DNA of 64,000 bases from Craterostigma plantagineum. Lineage: Eukaryota > Streptophyta > Magnoliopsida > Lamiales > Linderniaceae. Position 1 is the stretch's first letter, and each line of letters begins with the position of its first letter. The position numbers and the translations under genes are program-made. This document shows positions 1 through 64,000 of the stretch, piece by piece. The DNA is taken from contig JAPQWV010000028.1 in NCBI GenBank assembly GCA_027422505.1, positions 4,244,001-4,308,000 of the forward strand, given 5' to 3'. The notes under the pieces are model-generated. The model did no database searches. It was not told the origin of the DNA and saw nothing but the letters and a program-made list of their open reading frames with translations.

Positions 1-41
1 AAAAGGTTTATATATGAGCAAGACTTCGTAATTTCGAGCAC

Positions 42-497
42 TTAGAATAGAAGGGTTCCATTCGATTGTTTTTCTAAGTGGCGGAGGTCAACTTCAGAGA
101 TAGGCTCTATATTATCCATGAGGAACAACGTTGGCGTCGCATCCTTTGGAGGAGGGGGTGTGTCCGGCCTGCGACGCCTCATAGGAACGTCGTTCTCATT
201 CCCCACTCGATCTCGAACGGGCCATGAAACTGTGAAATCCCCGTCAGAATGACCTTTCGTCTGCTTACGTTGTCGGACCTGCTCCAAGACTCCCATGGCT
301 ACAGCTTGCGGCACCTTCTGACCCTGAACCCTTGCCGCTAGTTCACTGAACGTATTTGTATCAATTCTGGCCTGAAAGGATGGGAACTCGATCCCAAGTG
401 AATCCAGGTCGGTCCGCCGTAGGTCCCTAGTAATCATATCATTTGTTGAGGTGAAAGAAGACATCATCGACCCTATCATAGTCGACATCATTGCCAT
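42..497 (-). CDS. hypothetical protein, 151 aa
   Basis: An open frame from an ATG to a stop with no family I recognise. The N-terminus is rich in Met, Ser and Thr, a central stretch is Arg/Gln/Lys-rich, and a basic-proline segment (RRRR followed by a run of Pro) sits near residue 110. It lies on the same strand as, and downstream of, the DUF1985 gene, so it may be a further exon of that transposon-type gene or the start of another one running off the left edge. No catalytic motif is visible. It could be a chance ORF, although its composition is less biased than most chance ORFs here. Confidence 0.3.
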   Translation of the reverse strand: MAMMSTMIGSMMSSFTSTNDMITRDLRRTDLDSLGIEFPSFQARIDTNTFSELAARVQGQKVPQAVAMGVLEQVRQRKQTKGHSDGDFTVSWPVRDRVGNENDVPMRRRRPDTPPPPKDATPTLFLMDNIEPISEVDLRHLEKQSNGTLLF

Positions 498-1275
498 CTT
501 AGTGAGGGAATATCAACAGTCGCTGTGAGAAAGAAGACCCAAACCTGTAACCCTCCAAAGCCGTTTGGACCCGGCGATGGAGGTCTTCTTATGTGCACTT
601 TCTTCTACAGTTTGTCGCCGATCAGACATCCGACGTTACTAGAATATATCAGGCATTTTGGTAGAGAGAAAACATTAGAGAGAGAAGCTATAGAGAGAGA
701 TTCCTGAGCGATCATTTGCGATAGCTTTCTGCCTACCTGAGCGATCACTCGCGAAGTACTGAACGTACTAAGATATTCCAACCTCCCACCATCTATTCTG
801 TTTTCGGACGTGTTGTCTTCGGACGTGAGCAATACCAAGGAGGCGAGGTCGACGTTTACGCACATTTGAAGCGAAGGACGAGTTTCGGGGGCCCTTCGTA
901 GCGAGCTGTGTCTGTCGGGATCAGGAGATTCCGAGGAACGAAACTCGGCATGTGGTAACCTAGTGTGTCTAGTGTTCGACTTGTTTCGGTTGTGTATTGG
1001 GTTAATCAATCAGTTTTGTATCCAGCTACGGTGCATTATAGTGATTGGTTAAACTCTTGGCGAGCAAAACCCAAGGAGAGTAGTAAACCCCAGTTGGGGA
1101 TATAACCCTATAAAAATCCTGTCTCGCATTACTTTACAGTTATTTCCTTTTTGCTTTGAAACAGACCCGACAAACATCCGACGTTACTAGGATATATCAG
1201 GCATACTCATCACAAGCATCAGTAGGCATCTCTAAGTCACTACATTTTAGGACTTGCTCTTGATGGATTCACTTG
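498..1275. repeat. non-coding stretch with a 31-bp direct repeat
   Basis: I see no convincing gene. Two copies of a 31-bp sequence that differ at one base lie at 626-656 and 1174-1204, 548 bp apart in the same orientation. A TATA-like TATAAAAA sits near 1109-1116 between them. The pair is too long for an ordinary target-site duplication; it may mark a local duplication or a filler-DNA insertion. Confidence 0.6.
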
Positions 1276-3000
1276 CTAGCATTTTACATAGTTGATGGAT
1301 ACCCGAATAGCCTGCGGAGAATTCATACCACTTCGTGGATGGGATAGGTCCTCTGGAGCGGCTTGACGATGTTTTTTTGATGTCTCCGTTTTAGTCATTG
1401 CTAGCAAAGACGATGGCTTTTGACCAATTTTCGTAGGCTCACTGTCGTCCTCGTCTCGACCTGCCCGATTAGAACGTCTCGTAATTCTGACTTGTGGGGC
1501 AGACGCCATCGACAGAACCATATGCTGATCAGGAACGTCCACGTGCAATGGTTTGCCACCAACGATCTTCGAGTCAGATGATTGAGATTTGGTGGAGGGA
1601 GATTTGCCCTTGCGTTTAGGTTTCTCATCACGTACAAGAGATGTTAGTTTCGGTGTGTCGGTAAGAAGACCCTTTGATGGAGCTGTTTTTTCTGTGGTGT
1701 ATCACAATAGGAAGGATCTGCGGCGCCTGACGCGTCACTAAATTCAGCCGTAGGCTGTTCCCGCACTTTGACGTTCTCAGACGGAACACACGTTACTGTA
1801 ACCACTGATAGAAACAAGGTTATTTCTCGGAGGAGCTCATTGTCATTAGTAGATACGAACTGACTGGGGTCACGAAAGAACGATGCACATTCTTCGAGCA
1901 TAGGCTGTAACAGGCTCCTTCTGACGCCCGATGAAGAAGCTGCTTTCACTATGTCACCCATCGCTAGAGATCCCTTCGTCTTCCAATCATTTGTGTACCA
2001 GTAACACATGTGTGGTTTTGGAGTACCCTTCAGCGGCTGCCGTTTCGCAAAGTTCTTAGCAATACCAGGTATACACTCATACGCAAGCACCTGATCCAAA
2101 GCAGATGATAATGCCATTTGAAATCATTCGAATCACATTAAAACAATAATTAACATTCACAGTAAATTTGGTGGAACAAATGATTACGTGGAGTGGGTGT
2201 ACAAACCCACCAAGTCCAATACCACGATAATATTTATTCGTACCAATTTTTGCAGAGCCTTCCAAATAAGTGAGTTCTCTTTTCAAAGCAGACAGAACTT
2301 CTTCAAATGCAAGAGAACCCCACAGAAATTTGTTGAATTCGTCGAAGTCCTCAACTAAGTAAACCAGAGCAGTATCCACCATAGCATTCCGATAGCTTCT
2401 TCTTTGCAACACTCCAACTACGGACATCAAGCTTGCAATCTTCAGTTTCTCAACATTGACATGGGTTGATGATTTGGCGGGGAATTTTGACATTGCATCG
2501 GTCAAGTCATCCAGCGTGATCCGTGTATTCTCTCCAAAGTGCCTCTTAATAAAAGCTTCATTCGGCTGAAAGGAAGGATCTTCACCAAATTTCAGACCAG
2601 TCAACAAACAATATTCTAGAGCTGAGAAACGCAACGGTTTTCCCTCTATCACCATCCACAGCTCATCAGAATCGTCGTCCGTTACTTGAGATTGCATAAG
2701 GAACCATATCAACTGAAGTGATAGTTGGTACTGTGATACACACTGAATGAGTGTTCTGGATGGGCTTCTTTCAACCATAGCCTCTACTTCGTTCGCATTC
2801 AGCATTTCTAAAATCTCATCGCTCGTCTTCTTGTATTCGCCAATTACTGTCAGTTTACATGGAACAGTTTCCCCACACTTAAGTTGAGGTCCAAGAACTA
2901 CTTGTTTCTGAAAAACGAATATGTTGTTATTTTCTGGCAATTTAACATGTATGGTAATGTAGTCTGAAACTAATCTCTGCAGTACAAACCAATGATACAA
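1276..3000 (-). CDS. DUF1985-domain protein (Ulp1/MULE-associated type), three likely exons
   Basis: Exon A (3000-2161, 280 codons) holds the DUF1985 core: DELWMVIEGKPLRFSALEYC, then LLTGLKFGE, and near its end GFVHPLHV. The splice is in phase: donor at 2160/2159 (ACT|GTGAAT), acceptor ATCAG|GTGCTT before 2090, a 70-bp intron, giving VLAYECIPGIA in the next exon, which stays open to 1644. A third coding stretch (about 1625-1276, another frame) is a basic, disordered tail. DUF1985 is a plant domain usually found N-terminal to a C48 (Ulp1) protease in transposon-borne genes; here the protease-like exons lie upstream at 4.1-5.3 kb, so the two are probably separate genes or a rearranged pair. The true first exon above 3000 is not resolved. 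No stop interrupts exon A. Confidence 0.65.
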
Positions 3001-4078
3001 AACGGGAAATTATTCATAAAGACGGAAAGATTACTTACAGCTCGTGATTGCACATAATAAGACAACCACAAGAATGCATTCATTCTACAATGGTAATGTA
3101 TTATTCCACATACTAAAGCTTTGATAATCAGAAAAGGACGTCAGAGTTTCCAAACCCTTAAGATAATGCTGGCCACAAAAACTCCAAACACAGATATGTA
3201 TATAGAGGTAGCAAAACTGTTGGACAGAGTTCCTTTTGCACAAGCTATCACAAAATCCGTTGGCAGCATGCAAATAAAGCAATAACACAGGTCAATAACA
3301 TGAGATTTGTCTGCATTAATACTACACTGCCTACCAGACAATAACGCTGCCTATAAAAATTTGTGAACAAAAAATGTTTATAGCCATGCCATTACAGTGA
3401 TATAGAGTTTGTTTGCAGAACATCCATGGGAAAAAATCGGATCTTTTAGATAGGAACATACTCACTACAAATCTGAACTCAGCTTTCAAATAAAACGATA
3501 AGAAACACAACTCCAGACCTGAGAATGTTTAGCTGCCATGGACCCGAGTATTCCCTGCAAATGCATCTTAGAGAACACCAGATGGCCGACGGAGTGAGCA
3601 AGCTGTTGATGGGGAGAGGCCGAAGAAATGAAATTGCCAATCTGTAAAATTAGATTCTCTCGCAACAGTAGAACTCGCACATCGCACTCATATATTTAAT
3701 AAAGAAAATACTTAATGGGCAATGGCAGGGTACGATTTTCTTTTCAGTAAAAAAAGAAAATTGGGATTATCAATATTAAGATAAATTCTAACAGGTTATT
3801 ATTTTAGATCGCTTCTGCTTTTTTAAATTTATATTAGGAGTGGCACCTTTAATGTATAAGCAGTCTATCCTACAAAGCCACGTGGTATGATAGGATTCTT
3901 TTGTAGCTGTACTGTAATTTAAATTCTGGAAAAATCAATGCTATAAAGGCCAATGATGTGCAGAAACTTTTATGCACCCACAATATAAACGATGTGAAAT
4001 TAAATTAGAATTTACTTAATGCTTCAAACACCAAATACATATTCGAATACAGCAAGAATATCATATATGGTCCAACAT
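3001..4078. other. spacer between the DUF1985 and Ulp1-like genes
   Basis: AT-rich DNA with only short open frames. A minus-strand frame at 3680-3486 (64 codons) could be an upstream exon of the DUF1985 gene, but I see no domain in it. Nothing else is supportable. Confidence 0.4.
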
Positions 4079-5579
4079 TCAGGCCCAAGTATTACAGAAT
4101 ACTAACACGGTAAGATATTGACGGAATAGCTCAACTTGATCGGGAGTGAAATCATACATTGAGTCATCTGAAAACAGTAGAGAAAGCGCAACACGGAGCA
4201 CATACACGCCACACTCACCGCTGGTTGAAAACATCAAAACAAACATCAAAATAATGTTGTAGAAACATTCCAGGAGAATTATGGTACTTATTATATGCAT
4301 TACCCCACAGTCTATCGCGGAACATCCGGGTCTCGGTATATATTAAATTTTATTATTGAGTCTGTCATTCCCAGATCACGAAGCAAATATGGTATAGCAA
4401 GCTGGGTTTTTCTGAATGCTAGGTCGAAGAATCTCATGTCGACAAAAGGGTCAGAGTCGAGGACAACAATTACTTGTTTCCTGAAATCAACCACACACAG
4501 AATCCAGTGACACTTATTTATATTTACCGGGACAACAATGACATCAGATTGTTGCCATGGAATTGACGGCCATCTATTATCGTTGCCCTCCGCGTAGGGC
4601 CGTAGTGCGGCAAGGTCCGTACCTCCCCCATCTCTACACTCCATTGCAACGACCTGATTGAACATGACGCTCATGAACAAACTCGCAGGCCACCTACATG
4701 AGAAGTTCTCTGCCTCTCAATGAACCCTCGGAGACACTCATCAATATGCTGATAAGCAGCAAATATAATAGACAATTAAAGGTGGAAGTACATAACAAAT
4801 CATGTGGTCTGAATACCTCGTCGTGCAGCCAGGTTGTCTTTGTCATAAGTGTTCTAAAGTACTGAACATCACGCCGGCCCCCCAGTAGAGTCTTTATGCA
4901 AACATCATCTCCCATTGTTGTATAGTTGCGGATATATGCGTGAACATCCTCAACAACCTTTTAATATGACTATCAAGTACGGTATTATCAGAGAATTTGC
5001 CTGAATCTATAATACTAGAACCTGGCAACTCTACATCTGGAGCCATGGATTGTTTTGGCAAATTCCCTGTGGCTGTCTCATGTGAAATCTGTTGATACTT
5101 GCGCTTCAACATACGGTATGTTCCGTCGTTTCTCATCTTCCTCCAATTTTCCTTCTGCCAGTCACGATGTGCGACATGAGTTATAACATCATCGTCTAGC
5201 CCTTTCACTTTGAACATTCGCAGAGCCGTCCAGACCTTTTCCGAATTACATACAATGTAAAACAAAGTCAAATTAATAGTAATGCAAAGTACTTAGACAA
5301 AGAAAACTACATACAAAGTTTTTGCTCTATTGCAGAAAGCATCTCGTGAATTTCAATGTATTAGCCTTCAACCCTCATGTCTAAACGATCTATGGCAGGC
5401 ACCTGTACGTCGTACCTAGACTGCAATTCATTGAATTCCCTGATTTCACACTCGTAAATATCATCTAATTTATGCTTGATCCGCGCAATAAAACGATTAA
5501 CTGAAGTGCGAAATTCCGCAAGAGTTTGTGTGATGATCGATCGCATGTCATTCATGGTTTTATATACGAACCAAAACAA
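4079..5579 (-). pseudogene. Ulp1-like C48 cysteine protease, broken
   Basis: SUMO-type protease remnant. The catalytic His is in NKCHWILCVV (His codon 4509-4507), the Asp in VVLDSD (4458-4456), and the Cys in GGECGVYVLR (TGT 4213-4211). The last two exons splice in phase: exon end 4304, GT at 4303/4302, acceptor CAG before 4220. A TAG at 4314-4312 sits in DVPR-stop-TVG exactly where the family has its oxyanion-hole Gln, consistent with CAG to TAG. A further frame change near 4690 separates TTWLHDE/IDECLRGFIERQ from LFMSVMFNQ. Upstream pieces (5271-4894 Lys/Arg-rich; 5579-5361 coiled-coil-like) may be N-terminal exons. The intact triad but lost Gln codon and frameshift argue for a recent pseudogene, unless the TAG is spliced out. 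Confidence 0.72.
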
Positions 5580-5834
5580 ACTAAATTATCCAGAAAGGAA
5601 TAATAAGGAAGCTGCGTAAATTTTATTTAAAGCATGAAATAGAATCACAAATTAGATTTCTATTTATAGTAACAGTTTTAGGAAAACAAAGAGACATAAT
5701 AGTTACCACGGAGAGGCATGTAATTTGGACGGGTCTTTTGCAATGCACCCGTGAATGTGCATAGAAACACATAATGTCGACGAGACTTTTCGACTGCACT
5801 CTTTAGTGTGAATCGACGCATAGATACCTATAGT
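5580..5834. repeat. upstream repeat module, copy 1
   Basis: From about 5660 this shares a module with 7825-7980 and 8222-8330: AGGAAAACAAAGAGRCAT, then TTTTGCAATGCAC-type and CGACTGCACTCT-type segments. It lies just upstream of the start of the 5579 minus-strand frame, as copy 2 lies just upstream of the exonuclease ORF. Confidence 0.5.
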
Positions 5835-6595
5835 ATGAGTTTGTGAAGCCACGTCACCAATGCACGCCTCTTTAGTCATTGAGAATGCAGGATATTTTTT
5901 TTTATTTTTTTCGAATTATTTACTTGTGTCTAGGTTTGATGTATTTGACAGTTGAGCTGCTATGCGATGCTGAAATGCTGACGTACCATGCTGAGGTTGA
6001 GTTTATTGGTTTTTCAAACAGAAGGCAGCCCAACAGTCTTCAGTCCTGCGTAGTATTCAATGACGTTTTAGTATGTTTTGTTGATGGTATTCGAAGTGTC
6101 GTTCGATTCAACTGTTAAATTTAGTGATTTTCTATGTCGTTCAGTGTATCTCCCCAATATTTAATGTATCAATTTATAAGAAACGCTTGCCCTCTCCATT
6201 TATTGCCAAAGCTGATGTGCCACATTGTTGGAGCATAACAGTTTTGCGCATGTTTAACATTCAATGCTCTTTTAGTAAATTTTTGTTAAGGGTATTCCAA
6301 GAGTCATTTCGAATTATTTTCGTGTGTCTAGGATCAATGTATTTGACTGTTTAGCTGCTATGCGATTCTGAAATGCTGACGTGCCATACTGTTGTTGAGT
6401 TTATTTCTTTTTTGAACGGAACGGTAGCCCAACAGTCTTCAGTCTTGCGTAGCATTCAATAATGTTTTAGTATGTTTTGTTGAAGGTATTTCAAGAGTCG
6501 TCTCATACAACCGTTAAATTTAGTGACTTACTATGTCGTTCAGTGTATCTCCCCAATATTTAATGTATCTGCATTTATTGCCAAAGCTGACGTGC
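5835..6595 (+). repeat. left inverted repeat with internal duplication
   Basis: Contains two tandem diverged copies of a roughly 410-bp-period unit (5893 onward and 6303 onward) sharing CGAATTATTT, GTGTCTAGG, CCCAACAGTCTTCAGTC and CAATATTTAATGTATC. The reverse complement of about 11990-11455 matches the first copy over most of its length. Confidence 0.65.
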
Positions 6596-6634
6596 TACGA
6601 CATTTGAATGCAATCATATTTTTTTCCGTTTCAC

Positions 6635-6635
<1 letters not shown>

Positions 6636-6686
<51 letters not shown>
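6636..6686. repeat. (AAT)n microsatellite
   Basis: About 17 uninterrupted AAT units. The polyAsn and polyLeu frames across it are translation of the microsatellite, not genes. Confidence 0.95.
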
Positions 6687-6687
<1 letters not shown>

Positions 6688-6689
6688 GT

Positions 6690-7150
6690 GATGTCACCAA
6701 TTGACGATTGCAGCTTATATTTGCAAGTAAAATAAAAACATCCAGTCGTTCCATTGAACAAAAATACATAGGATCAAAGTCAAAATTACATTAATACATA
6801 AGAACGCAGACACACAAATACACACTCATTACGAATCATAAAACCATCAGCCTTACACGGGACACTCCCAAATATACTGGTACACAAAACCTCAGTAAAA
6901 AAATACATGCCTGAAAGATGCTGCATTTATAATATTGTCATTTCCACACAATAAGAATATTAACTGCTGATGCATTTTGTATGGAATTAACAGCGTTGCA
7001 CATAATTATAATAATGTGGTGTGATAAAATGACGATTGCAACTTACATTTGCACATAAAATAAAACCATAAATTCGGTCCGTTGAACAAAATTGCATCAA
7101 AACCAGAATTACATTAACACATCAGAACGCAGACACACAGTAGCGCCACA
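6690..7150. repeat. two copies of a GACGATTGCA-type module
   Basis: 6700-6825 and 7030-7145 share GACGATTGCARCTTAYATTTGC, AAAATAAAA, TTGAACAAAA, ATTACATTAA and AGAACGCAGACACACA. A third partial copy lies at about 8160-8215. No coding potential. Confidence 0.65.
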
Positions 7151-7165
7151 CTGATCACGGACTCA

Positions 7166-7780
7166 CTAGTATTTGAGAAGGTGGCACCCAATCTTGTAAG
7201 AAACAAAAGCGTCGATGCAAGCATACTCGATCTGGGCGACGCTAAGAACTCTATTCTCCCAATTGCTCATTGTCACGCGCTTGGGCTTGCTCATCACCAT
7301 CCCACAAAGCACTTGAGCAAGTTCTTTCAATCCTGGTCCTCGGAAATGCCCCGGCGGCCAACGTGCTTTTGCGACAGACGCCACATCGATGAAATTCCCC
7401 GAGTTATACAATGCATTGTCACGGATTTGCTTGGCCATGTCATCGCCAACCGCAACGCCAACAAAGGTGATGTTAGGGTTCAATATGAAATCTTTGAGGG
7501 ATTTACTGATTTCTTCTAGATGAGCAAGCTGGATAATTAAGCATTTACGGTCGATGCACAATTGTAGAGTGGCTGCTTTGTTGACTGCGGCCCGAGTCCA
7601 AACGGGCCGGCACTCGACGTCGAGGCCAACCGGTGTCGGGCTTGAAACGTCAATTTCTTCAATCCATTTGATCACACTGCTCGAGTCGCTAGTCAAGGTG
7701 GTTACAATAATCGTATTGCAGAACTCTACATTATATATCCTCGTGGTCATTCGAGATGGTAATCTCGAAACTCTATCCAT
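7166..7780 (-). CDS. Werner-like 3'-5' exonuclease (DEDDy), 204 aa
   Basis: Single-exon, uninterrupted frame for a DnaQ-fold 3'-5' exonuclease of the WRN-exonuclease-like group; family members remove nucleotides from 3' ends of DNA using two metal ions. All motifs are visible: Exo I VGLDVEC (D54, E56), Exo II FVGVAVGDD (D114), Exo III IEYACIDAF (Y186, D190), plus GLKELAQVLCG before Exo III. Length fits the stand-alone plant WRNexo-like proteins, which lack a helicase part. The second Exo I residue context is EC where many relatives have EW. The ATG at 7780 gives an N-terminus of typical length. It lies between the inverted repeats and upstream has repeat module copy 2, so it may be transposon cargo or a host paralogue overrun by repeats. 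Function is from family knowledge; expression is unknown. Confidence 0.85.
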   Translation of the reverse strand: MDRVSRLPSRMTTRIYNVEFCNTIIVTTLTSDSSSVIKWIEEIDVSSPTPVGLDVECRPVWTRAAVNKAATLQLCIDRKCLIIQLAHLEEISKSLKDFILNPNITFVGVAVGDDMAKQIRDNALYNSGNFIDVASVAKARWPPGHFRGPGLKELAQVLCGMVMSKPKRVTMSNWENRVLSVAQIEYACIDAFVSYKIGCHLLKY

Positions 7781-7789
7781 TTATTTTTG

Positions 7790-8600
7790 TTTGGCACCTT
7801 ACATTATAGGATTATAAAGTTGGTGTTTTTATAGTCACAATTGTAGGAAAACAAAGAGACATGTCGCATGCGACCTTTTCAATGCACTTGTTAATGCGTA
7901 TGGAAGCACGAAATGGGGACATGACTCTTCGAATGCATTCTGTAACGTGTATTAATACATTAATATTCATAATGTGATTTCAATGAGTAGGAATTCAAAT
8001 AGTCATATCACTTACTGCAACATCATACGTCACCAAAATAAATTTGTTGACGGAACTTGTATGCAATTTGCACGGAACACTGTATTGATTACCTAAATAA
8101 AAGATTGCATCATCCAATGTCTTAATTTAATAATACAATATAATATAATGTCATTTCACAATAGCAGCTTATATTTGCACCAGAAATAAAACATGCATTC
8201 AATTAGTTTAACAAAATTATAAGGAAAACAAAGAGGCATATTACTTAATGTGAATGGAATGACGAAATGGTGGTGTGACTCGCTGAATGCGTTTGATAGC
8301 GTTTACAGAACAATGCACTGATTACTTAACACGATGTGACAAATAGTTTGTTGGCCACCTTTTCAATGCACTTGTTAATGTGTATGGAATGACGAAACGG
8401 TGGTGTGACACCCTGAATGCATTCAATAGCGTGTATGCCTACATGCATAATCATAATAAGAGCTCGATGAGTAGGAATTTTCAAACATTCATCTCATTTA
8501 ATGCAACATCAAACGTCACAAAAATAAATTTGCTTGCATTAACATTAACGGAACATGTATGCAATTTGTACGAAATACTTTATTGATTACCTAAAATCAT
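7790..8600. repeat. upstream modules, copies 2-4
   Basis: 7825-8105 and 8350-8600 are diverged copies of one module (TTTTCAATGCACTTGTTAATG, GCATTC, GATGAGTAGGAATT, CAACATCAWACGTCAC, AATAAATTTG, TTGATTACCTAAA); 8222-8330 is a partial copy. The module abuts the exonuclease start, so it could contain its promoter, but this is inference from position only. Confidence 0.6.
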
Positions 8601-9092
8601 GAACTGGCATAATGCATGCAGCTCGCACTCAGTTTATCTTGCATAGCATTGCCATGAAGATGCTAATTATTCAATACTTTATGTCACAATCAGATAACTC
8701 CATAATGATATTATTGCACGCGTACAACGCAATCAGCATATTTCATTAGAATATTAAGCGAATTTATGCAACGCGGAAAACTTCACACAGTAGTTACACT
8801 GATTGTATTATGAAGGTGCGGGATGTTCAATACCTCATGACGCACTGAGATAATTTCTTCTGGTTATTATTGCACACACATAGCAAAACCAGCATATCAT
8901 ATTAGAACGTTAAGCAAGGATGGCCAACACATGAATATGAGTTAATAGACGTAGGAAACTTATAGTCAAGTTCAGACGGAAATCATATATAGCCAAAACA
9001 CAACTCTAATATAATTATTGACGCAGCACGTTCCAAATAAAACATAACAAACTCATTCTACGCTCGACTTTCGCCGATTGTAAGTGCTACGC
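8601..9092. other. non-coding, nothing recognised
   Basis: AT-rich DNA with no motif or open frame that I can support, between the repeat modules and the 3' end of the RPA-like gene. Confidence 0.5.
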
Positions 9093-11370
9093 TCACCAGC
9101 AAGAGCAGGGCCTTTTTTTTTGGATTAACCGCACAGAACTATCCTGTTTCTTCAAGCCACGCGAGGGCCTGTCGGAGCTCCCAACTGAAGGAATGCAATC
9201 GAGGCCATCCCGCGCATAAGTCATGTCATCAACAATCGGCTCAACGGCGTGCTTATCGTTGTCCTCACAAGCTTCAAGTACATCTGCCTCGATACGGCTG
9301 CTGTAAGCACCGTTGGCAACAAGGGTGGTACTATTGAGAGGTGTCTCATGTGCATCTTCACAATTTGTCAAAACACCATCAAATGCATCATCCTAACAAC
9401 GCATAATAAGATTTGATATCGGAACGATGAATTATGTACGAATATACAAATAAATTACCTGACTTTCAGGGGCCACAACTTGGTTTTTCACCTGCTCTAT
9501 CATGGGGGACACACCGAAGCTACGATACATGCTTCGGAAGTCAAAATGTTTAACTCTTACGTAGAACAGAAAAGTTCTTCCAACCAAATTTAGTATGAAC
9601 TTTGGTATTGCATCATCAGCAAAGTTGCCCTCGAGGCTATCAGTAGGCTACAAAATATATAGGCGTATGTAACGAATGGAGCGAAGATAAATTCAGCACA
9701 CTCATAGTAAGGAATAGCAATGTAAGGCTGCACGCTCTGCATACCGTAGAATTCCAACAGCCTTCGGATCCACACATTTGTTGCAATTCAGCTCCTATAC
9801 TGATTTTTCTAACTTGCTTTAACACCTAGAACAGGATATATAATGTCAACAGCTTCTATGCAATACTTCAGCAATCTTAGCAATGCAGGCAAATTCCTTA
9901 ACCTTAAAAAATATTTGAATTTCAGCTTCAAAAACAACCAATGAATGGCAAAACAACACTGTTGACAATCATCAAGGAAATTGCCCGATATACCTGCTCC
10001 GTTTCCCGATGCAAGAAATCGTGTATGTCGGAAACACGGCACGGCGTCAAATCAGCATTCCTTTCTCTTAATGACACCGAAATTGGCCTATCAAATGCAT
10101 TCATCCTTCACAATAATGTAATAATACAACAGATTGCATATAACATTGGAAGATGCACAAATTAATTAAGGCACCTCTTCCGGAACTCGCATACAGGGTC
10201 AACTTCGTAGTTTACGAACAGCTTCGATGAAGATGTAGTGTTTAAGTAGAGATTTCCTGCATAATTATATATATATATATATAGAACAACGATAATAATA
10301 AATACATGCAACGCAATGCATGACTCAACAAATAAACGTCCACTGCAGCCGTGTTTATATGTATTTCTCTATGCAAAATGCATGAGTATTGCAATTTCTT
10401 GAAAGCATATAACTTTCCCCGGCATGAAACGGCCAGGGAAGAATGCAATACAGCCAAATATTTTCGAGTTAATACTCCTGACCACCACAACTGTATTCTG
10501 GCCAACAGAAGGACTGCATCGCAGAACTCCGATGCCTTATCGTCCCAAATCGTAACGGAGACATCCACAAAACTACAAAAGGAAAACATTTGTATGTGAT
10601 ATTGCATGAAAGGCAATTTCGAAAACATGAAGCAATCTCGCACGAAACCATGCATACCCATCCAGAACAACATGCATGACAGCTCGTCTAGCACTACCAC
10701 TGGTTCCATGTTCCGGGTTCACCACGCGAGACAGCAACCCAATTACATCTAAATTGAAAAAGCAACCCCTCGCTCACAAAATTTGGATAGATGTATCATC
10801 CGCCACTACAATAAATAGGCATAAAACGGCAGACAACTAAAAGAAAAGAACATACCCGGTAGGTCCTGATTGTTTCCAGCCAACTTGAGCAATGCTTCGT
10901 AGGAACGTAATCGAAATTTATCAAGTCCTATAGAGCAAGACTCCTCACCAACCTCTTCCATGGTTGTACGATCGGTGAACCTTAGCATGTATCGATGGTC
11001 AGTCATGCAATACATCGTAGGCGCATTAACAACTTCAAAATTAGATATTGAAAAAACACGTCCATCCTTAAGAAAGCCGTCAAAACGATCAGCCCTCTGA
11101 ACATGGATGAAAGCCTGCATCAACGTATCCTAACATTGCAATAAAGAGAAAAAAATTATTAATACACATTTCGTAAGACAACCAGCAAAGATGGCTGCTA
11201 TTCACCTTTTCATCCAACAGCATAAGATCGACACTCATGGGCTCCCCATTTTTCTTCAAATTCCTTGCCGTCCATGAACGGAGCAACCGAACAACAACAG
11301 TTTTGATGTCACATCTAGGCTTTAGCTCATCAAGAACTGACTGGTTTATCAAATGTCCCATGGCCGCCAA
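9093..11370 (-). pseudogene. RPA70-like / DUF223 ssDNA-binding protein, probably decayed
   Basis: Exon 1 (11370-11206) encodes VLDELKPRCDIKTVVVRLLR, the start of a DUF223 OB-fold; it splices in phase to exon 2 (11129-10856): DTLMQAFIHV, FSISNFEVVNAP, HRYMLRFTDRT. Exon 3 (about 10747-10660) gives VIGLLSRVVNPEHG...VVLDG, and exon 4 begins FVDVSVTIWDDKASEFCDAVL. Just after this, near 10525, the RPA-like continuation (NTVVVVRSINSK) is in another frame, suggesting a small indel. Later exons give FDRPISVSL, LEGNFADDAIPKFILNLVGR and a C-terminal tail ending KKRPCSCW at 9093. RPA70 relatives bind ssDNA; plant Helitrons often carry such genes. Exons between 10.1 and 9.65 kb are uncertain, and RNA evidence could restore the gene to functional status. 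Confidence 0.65.
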
Positions 11371-11454
11371 GTTGTGAGGTCGTAAAGCCGGCCATCCAAC
11401 ACATTATTTAGAAAACTATTAAAGGATACATAAAAGTGTGGGACACCATTTGTT

Positions 11455-11990
11455 TCCGGAACCATAAATGCAGAAGGAAACGTTTCTTATTCATTGATTA
11501 TTTAAACTATGCACTATGCGAAGATACAGTGAATGATGAAAGAAAATTGCATTGAATGGACAAACGAACGCCTGTTGGAATGCCGTCTTCAAAGTACAGA
11601 ACATTGAATTCCGAAGCTATAAATGCATATGGCAAACGTTTCTTACACATTGATACATTAAATATAGGGACGTAACAATTGAAGTCATAGAGAATCACTC
11701 AATCTGACGGTTGCATCGAACGACACTTGGAATACTATCAACAAAAAATACTACAATCTCATTGAATGATACGCAAGACTGGAGACTGTTGGGATGCCGG
11801 ACTGCTCAAAAAAGGAATAAAATCAACCACAGCATGACACATCAGCATCGCAGAGCAGCTTAACAGTCACATGCATTGAACCTGGACACACGAAAATAAT
11901 TCGAAAAATAAATTAAAAATTTTCCTCCACTCTGATTGGCTGGGGAGGCTTGCATTGCTGACGTGGCTGTACAGGAGAGACCCCATTCTA
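11455..11990 (-). repeat. right inverted repeat
   Basis: Reverse complement of the left repeat at 5835-6595 with moderate divergence. It ends toward 12012 in a (TA)n run next to GTAGAATGGGG when read on the minus strand. Confidence 0.6.
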
Positions 11991-12012
11991 CTTATATATA
12001 TATATATATAAT

Positions 12013-12453
12013 GATATTAGGGATTTTTACAAAAAAATACTCATTAATATAAAAAATTATCAAATTAGTACCCTGTCACTATTTTTTTATATGTAGGTAC
12101 CTGTCAGAATAAATGTTTTGCACATTGGTACCTGCTCGCCGCAAGGTACATCATATCACACATTTAGGTACCATAAAGAAACGTCTTGTGGTACGTAATA
12201 CAAGTAGAAAATGGTACCACCATATAGCTTGCCGCAAGGTACCGTACGGAACGTATATAGGTACCAATATGGGTACCATATAGATGCGTAACGTGGTACG
12301 CAATACACATATAAAAGGCACGTCAAGACCGGGAAAATGGTACGCACAGTCGAACGAGTACTTATCTAAAAAATTTTCTGACATGGATACTGACTTGCAA
12401 ATTTTTTATACAACTGCGTATTTAGATTCACCTTATTATTATTATTATTATTA

Positions 12454-12484
<31 letters not shown>

Positions 12485-12615
12485 ATCATTACCTATATTT
12501 ATTATCATCATCATTATCGTTCCCACTAAACGACGTCCACTAGTTCTCTGGTTCGGCCGTTTTCCTAAGCGAGCGAAAGATTCGACAGACAAAACTTGAG
12601 AGAATTACACAAATG
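12013..12615. repeat. GGTACC-rich short repeats and (TTA)n tract
   Basis: 12120-12360 contains repeated GGTACC, GTGGTACG-CAATACA and CCGCAAGGTAC segments, in style like the array at 29.7-32.1 kb. 12433-12484 is a (TTA)n microsatellite with one interruption. No gene is seen. Confidence 0.7.
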
Positions 12616-13927
12616 ATGTTATTTTGAGAATGGAATTACAAAAAGTTGATTTTTTAAATCTATTACAAAACTAATCAACTTTTTTAATTCTAACTATTTT
12701 TATTTTCATTTTAACCACCAAATACTTAAAATTATAAATTTCACTATTGTTATCTTCAAATAGCACAACACTTGTTAATAATTAAATATTACCCCAACTT
12801 TTAACTCAAATATATTCGAAATATATTACTTAAAGAAATAATCAAAAGAAAAATAAAATTACTTGGCATGACCATGACCTACTCCTTCCACGTGAATTCG
12901 ATATCTAGAGCTGTCAAAACGGGCAGTCGGGCCTGGCCGGCCCGTAGCCCGCCAAACCCCGCCTTGGGCGGGGCGGGCGCGGGTAAGCCAGCCGTCTGGC
13001 AAGCCTAGAAATTGAAGGGCCGCCCCGCCCAAATAAAAAAACAAATTCAAGAAAAAACAAAAATAGAAAGAAAAAAATAAAAATTAAATATTTAAGCTTG
13101 AAATTATTTCTAATTAAATCTAATCTTGTAATAATAACTATTTATATTATTAAACTTGAGTAAATTAAAAATTGGAGCTAAAAAATACTACCATACCTAT
13201 AAAATTTATTTTATATATCAATATTTAATAAAAATACCATATTGAGCCCGCCAGGAATTATAATGATATTTTTTATTAAATATTAATACATAAATATATT
13301 ATATAGGTATTCTAGTATTTTTGCTCCGGTTTTTAATTTACTCATGTTTAATAATGTAAATAAATTATAATTACGATTAGCTTTAATTAGAATTTCGAGC
13401 TTAAATACTTAAATTTTATTGTTTTTTCTTTATTTTATTGAATTTTTTTTCATTTTTATTTGAATTTTTATTTTTATTTTTTAATTTGGGCGGGGCGGGC
13501 CTTCAATTTCTAGGCCTTCCAAACGGCGGGCTTACTCGCGGCCGCCCCGACTATGGCGGGCTTTGGCGAGCTACGGGCCGGGCAGGCCGGTCCGTTTTGA
13601 CAGGTCTAGATACCGAAATCACGTGCGAAGAGTAGGCCACGGTCACGCCAAGTAATTTTATTTTCTTTTGATTATTTCTTTAAGTAATATATTTTTAATG
13701 TATTTGAGTTAAAATAAGTTGGTGAAATTTTAATTATTAACAAGTATTGTGCTATTTGAAGATAACAATAGTGAAATTTATAATTTTAAGTATTTTCGTG
13801 GTTAAAATAAAAATTAAAATAGTTAGAATTAAAAGTTGATTAGTTTTATAATAGGTTTAAAAACTCACAAGTTTTCTAATTTCATTCTTTTTTTTTATCG
13901 TTTCTAATTTCATTCTCAAAATAACAT
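12616..13927. repeat. 1.3 kb imperfect palindrome (foldback element)
   Basis: The outermost match is ATGTTATTTTGAGAATG at 12616 against its reverse complement ending at 13927. The arms, each about 650 bp, pair almost continuously to a centre near 13265. Each arm has a GC-rich block: 12906-13035 starts TAGAGCTGTCAAAACGGGC, and its mirror ends GACAGGTCTA at 13608. Those block ends look like plant hAT termini, but the sequences just outside (TCGATATC and GATACCGA) are inverted rather than direct, so this is not a simple hAT insertion. No transposase is present. The right arm ends about 160 bp before the CCD1 start codon. Confidence 0.85.
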
Positions 13928-14089
13928 TCTGGTTACGAAACTCCTTGTGCTGAATGAGACACGTCATCAGATTCATCACCCAACACACGTTCATCGCCGT
14001 ACCCATGTGATTGCATTGCATTGTCCCCAAAAATTATCATACAAAGACCCTTTAAGAAGAATTCGGCGATAGATTAAAGGAGAAAAAGT
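13928..14089 (+). promoter_or_regulatory. proximal upstream region of CCD1
   Basis: The 162 bp between the palindrome and the CCD1 ATG. It contains ACACGTCATC and ACACACGTTC, ACGT-core elements of the type bound by plant bZIP factors. No clear TATA box is visible, so the transcription start is not assigned. The basal promoter may extend into the palindrome. Confidence 0.35.
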
Positions 14090-17000
14090 ATGGGTGTGAA
14101 AGAGGAAGAAGCTATGGAGAGAAGGGAAGACGGCGTCGTATTGGTGAACCCAAAGCCAAATAAGGGTTTTACTTCCAAGGCTGTAGACTGGTTAGAATGG
14201 GCATTCGTGAAGATGATGCATGACACTAAGCAGCCACTTCACTATCTCTCTGGTAATTTTGCGCCCGTCGATGAGACGCCTCCTTTGAGTGATCTTCCTG
14301 TCAAGGGACATTTACCTGTGAGTTTTTCCTTCCTACTTCCATTTTTATGTATTGAGTTTTACAGAGGAGGGCCTATTGTTTTGTTGATTAACTTGAGATT
14401 TTTTTTGTCTTTGTCTTGTTTGAAGGAGTGTCTTAATGGTGAGTTTGTGAGGGTTGGGCCTAATCCAAAATTTGCTCCAGTTGCTGGATACCATTGGTAA
14501 TACAGCTCTCCTTCTCATCATATACTAGCTAGTTTCTATTCCTTTTTTGTTTGAAGATGATTATTACATTCACCAACAATTTGTAACTGTAGACAACTGA
14601 AACTCTCTATGTACATATTTACTTATGCGAAAATATGTCTTGGGCTTAACATTGGACATCTTCTTTTCTACAGGTTTGATGGAGATGGGTGCGTATGTCC
14701 TCATATCGTATTATATGTTTAATTATAGTTGCCATTGTTTTGTGTCTTGAGATCCCAATCCCATAAATCCTTCTCAAGATAATCCTATTGGTTTCACTCG
14801 TAAGACGTCAAAAAGAGTTTCCTTTCTATTTTCATGTAAGTTTGAGATTCTTATGTTGTGGCTTCAGAATGATTCATGGTTTGCGTATCAAAGATGGAAA
14901 AGCAACCTATGTATCCCGCTTTGTCAAGACCTCGCGCCTTAAACAAGAAGAGTATTTTCGTGGAGCAAAATATATGAAGGTATATGCTTGTGAATCGTAA
15001 ATGCTTTCACCAAGTAAAAACACTGTCGGGTTGACAATTTTTATACATCGGTTGTTAACGAGATTTCTCGTGTTGGTGTGGTTTCTGCTTAGATTGGAGA
15101 CCTGAAAGGGATGTTTGGCCTCATGATGGTTGGCATACAATCACTGAGGACAAAGCTTAAGGTGCTTGATGAAACCTATGGACGTAGCACGGGTAAACTA
15201 TACATGCATAAAAACCGTTATCATATTATTCGTTAAAGCTCAATACTCGGTTACCTTGATTGACACTTCAACATATTACATTCCCTGTTCTTTGTTAAGC
15301 ATATGGTTCGGTGTGTCTGATTCTTGGTTGTTGTTCCTACAGCTAATACAGCTTTGGTGTACCACCAGGGGAAGCTTTTGGCACTCAGTGAAGGAGATAA
15401 GCCATGTATGATTTCTTTCTTTCACTCGTTAATAAAGTAGTGATGGATATTAATAGTTGATCAAACGTCACTATTCATGTCAAGTCGAGTCAAGACCATT
15501 TTCTTAAGAATGATCATTTTCTATCAATTTTCAGATGCCATTAAAGTGTTAGAAGATGGAGACTTGGAGACTCTTGGCTTGATTGACTACGACAAGAGAC
15601 TTCAACATTCTTTTACTGCTCATCCGAAGGTCGATCCATTCACTGGTAAGAAACATTGATTTCTAGTTCCGACTTAATATAGGAATGTTTTACCACTTAT
15701 TTAATGCGTTCATGCATTCCCTTATCCATCAATTTTCAATGTATTCAGTGTAAGTTTGTGTACTCTATAAACGAGCAACTTTGGGGTATATATATATATT
15801 TTAAAAACAGGGGAAATGTTTACCTTTGGCTATTCGCCAGAGAAGAAACCACATGTGACATACAGAGTTGTATCAAAGGACGGTGTGATTCAAGATCCCG
15901 TCCCAATCACTGTCTCAGGGCCAATTATGATGCACGATTTCGCCATAACCGAAAATTATGCCATCTTTATGGATCTACCCTTATATTTCAACCCTAAAGT
16001 ATGTCTTCCTATTCGCTAATCTCTGATTACTCGATGCAAAAATATGTTTTCAATGGAAGCTTTTTTAGTTAGATATTTGTGCATGCAAAGACCATATGAG
16101 CTACTCTACGATTGGGATGTTTCTCCATTTCTTTATTGCTTCTTGTTTTTTTTCACGTCCTATTTCCAAGATCATCCCTGTATTAGCGATTGTCGTCTTG
16201 AAAGTATAATGATTTTAATATAATTATTGAATCTCAATCTACTACTTTTTTGTGATCTCTGATCACTGTTTAATAAATATTTTTCTCAGGAGATGGTGAA
16301 AAATAAGCAGTTTATTTTCGAATTCAACGCTACCAAGAAAGCTCGGTTTGGAATTCTCCCACGGTATGCAACGAACGAAGCCCTGATAAAGTGGTTCGAG
16401 CTTCCAAATTGCTTTATTTTTCACAACGGTGAGCTGATCCACACCTTATAAATTGCCGATAAACAAGCCGTTGATATTATTGGAAGAAAAGATTGCTTGT
16501 ACTGAAATGATTTTTGGATCATTTTTTACGATCAGCAAATGCTTGGGAGGAAGGAGACGAAGTTGTTCTTATTACTTGTCGACTTCAAAATCCAGATCTA
16601 GACCAGGTCAATGGCCCCATTAAGGAGAAGCTAGAGAACTTCACAAATGAGCTGTAAGAATGAATATTCTGAACATTTATTAATTGTCGTAAAAAAGATT
16701 TCTCGAATATTATTGCCTTTGAAATCAGGTACGAGATGAGGTTTAACCTGAAAAATGGTTTGGCTTCTCAGAAAAGGCTTTCTGTGTCAGCTGTAGATTT
16801 CCCTCGGATTAACGAGAGCTATACTGGAAGGTAATCGATAATTTTGATTATAAATATATAATATACATTGCAAAAAATTATCATAGTCATTACTTAAAAT
16901 TTGTGCACTAGATTTGCAATTGAAATCCGAGTTTCATTTTCCTGGCAACCTGAGATCTTGACCGGTAAACCAGTTTGCGCACGTGGCAGTCTCTTCGACC

Positions 17001-18198
17001 CCATTTATTGATAGATTTAGGGTTTGGATTTGGGCGATTAATTTATTTCCTGGTCAATTGTGGTTCGAAATAAAGGTTTGGTTAGAGGTCTAAAATGGGA
17101 TCCGAGAAAATGCCACATCAGCAAACTGGAAGCCGCGTCACATAAAAGTGGAATCGAGGATTCAATTACAAATCCGACAATGCAAAGTTTTTAGCCCGCG
17201 CAGTAATTGATAATCGAGTAGAGTTTGTTATTTTTATTTTGCAAACAATCCCAAGGCTGTGTTTGGTACGAGTAGTTCGGTTAGGAAAGAAAATGGGAGG
17301 TGTGAATGTACAGCAGTTGAAACGACGCCAAAAAATCATTGTCGGATGGGCTAAATTAGATTTCCTTTTGTCTTTTCCATGCACGAATTTCCGCATGCCA
17401 AACGCAGCCTATGAAGTCGTCGCATTTCTACAAAAATAAAAATAAAAATTTCTAGCAATATTTATGTGCAGGAAGCAGCGTTACGTTTACGGGACGATAC
17501 TGGACAGCATTGCGAAGGTGACGGGAATCATCAAATTCGATTTGCACGCCGAACCTCAGGACGGGAAATCAAAACTCGAAGTCAGAGGAAACGTTAGCGG
17601 TATCTTCGATCTCGGGAATGGAAGATTCGGTTCCGAAGCCGTGTTTGTCCCGAGACAGTCTGGCACAGAATCTGAAGAAGATGATGGGTACTTGATTCAC
17701 TTTGTTCATGATGAGAACACTGGGTAAATTTTTAATATTTATGATTTGTCTATATTTCAAACTAAGTATATCTATATGTATCTATATATATGTAACAATT
17801 ATATGCTCAATCTTATTCCAGAAAATCATCGGTGAATGTGATCGATGCCAAGACAATGTCAGCTGAGCCCATTGCCGTTGTTGATCTACCCAAGCGAGTT
17901 CCCTATGGCTTTCATGCCTTCTTTGTCACTGAGGTAACTTATATATAAGTTTTCTAGTATTATAATAATAAATGGCTTTTATCTTTTTCCGACATAATCA
18001 GCCAGAAATCCTACTCACCAGCCAAGTAGGTAGGATATTCGAAAATTGGAGAAGTATTAATTATCTACGACATAAGAAGTTATTGACGGTATTTTCAGTT
18101 GTCGAAGTACAACGAAGTTACAGTCTAGTTAATGAAGATAACGTGAAACTTTGATATTCATTGTGTAGGAACAACTTCAAGAACAAGCAAATCTGTGA
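14090..18198 (+). CDS. CCD1: carotenoid 9,10(9',10')-cleavage dioxygenase 1, 14 exons, intact
   Basis: Exons: 14090-14317, 14426-14496, 14674-14688, 14868-14979, 15093-15192, 15343-15405, 15535-15645, 15811-15998, 16290-16428, 16536-16653, 16729-16830, 17472-17723, 17822-17933, 18169-18198. All introns are GT-AG and phases agree, giving 546 aa, the usual CCD1 length, ending EQLQEQANL. The four Fe(II)-ligand His are H226 (FTAHPK), H275 (MMHDFAIT), H341 (FIFHNANAW) and H531 (YGFHAFF). CCD1 cleaves carotenoids and apocarotenoids at the 9,10 and 9',10' double bonds, giving C13 ketones such as beta-ionone; it is cytosolic, and no plastid transit peptide is seen here. Exon 3 is only 15 nt. Intron 11 (641 bp) holds a MITE-like insert. 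A palindrome lies upstream and a MULE 107 bp after the stop codon. Confidence 0.97.
17255..17409. mobile_element. MITE-like insert in CCD1 intron 11
   Basis: 155 bp bounded by the 12-bp inverted repeat GGCTGYGTTTGG (left GGCTGTGTTTGG, right CCAAACGCAGCC). Many plant MITEs carry a GTGTTTGG-type end. I could not find a clean TSD, so the superfamily is open. Confidence 0.5.
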
Positions 18199-18305
18199 CG
18201 ATATGGCATTAAAATATATCAGGGAGCTCGCTCTTATTAATATTTTTAAGCTATGTATTGTGTGATCTGCTGAAGTATGCGTTTTGATGATACATTTCTC
18301 TCAGA
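18199..18305 (+). other. CCD1 3' flank
   Basis: Probable 3' UTR between the CCD1 stop and the MULE target site. No classical AATAAA is seen in this 107 bp, so the poly(A) site may lie inside the MULE end, where AATAAAAT occurs at about 18383. Confidence 0.4.
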
Positions 18306-18422
18306 AATACTAAGTGTTTTTTTGATTAAATACACCAAAAAAAACCAGCCATTAGTAAAATAAACTAAAAATGGAAAGTATTAATAAAATAGAGAACTTC
18401 GTCATTCCAGATGCCGAGTTAA

Positions 18423-18586
18423 GTAACTCGTCGTCCAGAAAGACGAGTTACTGTCTAGCTGGCCCGCTGACCCGACGTGGCTGGTCAAGTTGACTCGTGC
18501 ACAGTGTAATCAAGTAACTCGTCATCCCAAACGACGAGTTACGTGAATCCCACTAACGTAACTCGTCATCTGGGATGACGAGTTAC
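18423..18586. repeat. left palindromic modules of MULE-1
   Basis: Three 29-bp modules at 18423-18451, 18514-18542 and 18558-18586, each starting GTAACTCGTC and ending GACGAGTTAC. The third is a 13-bp perfect stem with a 3-nt loop. Confidence 0.9.
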
Positions 18587-18632
18587 TCGAATTATTCCCG
18601 ACCAACCTGCATGCGCATGCAGCTTGTCGGAA

Positions 18633-18870
18633 ATAATAATAATAATAACAAAAAATAATAGATATAATAATAGTAATTATAATAAATATAATAATAATAA
18701 AGAAATATAATGATAATAATAATAATATTAAATAATAGATAATAATAATAAATAAATATAATGATAACAATAATAATAAATAATAGTATAATAATAATAA
18801 TAAATATAATAATATAATATAATAATATAATAACAATAATCAAAATAAAAATAAATATAATCATAATCGT
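18633..18870. repeat. AT-only low-complexity tract in MULE-1
   Basis: Almost entirely A and T, built from ATAATAATA-like units. Long Tyr/Ile-rich frames here are artefacts. Confidence 0.85.
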
Positions 18871-19715
18871 CATTACAAACATCGTCCTAAATTTGATTCG
18901 AACGCGCTTAATAGTCATTACAAAAAAAATGTTTGTCATAACATTCTATCCGCCATGATGCGCCAAGTGACCACCGGTCCCACAACGAGCTGGCCTACGG
19001 ACTCTATTTCCTCGACGGTTACCTTGCTCCGCATCATCTGCCGGACTTCGAGGTGCCGCGGTCGTGGTGAAGGTGTCACAAACGACTAAAATGAACCAAA
19101 TTTTAATTTTAGTAAAAAATTTAAGGGCTTCAAATGTAATATAATTTAACGTACCTGATGATCCATATACTCTGGCTGCGAGCCGTGCTGGGCTGCAGAT
19201 GATCGCAAAAAGGGCGACAAGTCCTCGAAGAAAGACGGGTTTACAGCTTCGTGCACTTGTGATGGTCCTGCCTCATGTATGTGAGATGGTCCGGCCTCAC
19301 TGCTTCGTCGAACCCGGCGTCGAGAGATGAACATGTTATCCATCTGCTCGAGTAGACGGATGGACTCGTCATAATCGCCGCCCCTGGCGTAAGTAAGGGT
19401 GTCGTGCACCCCGCGTTCCTAAAAATGAAAGTCGAGTTTATATCAATTGGGCTATTAAATAATAAATAAAATTAATAACATAAATTAAACTTACGATACG
19501 ACATAAACACCGCATCCCCCATCTGAAAGCCCTGCTCCATCTGTCTCGCATGTGGAGATATGTAAAGGCGAGTGATCCGGTGATACCACTGGTAATATCC
19601 ATCCTCCACTGAGGGGAAAGCAGTCGCGGGAGGACCATTAACGACTGTATCCTCTCGATCCTTCCATAACTCAATCCAGTTTGCATGATGCGATCTACAA
19701 TCCATCCCCGATCGC

Positions 19716-20794
19716 TAGGGGTGAGCATTTAACCCGTCGGACCGCCCCACCCAATCGACCCAACCCAACCCAAACCGCAAGTGTCGGGTTAACGGGTCGA
19801 TGGGTTGGTTTGGGTTTGAAAAAATAAAACCGCATATTTTGTGGTCGGGTTTGGGTTTGTATTTTTTTTAAAACCGCATAAAACCGCACCCAACCGCATA
19901 TACTAAGAAAATAATTTTACTACGTATGTTTTATTAAATATTTCATAAAATAGTTGTATCAATAGTAAACTCTTAAATTGTCTAGCTCCGAACGAAGACA
20001 TAAGCTCTTAAATATTTTGAGGTATCCTATTCTTTCTCGAATAGCAAGAGATGTTTTCGCTATTCCAATGTCTACTGTTGCTTCAGAACAAGCCTTTAGC
20101 ACCAGTGGTCGGATACTTGATCCTTTTCGGAGTTCATTAGATCCTAAAACAGTGCAAGCTCTTGTTTGTAGTCAAAGTCGGCTGCGTTCAAAACAATTAG
20201 ATATTGGAGAAATATTAGATGAAATACAGAAGCTTGAGGAACTTCATGATGGTATGGTATTTATATTTCATTTTGAAATTTTTATTGAATATAAATGCAT
20301 TACATTGCTTTATTTTTTTTTTTTTACAGAGGTTTCTGCTTCTACTTCAAATTTGAAGGACGATAGTTGATGTGAAGCCTCAAAACGTAATGTTACTTAT
20401 TCATTTTTTATTAAATGAAAAACTTCTTAATTTGATTTGAAGTACTCATCTTTTTTCTATTCTTAATACAGGAATGTGAGTTATCCGACTTTTGCTTGTG
20501 TTACTTTTGTTTCTTGTTAAGATGACATTATACTACTATAAATATTTTATTTTTGATCCAAGTTTATGATATGTATTTTTCCATTATACTTACTATGGTG
20601 GTTTCTTGTCGTGATAAAAAATATCGAAAACAACCGCAAAAACCGCCCCAACCCAACCGCATTCAAGCAAACCGCAACGTATCGGGTTAAGATTTTTATG
20701 ATCGGGTTTGGGGTAAATTTTCAAAAACCGCAATACATTGGGTCGGGTTGAATTTTCGATAAAAACCGCGCAAACCGCACCGCGCTCACCCTTA
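19716..20794 (+). mobile_element. non-autonomous hAT nested in MULE-1 (hAT-1)
   Basis: An 8-bp TSD, CCGATCGC, lies at 19708-19715 and 20795-20802. Termini are TAGGGGTGAGC and (reverse complement) TAAGGGTGAGC. Both subterminal regions have repeated AAACCGCA and GGGTTTGGG motifs. The element retains only the C-terminal part of a transposase, so it is a deletion derivative. Confidence 0.93.
19978..20370 (+). pseudogene. hAT transposase C-terminal dimerisation domain fragment
   Basis: Encodes LRYPILSRIARDVFAIPMST, then VASEQAFSTSGRILDPFRSS and LDPKTVQALVCSQ: the conserved hAT C-terminal dimerisation region. The N-terminal zinc finger and catalytic core are missing. The C-terminal part after about residue 95 reads into a likely intron (GT after CATGATG, poly-pyrimidine and AG before GAGGTTTCTGC at 20331). 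It cannot be functional alone. Confidence 0.85.
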
Positions 20795-22139
20795 CCGATC
20801 GCTGTCGACGCTCGCACGTATGAAGATTAGTATCTCGATACGGCGGGTTAATGGGAATCCTTGGATAATCCCAAACTGCCGAAGTACTCGTTCTGGATAA
20901 TGAAACTCCACGATATTGAAGAATATCAGTGGACACGTCGAACGACAAGCGCTCGAGCAGCACTCGGGAGGAAGAGCATCAATCTCCGAGAGCGTCATGT
21001 TGTGTGGAGTCCATGCAAATTGATGGGGCTGCATCCGATCAATACACTCGCAGATGGTGCGTACGTTCGAATTCGTCGACGTAGTAAAATCAAAAAATGC
21101 GTTCCACCTGTCAAACATTTACACAACAATTATAAATGTAAGAAGGAAAAATATTCGCAACTAATCCATGACGGACCAAACCTCGCAGCATGTGGCGGAC
21201 TAGGTAAGACTATCCCGTCGACTTCTTGGGGCTCCATCCTGATACGATCAACACCCCGAACTGGCTGAAAAGGCAAGATCCTCACATATGCACATGCCTA
21301 AAACAAATCTCACGGTCTAAATAGCTTTTTAAAATAACTATAAAATTAAAAAATGTTTCTATATAATTACCTGCAACAGCCGTAGGGCTCCGCCAATATT
21401 TAGCTTTTTCGGTTCGCATGCCGAACAAAGCTCTCTGTATAGGAATGGCAGCACCGCACTAACTAAACATCTGCACCTCCTCAATATCCTCCAACAGCTG
21501 AAGGTACGTCAACGATACGGTGCTGGCGCTACAATCGGGGAACATCACCGCACCGAAGAGCAGCATCGCATAACCCCGTGCTGAACAGTCGACCTCTACC
21601 TCATCACTATCATCCGTTATCGGATTATCCAACAACCAACTAGCTAAGGTCTTCATCTACAGCGCCGACCCCTTAATTTTATCATTCGGCGGTCTAAAAC
21701 TTAGCAACCGCTCACACTCGTCTATCCACTGTGTGACCGTCCTCGTATGGATCACCACGGACACACAACTACCATCTATAGGCAAATCCCACAGTATACC
21801 TACATCCTGTAGAGTAACCGTCGCCTCACCAACAAAAAAATGAAACGTATGGGTCTATTTTCTCCAATGCTCTACCAATGCTGTAATCGAATGAGGGTCA
21901 ACCCTTTGTGACATACAGCTGTAGACGCTGTATAGACCCATATCGTTCAACTTCCCTAATAAGCGACCGTGTAAGTGATTCGGTGCTTCTCTCGTACCCC
22001 ACACTATATTTTCTAACGACCTAGTTCTAATAGTACTATATATCGCATTCTCATCCAATAATAAGTCCCTAATACGGTGATTTGACTGCATCGTCATCAC
22101 CGAACTATCAATTGGCCCGTAACAAGCATCCAAGTCCAT

Positions 22140-22733
22140 TCTACAGTCAAGAAAACGAAACCAAACAAATCAACAAAAGAAAATTAACATTCGATAATGA
22201 ATCTATTAATGCAAAAACCCATTAATTTCGTATCGTCAAGGGTCGCTCACCTAACGTAAATCGGCGTAGTACGTCGTCGAGGCGGCGGCGGGGCGTCGGG
22301 TCGCAGCGGGGCGTCAGGTCACGGCACGGCGTCGGGTCACGACGGGGCGGCGGGTCACGGCGGGCCGGCGAGGGGTGGGTCACGGCGGGCCGTCGAAGGC
22401 GGGTCGCGGGGGGGCGTCCGGTCACGGCGGGACAGTGGCTCAGCAGGACTCCGCGGCAGCGGCTCAAGGCGGGGCGACGGGCAGAGGCCGGCCGGCGCGC
22501 GGCGGGGCACGGGATGGCAAGCCGTCGAAGGTGGGTCGCGGCGGGGCTTCGGGTCACGTTATCTCGCGCGGGCAAGGCAGACCCGCGGTTCGTCTTCGTC
22601 GTGGGTTGGGCGGTCGCGTGCAGGCAGGCTCGGAGGATAGCTTTTTCGTCGTCGATGCTTTTCGTCTTCGTCGGCGTCTTCGTCTTCGTCGTCTCGTCTG
22701 TTCGTCTTCGTCGGGGTTTTTAAAAAACAGATC
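22140..22733. repeat. GC-rich minisatellite and CGTCTTCGTC tract
   Basis: 22260-22560 is built from diverged copies of a GGGTCACGGCGGGGCGKCG-like unit of about 17-21 bp; 22590-22720 is rich in CGTCTTCGTC. The Arg/Pro/Gly-rich frames on both strands are repeat translations. The tract lies between the PMD start and the right TIR. Confidence 0.8.
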
Positions 22734-22881
22734 TAACTCGTCATCTCTGATGACGAGTTACGTTTTAATTCGTACTTTGGGGTGACGAGTTACGCCACAT
22801 CACTGCTTTGCCAGCGGGGATAAGTAACTCGTCATCCTGAAAGACGAGTTATGTAACTCGTACTCCCAGAGTACGAAATAC
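22734..22881. repeat. right palindromic modules of MULE-1
   Basis: Four modules at about 22734-22761, 22766-22793 (diverged), 22824-22852 and 22853-22881, with the same TAACTCGTC / GACGAGTTA halves as the left array. Confidence 0.85.
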
Positions 22882-23135
22882 CCTATTTTATTAATTTTTT
22901 TCGTTTCTTGTTTGTTTTGTTAATGTTTAATTTCTTTTTGTTATTTAATTAAAAATACCAATACTAAGCTGAGTTAATCGTATTACTTATTGTCATGGTG
23001 TGATTTCATCAGTCGACAAATCAGTAATTAATATTAATCATGCGATGTATTATGATTGAAGTTTTCGTCAATGACATGATTTAATTGATTACATTAATAC
23101 AACAAAGCAAACTAAAATAGTTACATAGTCTAGTC

Positions 23136-26100
23136 TAGTGGTGGGCTTTGGACTGAATTGGGCCGGTTCTGGGCCGGTTCCGGCGGTTCCGGTTCCACCG
23201 GTTCCGCCGCGGTACCGGTTGCGGTTCCGGTTCCGGTCCCGGGACCATTTTCCCGGGACCGGCCCAGAACCGCACTTAGAACCCCCGGGCCTTTATTGGG
23301 CCGGTTCCGGTTCCAAAACCGGAACCGGCCCATTAATTTTTTTTTTTTTTTACTTTGAAAAAATTTTGTAGAAAATATCCAAAAATTTTATTCAAAAAAA
23401 AAAACAAAAAAAAGATAAGAAAAGTACAAAACAAAAAAAAATACCTAAAAAATACAAATAAAAACATAAAAGAAAGAAAAAAATACCTAAACTAAAACAT
23501 AAAAAAAAAGGAAAAACATTCGAAATTAAAAAATACAATTTATTCGACTTGATTATTAACTAAAACTATATTAGAGGCCTCTTCGTCTTCGTCCGAACTG
23601 AAAGAACGGAACTCGTCGATGGCGTTCTCCCGGTTCTTCGATTCGGCCAAATACCAATCCTTCAATAAGGTGAGCATCGCGAGGGAAGTCGGGTTAAGGC
23701 TCGCTCGTCTGTCGCCGATAATTCGCCCGGATGTAGAGAAGGCGGACTCGGAGGCGACGCTAGACGCTTGCACGGCTAAGACGTCTCGAGCGACGGCGGA
23801 GAGGGTCGGATAGAGAGTCGCGTTCGACTTCCACCGGGCCAAAACGTCGAAGTCTTCAGGAGTCTGGAAGTTGTGGCTCAGGTAGAGCTGGATCTCGTTC
23901 GTGTTCAACCCCGACGCTCGCGTTTTGGTCTTCGTCTTTTGCGCCTTCAATCTTCGTAGTAGTCCCATTGCTCCGCCGCCTCCTTCCGACGAACCGGCTT
24001 CGCTTGCTGGTACCGATTGCTCCACACTGTGTCCCTGCTCAGATGCATAAACAGAAAAAAGTTCTTGGAGAGACGAGTGAATTGACGCCTTTTGGTCGTC
24101 CACTTTCTTTCCAAGAAACTGAGAATAATATTCGAAAAAAATATCGAAAGTATCAACACCGCAACTAGGGTCGAGTAAGACAGACAAACCGTGGACTATT
24201 GGGATTGTTTCCCAATACTTCCTGAACTTCTGCTCTATCTTTTGGATGAAACCACCCAAGTATGGACTGTTGCGATACTCCACGAACTTCTAGCACATCG
24301 CGAAGAGGTTCGGGACGAATAATGGGGACGTCGGGTAGTGAACTCCGGAAAATTTCTCCGTAGCCTCGGCGAACACCTCAAGTATGGACACGACCAAACC
24401 TACAATATCCCAATCAAGTTGTCGTAATTCATACCTGGAGGTGTTGCCGACTGCGACCTCGTTCCAAAAAGGCGTCAACAAGTCCTTGTAGCGCATGAAG
24501 GTGTTGAGGAGGTGGTACAACGAGTTCCACCTAGTCGGGACTGGCAATGGAAACTTCTTGTACGTGAGGCCGGCGGCAAGGACGGTTTGCTTCCACGACG
24601 TTCCGTAGCGGCGTTCCCGAAGTAACTTACCTATTGTCTTAAATTTTTCTACAATATCTCCCAAAATTTCGCCAAAAGCACATTGCACACACAAGTTAAT
24701 AATATGGCAAGCGCACCTAGCATGTAATAATTTGCCGTCTAAGGGTAACTTAAGATGCCTACGAAGGATCCCTATCGCTACGTTGTTCGCGCTAGCATTA
24801 TCTAAGGTGATAGACATAATTTGATCTTGAATACAATATTTATTAACGACATTCAACACATAGTTCGATATCGTAGTGGCGTTATGTTGCGAATCTAGGG
24901 GATCTAGGGAAAGAATACGTTTTTGCATGGTCCATGTTTCATCTATCCAATGGGCGGTGACGACTAAATAAGATTGCGACGTAATGTTAGTCCAAATATC
25001 GGTAGTCAAACTAATCCTATACGTAATGTTGGCTACATGACTAATTAAGCTAGACTGATATTCCTTAAAAGTTTCTAAGACATATTTCCTAAGGGTTTTA
25101 CGGGTCACGTTATGGAATCCGGGTTGTATCGTACTCGTAAATTCGATAAACCCTTCACTTTCCGCAATGCAAAAGGGTTCTTCACACATTACGACGAATT
25201 TAACTAAGGCTTTCTTAGAAATTTTCCTAGTAATAACAAAATTTCTACCCGTACCTACGTTTATTTGTTGTTGTCGGGGTTCGGTTCCTACCGGCTCTAG
25301 ATCCTCCCCGAAGTTATGCGTCCTCTGGAGGTGTTTTTTCAACGAGCCCGTCCCACCTTGATTCGGTCCGGTCTTAATTGTGTAGGGATGGCGGCACATT
25401 TTGCAATATGCGGTACCTACAGAGGGATTATTTTTATCCATTTCAAAATCAAAAAAATTCCATACCTTAGACCGCCGACCACGCGGTTGTTGCTTCCTTT
25501 TTGTAGTCGCCGTAGAAGCTTGGCTCGGTCCCTCGTCGGTCGCCGCGGTCGGTTCCGGTACATCGGTCTCCTCGTCGGTGTCGGCATTCCCCCTAAACGT
25601 ATCGGCGTGTCCTAAAATCATAAAAACATCGTCGCTCGGGTTCGGGTTAGGATTTCTCGATGACGACGCCATTAGTACTTTAAAAATATCGAAAATAATA
25701 ATTATATTGGTGTATAATAATAAGTGAGTGTGTGTAGTAGTGTAAATAAAATAATTATTATTGTTAATAATATTAAATATTAATATGAGGATGATTTTTT
25801 GAGAGTTTTTTGAGAGAGATTGGAAGAGATTTGGATGTAATTGTGAGTTAAAATGATTAAAATGAGGTGGTATTTATAGATTTTTGGGTTGGAGTTAAAA
25901 TTGTAATTTTTTAGTGTTTAAAAAAAAAATAAAAAAAAAATTGGATGGCCCGTTGGCCCAACGGCTATATAGCCGTTGGGCCGGTTCCGGTTCCGATTCG
26001 GAACCGGAACCGGAACCGCGGAACCGGAACCGGTAATCCGCGGTTCCGAGTTCCGCGAACCGGCCCAGTTCGTTTTAACTGGGCCGGTTTACCGGTTCCG

Positions 26101-26189
26101 GAACCGGGCCAACCGATTCCGGTTTGGGCCTGTTAAACGGGCCGGATTTGGGCCGGTTCTGGGTTGGACCGGCCCAAAGCCCAGGTCTA
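23136..26189 (-). mobile_element. hAT element with near-full transposase (hAT-2)
   Basis: An 8-bp TSD, GTCTAGTC, lies at 23128-23135 and 26190-26197. Termini: TAGTGGTGGGCTTTGG at the left and, reversed, TAGACCTGGGCTTTGG at the right. Both subterminal regions are dense in GGTTCCGG/CCGGAACC repeats, the usual layout of hAT transposase-binding regions. It carries one transposase gene on the minus strand. Confidence 0.95.
23540..25672 (-). pseudogene. hAT transposase, one in-frame TAG
   Basis: Residues 1-460 (25672-24293) and the rest (24289-23540) are in the same frame, separated by a single TAG at 24292-24290 (FAMC-stop-KFVEYRNS). Domains in order: low-complexity N-terminus; a BED zinc finger (KVWNFFDFE, CKMC, HLQRTH, about residues 67-120); catalytic core with SLTTDIWTN, ITLDNASANN, RCACHIINL, PTRWNS; C-terminal dimerisation region FDVLARWKSNATLYP and SSVASESAFSTSGRII. 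Total about 710 codons, normal for plant hAT transposases. No other disruption is visible, so inactivation looks recent. The stop could be a polymorphism, a sequencing error or be read through. Confidence 0.92.
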
Positions 26190-26197
26190 GTCTAGTC

Positions 26198-26430
26198 GCA
26201 GCCTATATCAGGCTTCGAAATAACTGAACTAACACACAAATAATTATAAATGACGTCTAATTACAAACCTGGACATGTGCCGTTAAATTAGACTAGTATT
26301 TTTCCCACTCAAATAACTATCCATGGAAAAAGTTAATGGGTGATATTTATGTAATTTTATTAGTTAAAGTTTTTTAGTTAAATTAAATTGGAAGATCAAT
26401 CACGTACCGTGATTGCGGGGTCCTACAACA
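26198..26430. other. spacer with an orphan LTR-like fragment
   Basis: 26399-26430 is a 32-bp identical match to the LTRs of the 32-45 kb array (ATCACGTACCGTGATTGCGG, then GGTCCTACAACA), directly beside the solo LTR target site. The rest is AT-rich and holds nothing I recognise. Confidence 0.7.
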
Positions 26431-26435
26431 GTTTA

Positions 26436-28497
26436 TGTAATACCCGTAAAAATTTAATACGGGATTACGGTGTAGTTAGAAGAATAATTGTACAATTTAG
26501 AAATGTTGATATAAGTTTCGTGGTCTATATAATATATATAATTAGATATGTTTACATACACACATACATATATAATATAATAATACAGTAAAACCCATCA
26601 AGTTTTCGTGGGATATAAATGGTATGTGAAAAGTTTTCGTGATGGTCTATTATATTTTAAAGAAAGCCTTCGATGTCAACCTACATACATATGCATATAC
26701 ATGTATAGTAATAACAACCTATCTAAGGACTAGAGGTACACGTGTTAGCAATGTATATTATTTCTAAGGATGACTAATAAGAAGTTGCTTAAGCATAAGG
26801 TAATTGACCACACCAACCCATATACGTCTATGTATATTTATAATACGAGAGGTAGAGATTTAATAAATAAGAAACCCTCATCTGCATAAAGGCAAAGAAT
26901 TACAATAACAGAGGAGGGAGAACTACATCAAAGGGAAAGGAGAGTTCGTCAACTCAAATCCTTAGCAAATGATTTCCAACGTGAGCTAGGTGATTTATCT
27001 TATTTAGCACATGAAAATATTATGTCTTAAATATGTTTGTCAGGCTCTGTATGATAACAAATTAGTACTGTGAAGTTTTCGTATGTGAATTAGATTTCAA
27101 ACTTTGTAATAGCTATGTGAGGAATGCGTGGGATGATATGATTTATTATTCGGTATTAAGACTTTAGTTTTCGACATGGTTGGTACTTGCATGATTAGGT
27201 TTAGGTTAAGCATGAGAGTTTTTCAGCATGTGAATAGTATTAAATATTAAATGAGTTCGGGATTTACATGTTTAGATGCATGGAACGATTTTTAATGCTT
27301 CGGGTAATTGCATTCTTTAGATATTTCCGGCAAATAAGGACTTTCTTTATAATAGAGTTTTGACTCCATGTTTTCGGCATTAATTATGGTTTCTATTATT
27401 CTAGGGTTTTCGGGACTTTTGCGTTTTCGATAATTAGGGTTCGAGAATTTTTAGGCTTCTTAGCAATTTTACTGATAATTATATTTTAATATTCAGAGGT
27501 TCGAAATGTTAGGGATTCTTCAAGTTCTTGATTGACCCAATCGGAAGGACAGGTAGGTGAAATCCACCTACGACACGTAAACGTTATGTGAATTATGTGA
27601 TACTTATGTGAATCGGTGACTTATGTGATTTGGTGAATTACGTGGTTTACATGTATTAAATATTTTTCACATGTTATACATCTGTTATTTACGCTGCACT
27701 TGCATAACATGAGCACGAAATAATGATATGAGGAAGAGTTGACCGTGGCACGGTGACACTTTACGGTGTCGGCGCGAGGCGCGTGTGGGTAGATGTGACC
27801 GATTTCGGTTGTCGACTCGGAGTCGAGTTGAGGTTGGTACTAGTGCACCTGACGGTTGGTGCCGTCGAGACGGGTGGTTGGTGCTGCCCGGCTTTATGTG
27901 ATCGGTTGGTGCAGGTATGATCAGTGGTTGGTGCCGCTGATGACGGTTGGTGCCATCGGGATGAGTGGTTGGTGCCGCTCGGACTCTACGATAGGTGTCG
28001 TAGGTTCAGTTATGAGGTGCATAGTCCGACCTAGGGCCCTAATAATGAGATAGGGTAGAGATGGGAAATGAGCGTGTGAGATAAGACCGAGATGTGGAAA
28101 GAGTGTGCATTGCATTTGTGAGATGTTGGGGTTGTGATTTGAGTGCACGATGCATATCATGCATGTTTTCACCTACTGAGCGTAGCGCTCAGGGTTTACG
28201 TGTTGTAGGTATGGATGAGTCCGGCGCTGATGCGCGTCGCGACTAAGGCGGGCTGACGGCGGTGCTCCATAGACTTTTGAGGGCGAGGCTGTACATGGAT
28301 GCGACCTGTAGAGCGACGTTAGAGTGTTTTGTCGCTTTGAATATTTTGGGGCTACGGCCCGTTATAGGGATGACGGTGTAGATGACGTTAGTCGCAATGT
28401 ATTTTATTTAAGAAAAAGTTTTTGTTAGACGGATCTTCCGCGACTTACGTTGCGAAAATCCGCTACTAATTGTGATTAGAAAGTGAGAGTCGCCACA
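26436..28497 (+). mobile_element. solo LTR, 2062 bp (Ty3/gypsy type)
   Basis: Begins TGTAATACCCGT and ends TCGCCACA, with 5-bp TSD GTTTA at 26431-26435 and 28498-28502. No internal region follows, so it is a recombination remnant. Features: hairpin CCCGT...ACGGG just inside the start; GTAGGTG-AAATC-CACCTAC near 27553-27573; GGTTGGTGC-type repeats at 27830-27980; CTGAGCG-TAG-CGCTCAG at 28176-28192. Confidence 0.93.
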
Positions 28498-28502
28498 GTT
28501 TA

Positions 28503-29719
28503 CAGCAAGACTTGACGCGTAATAAAAAAATAATATAGATTAGTATATTTAGCATATCCAATATATGTACAAATATATTTTATTTTTTAAAGATTTTATA
28601 TTATTAATGAAGTGTTTTAAAAAATAACCTCATAAACTAAGATTCTCATAAACTTAAATATTTGGGGTAAATAGTTAAAATACTTGAGAGACCGATTTAG
28701 ACGCATATGCTCTTTGTATAAGGGGGCAACCTCAACTAAATCTCCATTTCCAAAATTTTTATCAACTAACTCCCCATCTCATTTAATTTATTATTAAACT
28801 CCCTAAATCAAAACATTCATACACATCACTCCCCATGTACGATTTTGCCCCATAGCTTTTTAAATCCCCATGTACGATTTAGTATTAAATCCTTTCTTCT
28901 CCAAACCATCACCCACGTAGCTTTTTTATTTCAGCCCCCATGTCCACCTGGTAAAGATCCCGCCGGCGTCAGAAAAGTCCCTGCACCCGCCGGAAAAGCT
29001 TCGACCTTGCCTAATCTACCCGGGGCTTCTAGGTCTAAGTGAGTTGAGATAGATTTTTTGTTTTATTTTTTCATTGTGGGTTACCCTCCGAGATTCTTGA
29101 CCTCGATCGAATGAATTTGAGTTAGAGAACACTCCGGTGAGGTGTATTATGAACGTTTGTGGCAGTGGCTTTGATCTAAATTGGGTATCGAGTTGTGGGT
29201 GTCGCAATTTAGGTGTCGAGCTGTGGGTGTTGCGATTTGGTTGTCGGGCTGTAAAATGTTGAATTTTCCTCGTGTTTTCTACGATTAGCATGCTGTGGGT
29301 GTCGAGGGAGGTTAGTATTTGGTTAAAATTCGGCTAATTTATTGGTTAAAGCAATCTATTATATGCAGTACCAACGTATGTTTAATTACAGAACCACATT
29401 TCTTGTATGAAGTACATTTTGAAGCTTCCTAGCAGTATCATATGGTAATTGTGTGTCGTTTTACAGGTCCTATTATACGAAGCTATATTGTCTACAAATG
29501 TCTTTGGTGGATGAAACGATAGGTTATGGCACATTCTTTTCTCGGTATGTTGCCGATAGGTTATCTCACATCTTACGTCGATATGTTATTTATTACGATG
29601 TTGGTGGTTAAGTGATATTAATATTGTCGATATGTTTGATAGTAATATTGTTGGTTGATGACGATATTAATATTGTCGATATATTGATATCAATACTATT
29701 GTTGGATGAACTTAACACC
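28503..29719. other. non-coding interval
   Basis: No gene is supportable. 28690-28900 resembles, in opposite orientation, part of 46600-46720 (CTAACTCCC, ATTTATYATYAAACTCCC). 29170-29300 repeats GTGGGTGTCG / TGTCGAGCTGTGGGTG. 29560-29700 repeats short GATATTAATATTGT motifs. Confidence 0.5.
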
Positions 29720-32106
29720 TGGTACAGAAAGATACTACAGTCTACAAGTAACCTACGTATGGTACGACACTATCTTACGATACGGTACCACAAAAATCTA
29801 TATATTGGTACTACAAAAACGTGGTACGAAAATTATACTACAAGTAACCTACGCATTGTACTACACTAGCATATGTTATGGTACTACAAACATCAGTACA
29901 TTGGTACAAGAGTTTTAAGGGTAGGAGTCTTGATGTTACACATGGTACGGAAAGATACTACAAGTAACCTACGCATGGTACTACACTAGCATATGTTATG
30001 GTACTACGAACATCTATATATTGGTACTACAAGCGTTTTTTGGATAGGAGTCTCGATAGTTACACATGGTACGGAAAGATACTACAAGTAACCTACGTAT
30101 GGTACGACAGTAGCTCACGATACGGTACCGCAAACATCTATATGTCGGTCAAACATACGTATGTTGGTACTACAAATTTGTGTAGGAATTTTTCGACGCA
30201 GTCCAAATTATTTTTGCTCCGGACTATGTCACCATAGTTATAAATACTTTAGTGATGATTTGGTATCAATATTGGTGGGTTAATATTTAGAATTAGGGAT
30301 TATTACGTTGAAACCCCAACTTTCTTTCTAGTTAATATGATACTAGTAAGAAGATCTTACTACATAGTAAAGTTTTTTATCGACCGAAAGTTAGTGTTTA
30401 TATTTTATGTTATCGTGTGTTTAATTCTATTATGTGATATATTTTGGAAGTTCGCACGCCTTATTTGCACAATAATCTACGTGTTTCTATAATTAAAAAC
30501 GTGGTACGAAAATGATACTACAAGTAACCTATGTAGTACTACCCTAGCATATGTTATGGTACTACGAACATCTATATATTGGTGCTACAAACATCTGTAT
30601 ATTGGTACTACAAGCGTTTTAGGGTAGGAGTCTCGATAGTTACACATGGTACGGAAAGATACTACAACTAACATATGTATGGTACCACAGTAGCTCACAA
30701 TACGGTACCGTAAACATCTATATGTCAGTACTACAAACATATGTATGTTGGTACTACAAATTTGGGCAGGAATTTTTCGACGCCGTCCGAATTATTTTTG
30801 CTCCGGGACTATGTTACCATAGTTATTAATACTTTAGTGATGATTTGGTATCAATATTGGTGGGTTAATATTTTGAATTAGGGATTATTACGTTGAAACC
30901 CCAACTTTCTTTTTACTTATTATGATACTAGTAAGATCTTACTACATAGTCAAGGTTTTTTATCGATCGAAAGTTAGTGTTTATATTTTATGTTATCGTG
31001 TGTTTAATTTTATTATGTGACGTATTTTGGAAGTTCGCATGCCTTATTTGCACAATAACTACGTGTTTTCGATAATTGAAAACGATGTATGAAAACTACA
31101 AGTAACCTATGCATGGTACTACACTAGCATATGTTATGGTACTACGAACATCTATATATTGATACTACAAACATCTGTATATTGGCACTACAAGCGTTTT
31201 TAGGGTAGGAGTCTCGATAGTTACACATAGTACGGAAAGATACTACAAGGAACCTACGTATGGTACTACAGTAGCTCACGATACGGAACCGCAAACATCT
31301 ATATGTCAGTACTACAAACATATGTATGTTGGTACTACAAATTTGGGTAGGAATTTTTCGACGCCGTCCGAATTATTTTTGCTCCGGACTATGTTACCAT
31401 AGTTATAAATACTTTAGTGATGATTTGGTATCAATATTGGTGTGTTAATATTTAGAATAGGGATTATTACGTTGAAACACCAACTTTCTTTCTACTTATA
31501 TGATACTAGTAAGAAGATCTTACTACATAGTCAATGTTTTTTATCGATCAAAAGTTAGTGTTTAAATATTTTATGTTATCAATTATCATGTTTTTAATTT
31601 TATTATGTGACGTATTATGGAAGTTCGCATGCCTTATCTGCACAATAATCTACGTGTTTTCGATAATTAAAAACATGGTCGAAAATGATACTACAAGTAA
31701 CCTACGCATGGTACTACACTAGCATATGTTATGGTACTACGAACATCAATATATTGGTACTACAAATATCTGTATATTGGTATTGCAAACGTTTTTACGG
31801 TAGGAGTCTTACACATGGTACGGAAAGATACTACAAGTAACCTACGTATGGCACTACAGTAGCTCACGATACGGTACCGTAAACATCTGTATACTGGTAC
31901 TACAAACATCTGTATATTGGTACTACAAGCGTTTTTAGGATAGGAGTCTCGATAGTTACATGGTACGGAAAGATACTACAAGTAACCTACGAATGGTACT
32001 ACATTAGCGTATGATACGGTACCACAAAAATCTGTATACTGGTACTACAAACATATGTAAATTGGTACCACATGCATTTTTCAGGTATAATCATAATAAT
32101 TGGAGC
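29720..32106. repeat. GGTAC-rich tandem array with about 580-bp higher-order period
   Basis: The phrase TAGGAGTCTCGATAGTTACA recurs at 30045, 30625 and 31206 (periods 580 and 581), and shortened forms occur near 29925, 31801 and 31945. Each unit contains sub-repeats of about 40-60 bp (ACTACAAGTAACCTACG, GGTACTACAAACATCTRTAT, GATACGGTACCG) plus a unique block with TTTTTCGACGCCGTCCGAATT and ATCTTACTACATAGT. No ORF is conserved across units. It ends just before the retroelement target site at 32107. Confidence 0.85.
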
Positions 32107-32659
32107 ATAAATGTGGCAGCCCCGCCTTCCAACACTATTTCTTAACTAGTCTACGCGACTAATATCGTAATAATAAAATAAATCGTGCGAAATTTCGGAT
32201 AAAATTTTTCCTTCTATAAAAAGGAATCGTAAAATTGTCTACAAAATCATCCTGGGTCCTATTTACATAGGAAAGCGCGCATGCGGGTCAAAATAAATTT
32301 ATCTACTGGGCCTCCACGAGGTCGCATCCATGCACACACTTCCATCTCAAAAGCCCCCGGAAGCTTCAAAAGTCGGCCTCGCCTTGAAAATGATCACGTA
32401 CCGTGATCGCGGGGTCCTACAACACATAAAACGTGGAATGAGCTTATAAAGCTCAGTAAGTGAAAACCATGCATGAAATGCACGTGACCTAAATAGCGAA
32501 GGCATCCGCGCCAATGCTATTGACCTCTCGTATCCTTCTCGTTCTTTTCATTTCTTATTGGGCCCTAGGCTTTCAATCTTACTATGCACCATATAGAGCT
32601 CAAACCCCTAAGGGTATAAGTGGCAGTACACACACTGGGAGGCTAAACCCGAGTACTCC

Positions 32660-32810
32660 ATCTGTGCGTAACCCTATGGTGCCTTTCAATCCCAATGCGG
32701 TACACACTGAGAGGCTACCAGTGCCTTTCAATCCCAGTGTGATCCACACTGAGAGGCTACTAGTGCCTTTTAATCCCAATGCAGTCCCATTGAGAGGCTA
32801 ACCCGGGCAC
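32660..32810. repeat. short tandem repeats in array LTR-1
   Basis: Three to four diverged units with GTGCCTTTCAATCCCARTG and CACACTGAGAGGCTA. Equivalent copies lie at 37838-37978, 43044-43184 and, in opposite orientation, about 60860-61000. Confidence 0.85.
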
Positions 32811-33499
32811 ACAAATTTCGTTTAACCCTAAGGCGCCTTTCCATCCCAATGCGATCTGACACGCGGGCGCTTCTCACTGGTAGCTTACTGCAAGGTCGCC
32901 AACACTCGAGGTTCCCTCGGTGTCGCTCATACCCTCGAGTCGCATCCTCCAGGTTGCATCTTCCGCTACGGGGTATCCTCCAGGTTGCATCTCCCGCATC
33001 GTCGTGGTAGCATAGAAGAGCCGTGACTCGTCATTGAGTCGACATAAACGACCATATCGGCAAATATACATATCGCTTTCAAGCGAACTTATACACATGC
33101 ACGCTACACGCTATCTCCCTGACTCTCATACTAGTCGTGCGTGCTCATGCTCATGCCGTGAGTATGCGTGTCATGTCATCGTATAACGTAATTAAATCAC
33201 GTAAGAACTCACAAAAATCATGTAAGCACATAGACACGTCACATAAAATCATAAAAGCACATAACACGTAGTTTCATGCACATAAAAATTATGTGTTGTA
33301 GTTGCGATTTTCACTTACCTGGTATCCTTAGCTACTTAGCTATATCGTACTTGTCAATTGCTAACATTCAAACCCTAAGTATAGAAACATATAAAATTAG
33401 GGTTTGTTAGTCTAATTATAATTTCACTAAAATGGCTTAATTTAGAAAACCCTAGTTTCGACTTTTATAAATTTCGAAACCCTAAAATTTAGAACTTTA

Positions 33500-34150
33500 A
33501 CCTAAACTGAGAAATACTATTAATATAAATCTCGGCATGAATTAAGATATATCTCGACATGGATTAAAATAGATCTCGATATAGCCTAAATCTCGACATT
33601 GTAGGTACAAGATTTCGATATGTGTCTTTGAAATTATAATTTAATATTATAATCCTAATCCTAGAATCTCGATACAGTTATAAGTTCTCAAGCTTAGCGG
33701 TGAAATAAGATCTCGACATAAGACATACAATGATTTCGAGATTCTACTAAGGATGCATTTCGAGATTGTTCTTAAAATGAATTGTCGAGTTTTGACTATG
33801 GGATTTCGAGCTCTTTCACAATAATAGATCTCGACATTATCTATATAATACTAACATGAAATTCAGCATAAACCTCGATATGAATTGCAAAATGGATCTC
33901 GACATATGCAAAGATTTCGACACAAATCCTCAAGATAGATCTCGATATTATACACTCAAGGATTTCGATGCTACATAGACCCGATATAATACATGAAATG
34001 ATTTCGATATTATACATAAAAGCTTCGATATTTAAACTAGTCAATACACGCTGATCTAGGCATGAACTCGAGGTTATATATATCGAAATGATAACATGTC
34101 GAGATTACATGTTGAAACTATAACGAATAGTCGATATCAATATAACTCGA
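33500..34150. repeat. TCGA-motif-rich zone of array LTR-1
   Basis: Roughly two dozen TCGA-centred decamers such as ATCTCGACAT, ATTTCGAGAT and ATTTCGATAT spaced about 15-45 bp apart. The zone is retained at 38710-39350, 43920-44570 and 59215-60010. Confidence 0.85.
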
Positions 34151-35317
34151 GATTCATCCTACCAATTTACTTGACTCTGAAATTCATAACTTGGGGAATC
34201 ATATTACCACTGAAATACCCTACAGAATCATGTAACATCATGGTCTTCTAAGAACTATCCTAAATTCAGAAGTAGTACGCACTAAGAATATTAAATTTTC
34301 GATGAAAACCCTAACATCAATAGTTTAAATCCTAATTCCTTCTTACCATTAGGTTATGTAAAATACTAGGTCGTAAAAAATTAGAACTAATTTAGAGGTC
34401 ATAATTGAAATCATACCTCCCTGAACCGAAGTTTGAATGCTATTTTAAGCTTCCTCCTTTGATTCTTTTATCTTAATCGGTCTTGAGTGGCTTTTGCAAG
34501 AGTTTTCTTATTTCAGTAGTAGTCTGTTATTAAGGTTTCAAAGAAAACGTTCTTCTTAAAATATATTTGATAAGGTATGACGAGATTTCCTCTTGCCTAA
34601 GCAACTTATTCTAATATTTATCCTTTGTAATTATCTGTTGCTTTGTTGTCTTTCTATCATATACCTAGCGTAACCTAATGTACAAATGACATGAGTGGTT
34701 ATATTAATATTTATCATATCTTAATTATTATGTTAGGTATTCGATATACATAGACAACCCTATATTCCAAGTTTCGAAATTCTAGTATTTCAAGATTTTC
34801 TATTTGATCTCGAGTTTTAAATATTTTAGACCTTCAAGATTTCGAGCTTCATTATTTCGGTTCCAAGACTTCGAGATTTACATGTATTATAAAATTTCTT
34901 CTTACTCTTTTGAGACTTTCATAAATTCGTCATCCTTATTTCGATACCTTATAATTTCGATATCATACTTAGAAAACCCTAATGTTCACAAACTCCTCTT
35001 GTCTAGTTTCGATTCCTACCCAGGTAAATATTAATTATTTTCCTAAGTTAGAATTCTTCATAGCACGTAATTAATTCACCATTTAAAATTTTCCACATCC
35101 TACGTTCATCACTTAAGTCATAATTCGTGGCACACATAGGAATCATAAATCACACAGCATGAAATCATAGAGACACGTAAGTCATTTAAGAACATAAAGG
35201 TATAAAAACATTGCATCAATCAAAGTCCTAATTTTCTTGTTTAATTAGTTCAATGAAATTTCTAATTTATTGCTAATTGAGTCGTAAATCCCGTAATTAA
35301 ATTTTACGGGTATTACA

Positions 35318-35334
35318 TCCTCCCCCCTTAAAAG
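35318..35334 (-). other. polypurine tract, unit 1
   Basis: On the minus strand, CTTTTAAGGGGGGAGGA directly precedes the TGTAATACCC start of LTR-1, the expected position of the plus-strand primer. Confidence 0.9.
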
Positions 35335-36005
35335 AATTTCGCCCCCGAAATTCCGTCGGATGGAACAATTCAGGAACTTAGTGAGGTGATAGAAAATTAC
35401 CCAATAACTTGTAAGGGTACTCCTTACTAAGGAGGATAAAAGAGCGAATTCTCATGAAGTGGGATAATTCTTCAAGTCTTGCATTTCTGATCTTGAGAAG
35501 AAAAGATCGTAGTCGTTGATCTTAAACCGAAAGCTATCTTGGTTTATGCCTAAGGAAGTTAACAGGGAGGCTCAAATAAATTGTCAAAGGTAGAAACGAA
35601 TAGGATCTTAATAAAGTAAATATGGACATTATTTTAGATTAGTCGAACCTGCATCGCCTTGAGGACCTAACGAGAATAACTACAATTCTAACTCAAACAG
35701 AGAATGGAAGTCATTAGCATCTATCACGCTTCCGCTGCACTACTCTGATATTGAACGAACATGTTTCTTAGAATGAGCAAAAGATTGGGGCATAGAGTTA
35801 TACCCCGAATATTATTGAATCTTAGGTTTCAGGAATTCATGTACGAATTCCTACTTCGAACGCCTATCTACTACGATCATGATTCAGGTCGACACTTGAA
35901 CTGGTATCAACCAAGTCGGCTAAAAGAATTCCCGAGTCTTACCACATAAGTGGTGGGTACAAAAGGAAGTGTGGCTCCTAAGTCCACTAACATGCATGTT
36001 GAGGT
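35335..36005. other. non-coding 3' part of internal region, unit 1
   Basis: About 670 bp between the gag stop and the PPT with no pol homology. The same sequence is in unit 2 (40540-41210) and, diverged, in the third element (62784-63330). An antisense 62-codon frame recurs in all three but shows no domain. Confidence 0.8.
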
Positions 36006-37137
36006 TTAATCGGTTAGGAGGGTACCTTCCGTCTCGGATGGATTGTTTTCTGCTTCTTCCGCTGTAAGCATGTATACCCGAGCAGGGGCCGTCAGCGGCT
36101 TAGCCTGGTTTGCTCCCTGACTTCCAGATGCATTCTCTGGGCACACTACGGAGTAGTGGCCTGCCTTGCCACATTTAAAGCAAGTGGAGTTTTGGGAGAA
36201 ACAGACGCCTAGATGACGTCGTGCACATTTTGGGCATACGGGTGCATTCGGTTGGGGTCTCCCCTGATTCGGATTTGTTTGTTGAGGTGGTCGAGGGCGG
36301 TTTTGGAAATTGGATTTCACATTCTTAGGAACAAATGGTTTCTTCGGGTTATTTCCGTTCCCTTTGGGTCCTTGTTCGAATTTTCTTTTAATCTCCTGGG
36401 CTCGTACAATTCTGATTTCGGCTTGCTCAGCCATCAGGGCTCGTTCCGCCATTTGGGCATAAGTAGCCCCTTGGAGTCCAGCCATGCCAACATCACGGTA
36501 AAGTTCTGGCTTCAAGCCCTCCATAAATCGCTCAATCTTCAGCGTATCCGTACTTACCATGTGGGTTGCAAATCGAGACAACTGTTCGAACTTTCGAATA
36601 TACTCCGCCACCGTCATTGCTCCTTGGCGGAGATTGATGAACTCGTTCATCCTTTGGGCTCGAACGGGAGCAGTGAAATACTTGCCTCTGAAAATTCTTT
36701 GAAGCGCTCCCAAGTCATTGTTATCGGATCTTCGAGAGTCAGGATCGTGTCCCACCAGTGGCCGGTGCTTCCCTTTAATAGGTACCCAGCGCACAAGGCC
36801 TTTTCGGTTTCAGGGGTACGATATGACTATGTTGGAACATAGTTTCTAGGGTTCGAAGCCAATCCTCAGCCGAGGTTGGGTCAAGAGCATCTTCAAAGGT
36901 TGGGGGGTTAAGTTTGCGAAATCTCTCTCCGACCATTTCGATTCTGTCGGGCTGAGGGGGTCCGTTACTTGATTGCCCGCCAGCGTTTTGTTGTTGAATT
37001 AGTTGCTGAATTTGGGCAGATTGTTGGCGGACTAGTTCCGCGAGTTGGAGAATAGTCGCATCTCGATTATCAGCAGGGGTTGCGGGTTCCTTACCTTTAT
37101 CTGCACCCCCACTATTCTCATTTCTTGTCCTACCCAT
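36006..37137 (-). pseudogene. Ty3/gypsy gag, unit 1, frameshifted
   Basis: The N-terminal part starts at 37137 (MGRTRNENSGGADKGK), with coiled-coil-like LAELVRQQSAQIQQLIQQQ and RKLNPPTFEDALDP. The retrotransposon gag domain follows (GKYFTAPVRAQRMNEFINLR, MTVAEYIRKFEQLSRF), then a CCHC zinc knuckle CFKCGKAGHYSVVC, and a stop at 36006. Relative to the third element, a 5-bp insertion after FQHS (about 36828) shifts the frame; a second 1-bp loss near 36690 is private to this unit. Gag forms the virus-like particle of LTR elements. The product stops before any protease, so the unit depends on other elements for mobility. Confidence 0.9.
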
Positions 37138-37276
37138 CGTTCTTTTATCCTAATGTTCCTAAGATCAATCAGCCATGTAATACAAGAAGTTCATAGAAAC
37201 ATAAAACTTACAAGCAAGGCCGCTTCAGTGCTTTTGAGTGTGTGTACATGGACAGTCTGCAGAACCTATATCCTAA

Positions 37277-37288
37277 GCTCTGATACCA
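37277..37288 (-). other. primer-binding site, unit 1
   Basis: On the minus strand, TGGTATCAGAGC, complementary to the 3' end of plant initiator tRNA-Met, 2 nt inside the 5' (middle) LTR end. Confidence 0.9.
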
Positions 37289-37290
37289 CC

Positions 37291-40200
37291 TGTGGCAGCC
37301 CCGCCTTCACCACTATTTCTTAACTAGTCTACGCGACTAATATCGTAATAATAAAATAAATTGTGCGAAATTTCGGATAAAATTTTTCCTTCTATAAAAA
37401 GGAATCGTAAAATTGTCTACAAAATCATCCTGGGTCCTATTTACATAGGAAAGCGCGCATGCGGGTCAAAATAAATTTATCTACTGGGCCTCCACGAGGT
37501 CGCATCCATGCACACACTTCCATCTCAAAAGCCCCCGGAAGCTTCAAAAGTCGGCCTCGCCTTGAAAATGATCACGTACCGTGATTGCGGGGTCCTACAA
37601 CACATAAAACGTGGAATGAGCTTATAAAGCTTAGTAAGTGAAAACCATGCATGAAATGCACGTGACCTAAATAGCGAAGGCATCCGCGCCAATGCTATTG
37701 ACCTCTCGTATCCTTCTCGTTCTTTTCATTTTTTATTGGGCCCTCGACTTTCAATCTTACTATGCACCATATAGAGCTCAAACCCCTAAGGGTATAAGTA
37801 GCAGTACACACACTGGGAGGCTAAACCCGAGTACTCCATCTGTGCGTAACCCTATGGTGCCTTTCAATCCCAATGCGGTACACACTGAGAGGCTACCGGT
37901 GCCTTTCAATCCCAGTGTGATCCACACTGAGAGGCTACTAGTGCCTTTCAATCCCAATGCAGTCCCATTGAGAGGCTAACCCGGGCACACAAATTTCGTT
38001 TAACCCTAAGGCGCCTTTCCATCCCAATGCGGTCTGACACGCGGGCGCTTCTCACTGGTAGCTTACTGCAAGGTCGCCAACACTCGAGGTTCCCTCAGTG
38101 TCGCTCATACCCTCGAGTCGCATCCTCCAGGTTGCATCTCCCGCTACGGGGTATTCCCCCTACCTTTCGTGAATCAGGTAATTCGGTTTCGTGAATCGTC
38201 GTGGTAGCATAGAAGAGCCGTGACTCGTCATTGAGTCGACATAAACGACCATATCGGCAAATATACATATCGCTTTCAAGCGAACTTATACACATGCACG
38301 CTACACGCTATCTCCCTGACTCTCATACTAGTCGTGCGTGCTCATGCTCATGCCGTGAGTATGCGTGTCATGTCATCGTATAACGTAATTAAATCACGTA
38401 AGAACTCACAAAAATCATGTAAGCACATAGACACGTCACATAAAATCATAAAAGCACATAACACATAGTTTCATGCACATAAAAATTATGTGTTGTAGTT
38501 GCGATTTCCACTTACCTGGTATCCTTAGCTACTTAGCTTATCGTACTTGTCAATTGCTAACATTCAAACCCTAAGTATAGAAACATATAAAATTAGGGTT
38601 TGTTAGTCTAATTATAATTTCACTAAAATGGCTTAATTTAGAAAACCCTAGTTTCGACTTTTATAAATTTCGAAACCCTAAAATTTAGAACTTTAACCTA
38701 AACTGAGAAATACTATTATTATAAATCTCGGCATGAATTAAGATATATCTCGACATGGATTAAAATAGATCTCAATATAGCCTAAATCTCGACATTGTAG
38801 GTACAAGATTCCGATATGTGTCTTTGAAATTATAATTTAATATTATAATCGTAATCCTAGAATCTCGATACAGTTATAAGTTCTCAAGCTTAGCAGTGAA
38901 ATAAGATCTCGACATAAGACATACAATGATTTCGAGATTCTACTAAGGATGCGTTTCGAGATTGTTCTTAAAATGAATTGTCGAGTTTTGACTATGGGAT
39001 TTCGAGCTCTTTCACAATAATAGATCTCGACATTATCTATATAATACTAACATGAAATTCAGCATAAACCTCGATATGAATTTTGATCTCGACATATGCA
39101 AAGATTTCGACACAAATCCTCAAGATAGATCTCGATATTATACACTCAAGGATTTCGATGCTACATAGACCCGATATAATACATGAAATGATTTCGATAT
39201 TATACATAAAAGCTTCGATATTTAAACTAGTCAATACACGCTGATCTAGGCATGAACTCGAGGTTATATATATCGAAATGATAACATGTCGAGATTACAT
39301 GTTGAAACTATAACGAATAGTCGATATCAATATAACTCGAGATTCATCCTACCAATTTACTTGACTCTGAAATTCATAACTTGGGGAATCATATTACCAC
39401 TGAAATACCCTACAGAATTCGTCCAAGTTCATGTAACATCATGGTCTTCTAAGAACTATCCTAAATTCAGAAGTAGTACACACTAAGAATATTAAATTTT
39501 CGATGAAAACCCTAACATCAATAGTTTAAATCCTAATTCCTTCTTACCATTAGGTTATGTAAAATACTAGGTCGTAAAAAATTAGAACTAATTTAGAGAG
39601 CATAATTGAAATCATACCTCCCTGAACCGAAGTTTGAACGCTATTTTAAGCTTCCTCCTTTGATTCTTTTATCTTAATCGGTCTTGAGTGGCTTTTGCAA
39701 GAGTTTTCTTATTTCAGTAGTAGTCTGTTATTAAGGTTTCAAAGAAAACGTTCTTCTTAAAATATATTTGATAAGGTATAAAGTGACGAGATTTCCTCTT
39801 GCCTAAGCAACTTATTCTAATATTTATCCTTTGTAATTATCTGTTGCTTTGTTGTCTTTCTATCATATACCTAGCGTAACCTAATGTACAAATGACATGA
39901 GTGGTTATATTAATATTTATCATATCTTAATTATTATGTTAGGTATTCGATATACATAGACAACCCTATATTCCAAGTTTCGAAATTCTAGTATTTCAAG
40001 ATTTTCTATTTGGTCTCGAGTTTTAAATATTTTAGACCTTCAAGATTTCGAGCTTCATTATTTCGGTTCCAAGACATCGAGATTTACATGTATTATAAAA
40101 TTTCTTCTTACTCTTTTGAGACTTTCATAAATTCGTCATCCTTATTTCGATACATTATAATTTCGATATCATACTTAGAAAACCCTAATGTTCACAAACT

Positions 40201-40522
40201 CCTCTTGTCTAGTTTCGATTCCTACCCAGGTAAATATTAATTATTTTCCTAAGTTAGAATTCTTCATAGCACGTAATTAATTCACCATTTAAAATTTTCC
40301 ACATCCTACGTTCATCACTTAAGTCATAATTCGTGGCACACATAGGAATCATAAATCACACAGCATGAAATCATAGAGACACGTAAGTCATTTAAGAACA
40401 TAAAGGTATAAAAACATTGCATCAATCAAAGTCCTAATTTCTTGTTTAATTAGTTCAATGAAATTTCTAATTTATTGCTAATTGAGTCGTAAATCCCGTA
40501 ATTAAATTTTACGGGTATTACA
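37291..40522 (-). repeat. shared middle LTR-2, 3232 bp
   Basis: Acts as 5' LTR for unit 1 and 3' LTR for unit 2. Its low-coordinate portion shares many variants with LTR-3 (for example the AATTCGTCCAAG segment near 39416 and the CTTTCGTGAATCAGG segment near 38163). Its high-coordinate portion shares variants with LTR-1 (GGTAAATATT, GAGTCGTAAAT). Confidence 0.92.
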
Positions 40523-40539
40523 TCCTCCCCACTTAAAAG
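40523..40539 (-). other. polypurine tract, unit 2
   Basis: Same position as in unit 1 with one substitution in the G run. Confidence 0.85.
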
Positions 40540-41210
40540 AATTTCGCCCCCGAAATTCCGTCGGATGGAACAATTCAGGAACTTAGTGAGGTGATAGAAA
40601 ATTACCCAATAACTTGTAAGGGTACTCCTTACTAAGGAGGATAAAAGAGCGAATTCTCATGAAGTGGGATAATTCTTCAAGTCTTGCATTTCTGATCTTG
40701 AGAAGAAAAGATCGTAGTCGTTGATCTTAAACCGAAAGCTATCTTGGTTTATGCCTTAGGAAGTTAACAGGGAGGCTCAAATAAATTGTCAAAGGTAGAA
40801 ACGAATAGGATCTTAATAAAGTAAATATGGACATTATTTTAGATTAGTCGAACCTGCATCGCCTTGAGGACCTAACGAGAATAACTACAATTCTAACTCA
40901 AACAGAGATTGGAAGTCATTAGCATCTATCACGCTTCCGCTGCACTACTCTGATATTGAACGAACATGTTTCTTAGAATGAGCAAAAGATTGGGGCATAG
41001 AGTTATACCCCGAATATTATTGAATCTTAGGTTTCAGGAATTCATGTACGAATTCCTACTTCGAACGCCTATCTACTACGATCATGATTCAGGTCGACAC
41101 TTGAACTGGTCTCAACCAAGTCGGCTAAAAGAATTCTCGAGTCTTACCACATAAGTGGTGGGTACAAAAGGTAGTGTGGCTCCTAAGTCCACTAACATGC
41201 ATGTTGAGGT

Positions 41211-42343
41211 TTAATCGGTTAGGAGGGTACCTTCCGTCTCGGATTGATTGTTTTCTGCTTCTTCCGCTGTAAGCATGTATACCCGAGCAGGGGCCGTCAG
41301 CGGCTTAGCCTGGTTTGCTCCCTGACTTCCAGATGCATTCTCTGGGCACACTACGGAGTAGTGGCCTGCCTTGCCACATTTAAAGCAAGTGGAGTTTTGG
41401 GAGAAACAGACGCCTAGATGACGTCGTGCACATTTTGGGCATACGGGTGCATTCGGTTGGGGTCTCCCCTGATTCGGATTTGTTTGTTGAGGTGGTCGAG
41501 GGCGGTTTTGGAAATTGGATTTCACATTCTTAGGAACAAATGGTTTCTTCGGGTTATTTCCGTTCGCTTTGGGTCCTTGTTCGAATTTCCTTTTAATCTC
41601 CTGGGCTCGTACAATTCTGATTTCGGCTTGCTCAGCCATCAGGGCTCGTTCCGCCATTTGGGCATAAGTAGCCCCTTGGAGTCCAGCCATGCCAACATCA
41701 CGGTAAAGTTCTGGCTTCAAGCCCTCCATAAATCGCTCAATCTTCAGCGTATCCGTACTTACCATGTGGGTTGCAAATCGAGACAACTGTTCGAACTTTC
41801 GAATATACTCCGCCACCGTCATTGCTCCTTGGCGGAGATTGATGAACTCGTTCATCCTTTGGGCTCGAACGGGAGCAGTGAAATACTTGCCTCTGAAAAG
41901 TTCTTTGAATCGCTCCCAAGTCATTGTTATCGGATCTTCGAGAGTCAGGATCGTGTCCCACCAGTGGCCGGTGCTTCCCTTTGATAGGTACTCAGCGCAC
42001 AAGGCCTTTTCGGTTTCAGGGGTACGATATGACTATGTTGGAACATAGTTTCTAGGGTTCGAAGCCAATCCTCAGCCGAGGTTGGGTCAAGAGCATCTTC
42101 AAAGGTTGGGGGGTTAAGTTTGCGAAATCTCTCTCCGACCATTTCGATTCTGTCGGGCTGAGGGGGTCCGTTACTTGATTGCCCGCCAGCGTTTTGTTGT
42201 TGAATTAGTTGCTGAATTTGGGCAGATTGTTGGCGGACTAGTTCCGCGAGTTGGAGAATAGTCGCATCTCGATTATCAGCAGGGGTTGCGGGTTCCTTAC
42301 CTTTATCTGCACCCCCACTATTCTCATTTCTTGTCCTACCCAT
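41211..42343 (-). pseudogene. Ty3/gypsy gag, unit 2, frameshifted
   Basis: Same architecture as the unit 1 gag. The N-terminal 132-codon frame (42343-41945) and the 263-codon frame (42002-41211) overlap because of the shared 5-bp insertion. The second frame is otherwise continuous from MCAEYLSKGSTGHWWDT through the gag core to the CFKCGKAGHYSVVC knuckle and stop. The shared insertion shows that both units descend from one already frameshifted parent, in agreement with tandem duplication rather than two insertions. Confidence 0.9.
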
Positions 42344-42482
42344 CGTTCTTTTATCCTAATGTTCCTAAGATCAATCAGCCATGTAATACAAGAAGTTCAT
42401 AGAAACATAAAACTTACAAGCAAGGCCGCTTCCGTGCTTTTGAGTGTGTGTACATGGACAGTCTGCAGAACCTATATCCTAA

Positions 42483-42494
42483 GCTCTGATACCA
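42483..42494 (-). other. primer-binding site, unit 2
   Basis: TGGTATCAGAGC on the minus strand next to the LTR-3 end. Confidence 0.9.
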
Positions 42495-42496
42495 CC

Positions 42497-45295
42497 TGTG
42501 GCAGCCCCGCCTTCACCACTATTTCTTAACTAGTCTACGCGACTAATATCGTAATAATAAAATAAATTGTGCGAAATTTCGGATAAAATTTTTCCTTCTA
42601 TAAAAAGGAATCGTAAAATTGTCTACAAAATCATCCTGGGTCCTATTTACATAGGAAAGCGCGCATGCGGGTCAAAATAAATTTATCTACTGGGCCTCCA
42701 CGAGGTCGCATCCATGCACACACTTCCATCTCAAAAGCCCCCGGAAGCTTCAAAAGTCGGCCTCGCCTTGAAAATGATCACGTACCGTGATTGCGGGGTC
42801 CTACAACACATAAAACGTGGAATGAGCTTATAAAGCTTAGTAAGTGAAAACCATGCATGAAATGCACGTGACCTAAATAGCGAAGGCATCCGCGCCAATG
42901 CTATTGACCTCTCGTATCCTTCTCGTTCTTTTCATTTTTTATTGGGCCCTCGACTTTCAATCTTACTATGCACCATATAGAGCTCAAACCCCTAAGGGTA
43001 TAAGTGGCAGTACACACACTGGGAGGCTAAACCCGAGTACTCCATCTGTGCGTAACCCTATGGTGCCTTTCAATCCCAATGCGGTACACACTGAGAGGCT
43101 ACCAGTGCCTTTCAATCCCAGTGTGATCCACACTGAGAGGCTACTAGTGCCTTTCAATCCCAATGCAGTCCCATTGAGAGGCTAACCCGGGCACACAAAT
43201 TTCGTTTAACCCTAAGGTGCCTTTCCATCACAATGCGGTCTGACACGCGGGCGCTTCTCACTGGTAGCTTACTGCAAGGTCGCCAACACTCGAGGTTCCC
43301 TCAGTGTCGCTCATACCCTCGAGTCGCATCCTCCAGGTTGCATCTCCCGCTACGGGGTATTCCCCCTACCTTTCGTGAATCAGGTAATTCGGTTTCGTGA
43401 ATCGTCGTGGTAGCATAGAAGAGCCGTGACTCGTCATTGAGTCGACATAAACGACCATATCGGCAAATATACATATCGCTTTCAAGCGAACTTATACACA
43501 TGCACGCTACACGCTATCTCCCTGACTCTCATACTAGTCGTGCGTGCACATGCTCATGCCGTGAGTATGCGTGTCATGTCATCGTATAACGTAATTAAAT
43601 CACGTAAGAACTCACAAAAATCATATAAGCACATAGACACGTCACATAAAATCATAAAAGCACATAACACATAATTTCATGCACATAAAAATTATGTGTT
43701 GTAGTTGCGATTTCCACTTACCTGGTATCCTTAGCTACTTAGCTTATCGTACTTGTCAATTGCTAACATTCAAACCCTAAGTATAGAAACATATAAAATT
43801 AGGATTTGTTAGTCTAATTATAATTTCACTAAAATGGCTTAATTTAGAAAACCCTAGTTTCGACTTTTATAAATTTCGAAACCCTAAAATTTAGAACTTT
43901 AACCTAAACTGAGAAATACTATTATTATAAATCTCAGCATGAATTAAGATATATCTCGACATGGATTAAAATAGATCTCAATATAGCCTAAATCTCGACA
44001 TTGTAGGTACAAGATTCCGATATGTGTCTTTGAAATTATAATTTAATATTATAATCGTAATCCTAGAATCTCGATACAGTTATAAGTTCTCAAGCTTAGC
44101 GGTGAAATAAGATCTCGACATAAGACATACAATGATTTCGAGATTCTACTAAGGATGCATTTCGAGATTGTTCTTAAAATGAATTGTCGAGTTTTGACTA
44201 TGGGATTTCGAGCTCTTTCACAATAATAGATCTCGACATTATCTATATAATACTAACATGAAATTCGGCATAAACCTCGATATGAATTGTGATCTCGACA
44301 TATGCAAAGATTTCGACACAAATCCTCAAGATAGATCTCGATATTATACACTCAAGGATTTCGATGCTACATAGACCCGATATAATACATGAAATGATTT
44401 CGATATTACACATAAAAGCTTCGATATTTAAACTAGTCAATACACGCTGATCTAGGCATGAACTCGAGGTTATATATATATCGAAATGATAACATGTCGA
44501 GATTACATGTTGAAACTATAACGAATTGTCGATATCAATATAACTCGAGATTCATCCTACCAATTTACTTGACTCTGAAATTCATAACTTGGGGAATCAT
44601 ATTACCACTGAAATACCCTACAGAATTCGTCCAAGTTCATGTAACATAATGGTCTTCTAAGAGTACAAATGACATGAGTGGTTATATTAATATTTATCAT
44701 ATCTTAATTATTATGTTAGGTTTTCGATATACATAGAAACCCTATATTCCAAGTTTCGAAATTCTAGTATTTCAAGATTTTCTATTTGATCTCGAGTTTT
44801 AAATATTTTAGACCTTCAAGATTTCGAGCTTCATTATTTCGGTTCCAAGACTTCGAGATTTACATGTATTATAAAATTTCTTCTTACTCTTTTGAGACTT
44901 TCATAAATTCGTCATCCTTATTTCGATACCTTATAATTTCGATATCATACTTAGAAAACCCTAATGTTCACAAACTCCTCTTGTCTAGTTTCGATTCCTA
45001 CCCAGGTAAATGTTAATTATTTTCCTAAGTTAGAATTCTTCATAGCACGTAATTAATTCACCATTTAAAATTTTCCACATCCTACGTTCATCACTTAAGT
45101 CATAATTCGTAGCACACATAGTCATAAATCACACAGCATGAAATCATAGAGACACGTAAGTCTTTTAAGAACATAAAGGTATAAAAACATTGCATCAATC
45201 AAAGTCCTAATTTCTTATTTAATTAGTTCAATGAAATTTCTAATTTATTGCTAATTGAGTCATAAATCCCGTAATTAAATTTTACGGGTATTACA
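42497..45295 (-). repeat. array LTR-3 (5' LTR of unit 2), 2799 bp
   Basis: Same LTR with an internal deletion of about 430 bp near 44661, relative to about 39462-39890 in LTR-2. Ends are intact; TSD ATAAA follows at 45296-45300. Confidence 0.92.
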
Positions 45296-45300
45296 ATAAA

Positions 45301-45799
45301 CCAAGCAGATCCTCAACCTCAGAAACATAAAAAATGTTTAAGAACATGTTCACAGAACCTCAACCTCAGAACAACATATCAGTCTCAACAAGTCTAAAAT
45401 CTTACTAACATAGATAATATCATTCATACAAGTGGAACATAAACCCACAAGGATCTATAAGTATTGTGGAAGCCATGGAGCAACGATATGCTTCGACTTC
45501 GACATCATCAAGATACCTTCTACAATCTGTAGGTCCGACGATGTATTTATCCATGGACATTGCAACATGTACGCCGCAATCCATGCCCTCCGGATTCTTC
45601 TCCCTCGTCTACATAAAAATATAATGAATTTACAGTACCAAAAACCATGAACAAACATTACCAATTCAATTAATATACGGTATCAAGACAACAAACAATT
45701 AAATTACGACGACGAAAAATAAAACTCTAATTTAAGTCCTAAACCCCAAATTGAAGCACTAATCAAAGAAGTTAACATTAACTCCAAATGCCAAAAAAT
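45301..45799. other. interval with a possible protease-like fragment
   Basis: 45455-45615 on the minus strand reads, in one frame, NPEGMDCGVHVAMSMDKY and EAYRCSMASTILID, which recalls the catalytic-Cys region of Ulp1-like proteases, without any His/Asp part. The call rests on a few residues only. 45700-45800 is a diverged duplicate of 46190-46320. Confidence 0.3.
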
Positions 45800-46023
45800 T
45801 ACCGATGAGCCCTTAGCTCTACTGGTTGAGGGGGAGGTGCCTGGAGTCATGTTGGGAGAGGTCCTGGGTTCGAACCTCCACCCTGTGACATTTCTCCAGG
45901 CCTGCCCACATGGGCCCAGACATGTGCGATTGACCTGGTCGACCCGTTTAGCAGGTAGTGGGTCGGCCCCGGGGTTTCACCATCGGCTTTCCCCGGTTAC
46001 AAAAAAAAAAAAAAAAAAAAAAA
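45800..46023 (+). mobile_element. tRNA-derived SINE
   Basis: The 5' part has a tRNA-like A box (TAGCTCTACTGGTTGAG) and B box (GGGTTCGAACC), followed by a non-tRNA body and a terminal poly(A) of about 25. A 14-bp TSD, AAATGCCAAAAAAT, lies at 45786-45799 and 46024-46037. Length of about 220 bp is normal for plant SINEs. The TSD and poly(A) fit LINE-driven insertion; the A/B boxes imply a Pol III promoter. Confidence 0.92.
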
Positions 46024-46037
46024 AAATGCCAAAAAAT

Positions 46038-47079
46038 CAAAAAATTTAAAAAAAAAACCAAACTTACAGTTGAAACGTGCTCGCTCACTCTCGTTCAACA
46101 GAGGTGTTGGAAAATGAAAACTTGCACGTTCGCTCATCCTCTGTCTCGAAACCCTAATTTGAAAGATATCAAAATCCCAAATCGAACACGAAAAATAAAA
46201 CTCTAATTTTAGCCCTAAACCTCAAATTCGAGCACTAATCAAAGAAATTAACATTGCCCTGGAATCCTTGAAGAAATGAACCTATCGAAGCCGTAAGCTC
46301 TACATTAACCCCAAATGCCAAAAAAATAATAAAAAAAACACAAACTTACAGTCGAAACTTGCTCTCTCTGTCTCGTCTCGTTTTCTTCTCGACTCGTTCT
46401 CTGTCTCGTCTCGTTTTCTGTCTCGTTCTCTACCTCGTTCTATCGTTCTCTGCCTCGTTCTATCATTCTCCGCCGCATTCTATCATTCTCTGTTCTTATT
46501 TCGATCGTCCACTGTGAATGAAAGTGAAAAAAGAGAGGGTTCGGGTGTTCAATGGTTTAATGGTTGTTTGGTAATATTGTTGGTTTTATAAGGCTAAATT
46601 GTCCATTAGGTAGGTATATGATATAAAAGTTTGACGTGGGGAGTTTGATGATAAATGAATTGGAAGGAGGGAGTTAATTGATGGATAGTTTGGGTATAGG
46701 GATTTATGTGTAGATTTACCATGTATAAGTGTATATAGATATTAATTGTAAACCGCCAATTATTTTTTAGGATTTGAAATCAATATTTATGTGTAGGATA
46801 AATCTCTTATCGTCATAGGAGTTCAATAAATAAGTAAATAGCATGAGATGGCGAATACACAAGAATTCACGTGTCAGTCATATAATGAATAACTCATCAA
46901 TTAGCAGCAGCATGGCACGAATAACCATGCGACAAGATTAGATTAGATCGTACGCAACGCACTGCCTATATACATGCCATACAATCTCTTGAACTTCTTC
47001 CCCATATTGTTTCGGTTCTTGTTATATTATTTACACAACATATGCATCGTATGTTGCTACAAGAAAAAAAAATTTATAA
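46038..47079. other. duplicated flank and upstream region of the 47 kb gene
   Basis: 46040-46390 contains two diverged copies of a segment (CAAACTTACAGTYGAAACKTGCTC) that also matches 45700-45800. 46370-46500 repeats TCTCGTCTCGTTYTCT. A TATATA at 46967-46972 lies 108 bp before the ATG at 47080 and is a fair TATA-box candidate. Confidence 0.5.
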
Positions 47080-47740
47080 ATGGCGTCCGTTGAAGAACCA
47101 ATGCTCTCGAGGCTCAACCGACTCGACAGAATTGTAAGGCATCGTAACTCCTTTTTCTTTTATATGTTGGGACTAATATTTTTTTTTTATCGATTATACG
47201 TTTAATAATGACGATGATGATGTTCATCAGCTGAAGCAACTCGAAGAGATAAAGAGCGTGAGCTACTACTACTCACCAAAAAGCTCTGCGTCATACGCAT
47301 CATCAAGTGACGTCACACCATTAGCCGATGACGTGTCACCACGAAGCGCCCTTGAGAAGGAGAATATGGTACTACGGTGTTATCACCGTCCGATGAGTGA
47401 GGTGATGATGGAAGTTGAAGAAAAGGGCACTTTACTCGAAAGATTAGTACATGCCGAGGATCGTATTTTGAAGGTAATATACTTTACTCGTACTAAAGTT
47501 AAATAATTCTATATATATATATATATATGTGTGTGTATATTGGATTTGACATGGATACTGTCTCTGTAGATGTGTTTGCATTTAGAGGAAGAGTTGGAGT
47601 CCGAGAGGAGCAAAGAGCTTCTGCATCTTGATGAGAAGAATGTAGCAATGAAGAAGAAGGAGAAGAAATTGCCTTTCAAGAAATTAATGAAATCCTTAGC
47701 GGGAAGGAAAGAGGACATTCACAATAATAAAGATGATTAA
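47080..47740 (+). CDS. plant-specific conserved coiled-coil protein, 155 aa, three exons
   Basis: Exons 47080-47133, 47231-47473 and 47570-47740; both introns are GT-AG and phase 0, giving 155 aa. The N-terminus is EEPMLSRLNRLDRILKQLEE; the conserved core is CYHRPMSEVMMEVEEKGTLL followed by ERLVHAEDRILKMCLHLEEE; the C-terminus is Lys-rich (KKKEKKLPFKKLMKSLAG). I recognise this as a small uncharacterised family of land plants, but know no function. Leucine/Glu heptad-like segments suggest coiled coils; no signal peptide or membrane helix is seen. All exons are open and splice sites canonical, so it looks functional. It stands alone, 168 bp upstream of the MULE-2 insertion. Intron 2 contains a (TA)n tract. 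Confidence 0.85.
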
Positions 47741-48129
47741 TTAATGTATATCGTTGTGTAAAGTTATATTTCGAGTTTGGACTTTATTCTCTCTTTCGTT
47801 ATACGTTGGAAAGTTTGTGTTGATCTCGAGTTATTGTAGTGTGATCGGTTGCTTAGAACGTTAATGTTTTTGGAGATTATACGGTCGTCTATCGTGTAAT
47901 ATATTTTAGGAAATTAATATTCACCGTCCCTTTTACTGTTAGTTGTTACCGCCATCTATGGACTGTAAAAAGACGATTTTGTCCTTATGATATTTAAATT
48001 AATTTAAAAAGAAAAACTAACGTCTATATATAATTTTGGTACGAAATACTGAAAACTAAATACACAAATAAATTCGAACGATCTTCGGTAATGGATCGAA
48101 ACGAGGTAACAGAAAAAAAAAATTCAATT

Positions 48130-48375
48130 TAACATTTTAGGGCTGATCGATCGATATTTTCGGCCCTGCAGTGCACGGGCCTAACGAAATTTTCGGCCAG
48201 CCTGTTTACGGGCCGATCGATTTTTTGGGCCAAAACACAGCCCGACCGAAAAAGCCGTTCGGCCCTGCAGTGTACTGGCCCATCGGTATTTTCGGCCCTG
48301 ACAGGTCTGGCCGAAAAAATCGATTGGCCAGTACATTGCAGGGCCGAAAATTTCGATGGCCCGCTGCACTGGTAA
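48130..48375. repeat. left TTTTCGGCC array of MULE-2
   Basis: At least seven TTTTCGGCC / GGCCGAAAA occurrences in both orientations with CCTGCAGTG-type spacers, able to fold into several stems. Confidence 0.85.
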
Positions 48376-48423
48376 ACAGTACGCGTCCGATACATAAACG
48401 AAACATAAACAAAATAATACACA

Positions 48424-51400
48424 TCATGAGGCCTGGCGCCACCGGTCGTTGAGCTCGTCGAGTCTCTCTCTGAACTCGTCCATGGGCGGATAGGTGTCCA
48501 GACGCATCCTAGCTAGCATATCGCTAGTCAAGATGTACATCGAGCTGTGCCACTGTACATAGAAATAATACATATAAAAAGTGACTAAACATATAAATAT
48601 AACAAATAGAAATAAGATTAAATTACATACGTAGTCAACGTGGCTGCGTGGGGGTATGCCGCCCGGGATCCCAATTCCGGAAAGCAGGCGAGGATGAGAA
48701 TGCCGCTGATACCAGTCCATGTACCCTTGAACGGTTTCACCAAGGTACTCCGCGGCGGCCCGGTTGATGTACGAGGTTAAGGATGTAGGCGTACGGGAAC
48801 TGACGCCAAGCATGTTCTGCTGAACTGGCAGAATAGTCCACCTTATACCTCGTCGGGTCTGCTGGCATGACCGCTTTCTGTGGCGGACTCATCGGTGGCG
48901 GGATGACCTGCACGTACCCCAGCTGGCGCAATGTAATACCCGTAAAAATTTAATACGAGATTTTGATAATCAACTATGAAATGATATGAATTAGGAAGTT
49001 TGGCAAAGAAAATATAAGTTTTAGAAACTTTGAAATAAATTGAATACTTTAATAAAAGATGTTTTCGGCTTTCTATATATTATATCTCCTCCAAAGTTTA
49101 CGAGTATAAGTATATATTATATCGTAATTGATCGAACGGCAAAGAGTTTTTAATGTTTCGTGGGAAGCTTCTACAATTATCTGATTATTTATAAGGAATA
49201 GATAAGGATATACATAGAAATATATTATTATAGCACATGGGGAGCGATTCCTATTCTTAACCAAAGAGGAAAGAGACGAAACTTTTAGGGAAAGAAGAAA
49301 AACTCAATCAAATTAGCTATAGAACCTAACGTGGAGTAGGTATGCTCTCAATCACCATCTTGATAATTTATTATATAGTGCTTGTTTTATATGATCTTTC
49401 CATGTTGATGTGAATGTTTTCGAAATGAGAGATAGGTGAATTTGCACCAATACACAGTAAATCTCATGTGATAAATATGTTAATGGTTGTGTACGTGATA
49501 ATCATAGGAACTTTCTGTGATTCATATGTTGTGTGATTTAACGTTAGTTATGAGAATTAGGTAATAATAGATCAATGATTGTTAGACATTGGAAGAGTTA
49601 GATGCATTTGGAAACCCTAATATTGAATTTAAATATATGCTATTATATTTATGCTAAGTGTGGTAGGTTTGTAAAGAGGTTTACGACATGAGATAAAGTT
49701 TTCACATCCACCATATAACATGCACATGCCTTAGAATATTTTTATTACTAATTGCATAGTTAAACGATAAGGGTGGTTATGGGAAATAATAAAATATCAT
49801 ACTTAAGAGAATAATGCACTTACTTACTAGAGGAAAAGAACGCATCACCTATTCGTCACCTTCTTGCCTTTTCACGTTACCCAACATGTAGAGACACATC
49901 CATGATCTATATATAAATTTATTAAGCCTACACTAAACGAAAATAATAGAGAGGAGAAAGCATTTTATGGAAGAACAGAGAGTATTTCGTATTCAATAAG
50001 TGAAGGAAAGAGGAAAACTTTTAAAGGGGGACAAAGGAGAAATCGTCGAGAACCTTGGAAATGAAGTTTTGTCCATAAGAACGTGTGTCTTCTTTGTTTT
50101 AGGTATGATAATCTATGCTTTGCCAAATATAAATTAATATATATTCATATATAAATCAGATTTCCATCAAACTTGAGCAAACTCACCACATGATCATGTA
50201 TAAGTCATGCTCCATAGTATATCAAGTTTACATGGAGATATTGTTTCCTTAACATGAAATCAATGGGTACTGGGAACATTTTATTAATAGTAATGTAGAT
50301 TTTAACTAATCCTGTCATGTTTTAATAATACTAGGGAAACTAATTAAGGCCATGTTGACATGTATGTGAGTATATACATGCCTATACAATGGTTGAGATC
50401 ATGACTGGAAATATTGGTATAACAAGGTTAGAGACGACAATACTTGGGAAATTCTGGCAGTTCGTAGGAGTCGTGTTGAAAGAGTATACGTCGATAGCGT
50501 AACCTCGGACGTCAGGTAGGTGAAACTCACCTACGGCACGTAAACGCTATGTTAAATATTATGTGATATTACATGATTATCTGATTATGTGGATTCTGTG
50601 AATTATGTGTCTTGGCGAATTACGTGTTTTACGTGTATTATATTTGTTGCGCATCATATGTACATTTATTGCATGTTCTATGTACATTATCTGCACTGCG
50701 CATGCATAGCACGTCAGTGCGAGGTTGAGCACCGTATAAAAAGATGACATTTTGCTTTAATATTGAGCGGTGTATCGATTTAAGTTAGATTTGAGGTTAG
50801 TATTGGGATCTTAGATGGTAGTGGGCAATGAGGCGGTGTGAGGTCTCAAGTGCGACGGGTTGGCGTGACCGGTGCGTGAGGCCTGGAGCGTGTGTGACTC
50901 AAGTGCGTCAGGCCGGTGAGTGTCCGGTACGTGAGGCTTGGGCCGCGGTTCAGGTGCGTCAGGCCGGGAAGCGTCAGTGCGCGTGGCTTGAGGTCCTCTG
51001 TGTGATAGGTTGAGATGAGATGAGATGTGATGAGATGCGAGAAAAGAGTTGAGCGTGCATTTGTGAGGTGTGTCGGGATTGGGATGTGAGAGCACGTGCA
51101 TTCATGCATGTTTCATCTACTGGGCAAGGAGCTCAGTTTACGTGCTGTAGGTACATGCGAGTCCGGTGTTGATACGCGTCGCGACTAGGCGGGCTGATGG
51201 TGGTGACTCCACGGACTTTTGAGGGCAGGGCGGTACATGGGACGCGACCTGTGAAACGAGTTTATGTTTCGTGTTTTTAAATTTGGGCTAGGACTTCTTG
51301 AGCTTCGGCCCAATGAATAGAAATGTGTTTGGTTTTGGACCTATGGATTTAGACATTTAACGTATTTGTATTATTATGTTTTAAAAGTTTTAATTAAATG

Positions 51401-52628
51401 GGCTTTCCGCTGCTTACGCTGCGAAAATCCGCCAAAATACGTATCTAGGAAGTCGGGTCGTTACACGCAACACTCTCGAGGGTGCGTAGGGCTCAACAAT
51501 ATCGCGATATCTAACCCAACCCATCGAAAAGCGTCCTCGGGTGCTGCGACACTGGATCGGGACCGTACGGCAGCCAAGCAACCTGATAACAATTCACAAT
51601 TTTTAAATAATTGTCACAAATATGGAATATAAATTGTTGAGATACCTCGCTTGCAGTCATGATATCTATCTGACGGCAGATCTCAACCAAACGATTCACC
51701 GTCTTCTCGTGTTGAGATACAGACCACATGCGTGATCGTGCCTGGCCAGGCTCCACATGGTGGGGGAGACGGTGTAGGCGGAAGCATGGGAAATACTCGT
51801 AGATCCACGCCTGTAGTAACGAGAGGCACCCAGCTACACCCCTCACATCCGCCCTGCTTGCGAGGCCAAGCTGGCAATAAAGGTACGCAAGTGTGGACGA
51901 TCCCCACAAGTACTGCCTGGCAAAGGCCAACGGGCGGTAGAACTCGTGCATGATGTTGGGCTTCACACGGGTCCCGCTCTTGTCGACCAACAGCGTCGAC
52001 CCCAAGAGAATCCACAACTAAGCGATGGCCTGGAACCCCGCCGGCCGACCCCCCCTCCCCGCATCCTCTGCATCACGTCTTTCATCAAAACCCCACTGTT
52101 TTTCCAAGAACTCCTCAACGCGTCTGCGGAGATGCCCATTATCTCCCTCGTCGCGATCTGCCCATCGGCGACGTCTAGGGTGCCCGATACCGTCGCCCCG
52201 TCGATCGGGATACCTAGGATCTGCTCGACGTCGTGGAGCATGATCGTCATCTCCCCGAATGGCATATGGAAGGTGTTCGTGTCGGGCTGCCAACGCTCCA
52301 CAAAAGCGCACAGTAGAGGCTGGTCCAAGTGACCCATCATGGCATCTGTGAGGTGCCCAAGCCTTGTGACATCGATCTGGCGCTGCGTCTCCGACGGGAA
52401 TTGGGAGTACCAATTCTTAAGCTTCCCAACCACTAATGCCCGCTGCTCGCACCTCAGCAGGGGCCTCTCCTGCTCACCCATCCAGATGCGGGGCGCGATG
52501 TGCCCCAGATAACTAGGGATCACCTCGTCATCATCTGGACCACCGGGCTGTGGCCCCTGCACCCTCCAGGAATCGTCATCTATGACCCTGGAGCGCTTGC
52601 TCACTATTTCATTTTTACGATAACGCAA
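48424..52628 (-). pseudogene. plant mobile domain (PMD, MAIN-like) protein, decayed and split
   Basis: The 5' part (52628-about 52030) has RVIDDDSWRVQG, RLGHLTDAMMGHLDQPLLCA, then FHMPFGEMTIMLHDVEQILG-IPIDG, the PMD signature. It loses frame in a G-rich run near 52045; the continuation WILLGSTLLVDKSG, FYRPLAFARQYLWGSS and LQAWIYEYFPCFR is open at 52017-51640. After removing the solo LTR and one TSD the frame runs SRVLRQLGYVQVIPPPM, then ends with RWRQAS at 48424. The frameshift plus the LTR make it a pseudogene. A likely intron lies near 51640-51560. PMD relatives MAIN/MAIL1 act in the nucleus in silencing and genome stability; whether TE-borne versions help the element is unknown. Confidence 0.82.
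48932..51465 (+). mobile_element. solo LTR, 2534 bp, nested in MULE-2
   Basis: Begins TGTAATACCCGT and ends GGGTCGTTACA; 5-bp TSD CGCAA at 48927-48931 and 51466-51470. Related in ends and internal motifs to the 26436 solo LTR. Carries GTAGGTG-AAACT-CACCTAC near 50517-50535, GTGCGTCAGGCCGG-like repeats at 50860-51000 and a CTGGGC...GCTCAG stem at 51120-51136. Excision in silico restores the PMD reading frame. Confidence 0.94.
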
Positions 52629-52834
52629 AAATAAATTTAATTTCTTTTACGTATATTAAGACATGACATCGCATGTCAATTAAATTTTTTTTCTCCGTCA
52701 TCGCATGTCAATTTATAGAGGAGAAAGATACTTACCTGAGGATCTACTGCTACCTCCGGGTAGGGACTTCCCACCCCTGGTCTGCAATTAAATATTTATT
52801 AAAAAAATAATAATAAAGAGTCGAACAAGATATT

Positions 52835-53035
52835 CGGCCGCCTATAGAGGCGGCTGAAAATAATTTTCAGCCGGTGCAGTTCCGGCCGGTTGGTGTTATC
52901 GACCGGCGAAGCACCGGCCGATCCGAATTTTCGGCCCTATCATGCACGACCGAAAAAAATTTTCGGCCGCCACAAGGCACGGCCGAAAGTATTTTTCGGC
53001 CGTGCCATGTGCCGGCCCAAAAATTCGTTCGATCG
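52835..53035. repeat. right TTTTCGGCC array of MULE-2
   Basis: Mirror of the left array: repeated TTTTCGGCC and GGCCGAAA motifs plus CCGGCCGGT-type stems inside the right TIR. Confidence 0.82.
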
Positions 53036-53351
53036 GGACTTTCTCAAACGATTCCGACCCGTGTTCGATAATTCTTCTACGTACGAACGATTTTTACGAG
53101 AATTTGCTTACCAGTCGTGCGAATAGACCCTTTCCTTTCCCCTGTCCCCGTCGTCGATCCAATGCGATTTGAGTTTTTTTTGTTTTGTTTGAGTCTGATT
53201 TGGAAGTGTGATTGCGATATGGAAAGTGTTGTCTGGAAAAGGGCTTTAAATAGAATTTTTTATTCAAAATGACAAAATCGTCTTTTTATCGTCCATTAGG
53301 GGGCCGTGACTAGGAAAATTGGAGCGATGAATAGTAATCCAGTATATTTTA

Positions 53352-53885
53352 TACATCTTTCAATTTCATGGGTTTAGATGTTCTTTCTTGGTTGGTCCAT
53401 TGTTGTTTAGCGGAGGAGATTTATGTCCCATTTTTTTCCCATGTTTTGTCTCACATCACGTGGCATATCTAAGGGTTAAAAGATCTTTTGATTTTATTTA
53501 TTTTAATTTTTTTTAATTATATATTCCATCAATCCAATCTCATTATTTCATTTTATTTATATGATATAGTTGAAAAACATATTTAATTTATTTGGTATTT
53601 CGTTATTATCAAGTTGATATTCATATCATATATTTTCGATACTTAAAAGTATTATTTATTTTATGTGTTAAATTGTAGGATATTAAATAAGATACAATTT
53701 TGGGACAAAAGATTCGTTCGGGTTGTTTACAATTAATGCAAGCAAGTTATCAGTTAAAAAACTTTATACTTTTAAGGGACATCCAAATATGTTTTAATAT
53801 CGGCATCCAAATTTGTTCTATTAACCTATTTTGATAACAACATGTTAATATATATATAAATATATATATAATATATATATATATA
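53352..53885. other. AT-rich non-coding DNA
   Basis: No gene. Ends in an (AT)n run at about 53850-53885. Confidence 0.5.
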
Positions 53886-53916
53886 CTAGAAATATAGCTC
53901 CGCGCACGAGGCGCGG
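53886..53916 (-). mobile_element. Helitron 3' terminus
   Basis: Read on the minus strand: stem CCGCGC, loop CTCGT, stem GCGCGG (53916-53900), 10 nt (AGCTATATTT), then CTAG at 53889-53886 followed by T. This is the canonical Helitron 3' end (hairpin, short spacer, CTRR, host T). The element body would extend to higher coordinates; I could not place its 5' TC end. Confidence 0.75.
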
Positions 53917-55213
53917 CTAATAAATGCCCATATTTTTTTCTATCAACTTGTTATACTTATTCATTTTAAGCACATGTTATAGATTTAACAAAATAATCAT
54001 ATGTAGATCATTTAGAAACTAAAAATTACATAACAAAGAATAAATTCAAGAGACAACAAGATTTTCAAGAACTACATTATCCTAACCACTCAAGTCGTGT
54101 GTTATAATATTACTCAATGACACTACTCTGATCACATACTCCGGTAGTTTATTTGTTCAGTGCGCACGCCCTTGCACATCTTAATATTGATTTCCATTGT
54201 ACGATTTCCTACACTTTTTGAGTGTTTCAATTTTCAAAGTTTTCAAAGTTATTTTCGACAGGTTTTCAAAAGAATGTCATTCTGTACTTGTTTGAATTGT
54301 GGATTTAATACTCTAATTTTTTGAACTGTGTTGCTATTGTTTTTCTTTTCTAATGATTACGAATAAGAACTTATTTATGGGTTAAGCTACATTTCCATGG
54401 CATATAAAAAGGGGGATTTTAGAGAAAAGTAACTGATCAGAACTTACACTTTGGATTCAGTCCCTCAAAGTTTACATTTGTGAATAGGTAATGACATTAG
54501 GCTATTTGTTTTAACTCCACACTAGCCAAATTACTATATTATCCTTGTCTTCACCTAATTAAAATTATAAAAGGAAAAGGTAATTGATTACTTTCACGAT
54601 GCAGTATTGCAGACCAGCCAAACCCAAACCCCCTTAAAATTGAAAACAAACTGGGTTATTTTTTTACCATTAATCACATCGATTCGTCTTTGCTCCGTTT
54701 CCAGTTGCCACCTACGACCACGAACGATATCCCCTCCCCCCTTTGTTCATTGTCGCTCGTAAATGCAGTATTTTTGTATTTCGTCATACCTGTCGTGGGT
54801 TTGTGGTTATTTAGATGAAAAAGAAATAGATTTGTACAATTTGATCGAACATCGTGGGTTTGTGTTGGAGCTCTGAACGTTCTCTGATTTAACAATTGGG
54901 TTCCCGGACCAAATTAGTGTCCAGATGTTTTACAAACCTTATTGCCATTAAACAATATTTTACTCTATTTCTTTCAACCACTCTTGTATCCTCAGTGGAG
55001 CAGTTGATGTGGACGTTGTCGCCAACCATCTGCAGAAGGTGCTAAAGAGGATAAAAGCGTGTACCACCAAGCTCTGAAGTGGCTCGAATTGATGCAGCTC
55101 CAATTGATAGAGAATGTACGAAGTAGGAAAACTGTTACGGCTCTCGAAGTGGCTCATACTAGAAATACTTATTAGTGAATTGGTTGGTCGGACCAAAAAC
55201 GTTCCGATGATTC
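53917..55213. other. probable Helitron body or flanking DNA, no gene
   Basis: Short frames only, for example 54674-54895 on the minus strand, none with a recognisable domain. If the Helitron 3' end is real, this is at least partly a non-autonomous Helitron. Confidence 0.35.
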
Positions 55214-55333
55214 CCAATCAGATAAAGTTGTTATTAAGAACTATCATATTTCCTAATTTCATTGTGTAAGTTTCCAATCAGATAAAGTTGTTATTAAGAA
55301 CTATCATATTTCGTAATTTCATTGTGTAAGTTC
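55214..55333. repeat. two 60-bp tandem copies
   Basis: CCAATCAGATAAAGTTGTTA at 55214 and 55274 begin two copies that differ at about one base. Recent tandem duplication. Confidence 0.92.
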
Positions 55334-55365
55334 CAAATTTTCTCGAGGAACTTGAGTTTGCGGGA

Positions 55366-57804
55366 TAAATACCTAAATTGGTGGCGACTCATTTAAATAT
55401 AAAATACCCTGCGACGAAAAATACCTGATTTGGGTGCCAAAATACCGATAATTATGAACGAAATACCAAAATCGTGACGAAACATACCCAAATCGTGACG
55501 AAAAATACCTGATTGACATGTACTCATCATCAACCACATAAAATGAGTTTTCTAGCAACTTCACCTTATTTCAAAGTCAAATACTTGAATTTAGCAATAA
55601 AATACCTAAATCTAGACGAAGAGTACCTAATTTAGGGCCACAAATACTGATTTCTATGTATAAAATACTTGTGTATATGGTCGAGTTATCTAAGTCTAAA
55701 ATGATGGTTTTCATCAACATCTCACATATTAAGTACATTACTCATCATCAACAACATAAAATGAGTTTTCTAGCAACTTCACCTTATTTCATCGTCAAAT
55801 ACTTGAATTCAGCAACAAAATACCTAAATCGAGACAAAAAGTACCTAATTTAGGGCCACAAATGCTGATTTCTATGCACAAAATACTTGTGTATATGATC
55901 GAGTTATCAAAGTCTAAAATGATGGTTTTTTATCAACATCTCACATATTAAGTACATTACTCATCATCAACAACATAAAATGAGTTTTCTAGCAACTTCA
56001 ACTTATTTCAAGGTCAAATACTTGAATTCAGCAGCAAAATACCTAAATCAAGACAAAAACTACATAATTTAGGGTCACAAATACTTGATTAAACCTACGC
56101 ATGTTTGTTATAGATGACTCGCTCTAACCTTCAGGTATTTTAAGGCCAATATTCGGTATTAAATGGCAATATTTAAGTACTTTATATCCCTATTTAGGTA
56201 CTTTAGTCGCTAATCCGAGTACTTCTCATAGATTGTACTCTTAAGTGTAAATCAACCTATTTTATAATGTTTGTGATGCTCCATGACATTTCATCTTGAT
56301 ATTTTGATTAAACATGCGCATATTGTTATAGATGACTCGCTCTCACCTTCAGGTATTTTAAGGCCGATTTTCAGTATTTAATACCAATATTTAAGTACTT
56401 TATATCCCGATTTAGGTACTTTTGTCCCTAATTCGAGTACTTCTCATAGAATGTACTCTTAAGTGTAAATCAACCTATTTTATAATGTTAGTGATTATCC
56501 ATTAGATTTCATCTTGCTATGTTGATTAAACCTACGCATGTTTGTTATAGATGACTCGCTCTAACCTTCAGGTATTTTAAGGCCGAGTTTCGGTATTTAG
56601 TACCAATATTTAAGTACTTTATATCCCGATTTAGGTACTTTAGTCCCTAATTCGAGTACTTCTCATAGATTGTACTCTTAAGTGTAAATCAACCTATTTT
56701 GTAACGTTTGTGATTATCCATGACATTTCATATTGATAATATAATTCTAAAATGATGGTTTTTAATCAACATCTTACAAATTAAGGGCATTACTCATCAT
56801 AAACAACATAAAATGAGTTGTCCAGCAACTTCACATTCATTCACGGTCAAATACTTGAATTCAGCAACAAAATACCTAAATAGATACTGAAAGTACCTAA
56901 TTTAAGGACACAAATACTGATTTGTATGCATAAAATACTTGTGTATATGGTCGAGTTATATAATTCTAAATTGATGGTTTTTAATCAACATCTTACAAAT
57001 TAAGGGCATTACTCATCATAAACAACATAAAATGAGTTTTCTAGCAACTTCACATTCATTTAAGTGTAAAATGAGAGTTTTTTCATCAAAGATCTTAAAT
57101 GGTAAGGACATTGGTCATCATCACCAACCCAAATGAAGTTTTTTGGAACCTTCACCTTCAACTAATTTAAGTAGTTGTATTCAACTGTAAAATACCTAAT
57201 CGACACAAAAAATACTCAAGTTTAGGTCTAAAATACAGGTCTTTATACAGAAAATACTTTAAAAATATGACGAGTCATTTAAGTATAAATGATAGTTTTT
57301 CATCAAAGATCTTAAATGGTAAGGACATTGGTCATCATCACCAACCCAAGATATTTTTTTGGAACCTTCAACTAAACCATGTACTTGAATTCAACTGTAA
57401 AATACCTAAATCAACAAACAAATACTCAATATTAGGTCTAAAATACAGATTTTTATACAGAAAATACTTTAATAGTATGACGAGTCATTTAAGTATAAAA
57501 TGATAGTGTTTCATCAAGATCTTAGATGGTAAGGAGATTGGCCATCATTACCAACCCAGAATGAAGTTTTTTTGGAACCTTCACATTCAAATAAATCAAG
57601 TACTTGAATTCAACCGTAAAATACATAAATCGACATGAAAGTACTCAATTTTAGGTCTAAAATACTGAATTTGATATAGAAATAACTTTAAAAGTGTGAC
57701 GAGTCATTTAAGTATAACATGATAGTTTTTCATCAATATCTTAGATGGTAAGCACATTGGCCATCATCACCAATCCAAAATGAAGTTTTTTGGAACCTTC
57801 ACAT
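55366..57804. repeat. satellite-like array of three block types in mixed polarity
   Basis: Type A (period about 230 bp; AAATACCTAAATCG, TTCTAGCAACTTCA, CATCATCAACAACATAAAATG) runs about 55380-56090 and again 56745-57060. Type B (period about 215 bp; 56089, 56306, 56520) carries TTTAGGTACTTT and TCTTAAGTGTAAATC and is an inverted relative of A. Type C (period about 215 bp, 57065-57804; GGTAAGGACATTGGTCATCA, TTTGGAACCTTCA) is a further diverged direct form. No ORF is conserved. The third retroelement is inserted at its right end. Confidence 0.8.
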
Positions 57805-60800
57805 TGTAATACCCGCAAAATTTAAAGCGGGATTACAGTAGGTTTTAGGATAATTAGCATTGTAAATGTTCGAATGGAGTTAGTATTCGAACAAGCCCAA
57901 ATAAAGGTGTATGCAAATAAGAACTTCGGCCCATGACAATACTCTACCTAAATATTTTTGGCCAGAATCAATTACTTAATGAGAAGGTGTTAAGACCCAA
58001 AATTATTTTAATCTTGGCCCAATAATGGTTTTAGGATAAAAATGGATCCTTTCTCAATCCTAAAGGAAGCGTAACGTGTTCATTTGCTATCCCCTCATTA
58101 GCTGACCAAAAAGCAATCATTAATATTAAAAGAAGAAAACGTGCAATGAGCACTTTCGAATTATAGATAGAGTCTAGATATACACGTACACATATATGAT
58201 AATACTAGTCCATTTGGAAAGCTTAAGTATACGTGGAGTTATAGTATTGTCAAGTTACATCATTGGGAAACTAATAAACTAGGAAAAGAATATAACACGA
58301 TATGTGAGGGAGAAGATTACTTAGCTTATGAGGAAAACTCACGAAAACCTAGGACTTCATGTTCATTAATTATATAGTAGAAAGTAAAAGAAAACCCTCA
58401 TTTTGGTATGAAGCATATGACGAACGTGAACTAACAAGAGGAACAGAGAACTTTCGAAATAAAAAGGGGAGAAAGGACTTGGCACAAACAGGAGGAATTC
58501 GGCTAGCTTTGGGAAGTAAGGTAGGTGAAAATCCTCACCTACAACACGTAATCTCATATATTTAATATGCAAATACAGTTCTAATGTTTTATGTGATTTC
58601 AAATGATTTATGTATAATTGTTAAAATGATTATGGACTGTACGTGGTTTCTATATTAGGTGATGTGAGTGACCGAAATGATAATTATTTGAAGTTTTCGT
58701 GGCATAATAATATGAGTTTTTGTTCATGATATCGAGGTGAACTATGTGGTATTGTTCATGACCCTAGATGTTAAAGATTAAATTTTAGATTTTTGGAATG
58801 AACCATATTAAGCTCACGTTGGTGTTTATAGGGAATATTAGAACAAAGACCGAAGCCCTTGAAGAGTGATAGTGTAATATTGTGTATGTGGTTAAATTAT
58901 TTTGGGATATGATTACGATTATTTCTTGGACATAAGGTAGATTTCGATATGAATGAACTGTTGAGTACTCTATATTGAAATTCCTAGGAAGTGCTAGTAC
59001 TAAGTTTTCGATAATCAAGAATTGTTTATTGAAGAGATTTCCGCAGTATTAGTTTTGGACACTTAGGGTTTAGTTAGTTGAAAGTTGACTTCTGAGTAGG
59101 ATTAGAGTTTTTGATGGATTATTTTAGTCAAGTAAGGACTAATGCTTATACTGTAAGTTCTGGTATTGGAACTATTGTTGAGATATTTAAGAGTTGCAAT
59201 ATGGGGTGTGAACAATGTTTAGTATGAAAATGATTACGAAGTTGTGTAGAAGCTCGACATCTATAGGTGCTATTGACGTCGAGATTTGTTTTAAAATGTC
59301 GAACTCGTATAGACATATCAAAATCATTTCAGGAACATGTCGAGATCTACTCCCAAGAAAGACCTCAAAATCCTATAATCAAAACTCGACATTCATTTTA
59401 ACATCAATATCGGAATATTGCTTATAATATCAAAACATGTCCAATGAAATTTCGAAGTCCATATCGAGATTAACTTTACAATGCATTTCGAGATTTATTA
59501 TCAACATATCGAGAGCCCTATATATGAATGTCGAGATCTTTGTACACCATTTAAAATGTCGAACCTTTGTACATACATATTGAAATTTATTTTGGGAATT
59601 AGCTCGAGATTTACTATACAATGCGAGATCTAATTAACCATGCAACTCGAGATTTGTCCATCATGTCGAGATTCAACTATAAGGAATGTCGAGATCCATC
59701 CAAACCCTAACTCGAGATCTAATGATGTGGAGATCTTTGTGCATGGTTTAAATATCGAGTTCAGGTAAGTATGATGTCGAGATCCCATAATGAAACCCAA
59801 AATTCATGTTAAAGTCCAAAGAACATATCGAGATCTTTATTCATAAATCTCGACATACACATCTCGAAATCCTTGAGTATTACTTAATTAATGTCGAACC
59901 CTTGAATACACTATGTCGAGATTTACCAACCATGTCAAGCTCGAGATCCATCCACATGTCGAGATCAAGCTCAAAACCCATTTCGTTAACCATGTCGAGG
60001 TCCTTAGGAATTTCAAAGTGGTATTTTTCAATTTAAGTCAAAATTCGAAACTTTAAGGTTTCGAAATTCATGAAAGTCGAAATTAGGGTTTTCAAATTAA
60101 GCCAATTTCGTGAAGTTATAATTAAACTAACAAACCCTAATTTTATATGTTCCTATATTTAGGATTTGAAGGTTAGCAATTTAACCGTACGATAAGCTAA
60201 GGATACCAGGTAAGTGGAAATCGCAACTACAACACATAATTTTTATGTGCATGAAATTATGTGTTATATGCTTTTATGATTTTGTGTGATGGGTCTATTC
60301 GCGTATATTATTTTATGTGAATTCTTACGTTATTTATTTACGTTATATGATGACATGACACGCATATTCATGGCATGAGCATATGCACGCACGACTAGTA
60401 TGAGAGTCAGGGAGATAGCGTGCATGAGTATAAGGTCGCTTAAAAGCGATATGTATATTTGCCGATATAGGCATTTGTGTCGACTCAATGATGAGTCACG
60501 GCTCTTCTATGCTACCTAAATATATTACGGCGATTCACGAGGCCGACCGCCTAATTCACAAGAGGCAGGTATATAAATATATTACGGCGATTCACGAGGC
60601 CGACTGCCTGATTTACCAGAGGCAGGTATATAAATATATTACGGCGATTCACGAGGCCTACTGCCTGATTCACGAGAGGCAGGTAAATACCCCGTAGCGG
60701 GAGATGCAACCTGGAGGATGCGACTCGTGGGTATGAGCGGCACTGTGGGAACCTCGAGTGTTGGCGACCTCGTAGTAAGCTACCAGTGAGAAGCGCCCGT

Positions 60801-61515
60801 GTGTCAGACCGCATTGGGATGGAAAGGCGCTTTAGGGTTAAATGAAATTTGTGTGCCCGGGTTAGCCTCTCAATGGGAACGCATTGGGATTGAAAGGCAC
60901 TAGTAGCCTCTCAATGTGGACCATATTGGGATTGAAAGGCACCATAGGGATAAGCACAAATGGAGTACTCTGGTTTAGCCTCCCAGTGTGTGTACTGCCA
61001 CTTAATTATACCCTTAGGGGTTTGAGCTCTATATGGTGCATAGTAAGATTGAAAGCCGAAGGGGCCCAAATATGAAATAAAGAACGAGAAGGATGAGAGA
61101 AGTCTATAGCATTGGCGCGAATGCCTTCGCTATTTAGGTCACGTGCATTGCATGCATGGTTTTCACTTACTGAGCTTTATAAGCTCATTCCATGTTTTTA
61201 TGTGTTGTAGGACCCCGCGATCACGGTACGTGACATTTTCACGGCGAGGCCAACTTTTGAAGCTTCCGGGGGCTTTTGAGATGGAAGTGTGTGCATGGAT
61301 GCGACCTCGTGGAGGCCCAGTAGATAGATTTATTTTGACCCACATGCGCGCTTTCCTATGTAAATAGGACCCACTATGATTTTGTAGGAACAGTTACGAT
61401 TCCTTTTTATAAAAGGAAAAATTTTATACGGAATCTCGTACGATCTATTTCATTATTAGGACATTAGTCGCGTAGACTAGTTAAGAAAGTAGTGGTGGAA
61501 GGCGGGGCTGCCACA
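57805..61515 (+). repeat. 5' LTR of the third element, 3711 bp
   Basis: Begins TGTAATACCCGC and ends GGGGCTGCCACA. Contains two GTAGGTG/GTAAGTG modules (58517 and 60207), the TCGA-rich zone (59215-60010), a 57-bp triplicate (60517-60690) and the palindrome TGAGCTT-TAT-AAGCTCA at 61171-61187. Confidence 0.92.
60517..60690. repeat. three 57-bp tandem repeats in the LTR
   Basis: Units begin AAATATATTACGGCGATTCA and end GAGGCAGGTA; they differ at a few bases. The array LTRs have only a single diverged equivalent (around 38165-38200). Confidence 0.93.
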
Positions 61516-61517
61516 GG

Positions 61518-61529
61518 TGGTATCAGAGC
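61518..61529 (+). other. primer-binding site, third element
   Basis: TGGTATCAGAGC, 2 nt after the LTR end; tRNA-iMet type. Confidence 0.92.
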
Positions 61530-61665
61530 TTAGGATATAGGTTCTGCAGACTGTCCATGTACACACTCAAAAGCACGGAAGCGGCCTTGCTCGTAAGTTT
61601 TATGTTTTATGAATTTCTGTAATTACATGATTTATTGACCTTAAAAACGTTAGGATAAAAGAACG

Positions 61666-62783
61666 ATGGGTAGAACAAGAAATGAAAATAGTGGGGGATC
61701 ATATAAAGGTAAAGAACCCGCAGCCTCTACTGATAGTCGGGATGCGACTATCCTTCAGCTCGCGGAACTAGTCCGCCAACAATCTGCCCAAATTCAGCAA
61801 CTAATTCAGCAACAAAACGCTGGCGGGCAATCAAGCAACGGATCCTCTCAGGCCGATAGAATCGAAATGGTCGGGGAAAGATTTCGTAAACTTAACCCCC
61901 CAACCTTTGAAGATGCTCTTGACCCAACATCGGCTGAGGATTGGCTCCGAACCCTAGAAACAATGTTCCAACATAGCCGTACCCCTGAAACAGAAAAGGT
62001 CTTGTGTGCTACCTACCTATTAAGGGGAAGCGCAGGTCATTGGTGGGATACATACTAACTCTCGAAGATCCCTTGATAATGACCTGGGAGCGTTTTAAAG
62101 AACTTTTCCGCAATAAGTATTTCACTGCTCCCCTCCGTGCCCAGAGGATGAACGAGTTCATCAATCTCCGCCAGGGAACAATGACGGTGGCGGATTATAT
62201 TAGGAAATTCGAACAACTTTCCCGATTCGCTACCCACATGGTAAGCACCGACTCGCTGAACGATTTATGGAGGGCTTGAAGCCAGAACTTTACCGTGATG
62301 TTGGCATGGCTGGATTCCAAGGAGTTACTTATGCCCAAATGGCGGAACGAGCCTTGATGGCTGAACAAGCTGAAAGCCGAATCGTACGAGCCCAGGAGAT
62401 TAAAAGGAAGTTCGAACAAAGACCTAGGGAGGACGGAAATAACTTGAAAAAAACCGTTCATTCCTAAAAATGTGAAACCCAATTTCCAAAATCGACCCGG
62501 ACCACCTCAACAAACTAATCCGAATCAGGGGAGACCCCAACCGAATGCACCCGTATGCCCTAAATGTGCACGACGTCATCTAGGCGTCTGTTTCTCCCAA
62601 AACGCCACCTGCTTTAAATGTGGCAAGACAGGCCACTACTCTGTAGCATGCCCAGAAAATACATCTAGAAGTCAGGGAACAAACCAGGCCAAGCCGCCGA
62701 CAGCACCCGCTCGAGTATACATGCTCACGGCGGAAGAAGCAGAAGATAACCCGCCTATGGCGGCATGTACCCTATCTGTTTAG
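61666..62783 (+). pseudogene. Ty3/gypsy gag, third element, several frameshifts
   Basis: Starts MGRTRNENSGGSYKGKEP and is open through FQHSRTPETEKVLCATYLLR and GHWWDT, so it lacks the 5-bp insertion of the array copies. It then shifts frame three times: near 62045 (to LTLEDPLIMTWERFKELF), near 62260 (to MEGLKPELYRDVGMAG) and near 62460 (to the zinc-knuckle part CFKCGKTGHYSVAC), and stops at 62783. Order and spacing of gag parts match the array copies. No protease or pol follows in the remaining 565 bp before the PPT. The frameshifts mean no full Gag from this copy. Confidence 0.9.
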
Positions 62784-63330
62784 CAAACATTGACTTGCCT
62801 TCTAGTGAAATTAAGAACCACACATCTTTTGCATTCACCCTTCGCGTGATAAAACTCAGAATTATTTTCAGCCGACTTGGTTGATACCAATTCAGGTATC
62901 GACCTGAATCGTGATCGTAGTAGATAGGTGTTTGAAATAGGAATCCGTACCTGAATTCCTGAAACCTAAGATCCAATAATATCCAGGGTATAATCCTATG
63001 CCCCAATCTTTTGATCATCCTGAGGAAACATATTCATTCGATATCAGAATGGCGCAGCGGAAGCGTGAGGGACGCTAATGATTTTCAATCTCTGAATAAG
63101 AAGAATTTATATAAATTCTTCTTAGCTCTTCGAGATAATCCGGATTCCACTAACTGAACAATCTTCATGTTTACTCCACCAGGATTCTATTCCTTACGAT
63201 CCTTGGAAATTATTTGAGATTCCTTGATAACTTCCTAGGGTGAATTTCTATCACCCAACCAAGCCAGTTCAACTCCCTACCAATCGTTACCCTGAATTAT
63301 TCCAACCAAATGAATTTCGGGGACGAAATT

Positions 63331-63347
63331 CTTTTAAGGGGGGAGGA
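63331..63347 (+). other. polypurine tract, third element
   Basis: CTTTTAAGGGGGGAGGA directly before the TGTAATACCC of the 3' LTR. Confidence 0.92.
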
Positions 63348-64000
63348 TGTAATACCCGCAAAATTTAAAGCGGGATTACAGTAGGAAATTTTAGGATAAT
63401 TAGCATTGTAAATGTTCGAATGGAGTTAGTATTCGAACAAGCCCAAATAAAGGTGTATGCAAATAAGAACTTCGGCCCATGACAATACTCTATCTAAATA
63501 TTTTTGGCCAGAATCAATTAGTTAAATGAGAAGGTGTTAAGACCCAAAATTATTTTAATTTTGGCCCAATAATGGTTTTAGGATAAAAATGGATCCTTTC
63601 TCAATCCTAAGGGAAACGTAACGTGTTCATTTGCTATCCCCTCATTAGCTGACCAAAAAGCAATCATTAATATTAAAAGAAGAAAACGTGCAATGAGCAC
63701 TTTCGAATTATAGATAGAGTCTAGATATACACGTACACATATATGATAATACTAGTCCATTTGGAAAGCTTAAGTATACGTGGAGTTATAGGATATTGTC
63801 AAGTTACATCATTGGGAAACTAATAAACTAGGAAAAGAATATGACACGATATGTGAGGGAGAAGATTACTTAGCTTATGAGGAAAACTCACGAAAACCTA
63901 GGACTTCATGTTCATTAATTATATAGTAGAAAGTAAAAGAAAACCCTCATTTTGGTATGAAGCATATGACGAACGTGAACTAACAAGAGGAACAGAGAAC
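63348..64000 (+). repeat. 3' LTR of the third element, incomplete at the window edge
   Basis: Matches 57805-58455 almost base for base, with small differences (for example an extra AAT-type indel near 63388 and GGATATTG versus GTATTG near 63790). Confidence 0.95.

Follow-up and report, generated by a model that had tools for sequence, protein, structure and literature searches.

The window analysed here, a stretch of 64,000 nucleotides from Craterostigma plantagineum, contains two MULE copies, M1 and M2, each carrying the remains of a PMD gene, together with two hAT elements, hAT-A and hAT-B (Table 1). Both MULEs are flanked by exact 9-bp target-site duplications (TSDs), and end-to-end alignment of each reveals long inverted repeats that are imperfect in both: the arms of M1 comprise 133 nt and are 71% complementary, and those of M2 comprise 52 nt and are 75% complementary. 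On the minus strand of each element, two pieces match the PMD family (PF10536) above the Pfam gathering score of 34.9 bits. In M1, these lie at 21660-21854 (1.7e-12) and 20795-21118 (2.9e-14), with a weaker piece at 21462-21656 that falls below the cut-off (0.0022); in M2, they lie at 51966-52646 (8.7e-19) and 51514-52017 (9.2e-17). The MULE transposase domain was absent from the stop-free stretches of at least 60 aa that were scanned (15 of 29 in M1 and 13 of 29 in M2). A sequence-only reading had described both elements as having 9-bp TSDs, a minus-strand PMD gene and no transposase, and on these points it is borne out, the last within the stretches scanned. Since these stretches hold no transposase, M1 and M2 are at most non-autonomous. 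They are dead copies from two different non-autonomous MULE families, and their PMD genes have been shown to represent two separate PMD clades.

Neither PMD gene is intact. That of M1 is broken by in-frame stops and by the nested insert hAT-B (Dimer_Tnp_hAT, 1.8e-21), and that of M2 contains a frameshift, a stop codon and an inserted solo LTR. A sequence near 26436 (TGTAATACCCGTAAAAATTTAATACG) resembles the start of this LTR. No Pfam match was obtained for the probable C-terminal exon of M1 or for the probable 3' part of M2. In the clade of the M1 gene (PMD-1), C-terminal tandem repeats of 9 aa (EAGPSNVYN type) are seen both at 19149-19418 of the window and in the Sesamum proteins P0192, P0176 and P0168; VANC proteins likewise have repeat-rich variable regions (PMC5735166). 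Upstream of the M1 PMD gene, at 22286-22574, lie GC-rich tandem repeats of 18 bp. The relatives of PMD-1 with the highest scores come from Lamiales (Paulownia, Phlomoides and Sesamum). Single genera supply many of the best relatives; by our own count, Sesamum accounts for 41 of the 120 listed out of 166 PMD-1 relatives, and Chenopodium quinoa for 33 of the 120 listed out of 232 PMD relatives. Searches for PMD loci in viral contigs (15 pattern matches) and genome contigs (32) yielded no relatives. PMD occurs as both a host gene and a TE gene. Because PMD is common in plant MULEs, being present in most members of several groups (PMC6446971, Table 1), finding two such elements in one window is unremarkable. 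Elsewhere in the window, a Ty3-type gag is present at 36009-36809 (Pfam), and the stretches at 41211-42355 and 61654-62058 look alike by eye; the first two have similar surroundings, approximately 5.2 kb apart, with the same hairpins at 35334 and 40539.

Table 1. Coordinates of the described features, counted from the first nucleotide of the window
Feature	Position	Strand	Evidence
DUF1985 ORF	2080-3009	-	Pfam, 4.3e-17; VANC21 chain (PDB) at 1e-10
Peptidase_C48 ORF	4315-4716	-	1.3e-7
M1 left TSD, AATACTAAG	18306-18314		exact match to 22960-22968
M1, non-autonomous MULE copy with PMD gene, hAT insert inside	18315-22959		TSD, TIR, PMD pieces
M1 left array, four modules of 28 nt, one degenerate	18395-18586		half-sites GTAACTCGTC/GACGAGTTAC
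M1 PMD, probable C-terminal exon	19149-19418	-	translation; EAGPSHIHEAGPSQVHEA resembles 9-aa repeats of Sesamum relatives
hAT-B, nested in M1 PMD gene	19716-20794		8-bp TSD CCGATCGC at 19708/20795, TIR
M1 PMD gene remnant, in-frame stops	20795-22140	-	PF10536 pieces, translation
M1 right array, four modules of 28 nt, two with one eroded half-site	22734-22881		aligns with left array within long TIR
M1 right TSD, AATACTAAG	22960-22968		exact match to 18306-18314
hAT-A, BED-finger hAT transposase, palindromic CCGGTTCC/GGGCCGG arrays inside both ends	23136-26189		8-bp TSD GTCTAGTC at 23128/26190, Pfam, hairpins
M2 left TSD, TATATTTTA	47900-47908		exact match to 53343-53351
M2, non-autonomous MULE copy with PMD gene, solo LTR inside	47909-53342		TSD, imperfect TIR, PMD pieces
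M2 left array, 12 GGCC, gaps of 15-17 bp (10 of 11), one of 33 bp	48143-48371		TTTTCGGCC/GGCCGAAAA
M2 PMD, probable 3' part, with intron	48427-48888	-	ORF; likeness to relatives by eye
Solo LTR within M2 PMD gene	48932-51465		5-bp TSD CGCAA at 48927/51466, TG..CA
M2 PMD gene remnant, two pieces separated by frameshift and stop	51514-52646	-	PF10536, translation
M2 PMD, probable upstream exon (TRGGKSLPGGSSRSS, AG/GT borders)	52738-52782	-	translation, relatives compared by eye
M2 right array, 8 GGCC, gaps of 16-17 bp (4 of 7), others 32, 32 and 48	52833-53035		
M2 right TSD, TATATTTTA	53343-53351		exact match to 47900-47908

Motif arrays inside the element ends

M1 contains eight 28-nt modules, four per end, each made of GTAACTCGTC and its complement. 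In all five pairs with at most one mismatch per half-site, the half-sites start 19 bp apart; in the remaining three modules, one or both half-sites are eroded. The first complete pair begins at a distance of 108 bp from the left terminus and 107 bp from the right one, and when the two ends are aligned, their modules fall within a single long, eroded inverted repeat. Within this repeat, the modules are better kept (90/113) than the spacers (110/169; p 0.011), a modest value for a comparison in which the palindrome alignment itself favours modules. M2 has a GGCC array with a 33-bp unit, and its arrays begin approximately 235 and 307 bp from the element ends, outside the clear TIR. Judging by translations compared by eye, the left array appears to lie approximately 50 bp past the probable PMD stop codon (48424-48426), and the right array appears to lie upstream of a probable PMD exon, perhaps within the first PMD intron. 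At a tolerance of one mismatch, the M1 motif has 12 sites in the M1 ends, none in the M2 ends and one in the hAT-A ends, and the M2 motif has 16 sites in the M2 ends and none in either the M1 or the hAT-A ends; the motifs are element specific, as had been proposed.

Hairpins with a perfect stem of at least 8 bp were counted in the 600-bp ends and compared with 300 dinucleotide shuffles. The left and right ends of M1 and the right end of M2 contain five, four and three hairpins, respectively, numbers that none of the 300 shuffles reached, and perfect stems in M1 and M2 extend up to 13 bp. The left end of M2 has a single hairpin, which 23 of the 300 shuffles reached, and is not exceptional by this count. 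Inverted 8-mer pairs, in turn, are more numerous at each of the four ends than in any of 500 shuffles; at the right end of M2, the excess is narrow (16.5 against a shuffle maximum of 16.0), and direct 8-mer pairs there were reached by 3 of the 500 shuffles. The palindromic clusters described for each end stand out at all four by inverted 8-mer pairs and at all but the left end of M2 by hairpins. A chance origin of the arrays was rejected on the basis of these shuffles. Among 212 sliding windows, the nine with at least three hairpins all fall at ends of M1 or hAT-A or at the right end of M2, and the ends of these three elements also make up the top seven windows by inverted 8-mer pairs. The 600-bp windows from 59401, 38701, 59701 and 33601, which fall outside the described transposons, rank eighth and tenth to twelfth in inverted 8-mer pairs, above the right end of M2.

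The two hAT elements bear directly on the specificity of this plan. hAT-A, which is located between M1 and M2, carries CCGGTTCC palindromes at very high density at each end (3 and 10 hairpins, reached by 1 and 0 of 300 shuffles, respectively). Its Pfam domains are zf-BED and Dimer_Tnp_hAT, and PMD was not found in the two transposase ORFs that make up most of its length. This transposase is nearly intact, with an in-frame stop at 24290-24292. The subterminal repeats of hAT-B are direct rather than hairpin-forming; 10 of the 15 copies of AACCGCA in the window lie in its two 300-bp ends. Arrays inside the ends are therefore a trait of the DNA transposons of this window with and without PMD, and hAT-A, having equal arrays and no PMD found in these ORFs, rules them out as PMD specific. 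The sequence-only reading had taken the joint occurrence of palindromes and PMD genes to mean that PMD may recognise element ends or protect the element; the step from palindromes with PMD to such a role does not stand, whereas the role itself gains some ground from the predicted fold of PMD relatives discussed below. That such arrays might be exclusive to PMD MULEs is also contradicted by mosquitoes: 10 of 12 long-TIR MULE families there have subterminal tandem repeats (PMC5225508), and PMD, termed a domain of unknown function, is reported from angiosperms only in the available text of PMC8616336. Equal arrays without PMD, in hAT-A and in mosquito MULEs, thus refute the argument from exclusivity.

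The DOWN motif and the motifs known for VANC proteins were also tried as array units. A window search found no CATGCAGTTT or AGTTGTAC and a single AGTTGTCC; YAGTATTAY has eight scattered copies in the window, one of which (50325) falls within M2's solo LTR, and the arrays contain no copy. A coding origin of the 33-bp period of M2, as an 11-aa repeat, was rejected. When 240 fetched proteins of at least 90 aa were ranked by their best short period, none of the 15 top-ranked relatives' proteins inspected showed this period, and most had a 9-aa coding repeat.

PMD and VANC compared

Relatives of both PMD genes have predicted models whose fold resembles the DNA-binding fold of VANC21 in its DNA-bound form, 9lnj. 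The models are of relatives' proteins, not of the broken genes of M1 and M2, and the structural resemblance is distant (9-11% identity, TM-scores of 0.34-0.49). VANC21 is the only entry in the VIA-align lists to cover the PMD fold, and nearly all other rows concern C-terminal helices; the absence of other families from these lists proves nothing. PMD and VANC very probably share a fold; a common fold is not a common function.

Sequence comparison points in the same direction more faintly. DUF1985, which VANC proteins carry together with DUF287 (PMC5735166), matches 13 of 53 and 15 of 49 PMD proteins below the Pfam cut-off (best 2.7e-4 and 1.9e-4), counts that are not independent, because the two sets have proteins in common and consist of related sequences. 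In proteins scanned singly, DUF1985 was matched in 5 of 10, in all five cases within the PMD match, and P0128 behaves likewise. DUF7745, the only other family matched by more than two members, weakly matches 10 of 53 and 6 of 49 PMD proteins and is perhaps a third branch of a PMD/VANC superfamily. At the Pfam cut-off, the PMD pieces of the window match PF10536 and not DUF1985, and the PMD genes of M1 and M2 therefore stand outside the VANC family by its Pfam definition. A search of PDB sequences with the PMD profile did not retrieve VANC21, and hhalign gave PMD a probability of 2% against a VANC/DUF1985 profile of two sequences; both PMD alignments placed a YSWG motif over the FLWG of the DUF1985 profile. 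This profile holds two sequences only because the DUF1985 protein of the window returned no homologues at 1e-5.

The DUF1985 protein in question is encoded near a Peptidase_C48 ORF, and the two ORFs are, judging by their domain matches, remnants of a VANC/Ulp1-type gene. No clear array was seen near them in positions 1-8000 of the window. VANC genes with an Ulp1 domain exist (PMC13317346), and a predicted protein of Mikania micrantha (P0186), annotated with both PMD and Peptidase_C48, parallels such fusions. A link between PMD and VANC was not found in the literature searched, as far as its available text goes; it may be in print elsewhere.

Which protein may read the arrays

It is highly probable that some element-encoded protein has its sites in the arrays. 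Each family combined a PMD gene with its own short motifs, set in opposite orientations in noncoding DNA inside both ends. In the explanation tentatively preferred here, the intact PMD protein would most likely have recognised the motifs arrayed in its own family, with a dimer or oligomer probably occupying the phased inverted half-sites; this binding would have kept the family unsilenced, so that a transposase acting in trans could do its work. DNA binding by PMD, the array as its target and the anti-silencing outcome are what we infer, and this whole explanation, although preferred, is held at somewhat below even confidence. The same reserve applies to the narrower statement that PMD itself reads the arrays; if reading of sites shared with another protein is included, reading by PMD becomes slightly favoured.

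The closest comparison is with VANC and VANDAL elements in Arabidopsis. VANC21 binds YAGTATTAY and VANC6 another motif, and these family-specific motifs are arrayed in noncoding DNA, including the introns of VANC genes (PMC5735166; PMC10398659). M1 and M2 have in common with that system the MULE context, a second gene with the same fold (predicted for PMD) and family-specific arrays of short motifs in noncoding element DNA, the last shared also by hAT-A. By analogy, a VANC-fold protein with family-specific noncoding arrays around its gene would be the expected appearance of a VANC-like system. However, the second gene there has DUF1985 and here PMD (PF10536); the copies are broken and lack a detected transposase, and binding and demethylation are putative for them. 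The M1 and M2 arrays are palindromic and located near the ends or in the TIR, whereas VANDALs have no TIRs or short degenerate ones, and known VANC arrays are tandem, with no palindromes mentioned in the accessible portions of the reports.

Other known PMD elements offer a partial likeness. MUDR, MUDRAVI2, MDR and the monocot groups (PMC6446971) and the PMD-C fusions of grasses and Amborella (PMC5418596) combine a MULE with a PMD gene and, where given, a 9-bp TSD. By contrast, PMD stands alone in M1 and M2, with no transposase found, and arrays are not mentioned for the published elements in the available text. A protective role of PMD, thought to be new in the sequence-only reading, has in fact been suggested before: TE anti-silencing was speculated upon in a report of two captures of PMD-C by MULEs (PMC5418596), and the idea was repeated later (PMC8616336).

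Several observations weigh against the preferred explanation. hAT-A follows the same plan and PMD was not found in it, so an array by itself is no pointer to PMD; those of M1 lie within the long TIR, as would also be expected of transposase sites; the structural resemblance is distant, and the comparisons of PMD with PDB sequences and by hhalign are weak; the DUF1985 matches in the two PMD protein sets come from related proteins and are not independent; and the VANC arrays described so far are tandem rather than palindromic. Arabidopsis MAIN and MAIL1, which share PMD with M1 and M2, are host genes that promote silencing, an outcome opposite to the one proposed. The genes that depend on them also share a promoter motif: PMD mutants have 26 commonly down-regulated genes, of which 25 carry it (PMC7156037, PMC9899485). 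Whether MAIN/MAIL1 contact chromatin was left open (PMC9899485).

The strongest alternative, which is possible but a little more doubtful, is that the arrays are subterminal repeats bound by transposase and that PMD is an accessory protein with a separate job and no contact with them. Element-specific motif clusters inside both ends, as in hAT-A and Muta1, are presumed transposase sites in elements for which PMD is not found or mentioned; hAT-A, with the densest arrays, has its own transposase and no PMD found, and hAT-B also has subterminal repeats (AACCGCA). The subterminal tandem repeats of long-TIR mosquito MULEs (PMC5225508), the binding of Mutator TIRs by transposase (PMC3310237) and the position of the M1 modules inside the TIR accord with this alternative as well. 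Nonetheless, it leaves unexplained the predicted fold of PMD, which is that of an array binder (VANC), and the presence of both PMD and a DUF in VANDAL elements (the source, which leaves the DUF unnamed, gives 'PMD and/or DUF in half the members'; PMC6446971, Table 1), and the M2 arrays lie outside the clear TIR at some distance from the ends. It is rather unlikely that the arrays were shared, with PMD opening chromatin exactly where the transposase must assemble; the location of the arrays near the ends (in M1 within the TIR) and the predicted VANC fold of PMD would suit such sharing, but both bindings are putative. Least probable is the view that the palindromes are foldback or hairpin DNA or RNA (an siRNA source or a replication by-product) without a specific binder and that PMD is captured host cargo of a Pack-MULE, for despite the long perfect stems and the capture of genes, PMD included, by MULEs (PMC5418596), hairpins require neither the fixed half-site spacing of M1 nor the phasing of M2, the motifs are element specific, and PMD is found in too many members of several MULE groups for occasional cargo (PMC6446971).

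The explanation by family-specific PMD binding leads to a wider proposal, which may be correct but is advanced with caution: PMD would be homologous to VANC and would bind DNA in a sequence-specific manner, the PMDs encoded by MULEs would form a second, widespread anti-silencing lineage co-evolving with its own palindromic arrays, and MAIN/MAIL1 would be members of this DNA-binding family as well. PMD proteins are important in plant meristems, in gene expression and in the silencing of transposons, and the predicted VANC21 fold makes DNA binding by PMD directly testable, the first probe being the arrays of the transposon that encodes the protein. If the proposal is true, sequence-specific anti-silencing would be a general second gene of plant MULEs rather than a peculiarity of VANDALs, and a host silencing factor and a transposon anti-silencing factor would belong to one fold family.
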